Virus record (IMG/VR): IMGVR_UViG_3300009553_000039
Location: 1 to 44,503 of that record
Direction: 5' to 3' (one strand)
Origin: a virus
DNA: 44,503 nt
A program made the translations under genes and the position numbers. Within the stretch, counting starts at the first letter, position 1; the number at the start of each line of letters is the position of its first letter. A model generated the notes under the pieces. That model had not been told where the DNA came from, did no database searches, and saw only the letters and a program-made list of their open reading frames with translations. Below are positions 1 to 44,503 of this stretch, one piece after another.

Positions 1-545
1 AATTCTGCTACGGTAGGCGCTTTGCCAGTCCCGGCTCTGGCTTTCTCGGCCTTAGCCCCTACTTCCTCTAGCACTTTTACCATCTTCTCATCCGGTAGGC
101 GCAGGATTTCCCGGTGTTGACTGAACGACAGTGACGCCTGCCGTTTGTCCGCTGGTATCCGTCGCGCGCATTCAGCGTAGCCCTTAAGCGTGCTGAGCGC
201 CCGGCCCGTCTGATTCAACGCCACTGAATACTTCGTGCCCCATTTGCCCTCGCCGAAGTTCAGGATGTCGCCCAGCATGAATCCGACATGCTCTTGCAGC
301 GAGTTGGTATGATCCAAGATCGCCAAGTTTTCCTCGATGGTCGTATCTTCCGACAACACGACACCGAGACTGTTTTCCATGATCGTTACGCGATCTCTGA
401 AGATTTCCGCAACTGATCGTGTCAAGGGTTGCAGCACCAAAGGTTCTGCGTCCGCTTTTTCTTGTTCTGCTTTCCTGATTGCATCCGCGCCTGCCGCGAG
501 TGCATCTTTGCCGCTTTTCTTTGTCTTTGCTTTTTTCTTTGCCAT
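1..545 (-). CDS. Phage protein with DUF3102/ParB-accessory-like region, 3' end outside window
   Basis: Open reading frame from an ATG at 545 that runs off the left edge, about 181 codons seen. The first 30 residues are Lys/Ala rich and disordered. The middle has an FGEGKWGTKYS motif and further on a RRIPADKRQASLSFSQH stretch. The pattern 'kWG.kY ... ip...R...LsfS.H..i..L' is familiar from phage and plasmid DNA-binding or partition-like proteins (DUF3102-like, recalled from memory). A role in DNA binding is inference. It is the most downstream gene of the early region in this window and follows the small HTH gene by 25 nt. Confidence 0.7.
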   Translation of the reverse strand, partial: MAKKKAKTKKSGKDALAAGADAIRKAEQEKADAEPLVLQPLTRSVAEIFRDRVTIMENSLGVVLSEDTTIEENLAILDHTNSLQEHVGFMLGDILNFGEGKWGTKYSVALNQTGRALSTLKGYAECARRIPADKRQASLSFSQHREILRLPDEKMVKVLEEVGAKAEKARAGTGKAPTVAE

Positions 546-570
546 ATACTTTCTCTGTTGTGTCTCTTTG

Positions 571-813
571 TTAGGTTGTAGCGACCGCTGCCGACACCCG
601 CTTAGATCGCTTTCTGATGTTCTTATCTCGCCAAGCTTGGAGTTGTAGCAACGGCTCAGCCCTAGGATTAAACTTGCGTAGCCGTACCCAATCGTACACT
701 TGATTGTAGCTGCGGCCCAACTCCCTCGCCAAGTCGCCTAATGTTTTACCGTCGCGCTTTAAGCACGCTTCGATGTCATCAAACAACTTTTTGATCTCAT
801 CCATAACGCCCAT
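571..813 (-). CDS. Small helix-turn-helix DNA-binding protein
   Basis: 80 aa. Residues about 25-50 (TLGDLARELGRSYNQVYDWV) read as a helix-turn-helix of the XRE/AlpA style: a 'LAreLGrsynqVydWv' recognition helix followed by a basic tail (KNIRKRSKR). Probably a transcriptional regulator, and a candidate for binding the shared early operators described below, but no evidence links them directly. The ATG at 813 has an AGAGG Shine-Dalgarno about 10 nt upstream; an alternative ATG lies three codons in. It is separated from the upstream gene by only 6 nt. Confidence 0.7.
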   Translation of the reverse strand: MGVMDEIKKLFDDIEACLKRDGKTLGDLARELGRSYNQVYDWVRLRKFNPRAEPLLQLQAWRDKNIRKRSKRVSAAVATT

Positions 814-819
814 TTTACA

Positions 820-1002
820 TTAACCTCTGTTGTTGTGCAAATTATTAGTTGAACTAAGTTTCTGTTTCCCATACGCCCGTTCCCGTAGCCGTCGCTGCCG
901 CCCCTCGTCGCACTCTGCGCTACCGCATGTTATGTGACCATCCAGCGCAGGCCTGCCGCACTGTGGGCATGTCGGCCAATCGTAAGGATATTCAGTATTC
1001 AT
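820..1002 (-). CDS. Small zinc-finger protein
   Basis: 60 aa. CPQCG at residues 12-16 and C-x(6)-C further on (TCGSAEC) form a likely four-cysteine zinc-binding site; the C-terminus is basic and disordered. Its ATG overlaps the stop of the upstream gene (ATGA), indicating translational coupling. No function recognised. Confidence 0.6.
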   Translation of the reverse strand: MNTEYPYDWPTCPQCGRPALDGHITCGSAECDEGRQRRLRERAYGKQKLSSTNNLHNNRG

Positions 1003-1253
1003 AAATGTTTTGGTATCGATGTCGATACGATTTCCGGCACTGGCTCATTCCATTGCGTATTGGCTTGCGCGCGTAGTTCCCTCAATAACGTCTCGGCCCG
1101 CTCCTGCGCCTGTCTTGCCGATCTACTCTGAATAAATCCGCACTTTGGGCATGTCGCCTTCAGTGCCATCATTTCACCGACTGCCGTTACTGCCTTACTA
1201 ACCAAGCATCGCATGTCGAATACACGTAATCTGAGTTGTTTTTTGGTTATCAT
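999..1253 (-). CDS. Small CxxC protein of unknown function
   Basis: 84 aa, basic N-terminus, CPKCG at about residues 35-39, helical middle. Only one CxxC pair is visible, so zinc binding would need a second pair or a dimer. The last residues (IVSTSIPKHL) are encoded by one exact copy of the 16-bp palindrome at 1013-1028. Starts with ATG overlapping the upstream stop. Confidence 0.6.
   Translation of the reverse strand: MITKKQLRLRVFDMRCLVSKAVTAVGEMMALKATCPKCGFIQSRSARQAQERAETLLRELRAQANTQWNEPVPEIVSTSIPKHL
1013..1028. repeat. 16-bp palindrome copy (GTATCGATGTCGATAC)
   Basis: Exact copy, TG orientation, 14 bp before the end of the 84-aa CxxC gene. Confidence 0.9.
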
Positions 1254-1423
1254 TTTCCAATATTGTTTAACTCACGTAGCCCTAACACTCGCTGCACTTG
1301 TTTCTCAATTGCCATCGCCTCGTTGCTAGTGAACGCCACGTAAGGCTTAATCGCCTCGATTCGCTCCGGCAAATCCGGGCACTCGCACTCAGATAAGTTC
1401 TTCCCGCATACCATGCACGTCAT
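1250..1423 (-). CDS. 57-aa zinc-finger-like peptide
   Basis: Short gene below the usual 60-residue cut-off. It begins with ATG inside the stop of the upstream gene (ATGA at 1420-1423) and ends in an ATGA overlap with the downstream gene, so it fits exactly between two real genes. Cysteines C3, C6, C13 and C15 (CMVCGKNLSECEC) suggest a small metal-binding head followed by a helix. Function unknown. Confidence 0.7.
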   Translation of the reverse strand: MTCMVCGKNLSECECPDLPERIEAIKPYVAFTSNEAMAIEKQVQRVLGLRELNNIGK

Positions 1424-1929
1424 AACGTTCCTTTCATATTACCGCTTAATGCAGTCATTGATAACAATGTAGCGCATGGATCAACCGTATAGTTAAAGCG
1501 CTTATTTCCTACCGCGTTCTCCCAAAAATAATCCGGCATACGATATTCTGGTGTCCAGATCAGTCCGGCTAGTTCTCGTGCCTGTTGTGGTTGATAAGAC
1601 ACTGACAAATCAACGATCTCCCCACTATCCGGCAATCCGCTCCATACATGCATTTCCGGCCAAATACCGTTTGCCAGCATGAAGTATGCGGATTTCTTAC
1701 TGAACATATAGCTGAAATGCGTCGTATTCTCGCCCGTATCATGGCAGAATTGAAATTGCGCTGATCCGGCTTGCAACAGAGCATCCAAGCCGTGTCTCTT
1801 GGCCGCCTCGTTGAATGCAGCCGCCCAATACAAACAAGAGCGTTGCTTTGGCTTATCGCTATACCGTCGCTGATATATGTCGCGCGCCTCAGATACGACC
1901 ACAACCTTTATATCTTTATTCAAACACAT
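1420..1929 (-). CDS. Hypothetical protein with possible Cys-His-Asp catalytic triad
   Basis: 169 aa. A cysteine at the start of a helix (RSCLYWAAAFNEAAKRHG, C32), then MHVWS (His at about 94) and EIVDLSV (Asp at about 108) are arranged as in transglutaminase/papain-like enzymes, where C-H-D form the active site. The spacing is compatible but the family is not recognised by name, so an enzymatic role is inference. Starts at ATG 1929, overlapping the upstream gene by 14 nt. One GCGACGG 7-mer lies in it (plus-strand 1864). Confidence 0.65.
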   Translation of the reverse strand: MCLNKDIKVVVVSEARDIYQRRYSDKPKQRSCLYWAAAFNEAAKRHGLDALLQAGSAQFQFCHDTGENTTHFSYMFSKKSAYFMLANGIWPEMHVWSGLPDSGEIVDLSVSYQPQQARELAGLIWTPEYRMPDYFWENAVGNKRFNYTVDPCATLLSMTALSGNMKGTL

Positions 1930-2167
1930 ATTTCCTATCCAGACATTTTGCGCCCGCCCTCGATACGCCTATCCCTGTTATCGTCGCTCCGGCCTTCAGT
2001 GCCTTAATGTATTCAATAAAATCGTGTGCATCGTTTCCTATTACAGTGAATCGCAACGATACGTCAAAAAGCGCTTCGTAACTAACAGACCCGTCGCTTT
2101 CTTCGCGCCTAGTTGAGAATACAGGCCCGCATTCCTTGGCAGACCAGTCTTGTAGCAATGCTTTCAT
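1916..2167 (-). CDS. Hypothetical protein
   Basis: 83 aa when started at the ATG at 2167, which overlaps the upstream stop (ATGA). Begins MKALLQDWSAKECGP. Mixed alpha/beta composition, no motif recognised. In-frame start codons further upstream lie inside the neighbouring gene and are less likely. Confidence 0.6.
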   Translation of the reverse strand: MKALLQDWSAKECGPVFSTRREESDGSVSYEALFDVSLRFTVIGNDAHDFIEYIKALKAGATITGIGVSRAGAKCLDRKYVFE

Positions 2168-2457
2168 TCGTTTATGATTTCCTCGTCGCTCAGCTTGTCC
2201 GTCTCTACGAATATCCACACATTAGGCCGATAGGGATAACCGTGTAGGTCTAACTTTCCACGTAGATTTCTGTGCAGCACTCCGATCCTGCGATATTTCA
2301 GCTTGCGCCGTCGCGCTTCGTTCACTATCACCTCGCGTTCAGCCGTATCATACAAACCATTCGGATTAACGAATGGCTTGTTGTCTAAGTGACCGCCAAT
2401 CACGGGTTTTAGTATTTCGCCCGTGCTCAATATGATCTGTTCAGGAAGATTGCTCAT
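2164..2457 (-). CDS. Hypothetical protein
   Basis: 97 aa from the ATG at 2457, overlapping the upstream stop. Contains a basic stretch (ARRRKLKYRRIGVLHRNLRGK) and an aromatic C-terminal half. Not recognised. Coupled by ATGA overlaps on both sides. Confidence 0.6.
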   Translation of the reverse strand: MSNLPEQIILSTGEILKPVIGGHLDNKPFVNPNGLYDTAEREVIVNEARRRKLKYRRIGVLHRNLRGKLDLHGYPYRPNVWIFVETDKLSDEEIINE

Positions 2458-2666
2458 AATTTCACCCTCTTGCCGTACGAGACACCGAGAAGGAAAATGT
2501 AACAAGCTAACCTAGCCACTGTTGGACATATACCGCTATTCGGAAATACGTCCCGCCGTCCGTCGCCATCTTTAACTACCCGATACCCGCTGCACTCGTG
2601 CTGAATGATTAACCCATGTTCAGCAGCGAGCGCGTTTAACTCTCTTGTAGATATTCTCGGATTCAT
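2454..2666 (-). CDS. Hypothetical protein with C-terminal hydrophobic segment
   Basis: 70 aa. N-terminal half is hydrophilic (STRELNALAAEHGL); the C-terminal end has a moderately hydrophobic stretch (LACYIFLLGVSYG) that could be buried or membrane-associated. Starts 3 nt after the stop of the 298-aa gene. Function unknown. Confidence 0.6.
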   Translation of the reverse strand: MNPRISTRELNALAAEHGLIIQHECSGYRVVKDGDGRRDVFPNSGICPTVARLACYIFLLGVSYGKRVKL

Positions 2667-2668
2667 CC

Positions 2669-3565
2669 CTAGTCATCAAAACTGAATTGCCTAGCTGGTT
2701 TATCCACGATCATCTTATCCAATTCCTTCTGGATTGTCTCAAAACCCTTCTGGACACTCTCGCGAATGCCGTCGCTCTCGCGCAGAAATTCCGGTGTAAC
2801 CCCGGCGATTGCCTGCCGCGCCTGATCCACAAGCTTTTTCAACTCCGCGTCATCGGCGATGTTTCGCGCGTTAAACGTGTTGAGAAAATCTGACACATTG
2901 CCAACCAGTGAATCGTAAATCTTTTTTTTCTTGCCGTCTTTGGATGGTGTTAACTGTGTCACCATACGTTTGACCAGCGCCGCCATTTGAACCCGGAGCA
3001 CCGTCTTGATTTCTTCCGCCGCGTCATCCATCATCTTAGCGAGTTTTCCTTTCTCGCTTTCAAACAGCCCGGCCCGGAGATTCTTTAACGCGTCTGGTGT
3101 TGCGAACGTGACATAGCGCCACGTCAGCCCAAATCGTTCGCAGGCTTGATCTGCCGTGAGGTAGTCATTGATATTCGCCAGACCGTTCAAACGCGTTACA
3201 GCCTCAGCTACGCGCTCTGTGTATGCCTTCCGAAACTTCTCGACTAACGCCCTGCGTTCCGTCGCGCGTTCCTTCATGTAATCATCAACCTCAACGACCA
3301 GTGTATTCGGCACGCGAAATACACCCTCTTTGAATAAGCTTGGAAGCGCTCGCGTTGCCAGCCATGCACGGGTTTTGCCGTCATGCGTCTTGATCGCGTC
3401 ATACTCCCTCGCGTCCAAGAGGTTCTTGTTAACGTGCAGCATCGACTTGTCCGCATCGACATCGATCTGCGATGTACTGACTTTCCGCGTATTACCTAGC
3501 CGATGGAAACCGACTACCAGCAATACGCTTTTGTCATCCAATGTTTTCTTGTTCTGTTCACTCAT
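2669..3565 (-). CDS. DUF3150-like helical phage protein
   Basis: 298 aa, largely helical, with many charged residues. N-terminal part has a beta-rich stretch (SVLLVVGFHRLG) and a middle YLTADQACERFGLTWRYVTFATP. The layout resembles DUF3150-type phage proteins that often sit near AAA+ ATPase genes, recalled from memory and not certain. The ATG at 3565 lies only 5 nt after the -10 box of an early promoter, so the mRNA is probably leaderless. Codons around residues 33-38 contain a degenerate copy (13 of 16) of the window-wide palindrome (3453-3468). Confidence 0.65.
   Translation of the reverse strand: MSEQNKKTLDDKSVLLVVGFHRLGNTRKVSTSQIDVDADKSMLHVNKNLLDAREYDAIKTHDGKTRAWLATRALPSLFKEGVFRVPNTLVVEVDDYMKERATERRALVEKFRKAYTERVAEAVTRLNGLANINDYLTADQACERFGLTWRYVTFATPDALKNLRAGLFESEKGKLAKMMDDAAEEIKTVLRVQMAALVKRMVTQLTPSKDGKKKKIYDSLVGNVSDFLNTFNARNIADDAELKKLVDQARQAIAGVTPEFLRESDGIRESVQKGFETIQKELDKMIVDKPARQFSFDD
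3453..3468. repeat. Degenerate copy of the 16-bp palindrome
   Basis: GCATCGACATCGATCT matches 13 of 16 positions of GTATCGACATCGATAC; the inner ATCGACATCGAT core is intact and the outer bases have changed. It lies inside a coding sequence. It may be a decayed or weak site. Confidence 0.5.
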
Positions 3566-3570
3566 ATACT

Positions 3571-3598
3571 ATATTAGCACATCTACCAATACATTCAA
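3571..3598 (-). promoter_or_regulatory. Early promoter with operator, leaderless start
   Basis: Reading the minus strand: TTGAAT (-35), 16 bp, TAATAT (-10), then 5 nt and the ATG at 3565. The spacer holds the shared operator TTGGTAGATGTGCTAA. A start codon this close to the -10 box predicts transcription starting at or next to the A of ATG. One of seven promoters with the same build. Confidence 0.7.
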
Positions 3599-3853
3599 TC
3601 ACACGATTACGTGTTTCCTGAGAAATTTTACCTCAGCATCCAGCGCCGTCCGTCGCGTCGTAAAGCCCCGCAGTGTAGGCCCGCTGACTGGCGATAGATC
3701 GGCATACCAGCCGCCGTGCTCTGGCTCAACGTGCGAAGCCCTGCGCGTTTCTACGTCCGCTTGTGAGAATAGCGCTGTCAATGCGTCATCGTAAATCGCT
3801 TTGATCCGCCCGGCCTTAATAACTAGCTTTAGCGTTTTGCTTGGCTTGCTCAT
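3599..3853 (-). CDS. Conserved small phage protein (RASHVEP / ADLSPVxGP family)
   Basis: 84 aa with signature pieces RASHVEP (about residues 38-44) and WYADLSPVSGP, followed by TRRTALDAE. I recognise this as a small hypothetical family repeatedly seen in environmental phages near DUF1257/DUF2997 genes; no function is known to me. It overlaps the upstream DUF2997-like gene by 38 nt and ends just upstream of the next promoter. Confidence 0.7.
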   Translation of the reverse strand: MSKPSKTLKLVIKAGRIKAIYDDALTALFSQADVETRRASHVEPEHGGWYADLSPVSGPTLRGFTTRRTALDAEVKFLRKHVIV

Positions 3854-3998
3854 ACATTTCTGTGGTTGGCTGCGTTTCCTTCACTTCACCCAGCGCCGCT
3901 TCCAAATCTTTTGTCAGCGCCTTGCATGCCGGGCCTTTGCAACCCCTGACTTTTACCGTTGGCGATCCGCCCTCGATGATGATTTCTACTTGCTGCAT
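3816..3998 (-). CDS. DUF2997-like small protein
   Basis: 60 aa. The pattern 'eiiIe.G...vkV.G.kGpaCkalTkdLEaaLGev' (residues 4-40) matches my recollection of DUF2997, a small family found beside the Ycf35/DUF1257 gene in cyanobacteria and phages. It lies directly downstream of the DUF1257-like gene with a 13-nt overlap, which supports the assignment. Biochemical function unknown. Confidence 0.7.
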   Translation of the reverse strand: MQQVEIIIEGGSPTVKVRGCKGPACKALTKDLEAALGEVKETQPTTEMYEQAKQNAKASY

Positions 3999-4459
3999 AA
4001 AACTTGAACCTTTCGTTCCTGTTGCACTGTCTTAACCCTGAAACCCTTTCGCGCCATCTGCTTGCGTGCGACTTCAGCCGCGTACCAGTCTTTAAGTTTG
4101 TCAGCGTTGGGTTTCTGCGCCTTGCCCGGATACTGCACCGTCGCGCACAAACCATGACCACCAGCCCAATTATCCCATACCAGCCTGTAACCGGGTTTAC
4201 CGTCAGTCCGTGCTACCAGCCCGATTTCGTAAGCCCGCGCGTTGCCCTTTACCCTGATCGCATGTTCGCACTTGCCGTAGTCTTTGGTGTCAACGCCCTG
4301 CCGATACGCTGCATCCCGCCCTTTGTAATCGCCAACCCATTGCCCGTACCACTTGAAAGTTTTTTGCCCGCGCACCAATTCAAGCCCTAGTCGTTCACAG
4401 GCTTTTTCTAGTGAATCAAGATCAGTGATAAACAGATCAATTAACGTTACGTGTGACAT
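3986..4459 (-). CDS. Ycf35-like (DUF1257) protein
   Basis: 157 aa. N-terminus 'LIDLFITDLDSLEKACERLGLEL', middle 'YEIGLVARTDGKPGYRLVWDNW' and C-terminal 'RKGFRVKTVQQERKVQV' follow the layout of DUF1257/Ycf35: a domain starting with a lone helix that pairs L/A/G, an 'iGlv...dG.Y.lV.D.w' core and a terminal 'GF.v...' strand. Function of the family is not established. The ATG at 4459 is 7 nt after an early -10 box (leaderless). The gene starts the DUF1257-DUF2997 pair, with the AAA+ gene two genes upstream. Confidence 0.75.
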   Translation of the reverse strand: MSHVTLIDLFITDLDSLEKACERLGLELVRGQKTFKWYGQWVGDYKGRDAAYRQGVDTKDYGKCEHAIRVKGNARAYEIGLVARTDGKPGYRLVWDNWAGGHGLCATVQYPGKAQKPNADKLKDWYAAEVARKQMARKGFRVKTVQQERKVQVLCSK

Positions 4460-4466
4460 ATATTGT

Positions 4467-4494
4467 ATATTAGCACATCTACTGAGCTAATCAA
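4467..4494 (-). promoter_or_regulatory. Early promoter with operator, leaderless start
   Basis: Minus strand: TTGATT, 16 bp, TAATAT, 7 nt, ATG (4459). The spacer carries TCAGTAGATGTGCTAA, and a second TTAGC half-site lies next to the -35 box. Same architecture as the promoter at 3571-3598. Confidence 0.7.
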
Positions 4495-4753
4495 TCTCCC
4501 ATGTTTCGTTAAATTCATCCGGTGTGCCAGTCCAGACAAACATCGTTTCTCCATCCCAGCCGTGCCCGCGCACCTTAATCTCCGGCGATCCTTCGATAAG
4601 GAAACGGCCCGCAAACCATCGTATATCGTCCGGGCTGACAATCTTGCCGAATTGGTATTTCGCATTCCTGTCCCGCGACTTGACACAGATCGCGTTAAAC
4701 GCTGTGTCCATGCATGCCGCTGAAAATTCCTGCATGTTCTCTGTTACTTTCAT
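4487..4753 (-). CDS. Hypothetical protein with F-x-W-x-GT-x-x-EF tail
   Basis: 88 aa from the ATG at 4753 (ATGA overlap with the upstream stop). Middle RDRNAKYQFGKIVSPDDIRW; the C-terminus MFVWTGTPDEFNETWE resembles the end of the 100-aa gene at 34681-34983 (EFSWHGTEKEFKEQFE). The two may share a small fold. Ends just at the -35 box of the promoter at 4467-4494. Function unknown. Confidence 0.6.
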   Translation of the reverse strand: MKVTENMQEFSAACMDTAFNAICVKSRDRNAKYQFGKIVSPDDIRWFAGRFLIEGSPEIKVRGHGWDGETMFVWTGTPDEFNETWEID

Positions 4754-4878
4754 ATTTTTTCCATCCTCACGATCTGTCCGCAGTGATTGCAAATCCAGAG
4801 CATGTATCCTGCGAAGCTACCCTTGCCCTTCACGCGTCTAACCTTGTCGCTGGCGCAATACCTTCCCTTACACTTCAT
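4750..4878 (-). CDS. 42-aa zinc-ribbon peptide
   Basis: Small gene between two ATG/stop overlaps: ATG at 4878 overlaps the AAA+ stop (TAATG), its TGA overlaps the next ATG. It has C3, C8 and then CNHC near the end, a typical short zinc ribbon, with basic residues between. Function unknown; expression is coupled to the ATPase. Confidence 0.65.
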   Translation of the reverse strand: MKCKGRYCASDKVRRVKGKGSFAGYMLWICNHCGQIVRMEKI

Positions 4879-6401
4879 TAGTCGAACCTCATTTCCCGTT
4901 TTGGTACCACTACCGTTTGTTTGTTTTTCCGATAAAGCCCCTCGTAGTTAGCGCTGATAAAAGCGTTGTCCGCCACGTTTCGCAATGCCTCGATTGCCAT
5001 TGGATCAGTCTTGCAGATCGGTGTCGCATACTTCGCTGATTCCACTATTGAGCACTTGAACATTGCTGCCCGCTTGCAGCAGTTAAAGATGTCAGCGCCA
5101 GTCCAGCCCGCGCCGTCGATGTCGTTAGGATTACCTTTCAACCCAAATTTCTTCAGATAGAATTTCCAGATCGCGGCCCGTTCTTCCTGCGTAGGAAGAT
5201 CAAAGAAAAATGTTCCGAGTGTAAACCGTCGCTTCAGTTCCGGCGGCATGCTGTCACCCATGATCTTATTGCACGTTGCGATGTAAAGCGCTCGGCCCTG
5301 ACTGACTGAATCAATCACTTTCATTGCCGCCCTGATGGCTTGCTCTGAATCTCCGACATGACGCCCCTTCATAGCTCCCAAGTCCAGCGAGATAGTTACC
5401 ACGCCTGCCGTGTTCCCCGTCGCTTTGGCGACCATGCTTTTCGCGCTGCCGGGATGTCCAACAAACAGGATGCCTTCAGCTTTTTTATCCTGCATTTCCT
5501 TCAGCAGCACGGCAAGTTGATCTTGCGTTGTGCCTGACGAATCGCCAGAAGCGCCGCCAAGCGCTTTCTCTATTTCATCAATAAATACAACACCGCGCGG
5601 CTGCATACCGCCGATAACCTTACCCACAAAGTTCTTGATGTTTGAGCAACCCTGAACGTCATCTAGTGTTTCACCGTCGCGCCAGACCGTCAACCCTTGC
5701 GTTTCCTCGATTGCCTGCCGCTTGCGATCCCAAAGAGTGACCGGGTTAAGCACGACACCTTTACCGTTCTTTTCAAAGCTTACCGCTACAGTCTGTTCCG
5801 CCGAGAAGGCGGACAACCCAGAGAGCGCATCTACGGCGCGATCAATGCCCTCGCTTGTCACACCATCAAATTTTACGCCTGATTCCTTAGCGCCAACTTG
5901 GGCATGCGAAATTTGCGCCTCAACAATGTCGCGCAACTGCGCTGCATCCGGCAACTGTTCGTCAATTGCCAGAATGTCGTTTGAAAGCTCTATCGGCGTC
6001 CGCATCTGAGGCGCGAGCAAAACCAACATCCTGTGTTCGCTCTTGTTTGTGTCGCGTAAATTCCAGATGCCTTGTAGCACCGTTGAATCGTCAACGAATC
6101 GTTGAGCGTTATGCATGAACAACACGGAATGCTTCGGAAGCTTTTGCGCTGCGTCCAGCATGTCAGGCGGATTACCGATACCGATACCCTGCCCGCCTTT
6201 GCCCATTGCCTGATCGTTTACTGGCATGACACCGCGAACGATGTCCCACGAGAAGATAGGATAATCCGCCTTCTCGCTGTTCTTAACCGAGCTAATCGTT
6301 GCTGCTGCGTCCGGTGTTTTCCAGACAACCAGAGGAACGCTTACCCGTCGCGCTGCGTTATACTGCTTTAATGTTTCACTCATAATTTCTCTCTCACTCA
6401 C
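4878..6401 (-). CDS. Ycf46-like AAA+ ATPase with Walker B placed before Walker A
   Basis: 507 aa. Residues about 60-230 resemble the N-terminal non-catalytic part of Ycf46 (HSVLFMHN..., 'lap.mrtPieL..dila.deqLP'). The C-terminal ATPase has, in order: Walker B FIDEIEK (about 273-279), Walker A GHPGSAKS (about 315-322), a 'vGdSEqaiRaamk' helix, sensor-1 ATCN (about 373), RRF arginine finger (about 392), FFFDLP and a GWTGADI sensor-2 region. In ordinary AAA+ proteins Walker A precedes Walker B, so this core is rearranged. All catalytic motifs are intact. Start: GTG at 6401 is 5 nt after the -10 box (leaderless); ATG at 6383 is an alternative behind a weak purine run. Probable role: ATP-driven remodelling together with the DUF1257/DUF2997 neighbours; substrate unknown. 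Confidence 0.85.
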   Translation of the reverse strand: MSEREIMSETLKQYNAARRVSVPLVVWKTPDAAATISSVKNSEKADYPIFSWDIVRGVMPVNDQAMGKGGQGIGIGNPPDMLDAAQKLPKHSVLFMHNAQRFVDDSTVLQGIWNLRDTNKSEHRMLVLLAPQMRTPIELSNDILAIDEQLPDAAQLRDIVEAQISHAQVGAKESGVKFDGVTSEGIDRAVDALSGLSAFSAEQTVAVSFEKNGKGVVLNPVTLWDRKRQAIEETQGLTVWRDGETLDDVQGCSNIKNFVGKVIGGMQPRGVVFIDEIEKALGGASGDSSGTTQDQLAVLLKEMQDKKAEGILFVGHPGSAKSMVAKATGNTAGVVTISLDLGAMKGRHVGDSEQAIRAAMKVIDSVSQGRALYIATCNKIMGDSMPPELKRRFTLGTFFFDLPTQEERAAIWKFYLKKFGLKGNPNDIDGAGWTGADIFNCCKRAAMFKCSIVESAKYATPICKTDPMAIEALRNVADNAFISANYEGLYRKNKQTVVVPKREMRFD

Positions 6402-6406
6402 GTTTT

Positions 6407-6434
6407 ACCTTAGCACATCCACTAAGCCTTGCAA
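6407..6434 (-). promoter_or_regulatory. Early promoter with operator for the AAA+ gene
   Basis: Minus strand: TTGCAA, 16 bp, TAAGGT, 5 nt, GTG (6401). Spacer operator TTAGTGGATGTGCTAA. The promoter starts inside the 3' end of the upstream gene, whose stop lies at 6422. Confidence 0.75.
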
Positions 6435-6703
6435 CTGTCGATTGTCCCCTGAAGTCCAGCCGCCAGTCGTGCGTCTCTCGCCGCCTGATCGCCGCATTCC
6501 AGACCCTCGATAAATCCATCCAGCCATAGCGCGATTTCCGACTTGCTGCCGCGAGGCGATAAATACCGCCCAAATCGATGACTATTATCTTCAAGCGTAG
6601 CAACCCTCGGCCTGCCACTTGTCCAATCCAATCCCAATTCAACGTTGAATCGTTTTTCAATTACGACCAACTTTTGTTCCAGTTCCGCTTTGTTTGTTTT
6701 CAT
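6422..6703 (-). CDS. Hypothetical protein
   Basis: 93 aa from the ATG at 6703 (MKTNKAELEQK). Basic helical N-terminus, then 'GRPRVATLEDNSHRFGRYLSPRGSKSEIALWLDGFIEGLE', which looks like a compact alpha/beta protein. No known family. It overlaps the upstream gene by 47 nt in another frame. An exact 16-bp palindrome copy (6709-6724) sits 5 bp before its start codon, where it could affect initiation. Confidence 0.6.
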   Translation of the reverse strand: MKTNKAELEQKLVVIEKRFNVELGLDWTSGRPRVATLEDNSHRFGRYLSPRGSKSEIALWLDGFIEGLECGDQAARDARLAAGLQGTIDSCKA

Positions 6704-6848
6704 ATTCCGTATCGACATCGATACCAAGTCCGATGTTTGTCAGCTTGATTATCGCGTCCATGTGTTCATTCACCGTGAAGTGACTTTTGCCGCTCTTAAC
6801 TCTGCCTGCGTGCTTGGCGATTGCTTTCAAACTGTTAACTGCGTTCAT
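6657..6848 (-). CDS. Hypothetical protein containing palindrome-encoded GIDVDT
   Basis: 63 aa. N-terminal helix with Lys/Arg, middle 'HFTVNEHMDAIIKLTNIGLGIDVDTEYENK'. The GIDVDT segment is encoded by the palindrome copy at 6709-6724. ATG overlaps the upstream stop (ATGA). Function unknown; the 47-nt overlap with the next gene means one of the two ends may be shorter than stated. Confidence 0.55.
   Translation of the reverse strand: MNAVNSLKAIAKHAGRVKSGKSHFTVNEHMDAIIKLTNIGLGIDVDTEYENKQSGTGTKVGRN
6709..6724. repeat. 16-bp palindrome copy (GTATCGACATCGATAC)
   Basis: Exact copy, CA-centre orientation, inside the 63-aa gene and 5 bp upstream of the ATG at 6703. Confidence 0.9.
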
Positions 6849-7228
6849 TTCTGAAGCCGTCGCAGCCGGGCCGCCAATCCCTCTATACCCGTTTCTACAA
6901 ATTCAGCCCACTTCACCCACTGATTCGGCCCGCCGCAGTAATCCCTGCGACCTTTGCACGTCCGATAATAAAATCCGCCCATGCCGCAATTGTCATGCAA
7001 GCCAAGGTAGAGAGTATCCGTGTGTAGCGTGTTATCCCCCGATACCGCGATACCGCCCGGATTCCAGCGAATATCGTATTCGCCTTTCGCCAGTCCCAGC
7101 GCTTCCGCCGTCGCCTTTAGAATCTTACGACCAAGCTTTTTGTATTCGTTTTTGGCAGCATCGTTATATCCCGCCGTTGACGAAAGTGCTGCGAATCTCG
7201 CCAGTATGGTTTTGTTTATCGTTGTCAT
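6845..7228 (-). CDS. Conserved hypothetical phage protein
   Basis: 127 aa. Distinct region 'YDIRWNPGGIAVSGDNTLHTDTLYLGL' followed by 'YRTCKGRRDYCGGPNQW', a pattern I recall in other phage hypothetical proteins. Several Cys, His and Asp residues are conserved-looking, but no catalytic set can be named. ATGA overlaps with both neighbours. Confidence 0.7.
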   Translation of the reverse strand: MTTINKTILARFAALSSTAGYNDAAKNEYKKLGRKILKATAEALGLAKGEYDIRWNPGGIAVSGDNTLHTDTLYLGLHDNCGMGGFYYRTCKGRRDYCGGPNQWVKWAEFVETGIEGLAARLRRLQK

Positions 7229-7407
7229 AAATATGCCATTGCTGGTTGACCGTTGACCAGCCCGTCAGCCGTTACTTGAATGTATCGCTTAAGCCCGTTA
7301 AACACTGCGCTCATGTAAACGACTGCCCGCGCCGTGTAATCAACTGCGAAACCCTTTTTCCGCATCCGATTCACTGCGATTAGTTGCTTTGGTTCTTGAT
7401 ACTTCAT
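7225..7407 (-). CDS. Hypothetical protein
   Basis: 60 aa, basic N-terminus (NRMRKKGFAVDYTARAVVYM) and a mixed C-terminus. The layout suggests a small nucleic-acid-binding or scaffold peptide but nothing is diagnostic. Start overlaps the stop of the 54-aa gene upstream. Confidence 0.55.
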   Translation of the reverse strand: MKYQEPKQLIAVNRMRKKGFAVDYTARAVVYMSAVFNGLKRYIQVTADGLVNGQPAMAYL

Positions 7408-7568
7408 GGTTTGTTAACGTTGTCTGAAATTTCGTCGTAGCGTTTCTTGCATTCCTGCGCCGCGTATCCCGCCGCGATCAATCGCGAACATCCGCGACTG
7501 TTGATGAAAAAGTTAATCAGCGCTTCAACTGCTTCCGCCTTGCGTTTCAAGTATTCCTTCTCACTCAT
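7404..7568 (-). CDS. 54-aa hypothetical helical peptide
   Basis: Short gene with ATG at 7568 overlapping the upstream stop and TGA overlapping the next ATG. Sequence is helical and charged (MSEKEYLKRKAEAVEAL), with two cysteines, and ends NVNKP. No family recognised. Its overlap geometry on both sides is the main support. Confidence 0.65.
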   Translation of the reverse strand: MSEKEYLKRKAEAVEALINFFINSRGCSRLIAAGYAAQECKKRYDEISDNVNKP

Positions 7569-7690
7569 GCGCTGACAACCTTTCGGTAATCCGACATCGC
7601 GGGCACTGGCTGAGGATCAAACATCGCGGCCAATGGAACGCCCACGAAAACCACTGCCGTCATCACTACCACTACCATCATCATTTCCAT
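7565..7690 (-). CDS. 41-aa single-pass membrane peptide
   Basis: ATG at 7690, 5 nt after an early -10 box. Residues 3-23 (MMMVVVVMTAVVFVGVPLAAM) form one hydrophobic helix; the C-terminus is polar. First gene of its transcript and likely leaderless. Could be a small inner-membrane modulator; function unknown. Confidence 0.6.
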   Translation of the reverse strand: MEMMMVVVVMTAVVFVGVPLAAMFDPQPVPAMSDYRKVVSA

Positions 7691-7695
7691 GCCTA

Positions 7696-7746
7696 ACCTT
7701 AGCACAATCGCTAATGCCTGCAAATGAACTATTTTCAACTATTTTC
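7696..7746 (-). promoter_or_regulatory. Early promoter, operator and upstream 10-bp tandem repeat
   Basis: Minus strand: TTGCAG, 16 bp, TAAGGT, 5 nt, ATG (7690). Operator TTAGCGATTGTGCTAA. Directly upstream of the -35 box (plus strand 7727-7746) lies AACTATTTTC twice in tandem, one helical turn apart. The same upstream repeat occurs at the promoter near 9700. Confidence 0.75.
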
Positions 7747-7992
7747 GAGGGCATTTTCCACGTCTGAACGAATCATTGCGAACACCGCAGCGTTGTAGCG
7801 TGGATCGGGATTTGCCTCGTATTCCCGGCCCGGCCCGGCAACGCCATACTTCGGCCTGAGCAGGCATGGACTTGGACGCGCCGCGCCGATGATGCTGTAT
7901 TTCTTGCCGGTCTCACGCTCGCGCACCATCCTTGTAATACGCTCGCGGAAGTCCGCTACGGTTTCTTGCGGTTTATATTTTGTGTCACTCAT
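7735..7992 (-). CDS. Hypothetical protein
   Basis: 85 aa from ATG at 7992 (ATGA overlap with the upstream stop). 'ETVADFRERITRMVRERETG' is a charged helix; the second half contains a Pro/Arg-rich loop and 'DPRYNAAVFAMIRSDVENAL'. No family recognised. Its stop codon lies within the tandem repeat of the next promoter. Confidence 0.6.
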   Translation of the reverse strand: MSDTKYKPQETVADFRERITRMVRERETGKKYSIIGAARPSPCLLRPKYGVAGPGREYEANPDPRYNAAVFAMIRSDVENALENS

Positions 7993-8177
7993 TGTATTGT
8001 ATCCTTCAATTCTGGAACTAACGCACGAACTTCCGGCATGATCCATGATCGCAGCCATAGCCTGCATTCCGCCTCTGCCTCATCACGCGTTATCTCGCGG
8101 CCCGGAAAACCTAATGACGGGCCTTGCCAAAGCATACGCATCAATTCTGCCGCTCGCTCTTTACGCGTTCCTCTCAT
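7989..8177 (-). CDS. Hypothetical protein
   Basis: 62 aa, basic helical N-terminus (MRGTRKERAAELMRML) and a helical C-terminus rich in Trp/Glu (RDEAEAECRLWLRSWIMPEVR). ATGA overlaps with both neighbours. Unknown. Confidence 0.55.
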   Translation of the reverse strand: MRGTRKERAAELMRMLWQGPSLGFPGREITRDEAEAECRLWLRSWIMPEVRALVPELKDTIQ

Positions 8178-8374
8178 AAAATCATCGCACCGTCGCCGAC
8201 CTGAAGCGCCGCGTAAAGTCGCTCATCCATATCGTCCATGCGCTCTTTGGCAGCCTTGCGCTTCAGCCCTTCGATTTCCCGAATCGCCTGCCCGTCCGTC
8301 AAATTGTAAGTCAGCCCGTAGTGCTGTTTAATCTTACGCTTCGCCATCGACATTTGAAGTGATGTCATAATCAT
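8174..8374 (-). CDS. Hypothetical protein
   Basis: 66 aa, two predicted helices separated by 'GLTYNLTDGQAI', strongly basic (KRKIKQ, KRKAAKERM). ATG at 8374 overlaps the stop of the 22-codon ORF. Unknown; may bind nucleic acid. Confidence 0.55.
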   Translation of the reverse strand: MIMTSLQMSMAKRKIKQHYGLTYNLTDGQAIREIEGLKRKAAKERMDDMDERLYAALQVGDGAMIL

Positions 8375-8439
8375 TTCTCGTTGCTGGGTTTCGGCGGCTC
8401 GGATGTGTCGCCGTTTTTTCGTGTGTAGGTTTTATTCAT
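8371..8439 (-). CDS. 22-codon ORF bridging two ATGA overlaps
   Basis: Reads MNKTYTRKNGDTSEPPKPSNEK. Its ATG overlaps the stop of the upstream gene and its TGA overlaps the next ATG. Such exact placement suggests it is translated, either as a tiny peptide or only to pass ribosomes to the next gene. Composition is polar and disordered. Confidence 0.4.
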   Translation of the reverse strand: MNKTYTRKNGDTSEPPKPSNEK

Positions 8440-8678
8440 ATCTTTTTATCCGGCATGCCGTAGATGCTTCCGCAGTATCGATTCCAGTGTTCAACTGAGC
8501 ACTCCCAGCGCCCGTGCATATAACCCGTTGTGACATCCACTGAGTTTGATTTAGGCCCGCGAAAAACGTTTCTGCCGTCTGTGAAGTAAACGAGATCGCC
8601 GACCAATCCGAGAAAGCCTTTGATTTTCTCGCCGTGGTCGTTGGTCGCTTCCACCATTTTATTTCCTCTCTCGCTCAC
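8436..8678 (-). CDS. Hypothetical beta-rich protein
   Basis: 80 aa from GTG at 8678, which lies 5 nt after the -10 box (leaderless); ATG at 8657 behind AGAGAGGA is an alternative giving 73 aa. Contains 'GFLGLVGDLVYFTDGRNVFRG', an SH3-like beta pattern, and 'MHGRWECSVEHW'. Function unknown. Confidence 0.65.
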   Translation of the reverse strand: MSERGNKMVEATNDHGEKIKGFLGLVGDLVYFTDGRNVFRGPKSNSVDVTTGYMHGRWECSVEHWNRYCGSIYGMPDKKI

Positions 8679-8683
8679 GCTTG

Positions 8684-8711
8684 AACTTAGCGCAATCGCT
8701 AAGCATTGCAA
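8684..8711 (-). promoter_or_regulatory. Early promoter with perfect-arm operator
   Basis: Minus strand: TTGCAA, 16 bp, TAAGTT, 5 nt, GTG (8678). The operator is TTAGCG-ATTG-CGCTAA, with perfect 6-bp inverted arms, the best palindrome of the set. The stop codon of the upstream gene (8699-8701) lies inside it. Confidence 0.8.
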
Positions 8712-8866
8712 GCACTGATTTGCTGCTGAATGTTCCTGAATATCTGCTTGGCTTCCCTCACTTCTGCCTCTGCCGCTTTGATCTGCGCCCGCGCATCCTT
8801 AATCCGTTCCGCTTCACAACTGGCGCGATACCGGAGCATGTCTAATTTGGTGATTGGTTTAATCAC
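8699..8866 (-). CDS. 55-aa coiled-coil peptide
   Basis: GTG start at 8866 overlapping the upstream TGA (GTGA). Residues 15-45 (EAERIKDARAQIKAAEAEV...) are a heptad-like charged helix. Stops within the operator of the next promoter. Unknown function, perhaps an oligomerising regulator. Confidence 0.6.
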   Translation of the reverse strand: MIKPITKLDMLRYRASCEAERIKDARAQIKAAEAEVREAKQIFRNIQQQISACNA

Positions 8867-9045
8867 GCGCCCATCCTTATCTCTGCCGCGCGCTCTGGAT
8901 CGCCGTTCTCAGCGAAGTAGCGCGCGATGTCGAAACGCTCTGAATGCTCGCGATCCGCGTAACCGTATTCCTCTACAGGATCGTAGTCCTCGCGGTCGTA
9001 ATCATCGCTAGCGCCCTCGTAGTCCATCTTGGAGTAGTATGCCAT
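8863..9045 (-). CDS. Very acidic small protein
   Basis: 60 aa with many Asp/Glu/Tyr (YEGASDDYDREDYDPVEEYGYADREH), then a helical 'FDIARYFAENGDPERAAEIR'. Strongly acidic small phage proteins often mimic DNA to block nucleases or repair enzymes; that is inference here. ATG at 9045, one base upstream of the previous stop region. Confidence 0.6.
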   Translation of the reverse strand: MAYYSKMDYEGASDDYDREDYDPVEEYGYADREHSERFDIARYFAENGDPERAAEIRMGA

Positions 9046-9046
9046 C

Positions 9047-9196
9047 TTACTTGCCTTTCTGTTTGCTGTTCACTGAATAAAGTGTCATTACCTTCGCTCG
9101 CTCTGCCGGAGTCGGCGGCCCTTTGGATTTTCGTGAGCATCGCTCCGAAAACTCATTCCATGCTTGAATTGATTTTCTGACTTCGTTTGCTATCAT
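9047..9196 (-). CDS. 49-aa hypothetical protein
   Basis: ATG at 9196, stop 9047-9049. 'SIQAWNEFSERCSRKSKGPPTPAERAKVM' looks like a structured helix-turn-helix-ish peptide. It overlaps the upstream gene by 44 nt in another frame, which is larger than usual here, so confidence is moderate. Confidence 0.5.
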   Translation of the reverse strand: MIANEVRKSIQAWNEFSERCSRKSKGPPTPAERAKVMTLYSVNSKQKGK

Positions 9197-9308
9197 GTTT
9201 CACCGTCGCTGTTACTTTGGCCTGCGCTTCCTTGGCCCACGCTCCCGAATCCTTGCACGGCCCGCCGCATACCGGGCACTTGATTAGATATTTCGTCACT
9301 TCGTTCAT
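9153..9308 (-). CDS. 51-aa zinc-finger-like protein
   Basis: ATG at 9308 shares a base with the upstream stop (TGATG). CPVCGGPC at residues 11-18 is a metal-binding knuckle; the rest is basic and helical. The end overlaps the 49-aa gene. Unknown function. Confidence 0.55.
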   Translation of the reverse strand: MNEVTKYLIKCPVCGGPCKDSGAWAKEAQAKVTATVKHDSKRSQKINSSME

Positions 9309-9505
9309 CACATCATCAACAGGCATTCCTCTGCCCCGTAAACTTTCATTTCGCCGCAGTTCTCGCACTTGTAACCCCTCGCGTCCGGTTCGCATCCATC
9401 TTGCTTGTATCCGCACGCCAAGCAGAAACCGGGGAAACCGTCACCCGTCATCGCTCGTTGCGCCGCCGCCAGCACACGCTCAATTGTCAGTTTTTGTGTT
9501 TTCAT
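9308..9505 (-). CDS. Zinc-ribbon protein
   Basis: 65 aa. Helical N-terminus, then CLACG...C and CENCG near residues 28-52, a classic two-knuckle zinc ribbon. Could bind DNA, RNA or a protein partner. ATG at 9505 is 3 nt after the stop of the 59-aa gene. Confidence 0.65.
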   Translation of the reverse strand: MKTQKLTIERVLAAAQRAMTGDGFPGFCLACGYKQDGCEPDARGYKCENCGEMKVYGAEECLLMM

Positions 9506-9508
9506 ATT

Positions 9509-9688
9509 TTAGTAGTCGCTCGCTTCCCCGAATTTTACGAAGTTGGGCGCATCAGGATCAGGGACTATTTTATCGATCAATTTATCGACTGCCCCGTTCA
9601 TGTAGGCGACGATTACCGGGATGTAAACCGTCGCGAACACCGCAAACATCGTCATCGTTTTCACTGATTCACTTAATGTCTCACTCAC
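9509..9688 (-). CDS. 59-aa single-pass membrane protein
   Basis: GTG at 9688, 6 nt after a -10 box (leaderless). Residues about 12-32 (MTMFAVFATVYIPVIVAYM) are a transmembrane helix; the C-terminal tail is acidic. First gene of a transcript. Function unknown, probably a membrane modulator. Confidence 0.65.
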   Translation of the reverse strand: MSETLSESVKTMTMFAVFATVYIPVIVAYMNGAVDKLIDKIVPDPDAPNFVKFGEASDY

Positions 9689-9694
9689 AAGTGA

Positions 9695-9740
9695 ACATTA
9701 GCACTACTACCAAGTATGCAACAACTATTTTCAACTATTT
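9695..9740 (-). promoter_or_regulatory. Early promoter, operator and upstream tandem repeat
   Basis: Minus strand: TTGCAT, 15 bp, TAATGT, 6 nt, GTG (9688). Operator TTGGTAGTAGTGCTAA (plus strand 9698-9713). Upstream (9723-9740) lie two copies of AACTATTT 10 bp apart, as at the promoter near 7700. Confidence 0.75.
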
Positions 9741-9782
9741 GTGCCTGTAGAGGCTGCTGAATCTGAGGCACTTACGACGAAT

Positions 9783-9798
9783 GTATCGATGTCGATAC
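9783..9798. repeat. 16-bp palindrome copy (GTATCGATGTCGATAC)
   Basis: Exact copy, TG-centre orientation, in an intergenic spacer with no coding constraint. Confidence 0.9.
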
Positions 9799-9830
9799 CG
9801 AATTTTGACATGGCGCGGCCCACCGATAGA

Positions 9831-9860
9831 TAAGGCAACGCACCGTGATGCGCTGTCTTA
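9831..9860 (-). terminator. Possible hairpin terminator
   Basis: Minus-strand arms TAAGACAGCGCA and TGCGTTGCCTTA with a 6-nt loop pair over 12 positions with one mismatch and one G-U. It lies about 60 nt downstream of a gene end, but no U-run follows, so termination may be Rho-type or the hairpin may protect mRNA ends. Confidence 0.4.
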
Positions 9861-9918
9861 TGGCGGACGAAACCGTACTCCGCTTCGTTTACGATCTAAA
9901 TTAGAATCGAAGGGCCAT

Positions 9919-10095
9919 TCACTTTTTCGCCTTGCCGTGTTTGCCGATCCTCGCAAGACGCTTACCCTCTTGCTCACTCAAAATCCTTGTGCGCTCGCCA
10001 CGCAGATTGATAACGTTCTGGAAATATCCACGCCAGCTTGTAGGCCGTTTTTCTTCGGCCTTAACCTTGGACGTGAAATATGGATCAAACGGCAT
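9919..10095 (-). CDS. Basic small protein
   Basis: 58 aa from ATG at 10095, overlapping the end of the upstream gene by 11 nt. Sequence is Lys/Arg-rich throughout, with 'SWRGYFQNVINLRGERTRILSEQEGKRLARIGK'. Likely nucleic-acid binding by composition; family unknown. Confidence 0.55.
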   Translation of the reverse strand: MPFDPYFTSKVKAEEKRPTSWRGYFQNVINLRGERTRILSEQEGKRLARIGKHGKAKK

Positions 10096-10249
10096 TGGTC
10101 GCCCTGACGTTGCCGTCGCTGTCAATCACTTTCGATTCGTTGTACTCGTTCAGCACGGCCCGCAGGAAGTCTATTAAGTTCGTTTCCGCGCCGCATTTCA
10201 AGCAAACGTTTTTACGCCCGCACAGTTCGCATTCTCCGTTGTTGTTCAT
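10085..10249 (-). CDS. 54-aa zinc-finger peptide
   Basis: ATG at 10249 overlaps the stop of the sigma-like gene. CELCG and CLKCG (residues 7-21) form a four-cysteine zinc site, followed by a helix 'NLIDFLRAVLNEYNESK'. Unknown, plausibly an interaction or DNA-binding module. Confidence 0.65.
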   Translation of the reverse strand: MNNNGECELCGRKNVCLKCGAETNLIDFLRAVLNEYNESKVIDSDGNVRATNAV

Positions 10250-10455
10250 TTTGTGATGATGCTTAGTGCTTCCGATAATTTCTTGTCACAGTACAGCTTC
10301 ACTCTGATCTTGCGAATCGCGCGCTGCTCAATACGCCAGATCGCCTGCCACGAACAATCGCAGTAAGCCGCTATGTCTTTGTGCTCTCGCGGCACTCCGT
10401 AACGCGAATGCAATGCGCTTACAGCAAGCCCAAGGTCTATACTTGATTTGCTCAT
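10246..10455 (-). CDS. Sigma-70 region-4-like HTH protein
   Basis: 69 aa. 'YGVPREHKDIAAYCDCSWQAIWRIEQRAIRKIRVKL' follows the sigma region-4 pattern (dIA.yc..s...v.rIe.rAlrKlR), which contacts the -35 box. It lacks region 2, so it may act as an anti-sigma-like or co-activator of host RNA polymerase, or simply as an HTH regulator. Sits in the early block; ATGA overlaps on both sides. Confidence 0.7.
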   Translation of the reverse strand: MSKSSIDLGLAVSALHSRYGVPREHKDIAAYCDCSWQAIWRIEQRAIRKIRVKLYCDKKLSEALSIITK

Positions 10456-10817
10456 TGCGCCAGATAATCCCGCCGCAGCTTCGATTCAGCGTATCGTTGC
10501 CAGTTCTTTAACATCGACACTGCGTTGCGTTTCAATTCCTCAGCCGTATCCCGCTCGCCTTGCGTGACTGTATCCATGATATTCAGGGCATCGATTGATC
10601 CAACTAGTTTACCCGCCGTTTTCAATGCCTGTATATCCTCGTTTAATTGCAGCGCCGCCACTGGCGTTTCTCGCTGTACGATCGCCTGTGCGGGCTTGGA
10701 CGCAGCCGGAGCGTGCTGGCGGACATGAGCGCCCTGCCGCGCATTCTGGCGCGATTCTCGCCGTCGCGCTGGTTGTTTCCGTAGTTCTTTGTCACGCCTG
10801 CTGAATACTCGCGCCAT
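10452..10817 (-). CDS. Basic hypothetical protein
   Basis: 121 aa. First 50 residues are Arg/Gln/Ala-rich and disordered; residues about 55-121 are helical (LNEDIQALKTAGKLVGSIDALNIMDTV ...). May bind nucleic acid through its N-terminus. ATGA overlap with the sigma-like gene. Unknown family. Confidence 0.55.
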   Translation of the reverse strand: MARVFSRRDKELRKQPARRRESRQNARQGAHVRQHAPAASKPAQAIVQRETPVAALQLNEDIQALKTAGKLVGSIDALNIMDTVTQGERDTAEELKRNAVSMLKNWQRYAESKLRRDYLAQ

Positions 10818-11208
10818 TGCCGTTGTGTCCGTTTATGTGCAGCCGGGCGACCGTGTAATCGTGAAGCTTTAGCCGTTGCACTGCGAACGCTTTTTCTGGA
10901 TAGGACTTAAAGCGCACGTCGATCTCAATTGATTCGCGGGCTTTGTTCTCTGGCTGGTTAATCCACCATCTTAAGTAATCATCCGGCACGAGTGCCAGCA
11001 GTTCGCCCTTGTACTGCTTGCCGATTGGCATAAGCGAATCGTCCGTGTAAGGCCCACGTCTGTCTATCGCATCGCTGCGAAGCTTGATGATCTCGGTGCG
11101 TGCTTGCTGTAATTCATCTAGCAAGTTCGTAATGATCTTGGATGCGACGTTATTCGGATGCTTCGCCGCCAGCGCCTTGTATTCTTTGATCTGCGCCAGC
11201 GTTAGCAT
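10792..11208 (-). CDS. Hypothetical protein
   Basis: 138 aa. N-terminal helices (LTLAQIKEYKALAAKHPNN, LLDELQQARTEIIKL) then a beta-containing C-terminal half including YLRWWINQPENKARESIEIDVRF. No family recognised. Overlaps the next gene by 26 nt. Confidence 0.6.
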   Translation of the reverse strand: MLTLAQIKEYKALAAKHPNNVASKIITNLLDELQQARTEIIKLRSDAIDRRGPYTDDSLMPIGKQYKGELLALVPDDYLRWWINQPENKARESIEIDVRFKSYPEKAFAVQRLKLHDYTVARLHINGHNGNGASIQQA

Positions 11209-11414
11209 TCGATTACCCTGCCGCCAGCAAATCCTCGTAGGAATTCCGTTCCTACGGGATTGGTCGCCAGACGTGAAAATAAATCGTCGTACTCAAATAC
11301 CTTGGCGGATTTCTTTTGCTTCGTAAAAACGAAATGCCATTTCACTGTCTCTAGTCCCGTGCTCTCAACACCCTCAACATAATCGCCTTCGCGATCTTGA
11401 AGGATATAACTCAT
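11202..11414 (-). CDS. Hypothetical protein
   Basis: 70 aa, begins MSYILQDREGDYVEGVES, with 'VFTKQKKSAKVFEYDDLFSRL' and a C-terminal 'FLRGFAGGRVIEC'. ATGA overlap with the upstream gene. Unknown. Confidence 0.55.
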   Translation of the reverse strand: MSYILQDREGDYVEGVESTGLETVKWHFVFTKQKKSAKVFEYDDLFSRLATNPVGTEFLRGFAGGRVIEC

Positions 11415-11878
11415 ACAGGTTTCGCCCCGTTTCCTTCCTTGGTCGCCGTCGCGGGCTTAACCTTCCTGCGCCGTGGCTTTTTCGGTTTCTCTGCCTTACC
11501 CTTGCCTGCCACAGCAAGCACAACATCGTTAGTATGCATCGATGGATCAACGCGTAACGCTTCAAACACAAACATATCGTGGTATGCCATTGCCTCTACA
11601 AAATCCTTGGTGGTTTTAAGCGTGCCGCTAATAATCGCTGGCTTTGCTTTCATGTCCGCCCGTCGCCTATTTATTTCACTCACGACTAACCCTAAATACT
11701 GCCGAAGATTGGCCGGGCTTACACCGTCACACGACATTTCCAGTTCCTTGTCGCCACGATGGACGTGCAAACGTGTGCCGTATTGCATGCCGCCTTTCTT
11801 GCGGGCTTTCTCCCATTTCATCACAGTTAATACCGCGCCCTCTGGCAAGGTTGTTGTTTCTTGTGCTGTTACTGTCAT
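11411..11878 (-). CDS. Hypothetical protein with basic tail
   Basis: 155 aa. Beta-rich first half (TRLHVHRGDKELEMSCDGV), a helical middle, and a disordered Lys-rich C-terminus (KAEKPKKPRRRKVKPATATK) that suggests nucleic-acid binding. Family unknown. Coupled on both sides by ATGA overlaps. Confidence 0.6.
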   Translation of the reverse strand: MTVTAQETTTLPEGAVLTVMKWEKARKKGGMQYGTRLHVHRGDKELEMSCDGVSPANLRQYLGLVVSEINRRRADMKAKPAIISGTLKTTKDFVEAMAYHDMFVFEALRVDPSMHTNDVVLAVAGKGKAEKPKKPRRRKVKPATATKEGNGAKPV

Positions 11879-12069
11879 GTGTCTATTGCTTCCTGTATAG
11901 CTTCTCTCAGAGTTGGGCGTGTCGGCTGTACGACAATTCGCTTATCGTCAACCTTGATAAATCGCTGAACTGTCCAGCTAATAACTACCTCGCCGCGCTT
12001 ATCGCGAGTAGGCCACACCTGCGCGCCTACGGCTTCAACCCAATCCAGTAGCGCTGTATCGCTTAACAT
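11875..12069 (-). CDS. Hypothetical protein
   Basis: 64 aa. 'LSDTALLDWVEAVGAQVWPTRDKRGEVVISWTVQRF' followed by a helical C-terminus (TLREAIQEAI). Two GC-rich neighbours couple to it. Not recognised. Confidence 0.55.
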   Translation of the reverse strand: MLSDTALLDWVEAVGAQVWPTRDKRGEVVISWTVQRFIKVDDKRIVVQPTRPTLREAIQEAIDT

Positions 12070-12287
12070 GCCTTGCCTTTCATTGCTACAATCATAGGTA
12101 GCCTTCCTTGCCGCCGTCGCTTAAGGGCTTCCCTATAGTGAGCGCATGTGCTGAATGGATGTGTAAAGTCGTATGCCTCACAGCTACAGCCCTGATCTTC
12201 GCCTAACAAGCTTAGGATGTGTGTTACTTCCGGCCTTGTACGGCTCTTAACCAAGTAAGTTCCGATGTCAAAGGGTTGGAATGTCAT
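12063..12287 (-). CDS. SWIM zinc-finger protein
   Basis: 74 aa. 'CSCEAYDFTHPFSTCAHY' gives the C-x-C-x(n)-C-x-H signature of SWIM zinc fingers, used in DNA- or protein-binding. It follows an N-terminal 'YLVKSRTRPEVTHIL' beta unit typical of this fold. The rest is basic. Role probably DNA metabolism; partner unknown. Confidence 0.7.
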   Translation of the reverse strand: MTFQPFDIGTYLVKSRTRPEVTHILSLLGEDQGCSCEAYDFTHPFSTCAHYREALKRRRQGRLPMIVAMKGKAC

Positions 12288-12496
12288 TTCTCCAAAGCCT
12301 GCCTAAGCACGAACGTAGATCGATCCAGTGATAGCGATAACCGATCCTGAGCGTCGATAGCCGCCCTCTGTTGGGTAATCTGTATCCGGGCTGTTTCTTC
12401 CTTCTGATTAGTAATAGTGATCCATGTCCAGCACGGACAAGCTACGCACCACATTATTGTGCAAGCTATGACGTAAACTACTTCTCTTAATTTCAT
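12284..12496 (-). CDS. Single-pass membrane protein
   Basis: 70 aa from ATG at 12496 (TAATG overlap). Residues 4-26 (LREVVYVIACTIMWCVACPCW) form an N-terminal membrane helix; the rest is a coiled helix (EETARIQITQQRAAIDAQDRLSLSLD). Resembles the layout of an i-spanin or a membrane anchor, but it lies in the early region, so a lysis role is unlikely. Confidence 0.6.
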   Translation of the reverse strand: MKLREVVYVIACTIMWCVACPCWTWITITNQKEETARIQITQQRAAIDAQDRLSLSLDRSTFVLRQALEK

Positions 12497-12756
12497 TACA
12501 TTAGTTGTTTTTGAGGTAATTCGATCCACTGACTGTCATCGCATCCAAACCTACCCTTCGGAGTTATTACTTGCCGAAATAACCAACCCCCGCCGTCGCC
12601 GCTCACGTAATAACGCCTACCGCCCGGCCCTTCTACTAGTAGCCACTCTTGCGGTATCGATATGTAGATATAGCCCGGTGGTAACTGCGGTAAGTTACAG
12701 CGCAAAATGCTACCCCACAAAATTGCGGGTTTCTTCCCTACATAGATGTAGCTCAT
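12496..12756 (-). CDS. Hypothetical beta-rich protein
   Basis: 86 aa from ATG at 12756, overlapping the upstream stop. Proline/aromatic-rich (LPPGYIYISIPQEWLLVEG, GGRRYYVSGDGGGWLFRQV), likely all-beta. Family unknown. Confidence 0.55.
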   Translation of the reverse strand: MSYIYVGKKPAILWGSILRCNLPQLPPGYIYISIPQEWLLVEGPGGRRYYVSGDGGGWLFRQVITPKGRFGCDDSQWIELPQKQLM

Positions 12757-12974
12757 GGTCGATGGTCTATTACAATATCCGGGCAATCAGTTTCCAGTGA
12801 GTTAAAGTGTTCGATGATATACAGCCGCACGGGATCGCTCCGGTTACTCGCGGTATCTCTCCACATGCCGTTATTCCACAGCCAGAGAAGATAACTCGCT
12901 GGCACGTCGCGCATCTTTGCACCCGAGTACTTGCCGAAAGTAATTTCATCGTCATGCGTAAAGGCACTGCTCAC
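12753..12974 (-). CDS. DUF3820-like small protein
   Basis: 73 aa. 'ITFGKYSGAKMRDVPASYLLWLWNNG' is the core of DUF3820 (FGKy.G..m.dvP..YL.Wl), a small family found in phages and near exonuclease genes. Precise role unknown. ATGA overlaps with both neighbours. Confidence 0.75.
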   Translation of the reverse strand: MSSAFTHDDEITFGKYSGAKMRDVPASYLLWLWNNGMWRDTASNRSDPVRLYIIEHFNSLETDCPDIVIDHRP

Positions 12975-13432
12975 GATACAACACTCCCGTTAGCGATACG
13001 ATCTTCGCCAAGCCTAGCTATCATCTGATCTTTTGTTTCAGTGTTAAGGTGTAAGTTATACACCATCCGTTGATACAATCGGTATGCCGTCATTGCTATA
13101 TCTAGGTTGGGATGTCTATTGCCTATTACTTCTAAAGCGTGCATGGCATGTGAGTACCAGTGCTGCGGTAAATGTCCAAACTCAGATGGCTTGAACGGTA
13201 AGGGTGGTTCGCTGCGAAAAAACGATCCTTCCTCGTAATCTACCTCGCGAGGATCAGCCGGATTCATAAAGCACCAGCGAATAAATGCTGTTAGCCGTCG
13301 CCCCGGAGAATACGCTACCCCTGTCTTAGTCCATGTTTTAGGTTCTGAATCACAACCCCTTACTGCGGTCAATAACGTTCCTTGCTCGCGAAGTGGTAGC
13401 TCCATAACCCAATCCTGTAATACGCTTTTCAT
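12971..13432 (-). CDS. Hypothetical protein
   Basis: 153 aa. Mixed alpha/beta with Trp/Arg-rich stretches (LTAFIRWCFMNPADPREVDY) and a C-terminal helix region (LDIAMTAYRLYQRMVYNLHL). No signature recognised. ATGA overlap with the upstream gene. Confidence 0.6.
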   Translation of the reverse strand: MKSVLQDWVMELPLREQGTLLTAVRGCDSEPKTWTKTGVAYSPGRRLTAFIRWCFMNPADPREVDYEEGSFFRSEPPLPFKPSEFGHLPQHWYSHAMHALEVIGNRHPNLDIAMTAYRLYQRMVYNLHLNTETKDQMIARLGEDRIANGSVVS

Positions 13433-13620
13433 GGCCGCATGTTCCTAAGCTGTGTTTCTACCTTGTGAATCCGTTTCTGTATCCGCACCATTTCAGGATG
13501 CTCTGGATCGCGATATGGCAACCATTCTTCATACAAAGCTTTTAACCCCTTAATCGTTTCGCTCTTAGTGAATACCCGTTCGTGATGGTTAATGTCGCGC
13601 ACTATACCAAGTGCGCCCAC
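13429..13620 (-). CDS. Hypothetical helical protein
   Basis: 63 aa. Two charged helices (FTKSETIKGLKALYEEWLPY and MVRIQKRIHKVETQLRNM) separated by a proline turn. Likely oligomeric or DNA-associated. Starts immediately after the nuclease-like gene stop. Confidence 0.55.
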   Translation of the reverse strand: MGALGIVRDINHHERVFTKSETIKGLKALYEEWLPYRDPEHPEMVRIQKRIHKVETQLRNMRP

Positions 13621-13989
13621 TTAGAGTACCGCCGCCTTTCCGTTCTCATCCTCGATGAGTTGTGTTATTCTCGGTGTCCAGACCTTGCGCTTACCTCGCG
13701 GGCCTTTCTTGGCCCATGAGTAAATATAAAAAGCCACTCCACAATGTATCCAGTTCATCACTGCTGGATTAGCGAGGCTTTTAGTTACCCGGCTGGAATG
13801 ATTCGATCCTGACGTAGATTGGATAGCCAGTAACATCGCGCCCTGCCTAACGAGAATATCAGCGCCCCATAAGTCTCGCCGAATTCCGCCGCCCGGATGT
13901 TTGGGCACTGGTATCCATTTCTCCACTGATTCTGCCGCTGCGTCTCGGTCGCGAAAAAACTTTAATGTCCTAGCCGTAGGCGATCTCAT
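13621..13989 (-). CDS. PD-(D/E)XK-type nuclease-like protein
   Basis: 122 aa. 'RRDLWGADILVRQGAMLLAIQSTSGSNHSSRVTKSL' has the order D...(hydrophobic strand)-I-Q-S-T-x(n)-R-x-x-K expected for a PD-(D/E)XK / VRR-NUC core, with D44 or D45 and Q55/S56 at the metal site. The usual E is Q here, so activity is not assured. It could process DNA ends or Holliday junctions next to the RecT-like gene. Confidence 0.6.
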   Translation of the reverse strand: MRSPTARTLKFFRDRDAAAESVEKWIPVPKHPGGGIRRDLWGADILVRQGAMLLAIQSTSGSNHSSRVTKSLANPAVMNWIHCGVAFYIYSWAKKGPRGKRKVWTPRITQLIEDENGKAAVL

Positions 13990-14096
13990 TTCTTAGCCTT
14001 TGGTTTTCGCCCTATTATGAGTAGCACTATAATGACAAGAGGGACATCAACGCACAGAAAAAACCAGTCTCGCGCCCAAACGATTCCAGCTATCAT
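13986..14096 (-). CDS. 36-aa single-pass membrane peptide
   Basis: ATG at 14096 and stop at 13986 each make ATGA overlaps with neighbours. Residues about 12-28 (FFLCVDVPLVIIVLLII) are a hydrophobic helix and the tail is basic (GRKPKAKK). The overlap geometry supports a real gene; function unknown. Confidence 0.6.
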   Translation of the reverse strand: MIAGIVWARDWFFLCVDVPLVIIVLLIIGRKPKAKK

Positions 14097-14302
14097 GCTT
14101 CACCTTTCCCTAGTGTTTGTTTCGGAATAACATGCGTACAGAATTGTTTGCCGTCGCGCCATTCAGTTATCTCGGTGCAGCCTTTAATTATCGCATACCG
14201 AATGGCTTGCTCGCGATCATGCCCTACTAACGACGCGGGTACACCGATCTCTGGTTTTAGATACCACGACTTATCTGCCATCTGTGTTAAATTGGCTTTC
14301 AT
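14093..14302 (-). CDS. Hypothetical protein
   Basis: 69 aa from ATG at 14302, overlapping the upstream stop. 'MADKSWYLKPEIGVPASLVGHDREQAIRYAIIKGC' then 'TEWRDGKQFCTHVIPKQTL'. Not recognised. Confidence 0.55.
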   Translation of the reverse strand: MKANLTQMADKSWYLKPEIGVPASLVGHDREQAIRYAIIKGCTEITEWRDGKQFCTHVIPKQTLGKGEA

Positions 14303-14511
14303 TTCACCTTCCCAACCCAAAACGTAGGCAGGATCATAGTTTTTTCATCATCTGGTATCGGCTCGCTATTGCGATACAGCCACTCGGCTAGGTTGGCGCG
14401 TAGATCGGCTAGCTCTTTTTTAAGTATCGCTGCGCTCTCAGACTGCGGAAGCATAGAGCGTATCGCTTCCTCTAGTTCCGGCTTCGTTAGGCGCTTTCCT
14501 TGGCTGCTCAC
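14299..14511 (-). CDS. Hypothetical helical protein
   Basis: 70 aa, start overlapping the RecT-like stop. Largely helical (LTKPELEEAIRSMLPQSE, ILKKELADLRANLAEWLYR). Possibly a small partner of the annealing protein, on position only. Confidence 0.55.
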   Translation of the reverse strand: MSSQGKRLTKPELEEAIRSMLPQSESAAILKKELADLRANLAEWLYRNSEPIPDDEKTMILPTFWVGKVK

Positions 14512-15920
14512 TTGCGCCTTGCTCGCTTTCTAGCTGGCTTAGATTTCTCCGGCGCTGGCTTAGATTCCTGCTCATACTTCGCCTTAAACATATTCCAGTT
14601 CACCGGGATACAGATGTCCAGCAGCACGTTTAGCGGCATATCATCCAGCGACTTCCACTGATCTACCCCCGGCATGTCGTGGTAGATATACTTAATGAGG
14701 TAGCTAACAGCTTGTTCCTCGGTTAACACCATGCCGTCTATTCGTTGGCGCAGATCGCTTATAGCTGCGGCCTTAGCGCCTATATCCTGAGCGGACGGGG
14801 ATTGATCCTGAGTTGCCGCACGGTCTTGTGAGGCTGCCTCAGTTTCTACGCCATGAGTTTCAGTATGCGCCGATTTTACTCCGTCTGGCTTTTGATCGCC
14901 GCCGCCCAAGCTATGTGCAAATTCAATTGCTTTCTTAAGTCGAATATCGTCCTCGCTGGATAATGGGCTTAGCTTCGGTATCCACTTGTTATACAGCCAT
15001 TCGACTACTTCCTTCGGCAACTCTCCAACTTTTTTACCAAGCATGTTGCCACCGGGTTTACCAAAATGCGCCACGCGATCCTTGTAGTTGCGTTCTGTTA
15101 CGTTAATCGGCCCGTAATCATTAACCTCGTGCGCTTCATAGGTTATACCGTCTGGTGTTTCCAGAGTAATAGCCTTACCATCTGTCTCGGTAAATGTCTC
15201 TCCCGTAGCGTTAGCCGTCGCCTCTCGCACGTTGCGCTCTATTATCTCTGCCTGTGGTCGCTGGTCGCCGTTCTCTGGCTCAAAATCGTGTATCTCATCC
15301 TCTGTGTAGATACCAGCTACAAGACCCGGATTCATCGCACGCACGCCTTCTGTGAGACATCGCGCGTGCAACATCTGCCGTGGGGATTGCCGCCAGTTCT
15401 TTTTCAGCTTCCAGTCGCCTTTCTCTGTGTCCCATGAACACGCTACGCGTTTCTCTACTGCATCCTTAAACGTCCTGATAATTGTAATCTCACCGGGTAG
15501 CTGTAACTCGGATGCATCTTGGTTGGCTTTCAGTTTTTTGTAACGCGCCACCGCGCCTTTGACTGCCGATGTCGAATCTTTTAACATCGCGTGCTTATTA
15601 CGCCAGAATGTAGCAGAGCATTCGGTATCATCGCGCACATGCCAGAGTATCGCGCCTTCGCGTTCAAACTCGCCCTGTAGTGCGTCCGCCCTATACGCGG
15701 GCTTGCCTTCGATCAAGTGATACCGTCGCAGCGCCATCACTGGATGGATGCCTTCGGCCTGACAGAGTAACATGAGCGCCATTGCCTGTGCTTCGCTCTT
15801 GATGCCAAACATACCGCTTTCAGCGATTGCCTTCGCCATTATCTGCATGTCAGCAAGTGCTACAGGATGCTCATGCCTGACTGTTACTTGTCGCCCCGGC
15901 TCTGTAGCTTCGCTACTCAT
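14508..15920 (-). CDS. RecT-family single-strand annealing protein
   Basis: 470 aa. N-terminal region carries the RecT-like pattern: 'iMAKAIAESGMFGIKSEAQAMALMLLCQAEGIHPVMALRRYHLIEGKPAYRADALQ...', then an acidic/Trp stretch, and 'W...SPRQMLHARCLTEGVRAMNP' ending the core (about residues 190-205). RecT proteins pair complementary ssDNA in phage recombination and replication. The C-terminal ~200 residues are polar and charged with a basic tail (KPARKRARRK). A DUF1351-like gene upstream and a nuclease-like gene downstream fit a recombination module. Confidence 0.8.
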   Translation of the reverse strand: MSSEATEPGRQVTVRHEHPVALADMQIMAKAIAESGMFGIKSEAQAMALMLLCQAEGIHPVMALRRYHLIEGKPAYRADALQGEFEREGAILWHVRDDTECSATFWRNKHAMLKDSTSAVKGAVARYKKLKANQDASELQLPGEITIIRTFKDAVEKRVACSWDTEKGDWKLKKNWRQSPRQMLHARCLTEGVRAMNPGLVAGIYTEDEIHDFEPENGDQRPQAEIIERNVREATANATGETFTETDGKAITLETPDGITYEAHEVNDYGPINVTERNYKDRVAHFGKPGGNMLGKKVGELPKEVVEWLYNKWIPKLSPLSSEDDIRLKKAIEFAHSLGGGDQKPDGVKSAHTETHGVETEAASQDRAATQDQSPSAQDIGAKAAAISDLRQRIDGMVLTEEQAVSYLIKYIYHDMPGVDQWKSLDDMPLNVLLDICIPVNWNMFKAKYEQESKPAPEKSKPARKRARRK

Positions 15921-16081
15921 ATCGATAACAGTTTCTTAAAGTTCACCGTCACCCTGCCATTGAAAACCCGTACCTTGTTAACGGTTTTTCTCGCGGCACG
16001 TCTCTTGGCTTCATATAGCCGATAACCTTTCTTGTTACGTGCCTGATATTGCCGCCATTGCTCTGGTGTGTATTGGCTCAT
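15917..16081 (-). CDS. Small basic protein
   Basis: 54 aa from ATG at 16081 (MSQYTPEQWRQYQARNKKGY), overlapping the upstream stop. Very basic (RRAARKTVNKVRVFNGRVTVNFKK), likely nucleic-acid binding. Unknown family. Confidence 0.55.
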   Translation of the reverse strand: MSQYTPEQWRQYQARNKKGYRLYEAKRRAARKTVNKVRVFNGRVTVNFKKLLSI

Positions 16082-16314
16082 CCTGTCTTTAGATGTAGTT
16101 GTTGCGCATCCCATTGAAGGTATGCGTCTTTTATTAAGCCTTTATTGATACATGACTTAAGACCTTCGTACACCGCTGGCTCTAGCGCGTCACATATCTT
16201 GCGATGCAACGCAGTTATTTCGGGCTTGTCATCGTGCCTGCCTGTCTGAAATACGCGCATCGCTACGAACACCCCGTTAGATGTTTCTCCACTTATCTGA
16301 ATTGATAACGTCAT
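16078..16314 (-). CDS. Hypothetical protein
   Basis: 78 aa. 'VFVAMRVFQTGRHDDKPEITALHRKICDALEPAVYEGLKSCINKGLI' is mixed alpha/beta. Located between the DUF1351-like gene and the small basic gene with overlaps on both sides. Unknown. Confidence 0.55.
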   Translation of the reverse strand: MTLSIQISGETSNGVFVAMRVFQTGRHDDKPEITALHRKICDALEPAVYEGLKSCINKGLIKDAYLQWDAQQLHLKTG

Positions 16315-17102
16315 CGTATGTGCGTCTTTGTTTCTTCGTACACCCTCAATCCCGCAGGCTGCACCAGCCGTCGATCATCGCTCTTGGAAAGTTCCTCTGG
16401 AAAGCGTGTCTTATGGAAACATCCGGCGCAATCCTCGCGGTTTAACTCATCCAGTATCCGCATGCGATCCAGCTTCAACGTCTCGGTATCCGCGTGCCAT
16501 TTCCAGAAGTCCGGCCAAGCCTGACAAAACACGATAGCGTCCAGCACTTGAAAGTTTATCTTGTTGCGCACTACAAGCCCCTTTGGTTTCTCGATGCCCG
16601 GCACTACCGCTAGCTCGGTACTCATTTCCAAATCTAGTGCCTGCGCCTCTAGCTTTTGTGCCTCGGCTTCCGTGTATTTATTGGTAGCGCTGGCGCGTAG
16701 GTTGGCTGCCTGCTGGCGCAACTTGGCGGCTAGCGATTCCTGACTATTGATTTTATCCTGCTCTGCCGCTCTCTCGCGTGCCAGCTTTTTCTGGTAGTGG
16801 TTGATAAGCCCTGACAATCGCCCATGCTGTTTTTCGACTTCTCGAATAAATCCATGCGCCGTATTATCGATCTCTCTACCCAGCGCGAGCACCGGCGCTT
16901 TGACTGTCTTGCGGGTTTGCTCCATACCGACTATAACAGCCTTAACCTCGCGAAGCGCCGCTACAGCCGCTATCTGCTGCGCTGGCGTTTCTACCTTAGC
17001 GATTGAGCTAGCCGCCTTTATCGCTTTGCGCTTTAATTCATACGCGTCCGGTGTTACTTCGATCTTCCCGGCAAAATCGCGTAATACTAATGGCGCATGC
17101 AT
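16311..17102 (-). CDS. DUF1351-like recombination-associated protein
   Basis: 263 aa from ATG at 17102, preceded by GGTGG 8 nt upstream (the GTG at 17117 would be 5 codons longer). Long helical region 'EVKAVIVGMEQTRKTVKAPVLALGREID...' and a coiled-coil (KINSQESLAAKLRQQAANLRASATNKYTEAEAQKLEAQAL), then a C-terminal domain with a possible C-x-x-C (CAGC). The layout resembles DUF1351 / Siphovirus Gp157-type proteins, often encoded next to RecT. It is the second gene of the early transcript. Confidence 0.65.
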   Translation of the reverse strand: MHAPLVLRDFAGKIEVTPDAYELKRKAIKAASSIAKVETPAQQIAAVAALREVKAVIVGMEQTRKTVKAPVLALGREIDNTAHGFIREVEKQHGRLSGLINHYQKKLARERAAEQDKINSQESLAAKLRQQAANLRASATNKYTEAEAQKLEAQALDLEMSTELAVVPGIEKPKGLVVRNKINFQVLDAIVFCQAWPDFWKWHADTETLKLDRMRILDELNREDCAGCFHKTRFPEELSKSDDRRLVQPAGLRVYEETKTHIR

Positions 17103-17106
17103 AGTT

Positions 17107-17421
17107 TCACCACCCACAGATAGTTGCTATCACTACCACCACTAAGATGATAACCCATATCCAAAACGCGATCCAGTCACAAGTCATGCCTCGCGTATCG
17201 ACATCGATACATTTTACCCTGCGTAGGGCGTGATTAAAGCGCGGATCGTTGGAAAGTGGCGCAGGCCTGTACCTAGCCTTGCGTTTCACTTTGACTTTTA
17301 CTACCCTTGGCGCGGGCTTAGGATCGCTTAGCGGGTACTCGTGAACAGAGATAGTTGGTGTGACTTGATCTCTGCGACGAAAGTATTGTGTTACTTTCTT
17401 ATACCAAGGACGGGATTCCAT
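17107..17421 (-). CDS. C-terminally anchored membrane protein
   Basis: 104 aa, ATG at 17421. Basic cytoplasmic part (KVKVKRKARYRPAPL), then CIDVDT encoded by a palindrome copy (17195-17210), and a C-terminal membrane helix (DWIAFWIWVIILVVVVIATI). First gene after the early promoter at 17447-17474. A GTG 9 nt after the -10 box begins a 12-codon ORF (17399-17437) that overlaps the start in another frame and might act as a leader peptide. Confidence 0.65.
   Translation of the reverse strand: MESRPWYKKVTQYFRRRDQVTPTISVHEYPLSDPKPAPRVVKVKVKRKARYRPAPLSNDPRFNHALRRVKCIDVDTRGMTCDWIAFWIWVIILVVVVIATICGW
17195..17210. repeat. 16-bp palindrome copy (GTATCGACATCGATAC)
   Basis: Exact copy, CA orientation, 88 bp before the end of the 104-aa membrane protein gene. 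Confidence 0.9.
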
Positions 17422-17446
17422 TGTTTCTCATGTTCACTTGTTTATG

Positions 17447-17474
17447 ACCTTAGCACAACTACAAGGTCTGTCAA
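17447..17474 (-). promoter_or_regulatory. Rightmost early promoter with operator
   Basis: Minus strand: TTGACA (best -35 match of the set), 16 bp, TAAGGT. Operator CTTGTAGTTGTGCTAA in the spacer. It starts the long left-half transcription unit. The first start codon is a GTG 9 nt away; the annotated ATG (17421) is 25 nt away. Confidence 0.8.
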
Positions 17475-17498
17475 ATTCGATTTTCTACGAGAACTAAC

Positions 17499-17526
17499 AG
17501 GGCGCTTTGGTTTCCCGAAGCGCCCT
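17499..17526 (-). terminator. Palindromic terminator candidate ending the late region
   Basis: Perfect 9-bp arms AGGGCGCTT / AAGCGCCCT with a 10-nt loop, 64 bp downstream of the HNH gene stop and 25 bp upstream of the early promoter. The stem is strong, but minus-strand bases after it are only T-moderate, so it may work with Rho or as a bidirectional insulator. Confidence 0.6.
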
Positions 17527-17589
17527 GCCGTGAGTGAACAGAGAAGTACGATGGCGTATCCTCTTAGTCTTGATAATCTACGTCGATAG

Positions 17590-17937
17590 CTACGGTTGTC
17601 TAGCCCTTTCTGAGATAATACGCATTACCTCGCACTTCATCGCAGTGCGCGGCATGGCTTCAAGTTTCTTGTGGCAGTTAAAGATACATGCTAGCACGGT
17701 TATATCTAACTGGTCGCCCCTAAGAAATCGGCGCTTGTCGTAATGTGCGAACGACAACCCGTAGTCACCCTGACAGCCCGGATACCCTACCTCGCAACGC
17801 GTTATCCCGGCCCGCTCAAATCGAACCTTCAGCTTGGCCCGCCGTCGCGTCCATTCGTTTGTACGCTTCCCGGCCCTAAGAGTGCTGTAACTCAAATTGA
17901 TATACGTCGCCGTTACGCACGATGCGGGCAGCGACAC
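17590..17937 (-). CDS. HNH-type endonuclease-like protein
   Basis: Up to 115 aa. A CEVGYPGC knuckle (about residues 48-55), 'SFAHYDKRRF' and 'LACIFNCHKKLE' fit an HNH fold, with C-x-x-C-like zinc residues and a terminal C-H-x-x-L-E. The start is uncertain: 17937 overlaps the lysin gene by 62 nt; TTG at 17895 would give 101 aa. In late phages HNH enzymes often assist terminase or are homing-type. Confidence 0.65.
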   Translation of the reverse strand: MSLPASCVTATYINLSYSTLRAGKRTNEWTRRRAKLKVRFERAGITRCEVGYPGCQGDYGLSFAHYDKRRFLRGDQLDITVLACIFNCHKKLEAMPRTAMKCEVMRIISERARQP

Positions 17938-18397
17938 CCGGCCAAATCCGATATAAAATTTCCTGTGTATCCAGTCCGCCGTTTCCGTTCTCTGGCGCTG
18001 GCAAACCTAACTCGCGTAGCGCCGCAGGACTTAACTCGCCAATCTTGGATGACGGCCCGCTGTCGCCTACCACGCAGCCAACAATCTTATCCTCGTATTC
18101 AGCCGTGCCCACGCATCCGCCGACGATTTCCGCAGTCATCTTAATCATCTGTGGCGGCACTACAATGTAAGGAATGATGTCGCCATTGATCGGTTTTCCT
18201 TTGTACGTCCAGCGCGTGCCCGGTTGACCGTATTTGTCTTTATTCCAGTATGGTGCGCCATCTACATCGTTATCTGCGTCACCAAACCAGAAATAACACG
18301 GCTTCCCGTTTAACATACGGCTATCATCCCGAATGATGTTAGCGTAATAAACGTACTGCGCGTTTTCCGCGCTACGATGAGTATAGATGAGTTTCAT
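17876..18397 (-). CDS. GH75 (chitosanase)-type lysin candidate
   Basis: 173 aa. 'YFWFGDADNDVDGAPYW' (acidic cluster D40-D46), 'IPYIVVPPQMI', 'GCVVGDSGPSSKIGELS' (GDSGP 111-115, KIGE 118-121) match the catalytic region I recall for glycoside hydrolase family 75 chitosanases and their bacterial relatives. It would hydrolyse a polysaccharide of the host envelope. It follows the holin-like gene immediately (TAAATG), giving a lysis cassette. No signal peptide, so it probably needs the holin. Confidence 0.75.
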   Translation of the reverse strand: MKLIYTHRSAENAQYVYYANIIRDDSRMLNGKPCYFWFGDADNDVDGAPYWNKDKYGQPGTRWTYKGKPINGDIIPYIVVPPQMIKMTAEIVGGCVGTAEYEDKIVGCVVGDSGPSSKIGELSPAALRELGLPAPENGNGGLDTQEILYRIWPGVAARIVRNGDVYQFELQHS

Positions 18398-18703
18398 TTA
18401 CTTTTTGGACACCGCCTGATTAGTTGTTACTACTGAAGCCGATTCCCGCTGGGACATCGGCGAGGCTACAGAACCATCTGCGGTTTGCTGCACTGTTCCA
18501 CCAGTTACGTTCTTGCTCTTAACTTGGTACGCGAATGTTCCGCCCGCCAGCACCGCGAGCAGCCCGCATATCCCCTGCACGGTTGATTCCCATGAATCCG
18601 GCAGAAACGATATTAACTTAGGATCGGCGGCTATCGCTATGGCGAGGGTAAAGATTGCTCCCGATACCGTTGTTGACCAATTCGCGCCAAGTAACTTATT
18701 CAT
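18398..18703 (-). CDS. Holin-like membrane protein
   Basis: 101 aa with two hydrophobic helices (about residues 13-25, TVSGAIFTLAIAIA, and 44-60, GICGLLAVLAGGTFAYQV) and a polar, charged C-terminal tail including 'KSKNVTGGT'. The pattern and position beside the lysin fit a class-II-like holin that opens the inner membrane. Confidence 0.7.
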   Translation of the reverse strand: MNKLLGANWSTTVSGAIFTLAIAIAADPKLISFLPDSWESTVQGICGLLAVLAGGTFAYQVKSKNVTGGTVQQTADGSVASPMSQRESASVVTTNQAVSKK

Positions 18704-18742
18704 ACTTAAATTAACGGTTGCATCGCAGCTATTGTCAAAACT

Positions 18743-19069
18743 TTAGTTCGGCCCGAACAGCCTGAATGGTTTAGGCTTTTGCTTGATATACCTTGTCCTA
18801 GTCTTGGTTTTTGTTATCACCCGTGGTGTTGCCGTAGGTCGCGCATCCTGAATAGCTATATTTTTATCGCGTTGGGATTCCGCCCGCTTCAGAATCGAAT
18901 TGGCGAGCGTGTTATCTATTTGTGTGAAGCCCTCGATTGAATGCTGTTGATGCTCGGTTAATGCCGTCAGGATGCTATTCTGGCTATCGTGTGAGCAATA
19001 TGTGTGAGCACACAAAATAACAAATATAAGCGTCATAATAACGCGGTTATAGCCGGATGTTCGCGTCAT
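18743..19069 (-). CDS. Membrane-anchored basic protein
   Basis: 108 aa. N-terminal hydrophobic segment (VIMTLIFVILCAHTYC, residues 10-25), a helical centre (LTEHQQHSIEGFTQIDNTLANSILKR) and a very basic tail. Start overlaps the upstream stop (ATGA at 19066-19069). Might be a spanin-like or antiholin component of the lysis group; unproven. Confidence 0.55.
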   Translation of the reverse strand: MTRTSGYNRVIMTLIFVILCAHTYCSHDSQNSILTALTEHQQHSIEGFTQIDNTLANSILKRAESQRDKNIAIQDARPTATPRVITKTKTRTRYIKQKPKPFRLFGPN

Positions 19070-19347
19070 TTCTTCGTCTCGATTGATCGCAGACGTTTTT
19101 CCTGATCGTCGTCGTGCTTATCCAAAGTTACAAGCACGTCATCGATGTGAGTTAGTGTAGCTGTTAGTTTAGTCCATTGCTCTATCTGCTTGCCTTGATC
19201 TTCCAGATATTTTTCTTTGGACACAAACTCAGACCTTAACCAAAAGATTATGCCGATAACAAACATCCGAAACAACCATACTAACAATTGACCCGTACCG
19301 TTTGCTAGGGCCTTCTTGACGCTCTCAACCTTCTGGATGTCAAGCAT
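19066..19347 (-). CDS. Membrane protein with coiled-coil tail
   Basis: 93 aa. One strong helix (residues 20-38, LLVWLFRMFVIGIIFWL), then a long charged coiled coil (YLEDQGKQIEQWTKLTATLTHIDDVLVTLDKHDDDQEKRL). Probable lysis-cassette component (i-spanin or antiholin-like), assigned by position and layout. Confidence 0.6.
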   Translation of the reverse strand: MLDIQKVESVKKALANGTGQLLVWLFRMFVIGIIFWLRSEFVSKEKYLEDQGKQIEQWTKLTATLTHIDDVLVTLDKHDDDQEKRLRSIETKK

Positions 19348-19356
19348 ATCGCCCTT

Positions 19357-22300
19357 TTATGGAGCAGTCCTAAACCTGAATACAGAACCTATGTAAACCT
19401 TGGCCGTGCCGCTAGTTGTCTTAAGTGCCTTACATGAAATTGTAGGGCTTCCCGTGCTACCTGTTTTAATAAAACCCTTAAACGAAATCATGCCGTCGCC
19501 ATTAACTAAGAGACAAGGTGCGCCTGCCGTGTTGAGCGCATTAGACGATATTGATATTCCTGTTGCTGCTGCATTAGTAGCTGATCCTGCCCACACACCG
19601 ATCTGGCCCGATCCACCACCGGATTGCTGGACACCTACCGCCATGCCAGCCGTTGAACTGGAATTACAATACAACTGTGCATCAACTTCGTAGAGTGTAG
19701 CTGTGGCGAGCGTGCCGCTTACTAGCCCTGTAATATCAACTAACGATGTGCTGGACGTAGTAAAGTCTGAACCAGCTACTCTTAACTCAGTCCATCCACC
19801 CTTGTTTGATGTCGATGTCCAATTAGTTCCATCTGACTGCATGATGTTTCCAGACGTGCTAGGAGTAGCATACGTCTCAGTGGACATAACGAGATTCGTT
19901 CCATCGGATTTAACAACCTTGCCAGATGTTGAAGCGGCAGTAGGCCATGTCGGAGTGGACATGATAATGTTTGTGCCATCCGACTGCGCAAGCTTGCCAG
20001 AGCTACCAGCAGAAGTAGGGAGAGTGATAGTAGAATTATTGTATGCGCCGCCGCCATCACTTTGCAGAAACTTTCCAGTAGCAGGATTTGAATTATTAAC
20101 CCTGTACCCACTGGCCGCATTGATCCTGCCGCTACCGGGATCGCTTTGAGTGCCAACAGACAAGCTTCCGTTTCCGTTAGTCTGACTATACAGATACATC
20201 TTGTTAGCTAGTCCGCTATTGCCGTTATACATGCCAAAGCGCATGATTGAATCTGCACTCGCATGGGTAGCGTCGATCCAGTCAGCCTCTATTTGTGCAA
20301 TGCTAACATTGGCAGTCGTGGAATCATCGGCAGTAAGCAAAATTCCTACTCCGAAATTCGGTGCAGGCGTTCCGGCAGCCGTTTCCTGACGGCGCACCGT
20401 TAAAGCGTTTACTACAGTGTTAACCGTAGTGTTGCTTGCCGCAGCATCCAGCCCGGTCGTAGTGGCGTATGTTAACTTACTATCACCCGTTAGTGCGTTT
20501 GTCCCGCTTGCAAAAGCGACCTGTGGACTGGTTATTGATCCACCTGTAGCAACAACCCCGCTAGAATCAACACTGACAAAACCAGCAGTGCCTAAATCCA
20601 AAACATTTACTTTTCCATCATCATCGGTATCGAAGGTGTGCCCCCAATCGTAAACGGCATTCTTGGATGGCGCGATAGTTGTCACGGTATCCCACGATGA
20701 GGCGAATGCTGTGTCGGAAATGTAGGTGGAATTTAGGTAATCAGTTCCAAGTACCGCGAGGCTTAAAACTCCGCTTGAATCCGTCTTTGGAATCCCTGCC
20801 GCTAAATCTAGCACGTTAACCTTGCCGTCATCGTCAGTATCGAACGTATGCCCCCAATCATATACTGCATTCTTAGATGGAGCAGTTGTAGTAACTCCAT
20901 TCCATGATGATGCGAAAGCCGTATCGTCAACTGATCCTGAAGGTGTTGCCAACTCGAAATCCGTTTCACCTGCATTAACGCGGACAACCTTTAGTGCATT
21001 CCCTGTGTAACTAAGACCAGCCAGTGAAGCTAGCTGTGTATCGAAAGCTTGGACATCTGTGCCTATGACCTTTGGTGTTTGCAACACTCCACCAGCATCA
21101 GTGAAAGCAAGACCTGCAACTTGATCTAAAACGTTTACCTTACCATCATCATCGGTATCAAAGGTGTGCCCCCAATCATACACAGCGTTCTTGCTCGGAG
21201 CAATACCTGTTACGCCATTCCATGATGAAGCGAAAGCCGTGTCACTTACTAAGGCATCAGCATAAGCTGTCGTTGCGCCCTTAGTGCTGTTATCTCCGGC
21301 AGACTGAGTTGCTATCCTGAGTAACCCAAGTGAGCTAGATTCCGGGCCTTGATAAATACCTACACCGCCCGCCTCGGAGCGACCAATCGCTGTGTCTCTA
21401 GTCCCTGTGTAATACGTAGCGCCATCTGTCCACATGATACGTGGAGTGCCAAACACGGGAAAGCCTGCCATCTGAAGAACCCCGTATTGATTGGCATACA
21501 AGGCGGCAATATCAGTTCCATTCCCCAAGATGGCATAGTCCAGAATGTTAAACGCGGCAAAAGAGCAAGTAGCATCACCGCCGCCCTGTCCAAGATTGCC
21601 AGCTTGATCTATCTGTATGTAGTGATTACTCCAACCCCCGCCGTTTTCTTGATGCTGGATAAACAAAATAGACCCCGCATCGCCGCCTGCCGTTCCAAGA
21701 GGATAGTTAAGGAAACGCCAGTCTGCACTCTGACTGGCATTCGCATTGATAGACCAAGCCTGCCCTGTCATTACTATAACAGGCGCAACTTGACTACCAT
21801 CTAAGGCTGTGGCTGTTGTTAGATTTCTTAATACCAGCCCATCGGCGCTATTACCCCCCGGTGGTGCGAGCGTTAAAGTTATGGCGTTACTCGTAACAGT
21901 TCCATAATCAAAGTTGGATGTAGCAGCGAATGCGCCTGATCCATTGTTATACTGAACATCGCCAGCGCCGCCTGCCGCAGCAATATCTCCAACATACAAA
22001 AAATCTCCATCTGTTACCGCCGTATTGAATTGCGCCTTTGTTCCAGTGATACCTACGATGCTGGTCTGATCCCCTGTGTTAGTTCCCTGAATAACGGCAC
22101 TCTGGCTCACGGTAAGATTTCCACTGAGATCAATCGTCCTGTCGCCGCTATTAACCTTATAGTTAATCGTACGATCGGACACTACAGATGCTTCATTCCA
22201 TTTATGAATCAATGCTGTGGATGTCGATAGGTCTGCTGATCTCAGAGCAGTGTTATCAAACGTTCCTGTAATGAATCCAGCACCTATATCCGATCCGTTC

Positions 22301-22755
22301 CATATTCCCGTAGAAATTGTACCCAGCGTTGTGATATTCGTTGAACCAGCCCACGTAGATAAAGCTGTATTTTCTACGTTACTTAAACCAACTTGGGCCT
22401 TTGTGTAATCGCCAGATTGAGCAGTGACAACGCCGGTTCTGCCAAACACAGAATCTACCGCGCCGCCGCCAGACGGTGTATAAAACTCTAGTGCATTCTC
22501 TGCTACGTTTACCCTTACCGCTTTTAGCCCCTGCCCGACGTAACTACTAGGCACGTCTGTTAAATCAGTAAACGCCACGCTTCCAGCCGATCCAAAGCCT
22601 ATCAGTGTCGCGCCTGTTGCATCAAGTGTGTTACCAGCGCCAAACTTAACAAGAGGATTAACAACCTTTTTCGACTTGGTATCTAGGTTAACCGATTCCT
22701 GTGCGGCCCACAAAGGTATCGACATCGATACGAGCAGCAGAATTATCCGCCTCAT
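19357..22755 (-). CDS. Large tail fibre/adhesin with dockerin-like repeats and a signal-peptide-like N-terminus
   Basis: 1132 aa from ATG at 22755 (ATGA overlap). The N-terminus MRRIILLLVSMSIPLWAAQ looks like a Sec signal peptide. Middle: three repeats of about 35 residues (starts near 500, 600 and 680) each containing 'SSWN.VT..APSKNAVYDWGHTFDTDDDGKVNVLD', where DTDDDGKVNVLD is a dockerin-like calcium loop. Near 900-975 come SDGTN repeats, then a beta-rich C-terminal domain (about 975-1132) likely to bind the receptor. Position before the lysis genes fits the host-recognition fibre. One palindrome copy lies in the signal-peptide codons. Confidence 0.8.
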   Translation of the reverse strand: MRRIILLLVSMSIPLWAAQESVNLDTKSKKVVNPLVKFGAGNTLDATGATLIGFGSAGSVAFTDLTDVPSSYVGQGLKAVRVNVAENALEFYTPSGGGAVDSVFGRTGVVTAQSGDYTKAQVGLSNVENTALSTWAGSTNITTLGTISTGIWNGSDIGAGFITGTFDNTALRSADLSTSTALIHKWNEASVVSDRTINYKVNSGDRTIDLSGNLTVSQSAVIQGTNTGDQTSIVGITGTKAQFNTAVTDGDFLYVGDIAAAGGAGDVQYNNGSGAFAATSNFDYGTVTSNAITLTLAPPGGNSADGLVLRNLTTATALDGSQVAPVIVMTGQAWSINANASQSADWRFLNYPLGTAGGDAGSILFIQHQENGGGWSNHYIQIDQAGNLGQGGGDATCSFAAFNILDYAILGNGTDIAALYANQYGVLQMAGFPVFGTPRIMWTDGATYYTGTRDTAIGRSEAGGVGIYQGPESSSLGLLRIATQSAGDNSTKGATTAYADALVSDTAFASSWNGVTGIAPSKNAVYDWGHTFDTDDDGKVNVLDQVAGLAFTDAGGVLQTPKVIGTDVQAFDTQLASLAGLSYTGNALKVVRVNAGETDFELATPSGSVDDTAFASSWNGVTTTAPSKNAVYDWGHTFDTDDDGKVNVLDLAAGIPKTDSSGVLSLAVLGTDYLNSTYISDTAFASSWDTVTTIAPSKNAVYDWGHTFDTDDDGKVNVLDLGTAGFVSVDSSGVVATGGSITSPQVAFASGTNALTGDSKLTYATTTGLDAAASNTTVNTVVNALTVRRQETAAGTPAPNFGVGILLTADDSTTANVSIAQIEADWIDATHASADSIMRFGMYNGNSGLANKMYLYSQTNGNGSLSVGTQSDPGSGRINAASGYRVNNSNPATGKFLQSDGGGAYNNSTITLPTSAGSSGKLAQSDGTNIIMSTPTWPTAASTSGKVVKSDGTNLVMSTETYATPSTSGNIMQSDGTNWTSTSNKGGWTELRVAGSDFTTSSTSLVDITGLVSGTLATATLYEVDAQLYCNSSSTAGMAVGVQQSGGGSGQIGVWAGSATNAAATGISISSNALNTAGAPCLLVNGDGMISFKGFIKTGSTGSPTISCKALKTTSGTAKVYIGSVFRFRTAP
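22716..22731. repeat. 16-bp palindrome copy (GTATCGACATCGATAC)
   Basis: Exact copy, CA orientation, 24 bp inside the fibre gene, encoding VSMSIP in its hydrophobic N-terminus. Confidence 0.9.
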
Positions 22756-23453
22756 AACCCACCTACCTTTGCCCAATGTCGATTATTCGTCACGATGTTA
22801 TAGTCTAGTGGCTCTACCTCGCCGTCCGGGTTATCCACATCCGCCGCGCCTGTAACCAGATTCCATGACGATTCCGAACCACCTATTACGATGATTAACA
22901 ATGTTAAGGTTGGTAATGGCGCTGGCAATAACGTTGAAAGCGCTTCAAGTGAGTTAGGATCGTCGCGTAGTGCCACTATATCGCTTCTGTAGAGCACGCC
23001 CCTAACACCAGCAGGCGGCAACGGCCCGACCGTTGTAGCGGCTTTCTGTATCACTATTGGTTCACGCAGTAATAAGATGTCCTGTGTGTCCTTCACGATC
23101 CTTACTTCCAGAAATGCTGGAATAGAATCCTCTGTTGTCGCCGCCAGCGCCGCTACTAGAGCATCACTATTAACAACCATCGTGAAGTTCACCTTATTAA
23201 CATCAGAAACAGGCATGATGATTGCGTTGGCATAGACTACCGTTTGCCCGTCTGTTATAGCTACACCATTTGAGCTATCGATTGATACGGCCTGACTTGG
23301 GCTAGTTGGATCGCCAGTTTCCTCGATTACCGCGACCTGCCCTATCAGGTTATCATCGAATACAAAGGGCGGCACTAACCCGGCGTCTAATATCTGATCG
23401 CTGACGACCGTTGCGCGCTGAGTTAAGCTGGCGATCAGCGTTAAGAAAGCCAT
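22752..23453 (-). CDS. Baseplate/tail-fibre-related protein
   Basis: 233 aa. Beta-rich with regular 'VAITDGQTVVYANAIIMPVSDVNKVNFTMVVNSDALVAAL' pieces as in BppU/baseplate or fibre-network proteins, but no specific family is recognised. Stop overlaps the fibre ATG. Confidence 0.6.
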   Translation of the reverse strand: MAFLTLIASLTQRATVVSDQILDAGLVPPFVFDDNLIGQVAVIEETGDPTSPSQAVSIDSSNGVAITDGQTVVYANAIIMPVSDVNKVNFTMVVNSDALVAALAATTEDSIPAFLEVRIVKDTQDILLLREPIVIQKAATTVGPLPPAGVRGVLYRSDIVALRDDPNSLEALSTLLPAPLPTLTLLIIVIGGSESSWNLVTGAADVDNPDGEVEPLDYNIVTNNRHWAKVGGL

Positions 23454-23455
23454 CG

Positions 23456-24154
23456 CTAGTTATCCAGTATCAGAAATTCTACAGGAATGATTCTTGTGTT
23501 AGCTTTGACGTGGATCGCCGCATGAGTTACACCATTCCAGCGAAACGCGGCAGGCTCTGTACCGAGTAAGTTTAGTGGATACGTGCCGCTCGTATGTCCA
23601 ACCAGCAGCATGTTATCTGCTGCCGTAGCTGGCGCTGTAGAAGCGTCCCCTGTCAGTCCGGTGTCATCGAAGGTAAGATTAGACGTGTTACCGATAAGTC
23701 CTGTGCTACTCGGTGTTCCACCAGCCGCCGTGCGGTAAATGTCGTATGATTGCGCCCCGGCCACCGCATCCCATGTTAACCTATTAAAGTTTGATCCAGT
23801 GAGCGTAGCATTCCCTGTTGTGGTTGTACCCGCTGCGCTAGCTGCGCTATATGTGCCATCGGCTTGCTTGGCTACGACCTTGTACGTCCAAGTAGTAGCG
23901 CCCGCGCTGCCTTGGTTGGTTACAACCGGAGCGCTGGGAGTTGTTACTAACACAGCTTCAGCCCTGTTGTGCAGCGAGACATATCCAATCTCAGATACGT
24001 CGCCTAGGTCAATCGTGGTATCGCTGGTAGGAACATCGAAGTTGTAACAGACGCCTTTTGGGCCTACCGGGATACTTACCTTGTACTGCGGCAACGACAG
24101 ATTCGTGCCGTCACCTAGCACCGGACTGAAGTTAAGAGTAAGGTCTAGCGCCAT
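23456..24154 (-). CDS. Virion protein with inserted FN3-like domain
   Basis: 232 aa. Residues 1-70 and 176-232 look like one beta domain (start 'ALDLTLNFSPVLGDGTN', end 'NTRIIPVEFLILDN'); between them residues about 70-175 form a fibronectin-III-like unit (TWTYKVVAKQADGTYS, FNRLTWDAVAGAQSYDIYRT). Such insertions are common on virion surfaces and may bind carbohydrate. Ends 3 nt before the next gene. Confidence 0.65.
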   Translation of the reverse strand: MALDLTLNFSPVLGDGTNLSLPQYKVSIPVGPKGVCYNFDVPTSDTTIDLGDVSEIGYVSLHNRAEAVLVTTPSAPVVTNQGSAGATTWTYKVVAKQADGTYSAASAAGTTTTGNATLTGSNFNRLTWDAVAGAQSYDIYRTAAGGTPSSTGLIGNTSNLTFDDTGLTGDASTAPATAADNMLLVGHTSGTYPLNLLGTEPAAFRWNGVTHAAIHVKANTRIIPVEFLILDN

Positions 24155-24158
24155 TGAA

Positions 24159-24629
24159 TTAGCCTTTTAACATAGCCTGTTGCTTTTGTCTATATTTCTC
24201 TTTTTTGCGAGCGTTATGGATGGCCCGCCTAACGATCAGTTTAGCCGCAATCGTGTTAAACATTAAGTTAGCCCGATCTGCTTCCTCGCGTAACCAACCT
24301 ACGATTGTGTCGATGTTTTGCTCGCACCAATCAGGGCCATTTTTATTCATAATGTTCATGCGAGAATTACACTTGCAACCCGGCGCTGGATTCAGCTTAA
24401 ACTTGGCAAGCAGGCGCTTTACTTCCGTGCCCGCGCCCTCTGGTATCGATGTCGATACTTTTGGCTTTGGCTTGGCGGGCGCATACTTTTTAACCAAGGC
24501 CCGATATACCTCATTATCTAGGTGCAACACAATATCGTTCTCAATTCGGCCCGATGACAGCACTTCCTCTAAATATCCGGCAGGACGTTTAATAGCTACC
24601 TCGCGTATGTCAGGGATGTATAATTTCAT
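24159..24629 (-). CDS. Conserved phage protein with PGCKC-R-MN-WGPD-C motif
   Basis: 156 aa. Residues about 80-110 carry 'PAPGCKCNSRMNIMNKNGPDWCEQNIDTIVGWLREEA', a signature repeatedly seen in environmental phage proteins of unknown role. N-terminal beta strands, basic C-terminus (RKKEKYRQKQQ). The segment VSTSIP (about 58-63) is encoded by a palindrome copy (24443-24458). ATGA overlap with the upstream gene. Confidence 0.65.
   Translation of the reverse strand: MKLYIPDIREVAIKRPAGYLEEVLSSGRIENDIVLHLDNEVYRALVKKYAPAKPKPKVSTSIPEGAGTEVKRLLAKFKLNPAPGCKCNSRMNIMNKNGPDWCEQNIDTIVGWLREEADRANLMFNTIAAKLIVRRAIHNARKKEKYRQKQQAMLKG
24443..24458. repeat. 16-bp palindrome copy (GTATCGATGTCGATAC)
   Basis: Exact copy, TG orientation, mid-gene in the 156-aa protein. 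Confidence 0.9.
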
Positions 24630-25741
24630 GGTGGTGGTGCAAACTCTCCGGGATTACATTCGTTAGACAAAGTAATTAAAGTGATTTTGAATCTATCTTC
24701 GCACTCAGGATCAGGCGATGTGTTTTCCGTGCATTGCCAAGTGGTAGCAGTGGTTTCCAGAGTGCATGCATCGCAATCACATACAGTATCAGGCGCGGGA
24801 CACGGCCCGCCGCCGAAATCGGCGCAATTTACTGTATTAAAACATCCGCCGCCTATACAAAGAGCGCAACACTCTGGCGGGCATGTATCATCACCACCGC
24901 AACCTACGCAGTTCTCACAACACTGGCATTCCTCTGGTAAACAAGCCGTGATTGTGCCAGTGCATTCAGATGGCGTATCTGTTTGCTCGCAAGTATCTGG
25001 ATCAATACTTGATTGACTTGTAACAGTGCAATTATCTGTAGCTGTATAGCAAACCCCCGGAATACACGTAATATCCGTGTCATAAACCGTTGTAGTAGAA
25101 GTATGAAACTTCCTTCCGGAATCATCAAACGCGCTAAACGCTCCCGGACAGCAACTGTTATCACCACAGGCAGTATCCGCGCATGTCCCTTCAAGTAACC
25201 ATTGGCTTGTATTAGGTGGTGATGGACAGTCGCTTAGACATTCATCGTATGTTAGGTTTTCCGTGCATCTACTACTATCTTCACCTATACAACAACACGC
25301 TCCCTCGCATCGCGTGGTATCGCATTTAGTTCCATAACCCTTCCAGCACGAATTGCTAATAGAGCAATCTCCGCAAAGAAACTCTTGCGTATCAGAACAT
25401 CCCCCATCAAACTCGCAACAAGCGCCTGAATTACAATCCACGCCTTCGCACGGAGTACCGTCACCAAGATAGTTCCCGCCCAAGCTTGCGCAACCGGCTG
25501 GTGTTTCTATTGAGCAAATAAGTGACGGCCATTCGCCGTGACAACACGCGCCTTTGCCCCCGCCCCGCCTGCCGCGCCCGGCATCAGTTATTGCAAGTAA
25601 TGTGCCAGTACCCCAATCGGGCGTAGCCGTAACCCATCTGCCGGATTTCTTCTGCGTCGCTAGAATATCGTTGCGTAACGATATAAGCTGTTGTCTCAGC
25701 CGCCGCCAGTTGAACTTGCCAGTAAAGGCTGGCGTTTCCAT
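24626..25741 (-). CDS. Cysteine-rich virion-region protein
   Basis: 371 aa with several dozen cysteines. N-terminal helix 'FNWRRLRQQLISLRNDI', a GRGRRGGGK linker, then repeats of the form 'GACC...C....C.slGGnylGDGTpC' (near residues 62-90) and further CC-rich units. This repeat type is abundant in Planctomycetota and some other bacteria. It is likely surface-exposed and disulphide-bonded after release or in the periplasm; no signal peptide is seen. ATG at 25741 overlaps the stop of the 57-aa paralogue. Confidence 0.65.
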   Translation of the reverse strand: METPAFTGKFNWRRLRQQLISLRNDILATQKKSGRWVTATPDWGTGTLLAITDAGRGRRGGGKGACCHGEWPSLICSIETPAGCASLGGNYLGDGTPCEGVDCNSGACCEFDGGCSDTQEFLCGDCSISNSCWKGYGTKCDTTRCEGACCCIGEDSSRCTENLTYDECLSDCPSPPNTSQWLLEGTCADTACGDNSCCPGAFSAFDDSGRKFHTSTTTVYDTDITCIPGVCYTATDNCTVTSQSSIDPDTCEQTDTPSECTGTITACLPEECQCCENCVGCGGDDTCPPECCALCIGGGCFNTVNCADFGGGPCPAPDTVCDCDACTLETTATTWQCTENTSPDPECEDRFKITLITLSNECNPGEFAPPP

Positions 25742-25742
25742 T

Positions 25743-25916
25743 TCACGAGCACGGCGGGCAATCTTCTGCGTTTACTACACTTCCATCCGGCGATGAATTA
25801 CTGTGTATATGTGCGCCATCCTTAACCTGATTAGTTAACGTGGCTGAGCGAATTGTGTTAAGCCATGCCTTTAGCTCGTGCCAGTTGAATTTCTCTGGTG
25901 GTTCTGGAATTTCCAT
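25743..25916 (-). CDS. 57-aa short paralogue of the cysteine-rich protein's N-terminus
   Basis: ATG at 25916 next to the upstream TAA; the stop precedes the next ATG by 1 nt. MEIPEPPEKFNWHELKAWLNTIR resembles the start of the downstream protein (METPAFTGKFNWRRLRQQLISLR); it ends CPPCS. Probably an ancient duplication of one attachment domain. Confidence 0.65.
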   Translation of the reverse strand: MEIPEPPEKFNWHELKAWLNTIRSATLTNQVKDGAHIHSNSSPDGSVVNAEDCPPCS

Positions 25917-26786
25917 TTAGGTAACTCCAAATACCGTGTATTGCGCTCCGTGTCCGTGTCCGCCCGTAGCATTAATCGGTGTCTCTGACGCTCTACTCAT
26001 GCTGTTACTCTGAATTATCGTGGATGTTATTGCGCCATTCGTCCATATTCCCTCTACCCGCATCGTGCATGTCCCGCCTGAATTGATTGAAATTACGTCA
26101 TTAAGCTGATACCCGCTCCCGCCGCTAAATGCAATAGGGTAAAATCCTGCCGTAAGATCGAATATGTAAGGCGTGTAAATCTTACTCTTACGCGCAACGT
26201 TTTGCCAGTATTGGCCCGGCACTACCTCGGTAGATTTTATAGGCGGGCTAACTAATTGTGTTAAAAAGAATCGGTTTACCAATTCCCGAATCCCGATGGT
26301 ATCTATCGTATATGATGCATCGCCGAAAGTAACAAACCTTATTTCTGGATCGCCCGGTGGATCAACGGGCCTGTCTGTTCCCGGATTAGTGCGAGTGATA
26401 TACGATAACACACTGGTTGGCGCGTAGTACTGCACTGTCGCCCCCTCTGCCAGTATGATATTCGTGTTGCCTCGCTTGCTTGTCGCTGAATCAATCGAAC
26501 CGTCAAACTCCCGTTTTTGCGGCGGTAATGTACCGCCTTTCTTTCCCAAGTAAGTCAATCTGACTATTGGAAATTGTTTGTCATTGTCGCTAACCCAGCT
26601 AGACAAAAACATATTTTCGTCTATATCGCTCGCCGACCACATTTCCAGTGTAGCTATGTAAGCTTCCTCATTCTCGACACTGCCGCGCATTGGCACTATC
26701 AACCGATCCAGCCCCCATCCGTCCGGTGTCCAGACTGCCGGGCTTTCCTGCTTAAAATCGTGATCGCCTACGTTTATTAGCGCCAT
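25917..26786 (-). CDS. Distal tail/baseplate protein candidate
   Basis: 289 aa. N-terminus 'INVGDHDFKQESPAVWTPDGWGLDRLIVPMRG', a central region with 'VRLTYLGKKGGTLPPQKREF', and a glycine-rich C-terminal unit (GGSGYQLNDVISINSGGTCTMRVEG) common in phage fibre and baseplate proteins. Position directly after the tape measure fits distal tail. Family unassigned. Confidence 0.65.
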   Translation of the reverse strand: MALINVGDHDFKQESPAVWTPDGWGLDRLIVPMRGSVENEEAYIATLEMWSASDIDENMFLSSWVSDNDKQFPIVRLTYLGKKGGTLPPQKREFDGSIDSATSKRGNTNIILAEGATVQYYAPTSVLSYITRTNPGTDRPVDPPGDPEIRFVTFGDASYTIDTIGIRELVNRFFLTQLVSPPIKSTEVVPGQYWQNVARKSKIYTPYIFDLTAGFYPIAFSGGSGYQLNDVISINSGGTCTMRVEGIWTNGAITSTIIQSNSMSRASETPINATGGHGHGAQYTVFGVT

Positions 26787-26790
26787 TTGT

Positions 26791-28563
26791 TTATGCTCCG
26801 AATACTTGTTGAAACAAACTACGCATACCAGTCATGGTAAGAGGATCGTTAGCCGCTGATGCCTGTGGTGGTGTCCCTGAAGGCGAAGGCAATCCAGATG
26901 GTGTAGGGCCGGGTAAATTCACTCGTGGCGGTACCGCGCTAGCTGGCTGTTGCTGATTTTGTAAACCTCGAAAAAAGTCACTGAACTGTCTTTCGCTAGC
27001 CCAAGGCGCTTTTGACATTTGATGCATGTTTGCATTTGACGGCAGGCGTTTTGACCAGTCTTGCCCGGTATAACCCATGTCGCGCCCATACATGCTTAAA
27101 TCTCTCTTTGGCCCTGCCATAGCGCCGAAGTTGATACTTCCCTCGCCCGCCTCGAATGCTGCCTTGTTTCGCGCAATGCTGTCCGCCACTGCTTCTGCTT
27201 CTTGCGGTACTTGTGCTCGTAATTTCTCCCTTAAGGTTGCTCCCGAAGTTTCCTCTGTCCGCCTTGCTACTGCTGAACGATAATCCGCTGTCGGATCGTA
27301 ATCAGCCTCTCCGTACTTCGGCATACGAATTATGTCAGATCGAATACCGCGCCTAGCCGCCGCATGCCTGATACCCTCTGCCTGTCTAACTCGTTGGGCG
27401 TATTGCTTTTGTTTTTCCTCTGGCGACATTGCTTCCTCTGCGCCTTCTCTTTCTAACTGCGATCCAGCCGCCTCTGCTGCACCCGTAGCCGCCCCGGCAA
27501 CACCAGCCTGCGCCCTTGCTAAGCGCGTATTGGCCCTCTGTTTTTCTTCCTCGCTCTTATCCTGAGCGGCTTCTACAGCCTGTTGCGCTGCCTCAAGTTC
27601 CTGCTTTGCCAAGGACACTTTCTCTTTTGCTACCGCAAGAGATTGTTGTTCGTGAGTTAAACCCTGTTTGGTTATATTTGCTATCCGTAGCTGCGCCTGA
27701 GCAGTAGCGCTGGATAAGTCCAGTTCGCGCTGCATATCTTGGCCTTTGATTTCGAGGATTTTTTTAGCTTCCTCATGCCGCCTGTTTTCCTCGGTTAGCG
27801 CGGACTGATTTCTGGTATGCGTAAGGGTTTCTTCCTCTGATAACATACCCAGCGTTTCCCTGTTCTTAAGTTCCTCAGCCATCAAGTCAGCCTGATGTTC
27901 GCTGGTATGGAAGCGTGTTTCCTCAATCTTAGATATTTCAGCATTCTTTGCGGCGATCTTACCAAGCTGATCTCCTGCTGTTTTATTCAATGATCCTATC
28001 TGTTCCTCTATATCCTTGCCTAATGCCTCACCGGACTTTCCCTGAAACATCGCTTCAATTTCTCTCGCGAGATTTCCCAGCGCGCCGCCCTTGTTAAAGG
28101 TAGTCAGCTTTAATCTTAACTGGTCTGCTGCATCCGTTGATTGATGCAGTGTTTCGCGCATATGATCCAATCCCTCGAATGCGCCTGACTGCGCCCCGCG
28201 AGCGCCGAGATTAGCTATGGTAGATTGAAGTTTTACTGCTTCCTCGTTTACCTCGATAAACTTCTGGCTGAATGCTGTTACAGCACCTATACCGACACCA
28301 GCACCTATACCCACTGACAGCGCGCGGCCTAGGTTGGATACTGCGCTGAATGCCCCTTGCGAACTTGTGCCTAGCTCGGTCATGCCCTCGACAAGCCTAG
28401 AGAGCGCGTGACCGCCGCGTCGCTCGCCTGCGGGTTCTAACTTGAATAAGCTAGAGAACTTGTGACCAAAATCCCTTCCGTGCTTCTCTAAATCGTTTAA
28501 CGATTCCTTGGCGTCCTTGGTATCCAAGCCTACTCTGCCGCGTATAACGTTTCGATCAGCCAT
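26791..28563 (-). CDS. Tape measure protein
   Basis: 590 aa. Alpha-helical and coiled (residues 130-460 rich in Glu/Lys/Ala/Gln), with an N-terminal hydrophobic stretch (LSVGIGAGVGIGAVTAF, about 85-101) and a Pro-rich C-terminus. Position after the G/GT pair is diagnostic. At roughly 1.5 angstrom per residue it predicts a short tail under 100 nm. Confidence 0.75.
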   Translation of the reverse strand: MADRNVIRGRVGLDTKDAKESLNDLEKHGRDFGHKFSSLFKLEPAGERRGGHALSRLVEGMTELGTSSQGAFSAVSNLGRALSVGIGAGVGIGAVTAFSQKFIEVNEEAVKLQSTIANLGARGAQSGAFEGLDHMRETLHQSTDAADQLRLKLTTFNKGGALGNLAREIEAMFQGKSGEALGKDIEEQIGSLNKTAGDQLGKIAAKNAEISKIEETRFHTSEHQADLMAEELKNRETLGMLSEEETLTHTRNQSALTEENRRHEEAKKILEIKGQDMQRELDLSSATAQAQLRIANITKQGLTHEQQSLAVAKEKVSLAKQELEAAQQAVEAAQDKSEEEKQRANTRLARAQAGVAGAATGAAEAAGSQLEREGAEEAMSPEEKQKQYAQRVRQAEGIRHAAARRGIRSDIIRMPKYGEADYDPTADYRSAVARRTEETSGATLREKLRAQVPQEAEAVADSIARNKAAFEAGEGSINFGAMAGPKRDLSMYGRDMGYTGQDWSKRLPSNANMHQMSKAPWASERQFSDFFRGLQNQQQPASAVPPRVNLPGPTPSGLPSPSGTPPQASAANDPLTMTGMRSLFQQVFGA

Positions 28564-28564
28564 A

Positions 28565-29236
28565 TTACTCGATCTCGATGCCCGGATATTTCTTAGCTAC
28601 TCTAGCAAGGTCGTCAAATACCCCCTTGGATACGTTCGTTAGGAAAAACTCAACACGTCCATCTATGGCTTGCTGTAACGCCCGTTCGCCGCCGATAGCG
28701 TTGACTGTGGGTTGTGCGTTCTCAAATTCGTATCCCATTTGTCCCTTAGCACGTATCACGGTAGCCTTTTCATCTTCGGAGTATTCCTTGCCTGTCGATG
28801 CGATGGCTTTCTTGACGTAAGCGGGCGCTTCTATTCCCAGCCCAAGTAATATAGCGATCTTGTACCAACTCTGCTTGGCTAGTCCGCGTGCCGCGATCCT
28901 TACCTTAACATCCTTGGCCCGCGCCGCCTGTATGGCGTTCCATAGCGGAGCAGGGAAACGATAGGACAGATTGTATAGCACCTTGCCAGACCTAAGATGC
29001 CTGCGACCCGGCTGCTTCGGCGTGTATAGCGCGGTTGGTTGCAATGAAAACTTGGATGCGGCACTGCGTGCTCTTATTTTGCCTACGTCTGCTGCATCCG
29101 TGTTTTCAATAGCCTTATTGAATATCCTGCCAGTTTCCTCGCGTAAAATAGTGTCATCCGGCTTATCTAACCTTTGCGCCATTTCCCGGCACATTTGCGT
29201 AAACAGCGATGTGTCCATGTCTCCATAAAGATTCAC
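28565..29236 (-). CDS. Hypothetical tail-module protein between chaperone and tape measure
   Basis: 223 aa from GTG at 29236, overlapping the stop of the frameshifted chaperone product. Helical, basic (RRHLRSGKVLYNLSYRF, DVKVRIAARGLAKQSW), and it ends KKYPGIEIE. It sits in an unusual place: tape measure usually follows G/GT directly. Function unknown. Confidence 0.65.
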   Translation of the reverse strand: MNLYGDMDTSLFTQMCREMAQRLDKPDDTILREETGRIFNKAIENTDAADVGKIRARSAASKFSLQPTALYTPKQPGRRHLRSGKVLYNLSYRFPAPLWNAIQAARAKDVKVRIAARGLAKQSWYKIAILLGLGIEAPAYVKKAIASTGKEYSEDEKATVIRAKGQMGYEFENAQPTVNAIGGERALQQAIDGRVEFFLTNVSKGVFDDLARVAKKYPGIEIE

Positions 29237-29888
29237 AGTATCTTTTTCGCACCCCTAGCCTGATTTGGTTTCACCATTACTATCTGTTTACCAAGCAACC
29301 ATTCGCTGTGATAATGCAGCGCTCGCGCGTATGGCATTCGTGACAGGATTATACTCTCTGGCTCTCCGCTCATTTGATAGACTTTTGCGATGAAACTCGC
29401 CCAACTTGACGGGTAGTAGATTCCGTCATCGTAGTTTTTTTTTCAATCTCTGGCACGTCTGGCTCAGCGTACGCCTTGTGAATTTCATCCATGATCTTAA
29501 GAAAAACATCGTATGCTAGCCAAAACTGTTTCTGCTTTGGATTAGCCATCTTGTGTTCTTCGGCAAACCTAACAGCGCTTTCTTCCGCTGATGATGGATT
29601 GCGTCTAGCCGCCCGGACTTCCTCTATATCCTCTAAGCTGCATAACCATATCACGATAGCCACGTCGCCGCTCATGCCCGGATATGTGTTATTTCTTCGG
29701 AATTGCTGTATTGCTGTTTTCGTTAGATACCCATAACGCAAACCCATTGCGTCAGCCGCCCACATTCTCTCAATCGTGTACGGCTGTAATGTCAACCCGT
29801 TTAGCGAATGCCCGTCACTATCCTTAAATGATTCGTCCTGCGGCGTTGGCGCTGCATCATCCTTCTCGTAGCCTGTTTGCTTTTTCAT
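29233..29888 (-). CDS. Tail assembly chaperone, -1 frameshift product (GT-like)
   Basis: Predicted fusion of the first 151 residues of the 172-aa protein with 67 residues read in the -1 frame (IYYPSSWASFIAKVYQMSGEP ...), 218 aa in total. The shift would occur at an A AAA AAA heptamer within an A9 run (minus strand; plus T9 29435-29443) and ends at TGA 29233-29235. The shifted frame has no start codon near its beginning but is open and protein-like, as in lambda gpG-gpGT. Confidence 0.75.
29370..29888 (-). CDS. Tail assembly chaperone (gpG-like)
   Basis: 172 aa. Helical, acidic/Gln-rich, with 'YTIERMWAADAMGLRYGYL' and 'KQKQFWLAYDVFLKIMDEIHKAY', ends QVGRVSSQKSIK. Position directly upstream of the tape-measure module and the A9 slippery run identify it as the abundant G product; chaperones load on the tape measure. 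ATG overlaps the stop of the 51-aa lipoprotein. Confidence 0.7.
   Translation of the reverse strand: MKKQTGYEKDDAAPTPQDESFKDSDGHSLNGLTLQPYTIERMWAADAMGLRYGYLTKTAIQQFRRNNTYPGMSGDVAIVIWLCSLEDIEEVRAARRNPSSAEESAVRFAEEHKMANPKQKQFWLAYDVFLKIMDEIHKAYAEPDVPEIEKKTTMTESTTRQVGRVSSQKSIK
29435..29443 (-). promoter_or_regulatory. A9 slippery run for -1 frameshifting
   Basis: In the minus strand the codons GAA AAA AAA ACT contain an A AAA AAA heptamer; a one-base slip opens a frame of 67 residues to the end of the module. This is a classic bacterial/phage slippery site, comparable to those of tail chaperones and dnaX. Confidence 0.75.
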
Positions 29889-30040
29889 TGGTTATACCAC
29901 CCGCTCATACTGTCGCTTTCGGAGCACGGCGGCTGACAATTAGGATCAGGCGTTCGTTGATGCTGGTCGTACCAACTTTGGTCGTAGTCGCCGCAACCAA
30001 ACAGAAGCGATGCAGCCGCAATGATAACATATACTCTCAT
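29885..30040 (-). CDS. 51-aa lipoprotein in the tail module
   Basis: Start ATG at 30040 overlaps the upstream stop, stop at 29885 overlaps the chaperone ATG (both ATGA). MRVYVIIAAASLLFGC has a signal peptide with lipobox LFGC (Cys16 lipidated), then a short acidic/Pro tail with two more cysteines (NCQPPC). Small phage lipoproteins include o-spanins and superinfection-exclusion proteins; position in a tail module favours the latter or an accessory role. Confidence 0.7.
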   Translation of the reverse strand: MRVYVIIAAASLLFGCGDYDQSWYDQHQRTPDPNCQPPCSESDSMSGWYNQ

Positions 30041-30648
30041 ATTCCCAGCGCCTTTCTGGTTTCAGGGCTGGCGTTGACAGACACTATACGCATGCCCGGA
30101 GTTGTTACTGTGAGACATTCCCGAGTACGTCCGCCTTTATCCACAAACGTTCCCTGAGATCGTGTTACCCGCCCCGGATTAGGTATTACCATGCATGGCA
30201 CTTGATGTTCCCATAGTTCCATAAAATCCAGTCGCCCATGCAGTAGGATACATGCCTGTCGCAAGGTCGATATATCCGGCTCAATACTCTTGTCGTTGGC
30301 TACCTCAGCGATAACCTCATGTAGAAACCCATCCCGTGTTTCTAGTTCCGCTACCTGTTTCCTGTATGCCTTAAGCAGCTTCCCCAATCGTGGCGTGAAC
30401 GCGAAGCAGTACTCTATGTGCCCGCGTTTCTTGGTCTTGTGGGCGTGTTTTACCGCTTCCTCGTAAACCCAACCCTTGTAGAAAGGCTGCCCTGAACCAT
30501 TGACGAACTTGTTAAGTACTGATTCTGGATACAGCACCTTGCATGGATGCTTGTCGTTATCCCAAGGAACACCCGCAAGATGCAGGCAGTAAGCGAGGAT
30601 CGCGTTAGAAGTGTTGAAGGGCGTTTCGCCCGGCTTTATATGTTTCAT
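30037..30648 (-). CDS. Hypothetical tail-module protein
   Basis: 203 aa. ATG 30648 with a nearby AGGAG (about 25 nt upstream). 'VPWDNDKHPCKVLYPESVLNKF', 'KTKKRGHIEYCF' and 'DISTLRQACILLHGRLDFMELWEHQVPC' are seen; no family recognised. It sits between head-tail joining genes and the chaperone, where a tail terminator/completion gene could be. Confidence 0.6.
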   Translation of the reverse strand: MKHIKPGETPFNTSNAILAYCLHLAGVPWDNDKHPCKVLYPESVLNKFVNGSGQPFYKGWVYEEAVKHAHKTKKRGHIEYCFAFTPRLGKLLKAYRKQVAELETRDGFLHEVIAEVANDKSIEPDISTLRQACILLHGRLDFMELWEHQVPCMVIPNPGRVTRSQGTFVDKGGRTRECLTVTTPGMRIVSVNASPETRKALGI

Positions 30649-30696
30649 GTATTTTCATGCGATTTTCAGGTTTATCGCTCCTGTTTGTTCTTTAGC

Positions 30697-30843
30697 TCAA
30701 AAACTGAACGTGTAATAACCAAGTATGGCGAATAAGATGATCTGAATGAACGCTGCGCCACGTACCACGTTTTCGTTTTCCCATTTCGGGAATGTTCCGA
30801 TTGCCCACAAGATCAGTAATATCCAGAAAATGATTTTAGGCAT
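30697..30843 (-). CDS. Small membrane protein
   Basis: 48 aa from ATG at 30843, with GGTGGAT just upstream; an ATG at 30900 would give 67 aa but has no clear ribosome site. Two hydrophobic stretches (IIFWILLILWAIG; FIQIILFAILGYY). Unknown role in a virion module. Confidence 0.55.
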   Translation of the reverse strand: MPKIIFWILLILWAIGTFPKWENENVVRGAAFIQIILFAILGYYTFSF

Positions 30844-30905
30844 GATTGATCCACCGCTGGTATGAATCTGCGCAACCAACTGTGTGATTATGCCAATCAT
30901 ACTTG

Positions 30906-30921
30906 GTATCGATGTCGATAC
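30906..30921. repeat. 16-bp palindrome copy (GTATCGATGTCGATAC)
   Basis: Exact copy, TG orientation, filling the short gap between the stop of the 155-aa gene (30922) and the alternative start at 30900. Confidence 0.9.
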
Positions 30922-31389
30922 TTACAATTCTAACTGCGGATCGCTAGACAGACGCATATCTAGTGTGCGCCATCCGGCGCGTTCCTGCGTCTCTGTAGCC
31001 TCATCGAACAGGATTGTCCCAGCGCCCGTTCCAAAGGTATCGGTGTCGTTCGCCAGCGAGCAAGCCGTGCCAATAGTGAAGTCTAATACCCCGCCGCCGC
31101 CTACCAGCACCTCACCGCGTAGTGTTATATCTCGCGAGAAATCATCTGCCAGCGCGCGTGCGCGAGGTTCGCCAACGTTACTCGGCAGCTTTTCGTTTAC
31201 AGCCAAGTAATATCGCACCGCGAAATTAGCGATATTGATGCCCGTCTCGTCTGTCTCAACACCACGTTGCGCATCCGACCACGGCGGGCCGCCTGCTACG
31301 ATGATAGCACCGCAGATGCGATGCCTTCTAATTCCTGCACTACCAAATCCGGTTGGGCCGCGAAACCATGAAAGTATTTTAGCTAACAA
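30922..31389 (-). CDS. Hypothetical head-tail/tail protein
   Basis: 155 aa with a TTG start at 31389. 'ARALADDFSRDITLRGEVLVGGGGVLDFTIG' suggests a beta-rich virion protein; the first residues MLAKILSWF are hydrophobic. Start uncertain. Function unknown. Confidence 0.55.
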   Translation of the reverse strand: MLAKILSWFRGPTGFGSAGIRRHRICGAIIVAGGPPWSDAQRGVETDETGINIANFAVRYYLAVNEKLPSNVGEPRARALADDFSRDITLRGEVLVGGGGVLDFTIGTACSLANDTDTFGTGAGTILFDEATETQERAGWRTLDMRLSSDPQLEL

Positions 31390-31594
31390 GTTTTTTCATT
31401 CTTTGTCGGATTTGGTTAAGGTTTTCTTCAGTTCGTTCTTTGGCGACCTTTTGATGTTCTACAGGCCATGTCTCGATTCGTTTCAGTTTCTCTGTCGCCT
31501 TTCTTTCCAAGTGCTTCAAGTTGGCTAACTGACGATCCTTGGGCGTTAGTTCCTTCCTTGTGGAAGTATCTGCGGGTTTAGATGGTGCTGCCAT
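31379..31594 (-). CDS. Small charged helical protein
   Basis: 71 aa, Lys/Arg/Glu-rich coiled helix (LANLKHLERKATEKLKRIETW, EENLNQIRQRMKKL). Could be a scaffold-like or packaging accessory peptide. ATG at 31594, 4 nt after the previous stop. Confidence 0.55.
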   Translation of the reverse strand: MAAPSKPADTSTRKELTPKDRQLANLKHLERKATEKLKRIETWPVEHQKVAKERTEENLNQIRQRMKKLVS

Positions 31595-31598
31595 AAGC

Positions 31599-32165
31599 TT
31601 ATGGTGTTGCTAAGGATGTCCAGTTTGGATTAGGCGATGTGCCTAGGTTAACATAAAGCGATCCTGTGTCCTGAGCTACGCATAGCGTGCCCGCGTTACT
31701 CGTGCGCCCATCGGCTGTAACACCCGGAGTGCTGGTACTCACCGTCAAGCTTGCGCCAGAACCAGTAAGCGAGCTAATTCGTATTAGTTCTGATACATCC
31801 AGCTTTGCTACCCTACTGCCGCTAAACGTAACAGTTATCGTCCCGATACCAGCCGTCATCACACCTACCGCTGTAGTTACTCCGCTCGTACCTATACTGG
31901 ACAACCCTTCCAGCGCTGAATCGATAGCGTCACGCAACGTGTTATTCGTGCTACTCCACGAAATAGGCCCTGTCTGTCGATTGTTGAACGACAGGATAAA
32001 CGTGCCGCCCGTGATCGTTCCGGCAAAAGTGAGCGTTTGAATTTCGTTAGTGCCGTTGACTGGCGCTGTGGGCGTGTTAAATACCTTGCCTTGTGATGGG
32101 TTAGGGTTTGCCCCCATTGCGAGCAATGGCAACAGGCACGACAACAGAAGCGCTCGCTTAATCAT
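31599..32165 (-). CDS. Exported virion-region protein with Sec signal peptide
   Basis: 188 aa from ATG at 32165 (ATGA overlap; ATG at 32174 is upstream alternative). Signal peptide 'IKRALLLSCLLPLLAMGAN' (likely cut after MGA), then Thr/Gly-rich beta repeats (TLTFAGTITGGTFILSF; ITVTFSG; LDVSEL). Like the fibre, it has an export signal although its neighbours are head-tail genes, which is odd for a cytoplasmically assembled virion. Confidence 0.65.
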   Translation of the reverse strand: MIKRALLLSCLLPLLAMGANPNPSQGKVFNTPTAPVNGTNEIQTLTFAGTITGGTFILSFNNRQTGPISWSSTNNTLRDAIDSALEGLSSIGTSGVTTAVGVMTAGIGTITVTFSGSRVAKLDVSELIRISSLTGSGASLTVSTSTPGVTADGRTSNAGTLCVAQDTGSLYVNLGTSPNPNWTSLATP

Positions 32166-32713
32166 TGTGCGCATGGTATGACTGTTTGTTTTTGTTGTCT
32201 AGTTAAATTTCTGTTGCTAATCCGGCGCACGAGTTGTTCTAAGGTTTTTAGGTACTGCTCGCAGTAGTAATAATCACTTCCCGGCGCGGAGTCCGCTATC
32301 TCATCTTGCGCTGACTTATCAAAGTGAAACAACCGTGATACCCTATCTAGCTTAAGTAGGTATTGCCCATTAGCTACCAGCCATACGGCCAAGTGTAGAT
32401 TCTCCGTCTTAACAGAATCGACTGGTAGCTCCATATCCTCATTGTGGCTACCGTGTATGACTTGCTTAACAATCCACTCGCGAGCACGCGCTATCCTAAA
32501 CATTAAAGGCAATGGATCGGCGCGATCTTCCGGGCCGCTGCTAACCGTTGCCCCCGGCGCAGATAACTTCCGCCATGTCGCCGCGTGCTGTTCTATTTCT
32601 GCGTAATCCGCGAAATCAAATATGACGTTAGTTGTCTCATAGTTGGTTGTGGATAGAATCTCATAGCCGAGAACTTCAAGCGCCGCTGCAAGCTGTGTGT
32701 TAGTTATTTTCAC
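32162..32713 (-). CDS. Hypothetical head-tail joining protein
   Basis: 183 aa. 'TTNYETTNVIFDFADYAEIEQHAATWRKL' then a helical C-terminal half (LLKLDRVSRLFHFDK, YLKTLEQLVRRISNRN). Overlaps both neighbours. Family unknown; position suggests a connector or tail completion protein. Confidence 0.55.
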   Translation of the reverse strand: MKITNTQLAAALEVLGYEILSTTNYETTNVIFDFADYAEIEQHAATWRKLSAPGATVSSGPEDRADPLPLMFRIARAREWIVKQVIHGSHNEDMELPVDSVKTENLHLAVWLVANGQYLLKLDRVSRLFHFDKSAQDEIADSAPGSDYYYCEQYLKTLEQLVRRISNRNLTRQQKQTVIPCAQ

Positions 32714-33120
32714 TGCATTGGCACTGCGTACATCGCAAACTCAAATATCCATGTCCTAAGCCCGCCAACTATCCGGCGATCCTCGGTTACATCGTCAGCC
32801 TTACCGATGAATGTTACTGTGTTACCAGATGCTACATTCAAATCGGTTGTATCCAACGATTGCATGAGTGACTTAAATTCGTTAACCACAATCGATAGCT
32901 TTTGTTTCTTCGGCCTGCCCTCAAAGGTAAAAGTCGCCTTCACCTTGTAGTAAGCCGTCTCATCATCTGGACGTGCGTTCAGCCCAAGTCGCCCACGCGG
33001 CAGTTTTACCTCTTTGTCAGAATCCCAACGCTCCCAATTATACAGCGCCAGTATGGCGTTATCCTGTATTACGGATAGAAAGGCTGTTTCAACATTAGTC
33101 AGGAAATCCGGCGCTGGCAT
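32710..33120 (-). CDS. Tail terminator-like protein (gpU position)
   Basis: 136 aa. Beta-rich middle 'ETAYYKVKATFTFEGRPKKQKLSIVVNEFKSLMQSL' and an 'IVGGLRTWIFEFAMYAV' C-terminus match the size and layout of tail-terminator proteins. Assigned by size, position and appearance only. Confidence 0.5.
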   Translation of the reverse strand: MPAPDFLTNVETAFLSVIQDNAILALYNWERWDSDKEVKLPRGRLGLNARPDDETAYYKVKATFTFEGRPKKQKLSIVVNEFKSLMQSLDTTDLNVASGNTVTFIGKADDVTEDRRIVGGLRTWIFEFAMYAVPMQ

Positions 33121-33458
33121 TATTCAACCCCCTTGTGAGGCGATTGCAGATTGATCTGGAATCCCGGCGACAACGGATCGAAGTAATCCGGCACGTCGCG
33201 TATCTGAAACTTAACCCACTTGTCGCCTACGAGAACATCCATGTCATCCATGCTCTTAGGCGGCCTGCTGCCAAAGTCTGACTTTGACCCAATAACAGTA
33301 ATAGCCATGTTATCTCGTGTTGCTGAATCGATTGTTTGCAAGATGTCCTGTGTGCAATTCAGCTTAACAAACATTTCGCGAGACTTGTGACGAACCTTAA
33401 CAGGAAATTGCTGTATGCAATCCCGAAGGTTTCGTTGCAGTACGTCCGTGTCAATCAT
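33120..33458 (-). CDS. Head-tail joining protein candidate
   Basis: 112 aa. 'DNMAITVIGSKSDFGSRPPKSMDDMDVLVGDKWVKFQIRDVPDYFDPLSPGFQINL' is a compact beta protein, size of gpFII-like connector proteins. TAATG overlap with the downstream gene. Tentative. Confidence 0.5.
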   Translation of the reverse strand: MIDTDVLQRNLRDCIQQFPVKVRHKSREMFVKLNCTQDILQTIDSATRDNMAITVIGSKSDFGSRPPKSMDDMDVLVGDKWVKFQIRDVPDYFDPLSPGFQINLQSPHKGVE

Positions 33459-33697
33459 GTTACCGGATGAATTAACACTGGCTTGCCTGTTTTGACAAAT
33501 TCGCGTAACTCGCGCTGGGTAACATCGATTACCACCAGACTAAGTATCACACCCGGTATCTGCACTCTATATTGAAACGCATCCTTGGCTAGGTTATACA
33601 GAAATTCCTTCCCGTTTAACCCATCCCTGCTACAAGGATTGGCCTTAAAGCGACCGCCAGCCTTGTTAACCATGATGATTTCTCCCGGTGGTGTCAT
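33455..33697 (-). CDS. Hypothetical small protein
   Basis: 80 aa. 'KAGGRFKANPCSRDGLNGKEFLYNLAKDAFQYRVQIPGVILSLVVIDVTQREL' mixed fold. ATGA overlap with the upstream gene. Unknown, possibly a connector. Confidence 0.5.
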   Translation of the reverse strand: MTPPGEIIMVNKAGGRFKANPCSRDGLNGKEFLYNLAKDAFQYRVQIPGVILSLVVIDVTQRELREFVKTGKPVLIHPVT

Positions 33698-33900
33698 TTC
33701 CAGAACAGCACCGCTATTGCTGCAAATAGTATTATGACTGGCGCTACCAGTAATAGCAGCACTGGCGGAAAGAATATCGCACCTAGAACTATCGTTGAAA
33801 CAAGGTCAAATTCTCCACCAACGCTTAGTTCTTGATACGCCCATATACCGGACGCAATCGCTAACCCAAACAAAACTAGCGAGATTATCACCCTTTCCAT
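33694..33900 (-). CDS. Two-helix membrane protein
   Basis: 68 aa with hydrophobic segments (VIISLVLFGLAIASGIWAY; VLGAIFFPPVLLLLVAPVIILFAAIAVLFW). A membrane protein in a head/tail gene block is unusual and may be a superinfection-exclusion or ejection-related factor. ATG at 33900, 1 nt after the glycosyltransferase stop. Confidence 0.6.
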   Translation of the reverse strand: MERVIISLVLFGLAIASGIWAYQELSVGGEFDLVSTIVLGAIFFPPVLLLLVAPVIILFAAIAVLFWK

Positions 33901-33901
33901 T

Positions 33902-34603
33902 CTAAGATTCCATGTAAGTTCCCTTAATCGGATAGATAGCGCTCCCTGCGTGCTCTACAAGGCAGCGCTGATCCACTAAAACGTTGCCGCCCATATCCCG
34001 GTATCGCCTACAGAAATTAAAGTCATCGCTCTCGCCACCCGGTGTCTGTTGCCAGAAGTTATACATGAGATCGTCCACATCACAGTTGTAATGCCGCTTA
34101 ATCTCTGGATGTAGGGTTAATGTCCCAAATACCTTGCGCTGTATCTTCATTATACCCCTAGGCGCTTTCTCCACTTCTACTACGTCCGGGCTACCCTTAG
34201 CGAAGGGATCAGGGTTAGTTTGTAGCGGTACGATCGGGAATACTAATCCCAAGCATTTCTTTGGATGTATGCCCGTTATCAGTGGCACGTCATGCGAGAG
34301 TAACATGCTTATATGGCTTGGTTCATATTTAAGGTCTGTGTCCAAGATAAGCATTTCATCGTAATCTGATTTTAAGAACCAATACGTTGCTATGTTACAG
34401 GCTGTGTCCGGGTACGGAAACGATAGGTCTGGAAATATGAATCTCCGGCCCTTCAGCACCCCTGCAACTAACATCTGGATAACCGAGATAAGGTATTCCT
34501 TCCTAACTAACTTCATCCCATTATCCATGATAGGGATAAACAGGCTGGGAAGCTTTGGTATCGATGTCGATACGGGCTTTAGTTCACTGCCTTTAGGAAA
34601 CAT
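33902..34603 (-). CDS. GT-A type glycosyltransferase
   Basis: 233 aa. Hydrophobic strand followed by 'MLILDTDLKYEP' (DTD at about 88-90, metal/nucleotide-sugar site) and C-terminal 'SDDFNFCRRYRDMGGNVLVDQRCLVEHAG' (typical acceptor/His region of GT2/GT-A phage enzymes). Could glycosylate a capsid or decoration protein. The palindrome copy at 34558-34573 encodes VSTSIP just after the start (ATG 34603). It lies directly after a strong terminator. Confidence 0.7.
   Translation of the reverse strand: MFPKGSELKPVSTSIPKLPSLFIPIMDNGMKLVRKEYLISVIQMLVAGVLKGRRFIFPDLSFPYPDTACNIATYWFLKSDYDEMLILDTDLKYEPSHISMLLSHDVPLITGIHPKKCLGLVFPIVPLQTNPDPFAKGSPDVVEVEKAPRGIMKIQRKVFGTLTLHPEIKRHYNCDVDDLMYNFWQQTPGGESDDFNFCRRYRDMGGNVLVDQRCLVEHAGSAIYPIKGTYMES
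34558..34573. repeat. 16-bp palindrome copy (GTATCGATGTCGATAC)
   Basis: Exact copy, TG orientation, 30 bp inside the glycosyltransferase gene. Confidence 0.9.
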
Positions 34604-34614
34604 GATATAGCTAT

Positions 34615-34652
34615 AAAAAACACGCGCGCCACTTGGTTAAAATGACGCGCGG
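34615..34652 (-). terminator. Strong intrinsic terminator after the capsid genes
   Basis: Minus strand: CGCGCGTCA, 11-nt loop, TGGCGCGCG (9 pairs, one G-U), then TGTTTTTT. It follows the 100-aa gene and precedes the glycosyltransferase ATG by only 12 nt. It would limit late transcription beyond the head genes or give abundant capsid mRNA with partial readthrough. Confidence 0.85.
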
Positions 34653-34680
34653 TAATGCACCTCTCGGTTGTGTTTCTTAA

Positions 34681-34983
34681 CTAAACTTTCTCAAATTGTT
34701 CCTTAAACTCTTTTTCCGTGCCGTGCCAGCTAAATTCCGTGCTCTTGGCGTGGTGTGTTCGCCCAAAGTGCGGTAATGCGCCCGCCTCATCTACGATCTT
34801 CAGACCATAGGTAGGCGCATCATCCGGCTCTCCGATCTTATGGTAGCTACCTTTGTAGCCTTCCATGTCTGGCTTTTGCGGCCCTACCTGTACCGCCTTC
34901 CTAGGATCGGCAGGATCAGGCATGAATGCTGGCGGGCGCGTGGATTCAAACTTTGGCGCTGGCGATTTAGCTTTCTTAGGCAT
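34681..34983 (-). CDS. Small capsid-associated protein
   Basis: 100 aa. N-terminus disordered and proline-rich (KAKSPAPKFESTRPPAFMPDP), then 'YGLKIVDEAGALPHFGRTHHAKSTEFSWHGTEKEF'. Lies immediately after the major capsid gene with abundant expression implied. Its tail resembles the 88-aa gene at 4487-4753. Possibly a decoration, maturation or internal virion protein. Confidence 0.55.
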   Translation of the reverse strand: MPKKAKSPAPKFESTRPPAFMPDPADPRKAVQVGPQKPDMEGYKGSYHKIGEPDDAPTYGLKIVDEAGALPHFGRTHHAKSTEFSWHGTEKEFKEQFEKV

Positions 34984-35013
34984 TTGATTTTTCCTTTTTT
35001 CTGGCTTGGATTT

Positions 35014-36096
35014 TTACGAATACTGCGTGGCGATCAAATCTCCGGCGCGCGTGTTGCCGATGTAAGGCGTGCTGCTCATCTTAAGCCGCAACACCTGACT
35101 GTCGATTTTGCGTTCGTAATATGATTCGACATAGTTACCGCCATCGAAACTCATGGTTTCGCCTTCGTCTGTAGGCATGCCGTTCGCAGACCAATTTTCC
35201 CAAAACGCGTTCACACCGATACCGCCAAGAATTGGTACGCCTAGCCCACCGGATACGTCTTTTTCCGGGTTTGGCTCTTGCGGCAAACCTACACCCTTTG
35301 CCAGACCCGGCCTGCCAACCCAAATATAGGTATTACTCCAAATCGCTGTTAGCGATGGCGTGGCTTGATCGGCTGCCGCGTTGTAATACACATCGCCGAC
35401 TAGAATGTTCTTGATACCAAATTCCTGAACAGACTGTTCAATCATGTTATGTGTAGCTTCCTGCCCGGCGCGCAGCGTGCCTACCACAAACCCCTGAACT
35501 GTCGTTGCGCGTCGCACGCGTTCAAATACTATGCCGCTCATTACGGCAGTGTACGGTGGTGGTTCGCCTTTCGCCTTCACCCGGCGCGAGGACGCTACCA
35601 AGTCAGCAATCAGGCTGATTGTAGCGATGTTAGCCTCAGTGTAGGCAACCGTGCTGTTTGTAGCCGACCCGAAGTTGCTGGTACTGAATATCTGCGCAGC
35701 GATCAGATATTCTTTGGTAAGACCCGAAAATTCTTGACCGAACCGGGCCGCGTAAAATGCTTCGAGATCAGCGTAGCCTGCATAATCTAACTGGACTTCG
35801 TTGGGCACTACGATCTCAACGCCACGCAGCGTCACAGTGAATGTGTCATCACCGAGTTTCGCTACCACTCGTTCAAAGTTAGTGCCCGGAGCGCGCACGT
35901 ACTTTGGTGCGGCGATATGACGCAGCGCCTGAGTATCCTGCAAGGTTGCCTTAATCAAGTGCGCTGTGCGCCGATTGATAGGGAAGTCAGGAAGCAATTG
36001 GTCGCCGATTAGACCGCCAATCGCACCCTCGCCTTCCACTATAGCCAAAGCAAGTTCCTGCCTTGGTAACACTGTTGAAACATCAAAAACTGGCAT
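35014..36096 (-). CDS. Major capsid protein
   Basis: 360 aa. Regular beta strands and features of HK97-fold capsid proteins: 'HLIKATLQDTQALRHIAAPKYVRAPGTNFERVVAKLGDDTFTV' N-arm and 'YADLEAFYAARFGQEFSGLTKEYLIAAQIFS' (spine helix-like region), C-terminal 'DSQVLRLKMSSTPYIG'. Position after the decoration and protease/scaffold genes and before the terminator supports it. Confidence 0.75.
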   Translation of the reverse strand: MPVFDVSTVLPRQELALAIVEGEGAIGGLIGDQLLPDFPINRRTAHLIKATLQDTQALRHIAAPKYVRAPGTNFERVVAKLGDDTFTVTLRGVEIVVPNEVQLDYAGYADLEAFYAARFGQEFSGLTKEYLIAAQIFSTSNFGSATNSTVAYTEANIATISLIADLVASSRRVKAKGEPPPYTAVMSGIVFERVRRATTVQGFVVGTLRAGQEATHNMIEQSVQEFGIKNILVGDVYYNAAADQATPSLTAIWSNTYIWVGRPGLAKGVGLPQEPNPEKDVSGGLGVPILGGIGVNAFWENWSANGMPTDEGETMSFDGGNYVESYYERKIDSQVLRLKMSSTPYIGNTRAGDLIATQYS

Positions 36097-36125
36097 AGTT
36101 AGTTACTCCGTTTGTTTGGCTATAG

Positions 36126-36494
36126 TTATACCGCAAGTTCGATTTCGCCGAGCACGTCAGCGCCCGATGTAGCTAGCGCCCACTTGCCTACCAACACGGC
36201 GCTACTTCCTGATGTCTTTGAAAACTTACCGCTGGCTGCGGTATAGGCAGGATCGCCTACCGCTGCTGCCTCAGACGATATGGCGGGTACCTTTCCGCCG
36301 CCGTGCATACTGGTAGCATTCCCTACCTTGGCTGCCTCGATAGCAGTCAGTGTGATGTAATCTCCTGCGTCAGTAATCCCGGATGCGTCGCAACTCCCTG
36401 ACGAGTTAAGAGACACGCGGATTCCACGACCCAGCGCGGCGTTAGCTAAAATTGTTCGCGGCTGGATTCCAATGTATGTTGCCATTTCTGCCAT
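36126..36494 (-). CDS. Capsid decoration protein, DUF2190-like
   Basis: 122 aa. Short beta repeats (YITLTAIEAAKVGNATSMHGGG, VGDPAYTAASGKFSKTSGSSAVLVGKWALATSGADVLG) match the DUF2190/decoration-protein look. Between the scaffold/protease gene and the major capsid gene. Confidence 0.65.
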   Translation of the reverse strand: MAEMATYIGIQPRTILANAALGRGIRVSLNSSGSCDASGITDAGDYITLTAIEAAKVGNATSMHGGGKVPAISSEAAAVGDPAYTAASGKFSKTSGSSAVLVGKWALATSGADVLGEIELAV

Positions 36495-36532
36495 AACTTG
36501 TGTTACTCCGTATTCTTAAGGATGTAGTTGGG

Positions 36533-37042
36533 TTACTTTCGCTCTAATCGTTGAGGCACGGTCTTGCCGGGATTAGGATGATTCAGCTTCATCCACTCAT
36601 TGTATTCCTCTGGCGCATCCTGTCTCGCGCGCTGGATTGCCAAGCTTTCACGCTTGCAACCATCATCCATATACTTCTGCACGCGTGCCTGAAATTTGTT
36701 GACCGTGCCGCCGCCAGAACCATCGCCTTCGGATGCTTTCGCGGGCTTGCCGCCAGTCTGTCGGAAGAACTGCATGTTAGACTTGGCGATCAGTCCGCTA
36801 AACTCGGAAGCTGTTAGATCGCCGACTTTTTTGCTGCCAGCGCGAAATGCCGCGACCTTCTCTTGCTTGGTCTTGTCGTCATCCTCTGCGGTTACACCCG
36901 CTGAAGCCATTTCCTCTTTGTCTTTTTCCTCTTGCGTTTTTTCTGGCGGCTTGGGCATTGCTTCCTCGAATGCCTGTTTAAGTACGGGCTTCAACGCTGT
37001 TGCGATTCCGGCTGACAATGCTTGGATGGTTTTTTCGTCCAT
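36533..37042 (-). CDS. Nested scaffold protein by internal start (Nu3-like)
   Basis: In-frame internal ATG at 37042 preceded by AGAGGAAC (Shine-Dalgarno, 8 nt before the ATG) would give a 169-aa product that is almost all helix and linker (MDEKTIQALSAGIATALKPVLKQ ...). This is the layout of lambda gpC/Nu3, where the scaffold is translated from inside the protease gene. Confidence 0.65.
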   Translation of the reverse strand: MDEKTIQALSAGIATALKPVLKQAFEEAMPKPPEKTQEEKDKEEMASAGVTAEDDDKTKQEKVAAFRAGSKKVGDLTASEFSGLIAKSNMQFFRQTGGKPAKASEGDGSGGGTVNKFQARVQKYMDDGCKRESLAIQRARQDAPEEYNEWMKLNHPNPGKTVPQRLERK

Positions 37043-37585
37043 GTTAAGTTCCTCTGTTTCGGTTGGATGTAAGTTATTCTCGTGTGTTGTCAAATTTTCT
37101 GAAAACAGCCCGGTAGGGTTTGCTGCTGGCAAGTCAACCAGCATGGCCGCGTAGATTTCTGTGCAACGGGCGAATTTGTTACCCTCGATTTCTTCATCGT
37201 CGCCCGTAAACTCCACGCTAAGCCCGATGTTACCCGGAGTTGTTTCGGCTATCTCGTAAAGGTATTCCTTTGGCTCACTTGGAAACGCCCTGTAAACGTG
37301 TAGATCGCCAACCGTTTTATCGCCCTTAATTCGGATTGTTTCAGGCGGTATCCATCCAAGCAGCATGCCAGCGCCGTGCTGGAACGTGTTGGGATTCCAC
37401 CTGATTCTTAGACCGTCAGTGTAGGTCTTGGCGCAGTCTCTTACTGTCTCTAGCGTTTTCTGATCGCACGTTTTCCCGTGCCCGCGTGCCTCGCCTAACG
37501 ATATTAGTGAGACATCCCGAATGATTCCCGCGTCTCTGTCAACCTTTGTGCCGGATAGGTTAAGGCGGGAAATAAACTTAATCAC
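36533..37585 (-). CDS. Prohead protease fused to scaffold
   Basis: 350 aa, GTG start at 37585. N-terminal ~175 residues include 'RIRWNPNTFQHGAGMLLG' (His) and 'NIGLSVEFTG' (Ser), plausible His/Ser catalytic residues, and 'AAMLVDLPAANPTGLFS', typical of prohead serine proteases (S49/S78-like). The C-terminal half is a helical, Gln/Lys/Glu-rich scaffold with a Gly-rich linker. The protease processes head proteins after assembly. Confidence 0.7.
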   Translation of the reverse strand: MIKFISRLNLSGTKVDRDAGIIRDVSLISLGEARGHGKTCDQKTLETVRDCAKTYTDGLRIRWNPNTFQHGAGMLLGWIPPETIRIKGDKTVGDLHVYRAFPSEPKEYLYEIAETTPGNIGLSVEFTGDDEEIEGNKFARCTEIYAAMLVDLPAANPTGLFSENLTTHENNLHPTETEELNMDEKTIQALSAGIATALKPVLKQAFEEAMPKPPEKTQEEKDKEEMASAGVTAEDDDKTKQEKVAAFRAGSKKVGDLTASEFSGLIAKSNMQFFRQTGGKPAKASEGDGSGGGTVNKFQARVQKYMDDGCKRESLAIQRARQDAPEEYNEWMKLNHPNPGKTVPQRLERK

Positions 37586-37758
37586 GTTTCCGCTTTTACG
37601 GCAGGGCGTTTCTGTTGTCCAGATTTATTTTTAGGATTCTTTTTAGTATCGACATCGATACCTTTGTTAAGTTGGGCACAGCCGCGAAGTGTTCCATCTA
37701 GCAAGGCGTCCTCATCGCCTTCGGCTAGCAGCCGCCATGTTTCACGTAGTTCGCTCAC
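37582..37758 (-). CDS. 58-aa hypothetical gene between portal and protease
   Basis: GTG start at 37758 overlaps the portal TGA (GTGA), stop overlaps the protease GTG. MSELRETWRLLAEGDEDALLDG is acidic, then a basic Lys-rich tail after GIDVDT, encoded by a palindrome copy. Candidate immunity or chaperone partner of the portal's toxin-like domain, on position only. Confidence 0.6.
   Translation of the reverse strand: MSELRETWRLLAEGDEDALLDGTLRGCAQLNKGIDVDTKKNPKNKSGQQKRPAVKAET
37646..37661. repeat. 16-bp palindrome copy (GTATCGACATCGATAC)
   Basis: Exact copy, CA orientation, inside the 58-aa gene. Confidence 0.9.
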
Positions 37759-40700
37759 CTGTTACCCTCGTCTATTACCTTACCACGGAAGTCTTTATTG
37801 TCAATCTCGCGCCATGACTTGATGTTACTATCCTTTTTAAGTTCTTCATACACGTAATCGGGCTTACTATCTACGTCATTCTGCACATAGCTAGGATCGG
37901 TAAAGCGACCAGTATCCAAGAAACGTTGCCATGTTAAGGGCGCTGTCTGTGACATCGGCGCTTTAACATGGATGATATGCACATCATAACCCGCTTTGGT
38001 TAAGGTTTCCGCTCGTGTCTTTAACTTGGTTAGGTTTCCACCTACCTCGTCATACACAAGGTTATGCCGCTCCGCTATGGCTCGTGCTGTTAAGTCAGTC
38101 ATTAACTCTTTAGTTTCTGACTGCATAAGCGGTCTGTTCCAACCCTTAAACTCTGGCAACTGCGCCGCCATATCATCTGCGCTCAGCGTTGTTGAGTTAC
38201 CATATCCAGAGATATACTTTCCAGCGCCCATCGTTTTGCCTGCGGCTGGCTTGCCCATAAGAAATACGGCTTGTGGTCGTTCGCCTTCCTGCACTGGACT
38301 TCCCTTTAGCATGTTATTGACAATCTTTTCATGTATCGCCTTGCGCTCAGGCGTGTATTTCCCGTCAACCATGTTACGCTCCGCTGTCCAATGCTCGCGA
38401 GCTACGGGATCGGTGTTGTAAGAGTTTAGCCGCGCCGACACAGTTTTGTATTCCGGCAGTGTTGCTAATTCTTTTGTATAACGATCTACGTCCGCGTCGT
38501 CAACTGGCGGCTTGGGCTGCGGATGGTCTAAATCCAGTACGCGCGCCTCGATGTTTTTGTCTTTACCCTCTTTAAGCAACGCAGCTACCCTGTGATGACC
38601 ATTCAAGATATAGGTGTGCCCATCGAATTTAACAGCTTGAATCGGTTTTGTTCCGCCCGTCTCTGGCTTATCAATGATCTCTTGGACACGATCTTTGTTC
38701 ACTGCTGGCTGTGTTACTACCACGTTATCTAGTGATAGCTTTGTAGTAGGAAGGGTATCAAATACCTCATCACGCGATTTAACAAAGTCGCCTACGTCAA
38801 TCTCATCCGGCTTCAGCGTACCTTGTAGCGCATTCACGCGACGAAAGAACGGCGTCTGCGAGTAAGATGTGTATTTAACATCCGGTAGGTATTGGTCTAG
38901 CCTGACTGTCTTACTCGGATCGGCTAACGAACGATCTGGCTTGTAGTCTGAAATCTTTTTGTCCAGACCTGTTAACTTCGGTATGCTCTTGTCTGGCGGC
39001 TCGTAATCAATGTCGTGCGGGCCTTTCGGGCCTTTATATGGCCCAACACGTTTTTGGACATTCTTTGGTGGCACATAATCAATGTCGTATGGGCCTTCCT
39101 TTTTATCCGCAGCTTTCTTTGTAGCTGTGCCGCCGCCGCCTTCCCCCGGATGTACGTATCCCGGTTCTTGGCTACCCTTTCCTTCATCCTCGAATTTGCC
39201 AGACTTGTCGCGGGCTTGGCTGGGATCATAAAAGTTCTGGATAACAAGCGGGCCATGTCCGTTGCGTTCGTACCTTTCTTCATCCTCTAAATCTACACCG
39301 TCATCAGTAGCGCCCGGCTTATCCCTGTTAGTCGCCGCGTCAACTTTCTCGCCCGCCGCTTCAGCCGATTTCATTGCACCGCCGCCTGCCCCTTTTGGCC
39401 CGGTCTTAACCATCATGGCGTAAACTTCCTGCCATTCCAGCTTAAGTGTTTTGGCGACTTTCATTGCAGCCTCGATCATGGTTTGCACCTCGTGACTGCG
39501 TTGCGTGATAATATCTTCGATGTCGCCGCGTCCGCCGTCAGCTACCACCATTGCGCCCGTGTTAAGCACCGCGTTAACTTCGTTGATGTCCGCCTCTGAT
39601 TCGCGGCCTACGTCGATGGTAGGTTTAGCCGGGAAAAACCAACTCCATTGCAACCAGTTGGGATGATATGGCAGATCGCCGCGCGCTATTGCTTCACCGA
39701 GTATCAGCATTACCACCTGATCCAGCTTTTGTTCCCGTAACATTTCCTGCCAAATCTGGATTGAACGCGCGTCCTGCGCCGAGCACTGCCGGACTGCCGG
39801 GCCTGTTAGCCCCGTCATGTCGTAAGTGAATCCGTATGTCAGTCCCGCGCCAATGGCAATATCCCTGACTGTATTTTCATACATCCCGATAATGTTAGGG
39901 CTGGGCCTGCTGTGCTGAAACATGGTAACATCTTCGCCTTCGGATAGCGCTGTAACTGTGTTGGGCCGCACTTCGTAGGTGTCGATGAAATTCCCATCTT
40001 TGTCTTGTAGCCTGTTACGATCAAACGGAAGGCTATCCGGTAACAATCCTGATTTTGTGTGAAACACGCCAGCGTATGACGCTGCCCATAGTAACGCCTG
40101 CAACTCGTATTGCCGCATCCGGTCAATGTAAGTGGCGTTATCAATGGCATGCTTGAACAAGCTTACCCCGCGATAATCGTCGTAGCTAATCGGTATTGGA
40201 TTAGTGAAAAACAGGAACTTGGGCAACCCTCGCTCATCGCGCATGTTATAGGTGTCATCAAAGCGATATGTTCCGCTGCGCTTGTCCTGATAGAATACTT
40301 GCACGGCTTTGATTGCTGCCGTCTTAGAATCAAGCACTAGCCCGCGAACATACGTCTGGCTAGTCTGGTATCTGTAAGGATCGCCGATACGGTTAGCTTC
40401 GATGCCTTGCAGGTAAATCTCTGCCTCGCTCTCGTCACCTTCACGGATGATGTTAGTACCAACGTCGCCCTTAAGCGCGATGCACTTAACGTCAAGCATG
40501 CACATCTGACGCAATGTGAAGCGCCGCGTTACATCGATGTTACCGGGCTTGGTGGTCTTATCTTTGATGTATTGCTGATACTGACTATTGACGTTCTTAT
40601 CGCCAGTCCGTGCCTGCCATGAGAGCGTACCGCAAACGTAAGTAGGAAACTTTATCAGGATGCCAGAGCACAACCCGGAGTTATCTACCATGTCGATTGC

Positions 40701-40931
40701 GTTCCACATCACTTGTAATTTCTCGCGCTGGATACGCAACCATTCTCCCGCTGTGTGCGCTGTTGAGTTAGGCCGAGAACTGGTAGGCTGCGCCGCGAGA
40801 TACCTAAACCAATTCATCTTTTCACGGGCAACCATTCGGTTAAGCGCCGTTCGCGTCGAAACAAGACCCAGCGCCTTGTCGATCCTACTCTCCCATTTCG
40901 TAGGCGTGTAGGGCTGGTATTCCTTGCTCAT
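37755..40931 (-). CDS. Portal protein fused to ParB-like and zeta-toxin-like kinase domains
   Basis: 1058 aa, about twice a normal portal. Residues 1 to about 500 are a lambda gpB-type portal (N-terminal 'VSTRTALNRMVAREKMNWFRYL', later 'VRQCSAQDARSIQIWQEML'). A linker (about 500-700) has two repeats 'GP.DIDY.PP'. Residues about 720-800 are ParB/Srx-like ('VNKDRVQEII', 'ILNGHHRVAALLKEG', GHHR near 777). Residues about 880-1058 are zeta-toxin-like: Walker A GKPAAGKT (near 895), an Asp-rich 'LSADDMAAQLPEF', and 'LTWQRFLDTGRFTDP' (Arg residues of the UDP-sugar site). The C-terminal pair looks catalytically complete. Confidence 0.8.
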   Translation of the reverse strand: MSKEYQPYTPTKWESRIDKALGLVSTRTALNRMVAREKMNWFRYLAAQPTSSRPNSTAHTAGEWLRIQREKLQVMWNAIDMVDNSGLCSGILIKFPTYVCGTLSWQARTGDKNVNSQYQQYIKDKTTKPGNIDVTRRFTLRQMCMLDVKCIALKGDVGTNIIREGDESEAEIYLQGIEANRIGDPYRYQTSQTYVRGLVLDSKTAAIKAVQVFYQDKRSGTYRFDDTYNMRDERGLPKFLFFTNPIPISYDDYRGVSLFKHAIDNATYIDRMRQYELQALLWAASYAGVFHTKSGLLPDSLPFDRNRLQDKDGNFIDTYEVRPNTVTALSEGEDVTMFQHSRPSPNIIGMYENTVRDIAIGAGLTYGFTYDMTGLTGPAVRQCSAQDARSIQIWQEMLREQKLDQVVMLILGEAIARGDLPYHPNWLQWSWFFPAKPTIDVGRESEADINEVNAVLNTGAMVVADGGRGDIEDIITQRSHEVQTMIEAAMKVAKTLKLEWQEVYAMMVKTGPKGAGGGAMKSAEAAGEKVDAATNRDKPGATDDGVDLEDEERYERNGHGPLVIQNFYDPSQARDKSGKFEDEGKGSQEPGYVHPGEGGGGTATKKAADKKEGPYDIDYVPPKNVQKRVGPYKGPKGPHDIDYEPPDKSIPKLTGLDKKISDYKPDRSLADPSKTVRLDQYLPDVKYTSYSQTPFFRRVNALQGTLKPDEIDVGDFVKSRDEVFDTLPTTKLSLDNVVVTQPAVNKDRVQEIIDKPETGGTKPIQAVKFDGHTYILNGHHRVAALLKEGKDKNIEARVLDLDHPQPKPPVDDADVDRYTKELATLPEYKTVSARLNSYNTDPVAREHWTAERNMVDGKYTPERKAIHEKIVNNMLKGSPVQEGERPQAVFLMGKPAAGKTMGAGKYISGYGNSTTLSADDMAAQLPEFKGWNRPLMQSETKELMTDLTARAIAERHNLVYDEVGGNLTKLKTRAETLTKAGYDVHIIHVKAPMSQTAPLTWQRFLDTGRFTDPSYVQNDVDSKPDYVYEELKKDSNIKSWREIDNKDFRGKVIDEGNR

Positions 40932-41194
40932 GCTGAGCGCCCGCTGAACTGTCGATCAGTGCGAATGCGTGCCTGCGCCGTCTGTGGCGTGCCGTTAGCG
41001 TAGCTAATCGCGACTTGTAGCAAACTTAGCGCCGCTCTTATATCCGGCAAGTCCGCACGCGAGATAGACCATCCGGGAAAAGCGTTGCTCTTACCCGTCT
41101 TAAGCACGTCATCCTCTGCCTGTAAGTAAAGCGCCCGTTTAGCTGCTAGCTCAGTAGTCGATAAGCCAAGGTAGGGATTGTCAGATAACGCCAT
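40928..41194 (-). CDS. gpW-like head-tail joining protein
   Basis: 88 aa. 'STTELAAKRALYLQAEDDVLKTGKSNAFPGWSISRADLPDIRAALSLLQVAI' resembles gpW (helix-rich, small), and it lies between terminase and portal, as W does in lambda. Assigned mainly by position. A stem-loop directly before the ATG may control its translation. Confidence 0.6.
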   Translation of the reverse strand: MALSDNPYLGLSTTELAAKRALYLQAEDDVLKTGKSNAFPGWSISRADLPDIRAALSLLQVAISYANGTPQTAQARIRTDRQFSGRSA

Positions 41195-41196
41195 GA

Positions 41197-41235
41197 CTGG
41201 ACAACCTTATCGCATTATGCGCGTCAGTTGTCCAG
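41197..41235 (-). promoter_or_regulatory. Inverted repeat in the leader of the gpW-like gene
   Basis: Minus strand CTGGACAAC and GTTGTCCAG (9-bp perfect arms) flank a 21-nt loop that includes CGCATAATGCG. The ATG (41194) is 2 nt after the stem and the AAGG ribosome site lies in the loop/stem border, so the structure could regulate initiation or be a protein-binding site. Confidence 0.6.
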
Positions 41236-41245
41236 CTTGGACTTT

Positions 41246-41527
41246 TTACTTTACCCGCTCGCAGTGTTCGCAATCGTTAGGATGCTTCTCATCCCATGAC
41301 GCGTAGCCATCAATTTCGCTGACAGTAACATCGTCTGGTAAGCACTGAGCGTAACACCTGTTCCGTTCTTTAATTGATCCACCGCATAACCCCCTCGCCT
41401 TGATTAAGGCGTCTCGCCGAGTTAATGCCACTGCCCATACATACGGGCCGCGAGCTAGATAGACGTGCCCTCGTGGAGCGCGTCTGTCATCATTCCTGTC
41501 CTGCCATTCCTTCGGTATTCTATTCAT
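41246..41527 (-). CDS. Hypothetical protein with C-x2-C ends
   Basis: 93 aa from ATG at 41527, preceded by GGAAGGTGG. 'RGPYVWAVALTRRDALIKARGLCGG' and C-terminal 'CEHCERVK' suggest a small zinc-binding protein. Between terminase and portal; function unknown. Confidence 0.6.
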   Translation of the reverse strand: MNRIPKEWQDRNDDRRAPRGHVYLARGPYVWAVALTRRDALIKARGLCGGSIKERNRCYAQCLPDDVTVSEIDGYASWDEKHPNDCEHCERVK

Positions 41528-41706
41528 GCTACCACCTTCCATTGTTCAACTTCCCTGCGAAGCGCCTCTTGTTTCTCCCGATGGGATTTAAGGAAGCGTT
41601 GCAGGCTTTCTTGTTTCTTGGCTTTCGCCCGCCGCATGGCGGCCTTGGCCGATTTGGTTTTCCACCACTTTGAAAGCAGTGGCGTTTCTTTTTCTCTGTC
41701 TCTCAT
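41524..41706 (-). CDS. Small basic protein after terminase
   Basis: 60 aa from ATG at 41706. Very basic helix (KSAKAAMRRAKAKKQESLQRFLK, REKQEALRREVEQ). The ATG is 5 nt after TATATT, so a leaderless promoter is possible. May bind DNA near the packaging genes. Confidence 0.6.
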   Translation of the reverse strand: MRDREKETPLLSKWWKTKSAKAAMRRAKAKKQESLQRFLKSHREKQEALRREVEQWKVVA

Positions 41707-41711
41707 GCTAT

Positions 41712-41749
41712 AATATAGCAAATGAGATTTCCGCAGTTTCGCTAAACTG
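41712..41749 (-). promoter_or_regulatory. Possible late promoter with palindromic site
   Basis: Minus strand: TATATT, 5 nt, ATG (41706). The -35 area is occupied by a perfect 6-bp-arm palindrome CAGTTT-AGCG-AAACTG (41734-41749) in place of a -35 box, as for an activator-dependent late promoter. Confidence 0.5.
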
Positions 41750-41776
41750 CCTGATTTTGAGATTAGCCTAACGAAT

Positions 41777-41995
41777 CTACCTAGCTAAATCTTTTTTGAA
41801 AAAATCAGTTGACGCGTTTTTCCACTTTTCTGCTGCGCGTCGATCCGAAGTTGAATTAACGGTAATCCATGACTTAAAACAGTTGCGCTCAAATATCTGT
41901 AAATGATACAGGATATTCGTATTGAAATACGATCTGCCTACAACTCTGCGTTTTTCCTTCACAGCGTATCGACATCGATACTTTCGGCCTGCCAT
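41777..41995 (-). CDS. Possible small gene overlapping the end of terminase
   Basis: ATG at 41995 opens 72 codons (MAGRKYRCRYAVKEKRRVVGRSYF ...) that run out of the terminase gene into a 237-bp gap without other genes. Protein-like (basic, Trp/Phe, ends KKDLAR) but no good ribosome site. The palindrome copy is read here as KYRCRY. Confidence 0.35.
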   Translation of the reverse strand: MAGRKYRCRYAVKEKRRVVGRSYFNTNILYHLQIFERNCFKSWITVNSTSDRRAAEKWKNASTDFFKKDLAR

Positions 41996-43950
41996 TCTGA
42001 TAGATCGACAAGACGTTGCAGACACATGGCTACCAATATCATACATTCGCAATCCCATGCGTGGTTAGGTCGCTTTGATCCAGTCGCCTTAACCTTCCCG
42101 TCCTTGGTTGTTACGCTCATATTAGTCCACCATTCTTGTTTTCTGTTACGCGACGTGATAATCGTTTGCCTAGTCTCTGCGTTGATCTGCTTGATATACT
42201 CCGCGCCTACGTCATCCGGGATACCCCAATAGAGGGCGTTACCTTGCTTGAATGCGCTGAGTAGGTTCTTGATGTGCAAGTTGATCCAATCGTATCTGCG
42301 GGCCAACCTCATCACGGCGCGACCCCTTGTGACGCGCCTATTGATCTGCTGTCGCTCAGTTCCAGTAAACGGATCAGCCCACTTTTCTTCCGAATACGGT
42401 AACTCAATAACAACACGCTTAATCATTCGTGTGCGTTGATCTACTATCTCGTTGATATGCTTGAATAACTCGCGATCAACTCCCTTCATGCATGTCCAGC
42501 CTCGCATGGCTGCCGCCGCATATACTTCATTCGCTTCAAACCCGCTGTCGATTAACACGCATTGTTCAGCAACTCCAAATTCCTTGGCCTTAGCTTCAAT
42601 CTCGTCGTAGCTATTAAGACAATCCGCTTCTGTTACTCCACGATCTATCAGCCTGCTTTCGCCGTTAGGCCTGCATGCCCTAAGAACATACGGGTAGCCC
42701 CATTGCTGCTTATCGTTTCCCATGAAACGGATTGATTCGCTTTCCCATTGGCCTGCGATATAGATGTTCGGCGATCCTAAGCTATAATCAGCGCGAGCTA
42801 CTTTCTGATTTCCTGTGACGTGCTTGGATTCGTCCCATGCTTCAGTCTGTCGCCGCGTCCAGAATTGCCGCAGTGGTTCTATGTTACCGTAATTCCTGAA
42901 TTGCTGGACTGCCTGCAAAAACTCTACAACCCACTGTGCCCATGTTATACCCGGCCAATTGACACTGAGCACGTTAAATCTGTAGCTCTTATGCCAGTCC
43001 GGCGCGTCCGGGTTAGTGTGAACGTAAAGCGCCCCTTCGTTTAACTGCCTTCGACTTCTCGCGTTGTCCGGGTAATCCTCGTTACAATACTCGCATGAGT
43101 AACGCACTGTTTTGGCTACCGCCTTCAAATCCCATTCCTTACCGGGCCTAGTTGTCGCATCACGCTCCCATTGCAGACCGCCGCGTTGATTGCGCTTACC
43201 CCAGCGCGGCCTTTGCGTGCGTCCGCACTTCAGGCAACGCCACGACCATTCGCCCATCGATCCTGCTTTCCAGAGTAAATCAAAATCGTCGCCGTCAACG
43301 CCCGGAATGCTCCCGTTCATCACCTTGTAATTCCATGCGTAAGACACATTGCAGCGCTTGTGAGCTATCGCCAGCCTGCCTATAGGCCATTGCCAGCACT
43401 CATCGTTGAACTGCGTCTGAATAGACTTTTCTTCCAAGTTACTTTCCGCGCATCCCTGAATCTTAAACGGCATGCCGTCTGAAAATATAACGCTCTGTAT
43501 CCGCGCCTTGTTATGATCTGCGGGTAGCTTGTCTATGATTGATTCACAACTCCGCGCCTGCGGCCACCAGCGTTGTTCTGCAAACTCTTTAGCCGCCTCA
43601 TCCTTGTAGGTATTCCACTGCATAGGGCCGGGACGATTGACGATAGCCCACATGCTTGCGCCTTCCATTGCCTTAGTCCTGCCGCCCTGATTCGGCCCGA
43701 CCATTGTAACCATCCGAATGATCTCATCCTGAAAAGACTTCAGTGGCTCGCGTAGTTGCGGAGTATTGGCTACATCATACTGCCCTTGTATCGGCGAAGT
43801 CGTATCCAGACTGACGTTCTCGTGCAACCATTCGTCTATTGGTTGCTCGCTGGGCTTGCGGATAGCCTCGGCGATCTTATGATCCAGCCACGACCAATCC
43901 GTATCGATGTCGATACGCTTAGTGCCCGTTCGCGCCGTTACTGCTTTCAA
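41959..43950 (-). CDS. Terminase large subunit (lambda gpA family)
   Basis: 663 aa. 'NVSLDTTSPIQGQYDVANTPQLREPLKSFQDEIIRMVTMVGPNQGGRT' holds a Walker A variant GPNQGGRT (85-92); 'FNDECW' near 185 fits Walker B; CLKCG (about 242) and CEYC (about 288) form the zinc-binding insert typical of GpA-type terminases. The nuclease domain follows. The only start available after an upstream TAG is a TTG at 43950, overlapping TerS. Palindrome copies lie near both ends of the gene. Confidence 0.8.
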   Translation of the reverse strand: MKAVTARTGTKRIDIDTDWSWLDHKIAEAIRKPSEQPIDEWLHENVSLDTTSPIQGQYDVANTPQLREPLKSFQDEIIRMVTMVGPNQGGRTKAMEGASMWAIVNRPGPMQWNTYKDEAAKEFAEQRWWPQARSCESIIDKLPADHNKARIQSVIFSDGMPFKIQGCAESNLEEKSIQTQFNDECWQWPIGRLAIAHKRCNVSYAWNYKVMNGSIPGVDGDDFDLLWKAGSMGEWSWRCLKCGRTQRPRWGKRNQRGGLQWERDATTRPGKEWDLKAVAKTVRYSCEYCNEDYPDNARSRRQLNEGALYVHTNPDAPDWHKSYRFNVLSVNWPGITWAQWVVEFLQAVQQFRNYGNIEPLRQFWTRRQTEAWDESKHVTGNQKVARADYSLGSPNIYIAGQWESESIRFMGNDKQQWGYPYVLRACRPNGESRLIDRGVTEADCLNSYDEIEAKAKEFGVAEQCVLIDSGFEANEVYAAAAMRGWTCMKGVDRELFKHINEIVDQRTRMIKRVVIELPYSEEKWADPFTGTERQQINRRVTRGRAVMRLARRYDWINLHIKNLLSAFKQGNALYWGIPDDVGAEYIKQINAETRQTIITSRNRKQEWWTNMSVTTKDGKVKATGSKRPNHAWDCECMILVAMCLQRLVDLSEWQAESIDVDTL
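41966..41981. repeat. 16-bp palindrome copy (GTATCGACATCGATAC)
   Basis: Exact copy, CA orientation, 7 bp before the terminase stop codon. Confidence 0.9.
43901..43916. repeat. 16-bp palindrome copy (GTATCGATGTCGATAC)
   Basis: Exact copy, TG orientation, 34 bp inside the start of the terminase large subunit gene, encoding RIDIDT. Confidence 0.9.
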
Positions 43951-44431
43951 GCGATCTAGCTACTTTCTCTCTAATATCTGCCCACCTTCGGCCTAATACC
44001 TTGGCGATCTCGCCTGCCGACATTCCTTCTAATCTCGGTGGCAACTCATGCATGAAAGCTTTGTCGCCTTCTCTCACGAGTAATCCAAAGTTCTTCATAA
44101 TCCTGTCACTCGTCTCAGATTTCAGACAGTACTTCTCGCGTTTAACATCCAGATCGAATTGCTCTTTTTCTGCTGCGAGTAGTTGCCGCTTAATAAATGC
44201 CGCGTCGCGAGGATTCGGCGTTGACCCGTTACTGCCGTTCTTTTTCTCGCGCCTGTTCCAATACGAGAAGTTAGCATCCCTGAATCTCTCCCACTCGCCA
44301 ACATCCCAGCCCTTACCCGGTACTTGAACTGGATGATGCGGTAACTCGAATAAACGTTCTAGGGCAGGCCGCGAGATACCCAACCGTTGATGTAACACGG
44401 TCTTGTTTTTGGCATATCGACTTGTCCGCAC
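43919..44431 (-). CDS. Terminase small subunit (Nu1-like)
   Basis: 170 aa from GTG at 44431. An N-terminal region 'LHQRLGISRPALERLFELPHHPVQV' reads as a DNA-binding winged-HTH; the rest is helical with 'EKEQFDLDVKREKYCLKSET', as in Nu1/TerS that bind the packaging site. Directly upstream of TerL, overlapping it by 32 nt. Confidence 0.7.
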   Translation of the reverse strand: MRTSRYAKNKTVLHQRLGISRPALERLFELPHHPVQVPGKGWDVGEWERFRDANFSYWNRREKKNGSNGSTPNPRDAAFIKRQLLAAEKEQFDLDVKREKYCLKSETSDRIMKNFGLLVREGDKAFMHELPPRLEGMSAGEIAKVLGRRWADIREKVARSLESSNGANGH

Positions 44432-44437
44432 GATATA

Positions 44438-44466
44438 CAGCTAACCGCTATAACGCGAATTTGCAA
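44438..44466 (-). promoter_or_regulatory. Possible promoter upstream of the terminase genes
   Basis: Minus strand: TTGCAA, 17 bp, TAGCTG, 6 nt, GTG (44431). Same proportions as the early set but the -10 box is weaker and the operator is not present. It could start the late operon at the window edge. Confidence 0.45.
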
Positions 44467-44503
44467 ATACTGATCCTAAAATCCTAGCTTGTGTCGGGAG
44501 ACC

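Follow-up and report, generated by a model that had tools for sequence, protein, structure and literature searches.

The genome of a tailed phage, analysed here as one window of 44,503 bases with the larger genes on its minus strand, raises the question of why a single 7-mer, GCGACGG, is crowded on one side and one strand of the DNA, and what would read it there. The preliminary description of this DNA had counted about 32 copies (written as CCGTCGC) in the first 19.5 kb, with one shared orientation and in all reading frames, and had listed several options, such as a directional recombination signal, a primase site or an RNA site in early mRNAs, without choosing one mechanism. The exact count over the 44,503 bases reproduced these figures, with 32 copies of CCGTCGC on the plus strand starting from 159 to 19493 and successive 5-kb bins from the left holding 11, 9, 8 and 4 of them, followed by none in the remaining 25 kb. 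GCGACGG itself is absent from the plus strand, and every copy is located on the minus, gene-coding strand (32:0, Table 1); the three reading frames hold 12, 9 and 7 copies, and another 4 lie outside the chosen ORFs.

With the Markov model of the sense strand, the motif being masked, about 3 copies are expected in the left 19.6 kb versus 32 observed, and about 2.6-3 in the right part versus 0; for the other strand, taken over the full 44,503 bases, the same masked model gives about 1 copy versus 0 observed. Dinucleotide shuffles of the window yielded, on both strands, a mean of 8.06 and a maximum of 18 copies, and the codon-preserving shuffles suggested in the preliminary description did not match the left arm by chance either, with a maximum of 14 versus 32 real copies and a mean of about 8, which is an overestimate because the codons of the motif remain in the pool; on the right, their mean was about 2.4, with zero copies in 6-10% of the shuffles. 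The left enrichment and the single orientation are, therefore, far above chance, while the zeros on the right and on the opposite strand are weaker evidence and only mildly informative, because the expected numbers there are themselves low (about 3 and about 1, respectively). Accordingly, of the contrast described between a dense left and an empty right, the roughly tenfold excess on the left stands, and the zero on the right is near to what composition gives (about 2.4-3 copies). The composition or codon bias of a G-rich early arm is hardly credible as the cause: the sense strand is indeed G-rich and the GC skew somewhat stronger on the left, but the Markov and codon-preserving nulls, on which this explanation was rejected, fall far short, the one-base variants of GCGACGG have no excess on the left, and the sites of the motif are conserved (see below).

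A count of all 7-mers had also been proposed: in the unbiased scan of all 6- to 9-mers, early arm versus rest, GCGACGG takes rank 1 in the window and likewise in its relative G001. The positions flanking the 32 window copies carry little information, with no conserved bases found beside the motif, and longer or degenerate forms were rejected, none of them being enriched; the core is exactly 7 bases. Thus, as is characteristic of Chi, a short, exact and non-palindromic word exceeds the composition (32 versus about 3). The spacing is irregular, with a mean of about 0.5 kb. The gradual fall in density within the window itself, which the preliminary description had read as a gradient and not a block, is only suggestive, the density over 1-19.5 kb being compatible with a uniform one (KS p=0.30) and the fit of a step model being slightly superior to that of an exponential; for G001 the two models fit equally well.

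The structural genes, including those for the portal and the major head protein, extend from the terminase down to about 19.4 kb and are followed by the genes of a RecT-like protein, an exonuclease, an AAA ATPase and many small genes (Table 1). The ORF presumed to encode the terminase small subunit (TerS) had no family match and is named by its position and synteny. Among the 46 early ORFs, no RecBCD inhibitor or integrase was recognised, and the phage, carrying RecT and an exonuclease, would by its predicted genes match the class with a recombinase and without an inhibitor (Rec+Inh-).

Table 1. Predicted genes and copies of GCGACGG in the window of 44,503 bases (G001, relative with a circular map)
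Feature	Position	Strand	Basis or remark
Terminase large subunit (GpA type), TerL	41959..43950	-	Pfam PF05876 3.1e-26; PHROG terminase large subunit 5.1e-46
Presumed terminase small subunit (TerS), just upstream of TerL	43919..44431	-	position only, synteny
Portal	37755..40931	-	
Major head protein	35014..36096	-	
RecT-like ssDNA-annealing protein (phage recombinase)	14508..15920	-	PHROG_561 4e-17
Probable phage exonuclease, adjoins RecT	16311..17117	-	PHROG_10477 5.6e-6
GCGACGG copy 1	159..165	-	conserved in G001
GCGACGG copy 2	749..755	-	conserved in G001
GCGACGG copy 3	889..895	-	exact match
GCGACGG copy 4	1864..1870	-	exact match
GCGACGG copy 5	2091..2097	-	exact match
GCGACGG copy 6	2308..2314	-	exact match
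GCGACGG copy 7	2560..2566	-	exact match
GCGACGG copy 8	2769..2775	-	exact match
GCGACGG copy 9	3259..3265	-	exact match
GCGACGG copy 10	3650..3656	-	exact match
GCGACGG copy 11	4138..4144	-	exact match
GCGACGG copy 12	5226..5232	-	exact match
GCGACGG copy 13	5417..5423	-	exact match
GCGACGG copy 14	5674..5680	-	exact match
GCGACGG copy 15	6345..6351	-	exact match
GCGACGG copy 16	6857..6863	-	exact match
GCGACGG copy 17	7108..7114	-	exact match
GCGACGG copy 18	8190..8196	-	exact match
GCGACGG copy 19	9203..9209	-	exact match
GCGACGG copy 20	9628..9634	-	exact match
GCGACGG copy 21	10113..10119	-	exact match
GCGACGG copy 22	10761..10767	-	exact match
GCGACGG copy 23	11446..11452	-	exact match
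GCGACGG copy 24	11660..11666	-	exact match
GCGACGG copy 25	12114..12120	-	conserved in G001
GCGACGG copy 26	12593..12599	-	conserved in G001
GCGACGG copy 27	13295..13301	-	exact match
GCGACGG copy 28	14151..14157	-	exact match
GCGACGG copy 29	15215..15221	-	GCGACCG in G001
GCGACGG copy 30	15723..15729	-	conserved in G001
GCGACGG copy 31	17842..17848	-	exact match
GCGACGG copy 32	19493..19499	-	exact match

Searches with the terminase led to a small group of phages, in which the coding strand of TerL was taken as the transcription-sense reference for the polarity. The relative G001 (44,950 bases with identical 127-base ends, so a circular map of 44,823 bases; TerL 77% identical to that of the window) is collinear with the window only when the latter is closed as a circle, with the junction anchored at 44.5 kb of the window and 29.7 kb of G001 on one side and at 0.04 kb and 32.0 kb, respectively, on the other. 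Therefore, position 1 of the window falls upstream of the terminase genes, the window lacks about 2.3 kb at this junction, and once the circle is closed the side dense in GCGACGG is located directly upstream of these genes. The landmark that the preliminary description had supposed to the left of the window is thus the terminase, or packaging start, across the circular junction beyond position 1.

Four relatives repeat this arrangement, with the motif on the same side and strand. G001 contains 35 copies of GCGACGG on the terminase-sense strand and 0 antisense, the nearest of them 2.4 kb upstream of TerL and 30 of the 35 within 18 kb, with an upstream tally per 5 kb of 7, 13, 7, 3, 2, 1, 0, 2 and 0, stray copies being present in the structural genes too. 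In an 18-kb fragment of another relative, G002, the ratio is 12:1 with the first copy 633 bases upstream of the presumed TerS, whose homologues in G001 and G002 are located between TerL and the first copy of the motif, and in two partial relatives, L025 and L026, the copies are sense-only and mostly upstream of TerL. Relative to the terminase genes, the orientation is thereby as uniform as is expected of Chi (32:0, 35:0, 12:1, 3:0 and 5:0), and the dense edge of the cluster is 0.6-1.4 kb upstream of the presumed TerS, the cos/pac site being placed by gene order. In the stretches alignable with G001 (70% identity), 5 of the 6 window copies are identical versus 12% of all 7-mers, and therefore purifying selection on GCGACGG is indicated by the alignment; in the reverse comparison, 5 of the 9 copies of G001 are identical in the window. 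A more distant relative, G008 (TerL about 51%), has GCGACGG at 13:8, without a comparable bias, and no comparable substitute was found in its k-mer scan, which would have to be explained by another host or another strategy. Searches with the major capsid protein, RecT and the exonuclease found no further relatives.

The closest known systems are those of the coliphages. RecBCD of E. coli enters DNA at an open double-strand end and responds to Chi (GCTGGTGG) only when it approaches from the 3' side; in lambda, the terminase occludes the left end after the cos cut, so that the right one alone is open (PMC2082072). In the lambdoid phages, Chi was found by Bobay, Touchon and Rocha in 2013 to be concentrated between the ori/replication genes and cos/terminase, and shifted toward cos where the phage has a recombinase and no RecBCD inhibitor (PMC3784561). 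In the coliphage controls counted here, which are few, HK225 (RecET, cos) has GCTGGTGG at 8:0 on the terminase-sense strand, 4 of these copies being upstream of the terminase at a distance of no more than 4 kb. In P1 the ratio is 8:2 in favour of the protective orientation over the 10 kb that lead up to pac, with a weak bias in the whole genome (31:19). No clear accumulation of Chi in one orientation was found upstream of the terminase in HK97, phi80, N15 and HK620. HK97, HK620 and phi80 carry RecBCD inhibitors.

Against this background, the strand, position and polarity of GCGACGG match the Chi-cos rule of the coliphages, as judged by analogy. Like this group, the lambdoid coliphages that have a recombinase and no known RecBCD inhibitor are enriched for a short non-palindromic motif in the region from the replication/early genes to the terminase, and in HK225 its strand, with the terminase as reference, is the same as here; they differ in the motif sequence (GCTGGTGG), and their strand purity and density are lower than in this group (32-35 copies per 45 kb). 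P1 is alike in its excess of Chi near pac in the protective orientation and unlike in its weak overall bias and its E. coli Chi sequence. The Chi-cos system of lambda has the same polarity, in that its sole open end is on the upstream side of cos and Chi is approached at its 3' side, but wild-type lambda has no Chi and the system is experimental, whereas the arrangement in this phage is a natural one. Other bacteria have species-specific Chi motifs, such as GCGCGTG, GAAGCGG, AGCGG, GNTGGTGG and GCTGGCGC, which are likewise oriented, G-rich words of 5 to 8 bases, but GCGACGG is none of them, and in counts by strand, irrespective of position, these motifs showed no comparable excess in the window. 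To our knowledge, GCGACGG is not among the known Chi sequences, and no link between it and Chi was found in the literature searched; the arrangement is already known from the coliphages, and the sequence GCGACGG and the phage group appear to be new.

GCGACGG is, thus, likely to act as a Chi-like polar recombination hotspot for an enzyme of the RecBCD/AddAB type in the host of the phage, which may also use it as its own Chi. The terminase would cut the replicated DNA at a cos/pac site, put upstream of the terminase genes by gene order, and its own side would be held for packaging; the upstream side of the cut, i.e., window position 1 onward, would be left as an open double-strand end. The host helicase-nuclease would enter there, move toward higher window coordinates and meet every GCGACGG at the 3' side, which would be the active Chi orientation; at the motif it would stop degrading and load the recombinase, and the concatemer thereby saved would be available for recombination. 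The copies closest to the open end would count most, which would explain the one strand, the one side and the thinning with distance, selection having accumulated GCGACGG on the arm that lies upstream of the packaging start. A more radical possibility, of lower likelihood, is that the motif is read by an end-processing machine encoded by the phage and not by that of the host.

Among the options listed initially, the directional Chi-like signal is the best supported one, and the primase site and the early-mRNA site fared less well. An RNA element, with GCGACGG bound by a protein in early or middle transcripts for antitermination, stability or translation control, would account for the coding strand and the non-structural operon, as every copy lies in the early arm on the sense strand of transcription, where the plausible genes run one way; with all genes running one way, gene orientation does not separate a DNA from an RNA reading. 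It is nevertheless improbable, as the copies are scattered along genes in all frames without a fixed position in the transcript, neither conserved flanking bases nor an Rfam match was found, and the strays of G001 fall also within structural genes. The strict strand bias and the mean spacing of about 0.5 kb might also recall a priming site of a primase or the strand-specific nicks of T5- or phiKMV-like virions; yet a priming signal is expected along the whole replicated strand and not on a single arm ending at the terminase, the spacing is irregular, and the known nick consensus sequences differ from GCGACGG, which makes a replication or nick signal quite improbable. Evasion of a Type III-like restriction enzyme that needs two head-to-head sites, so that a single orientation is tolerated, as in T7 versus EcoP15I, would agree with the ratios of 32:0, 35:0 and 12:1, but it predicts the loss of one orientation and not a tenfold enrichment of the other, and neither the site conservation nor the clustering beside the terminase; depletion without such enrichment is not the pattern of GCGACGG, and with only about 1 opposite-strand copy expected anyway, this origin is highly improbable.

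The host in which GCGACGG would act as Chi was sought by terminase alignments versus 84,980 bacterial and archaeal genomes, and no relative was found in two scans. An acidobacterial host, guessed from the AAA ATPase that is 34% identical to one of the Tunturiibacter phage Tunturi_3, was dropped as unsupported: GCGACGG has no clear excess in Tunturi_3 (3:3) or in a 152-kb part of the Granulicella plasmid pACIX901 (62 versus 44-53 expected), the species being itself a guess. A verrucomicrobial host, guessed from the phage P8625 with the best full-length terminase match, was discarded as well, GCGACGG being only rank 183 of 1338 in P8625. On balance, GCGACGG is probably a Chi not yet described, belonging to an unidentified bacterial lineage that may be uncultivated, and phage genomes alone would probably suffice to read it.

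Only a few groups of bacteria have a known Chi sequence. That this phage group carries another 7-mer where the coliphages have Chi, and in the orientation used there, suggests that phages generally use Chi at the packaging end to manipulate the end-processing enzyme of the host, and a simple, testable way to read the Chi of a host from a phage genome would be to take the k-mer that is most enriched and strand-biased upstream of the terminase. If this is true, the k-mers enriched upstream of the terminase may also help to assign hosts to orphan phages.

Among the features collected in the table, the 173-aa ORF with the chitosanase-like match is possibly a lysis or wall enzyme, and the repeat-bearing ORF gave a marginal EF-hand match. 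The C-terminal portion of the portal ORF, of about 170 aa, matches a minor head protein of cyanophage PSS2 as well as halovirus ORFs that carry the annotation zeta toxin or zeta toxin/ParB nuclease. The 1119-aa ORF of G002, an 18 kb fragment from a relative, had zero matches in Pfam, and no phage relatives of it were found in the annotated collection.

Coordinates of the features in the window and in G002 (sequence handle L014)
Feature	Position	Strand	Remark
1119-aa ORF	L014 13245-16604	-	within the GCGACGG-rich arm of G002
GTATCGA(TG/CA)TCGATAC copies	window 1013, 6709, 9783, 17195, 22716, 24443, 30906, 34558, 37646, 41966, 43901		
173-aa ORF	window 17876-18397	-	matches chitosanase family GH75 weakly and below threshold
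161-nt direct repeat, 3 copies	window 20555-21243		63-73% identity; within 1139-aa ORF 19357-22776
Portal ORF, 1058 aa	window 37755-40931	-	

The 16-bp near-palindrome occurs in the window in 11 exact copies, which lie in both the left and the right half, several of them at gene junctions, and which resemble repressor stoperators or parS sites. In the relative G001, 10 copies were found, mostly of the form GTATCG(TTGG/CCAA)CGATAC, with the arms identical to those of the window and a different core, as if the recognising protein had been altered in its specificity.
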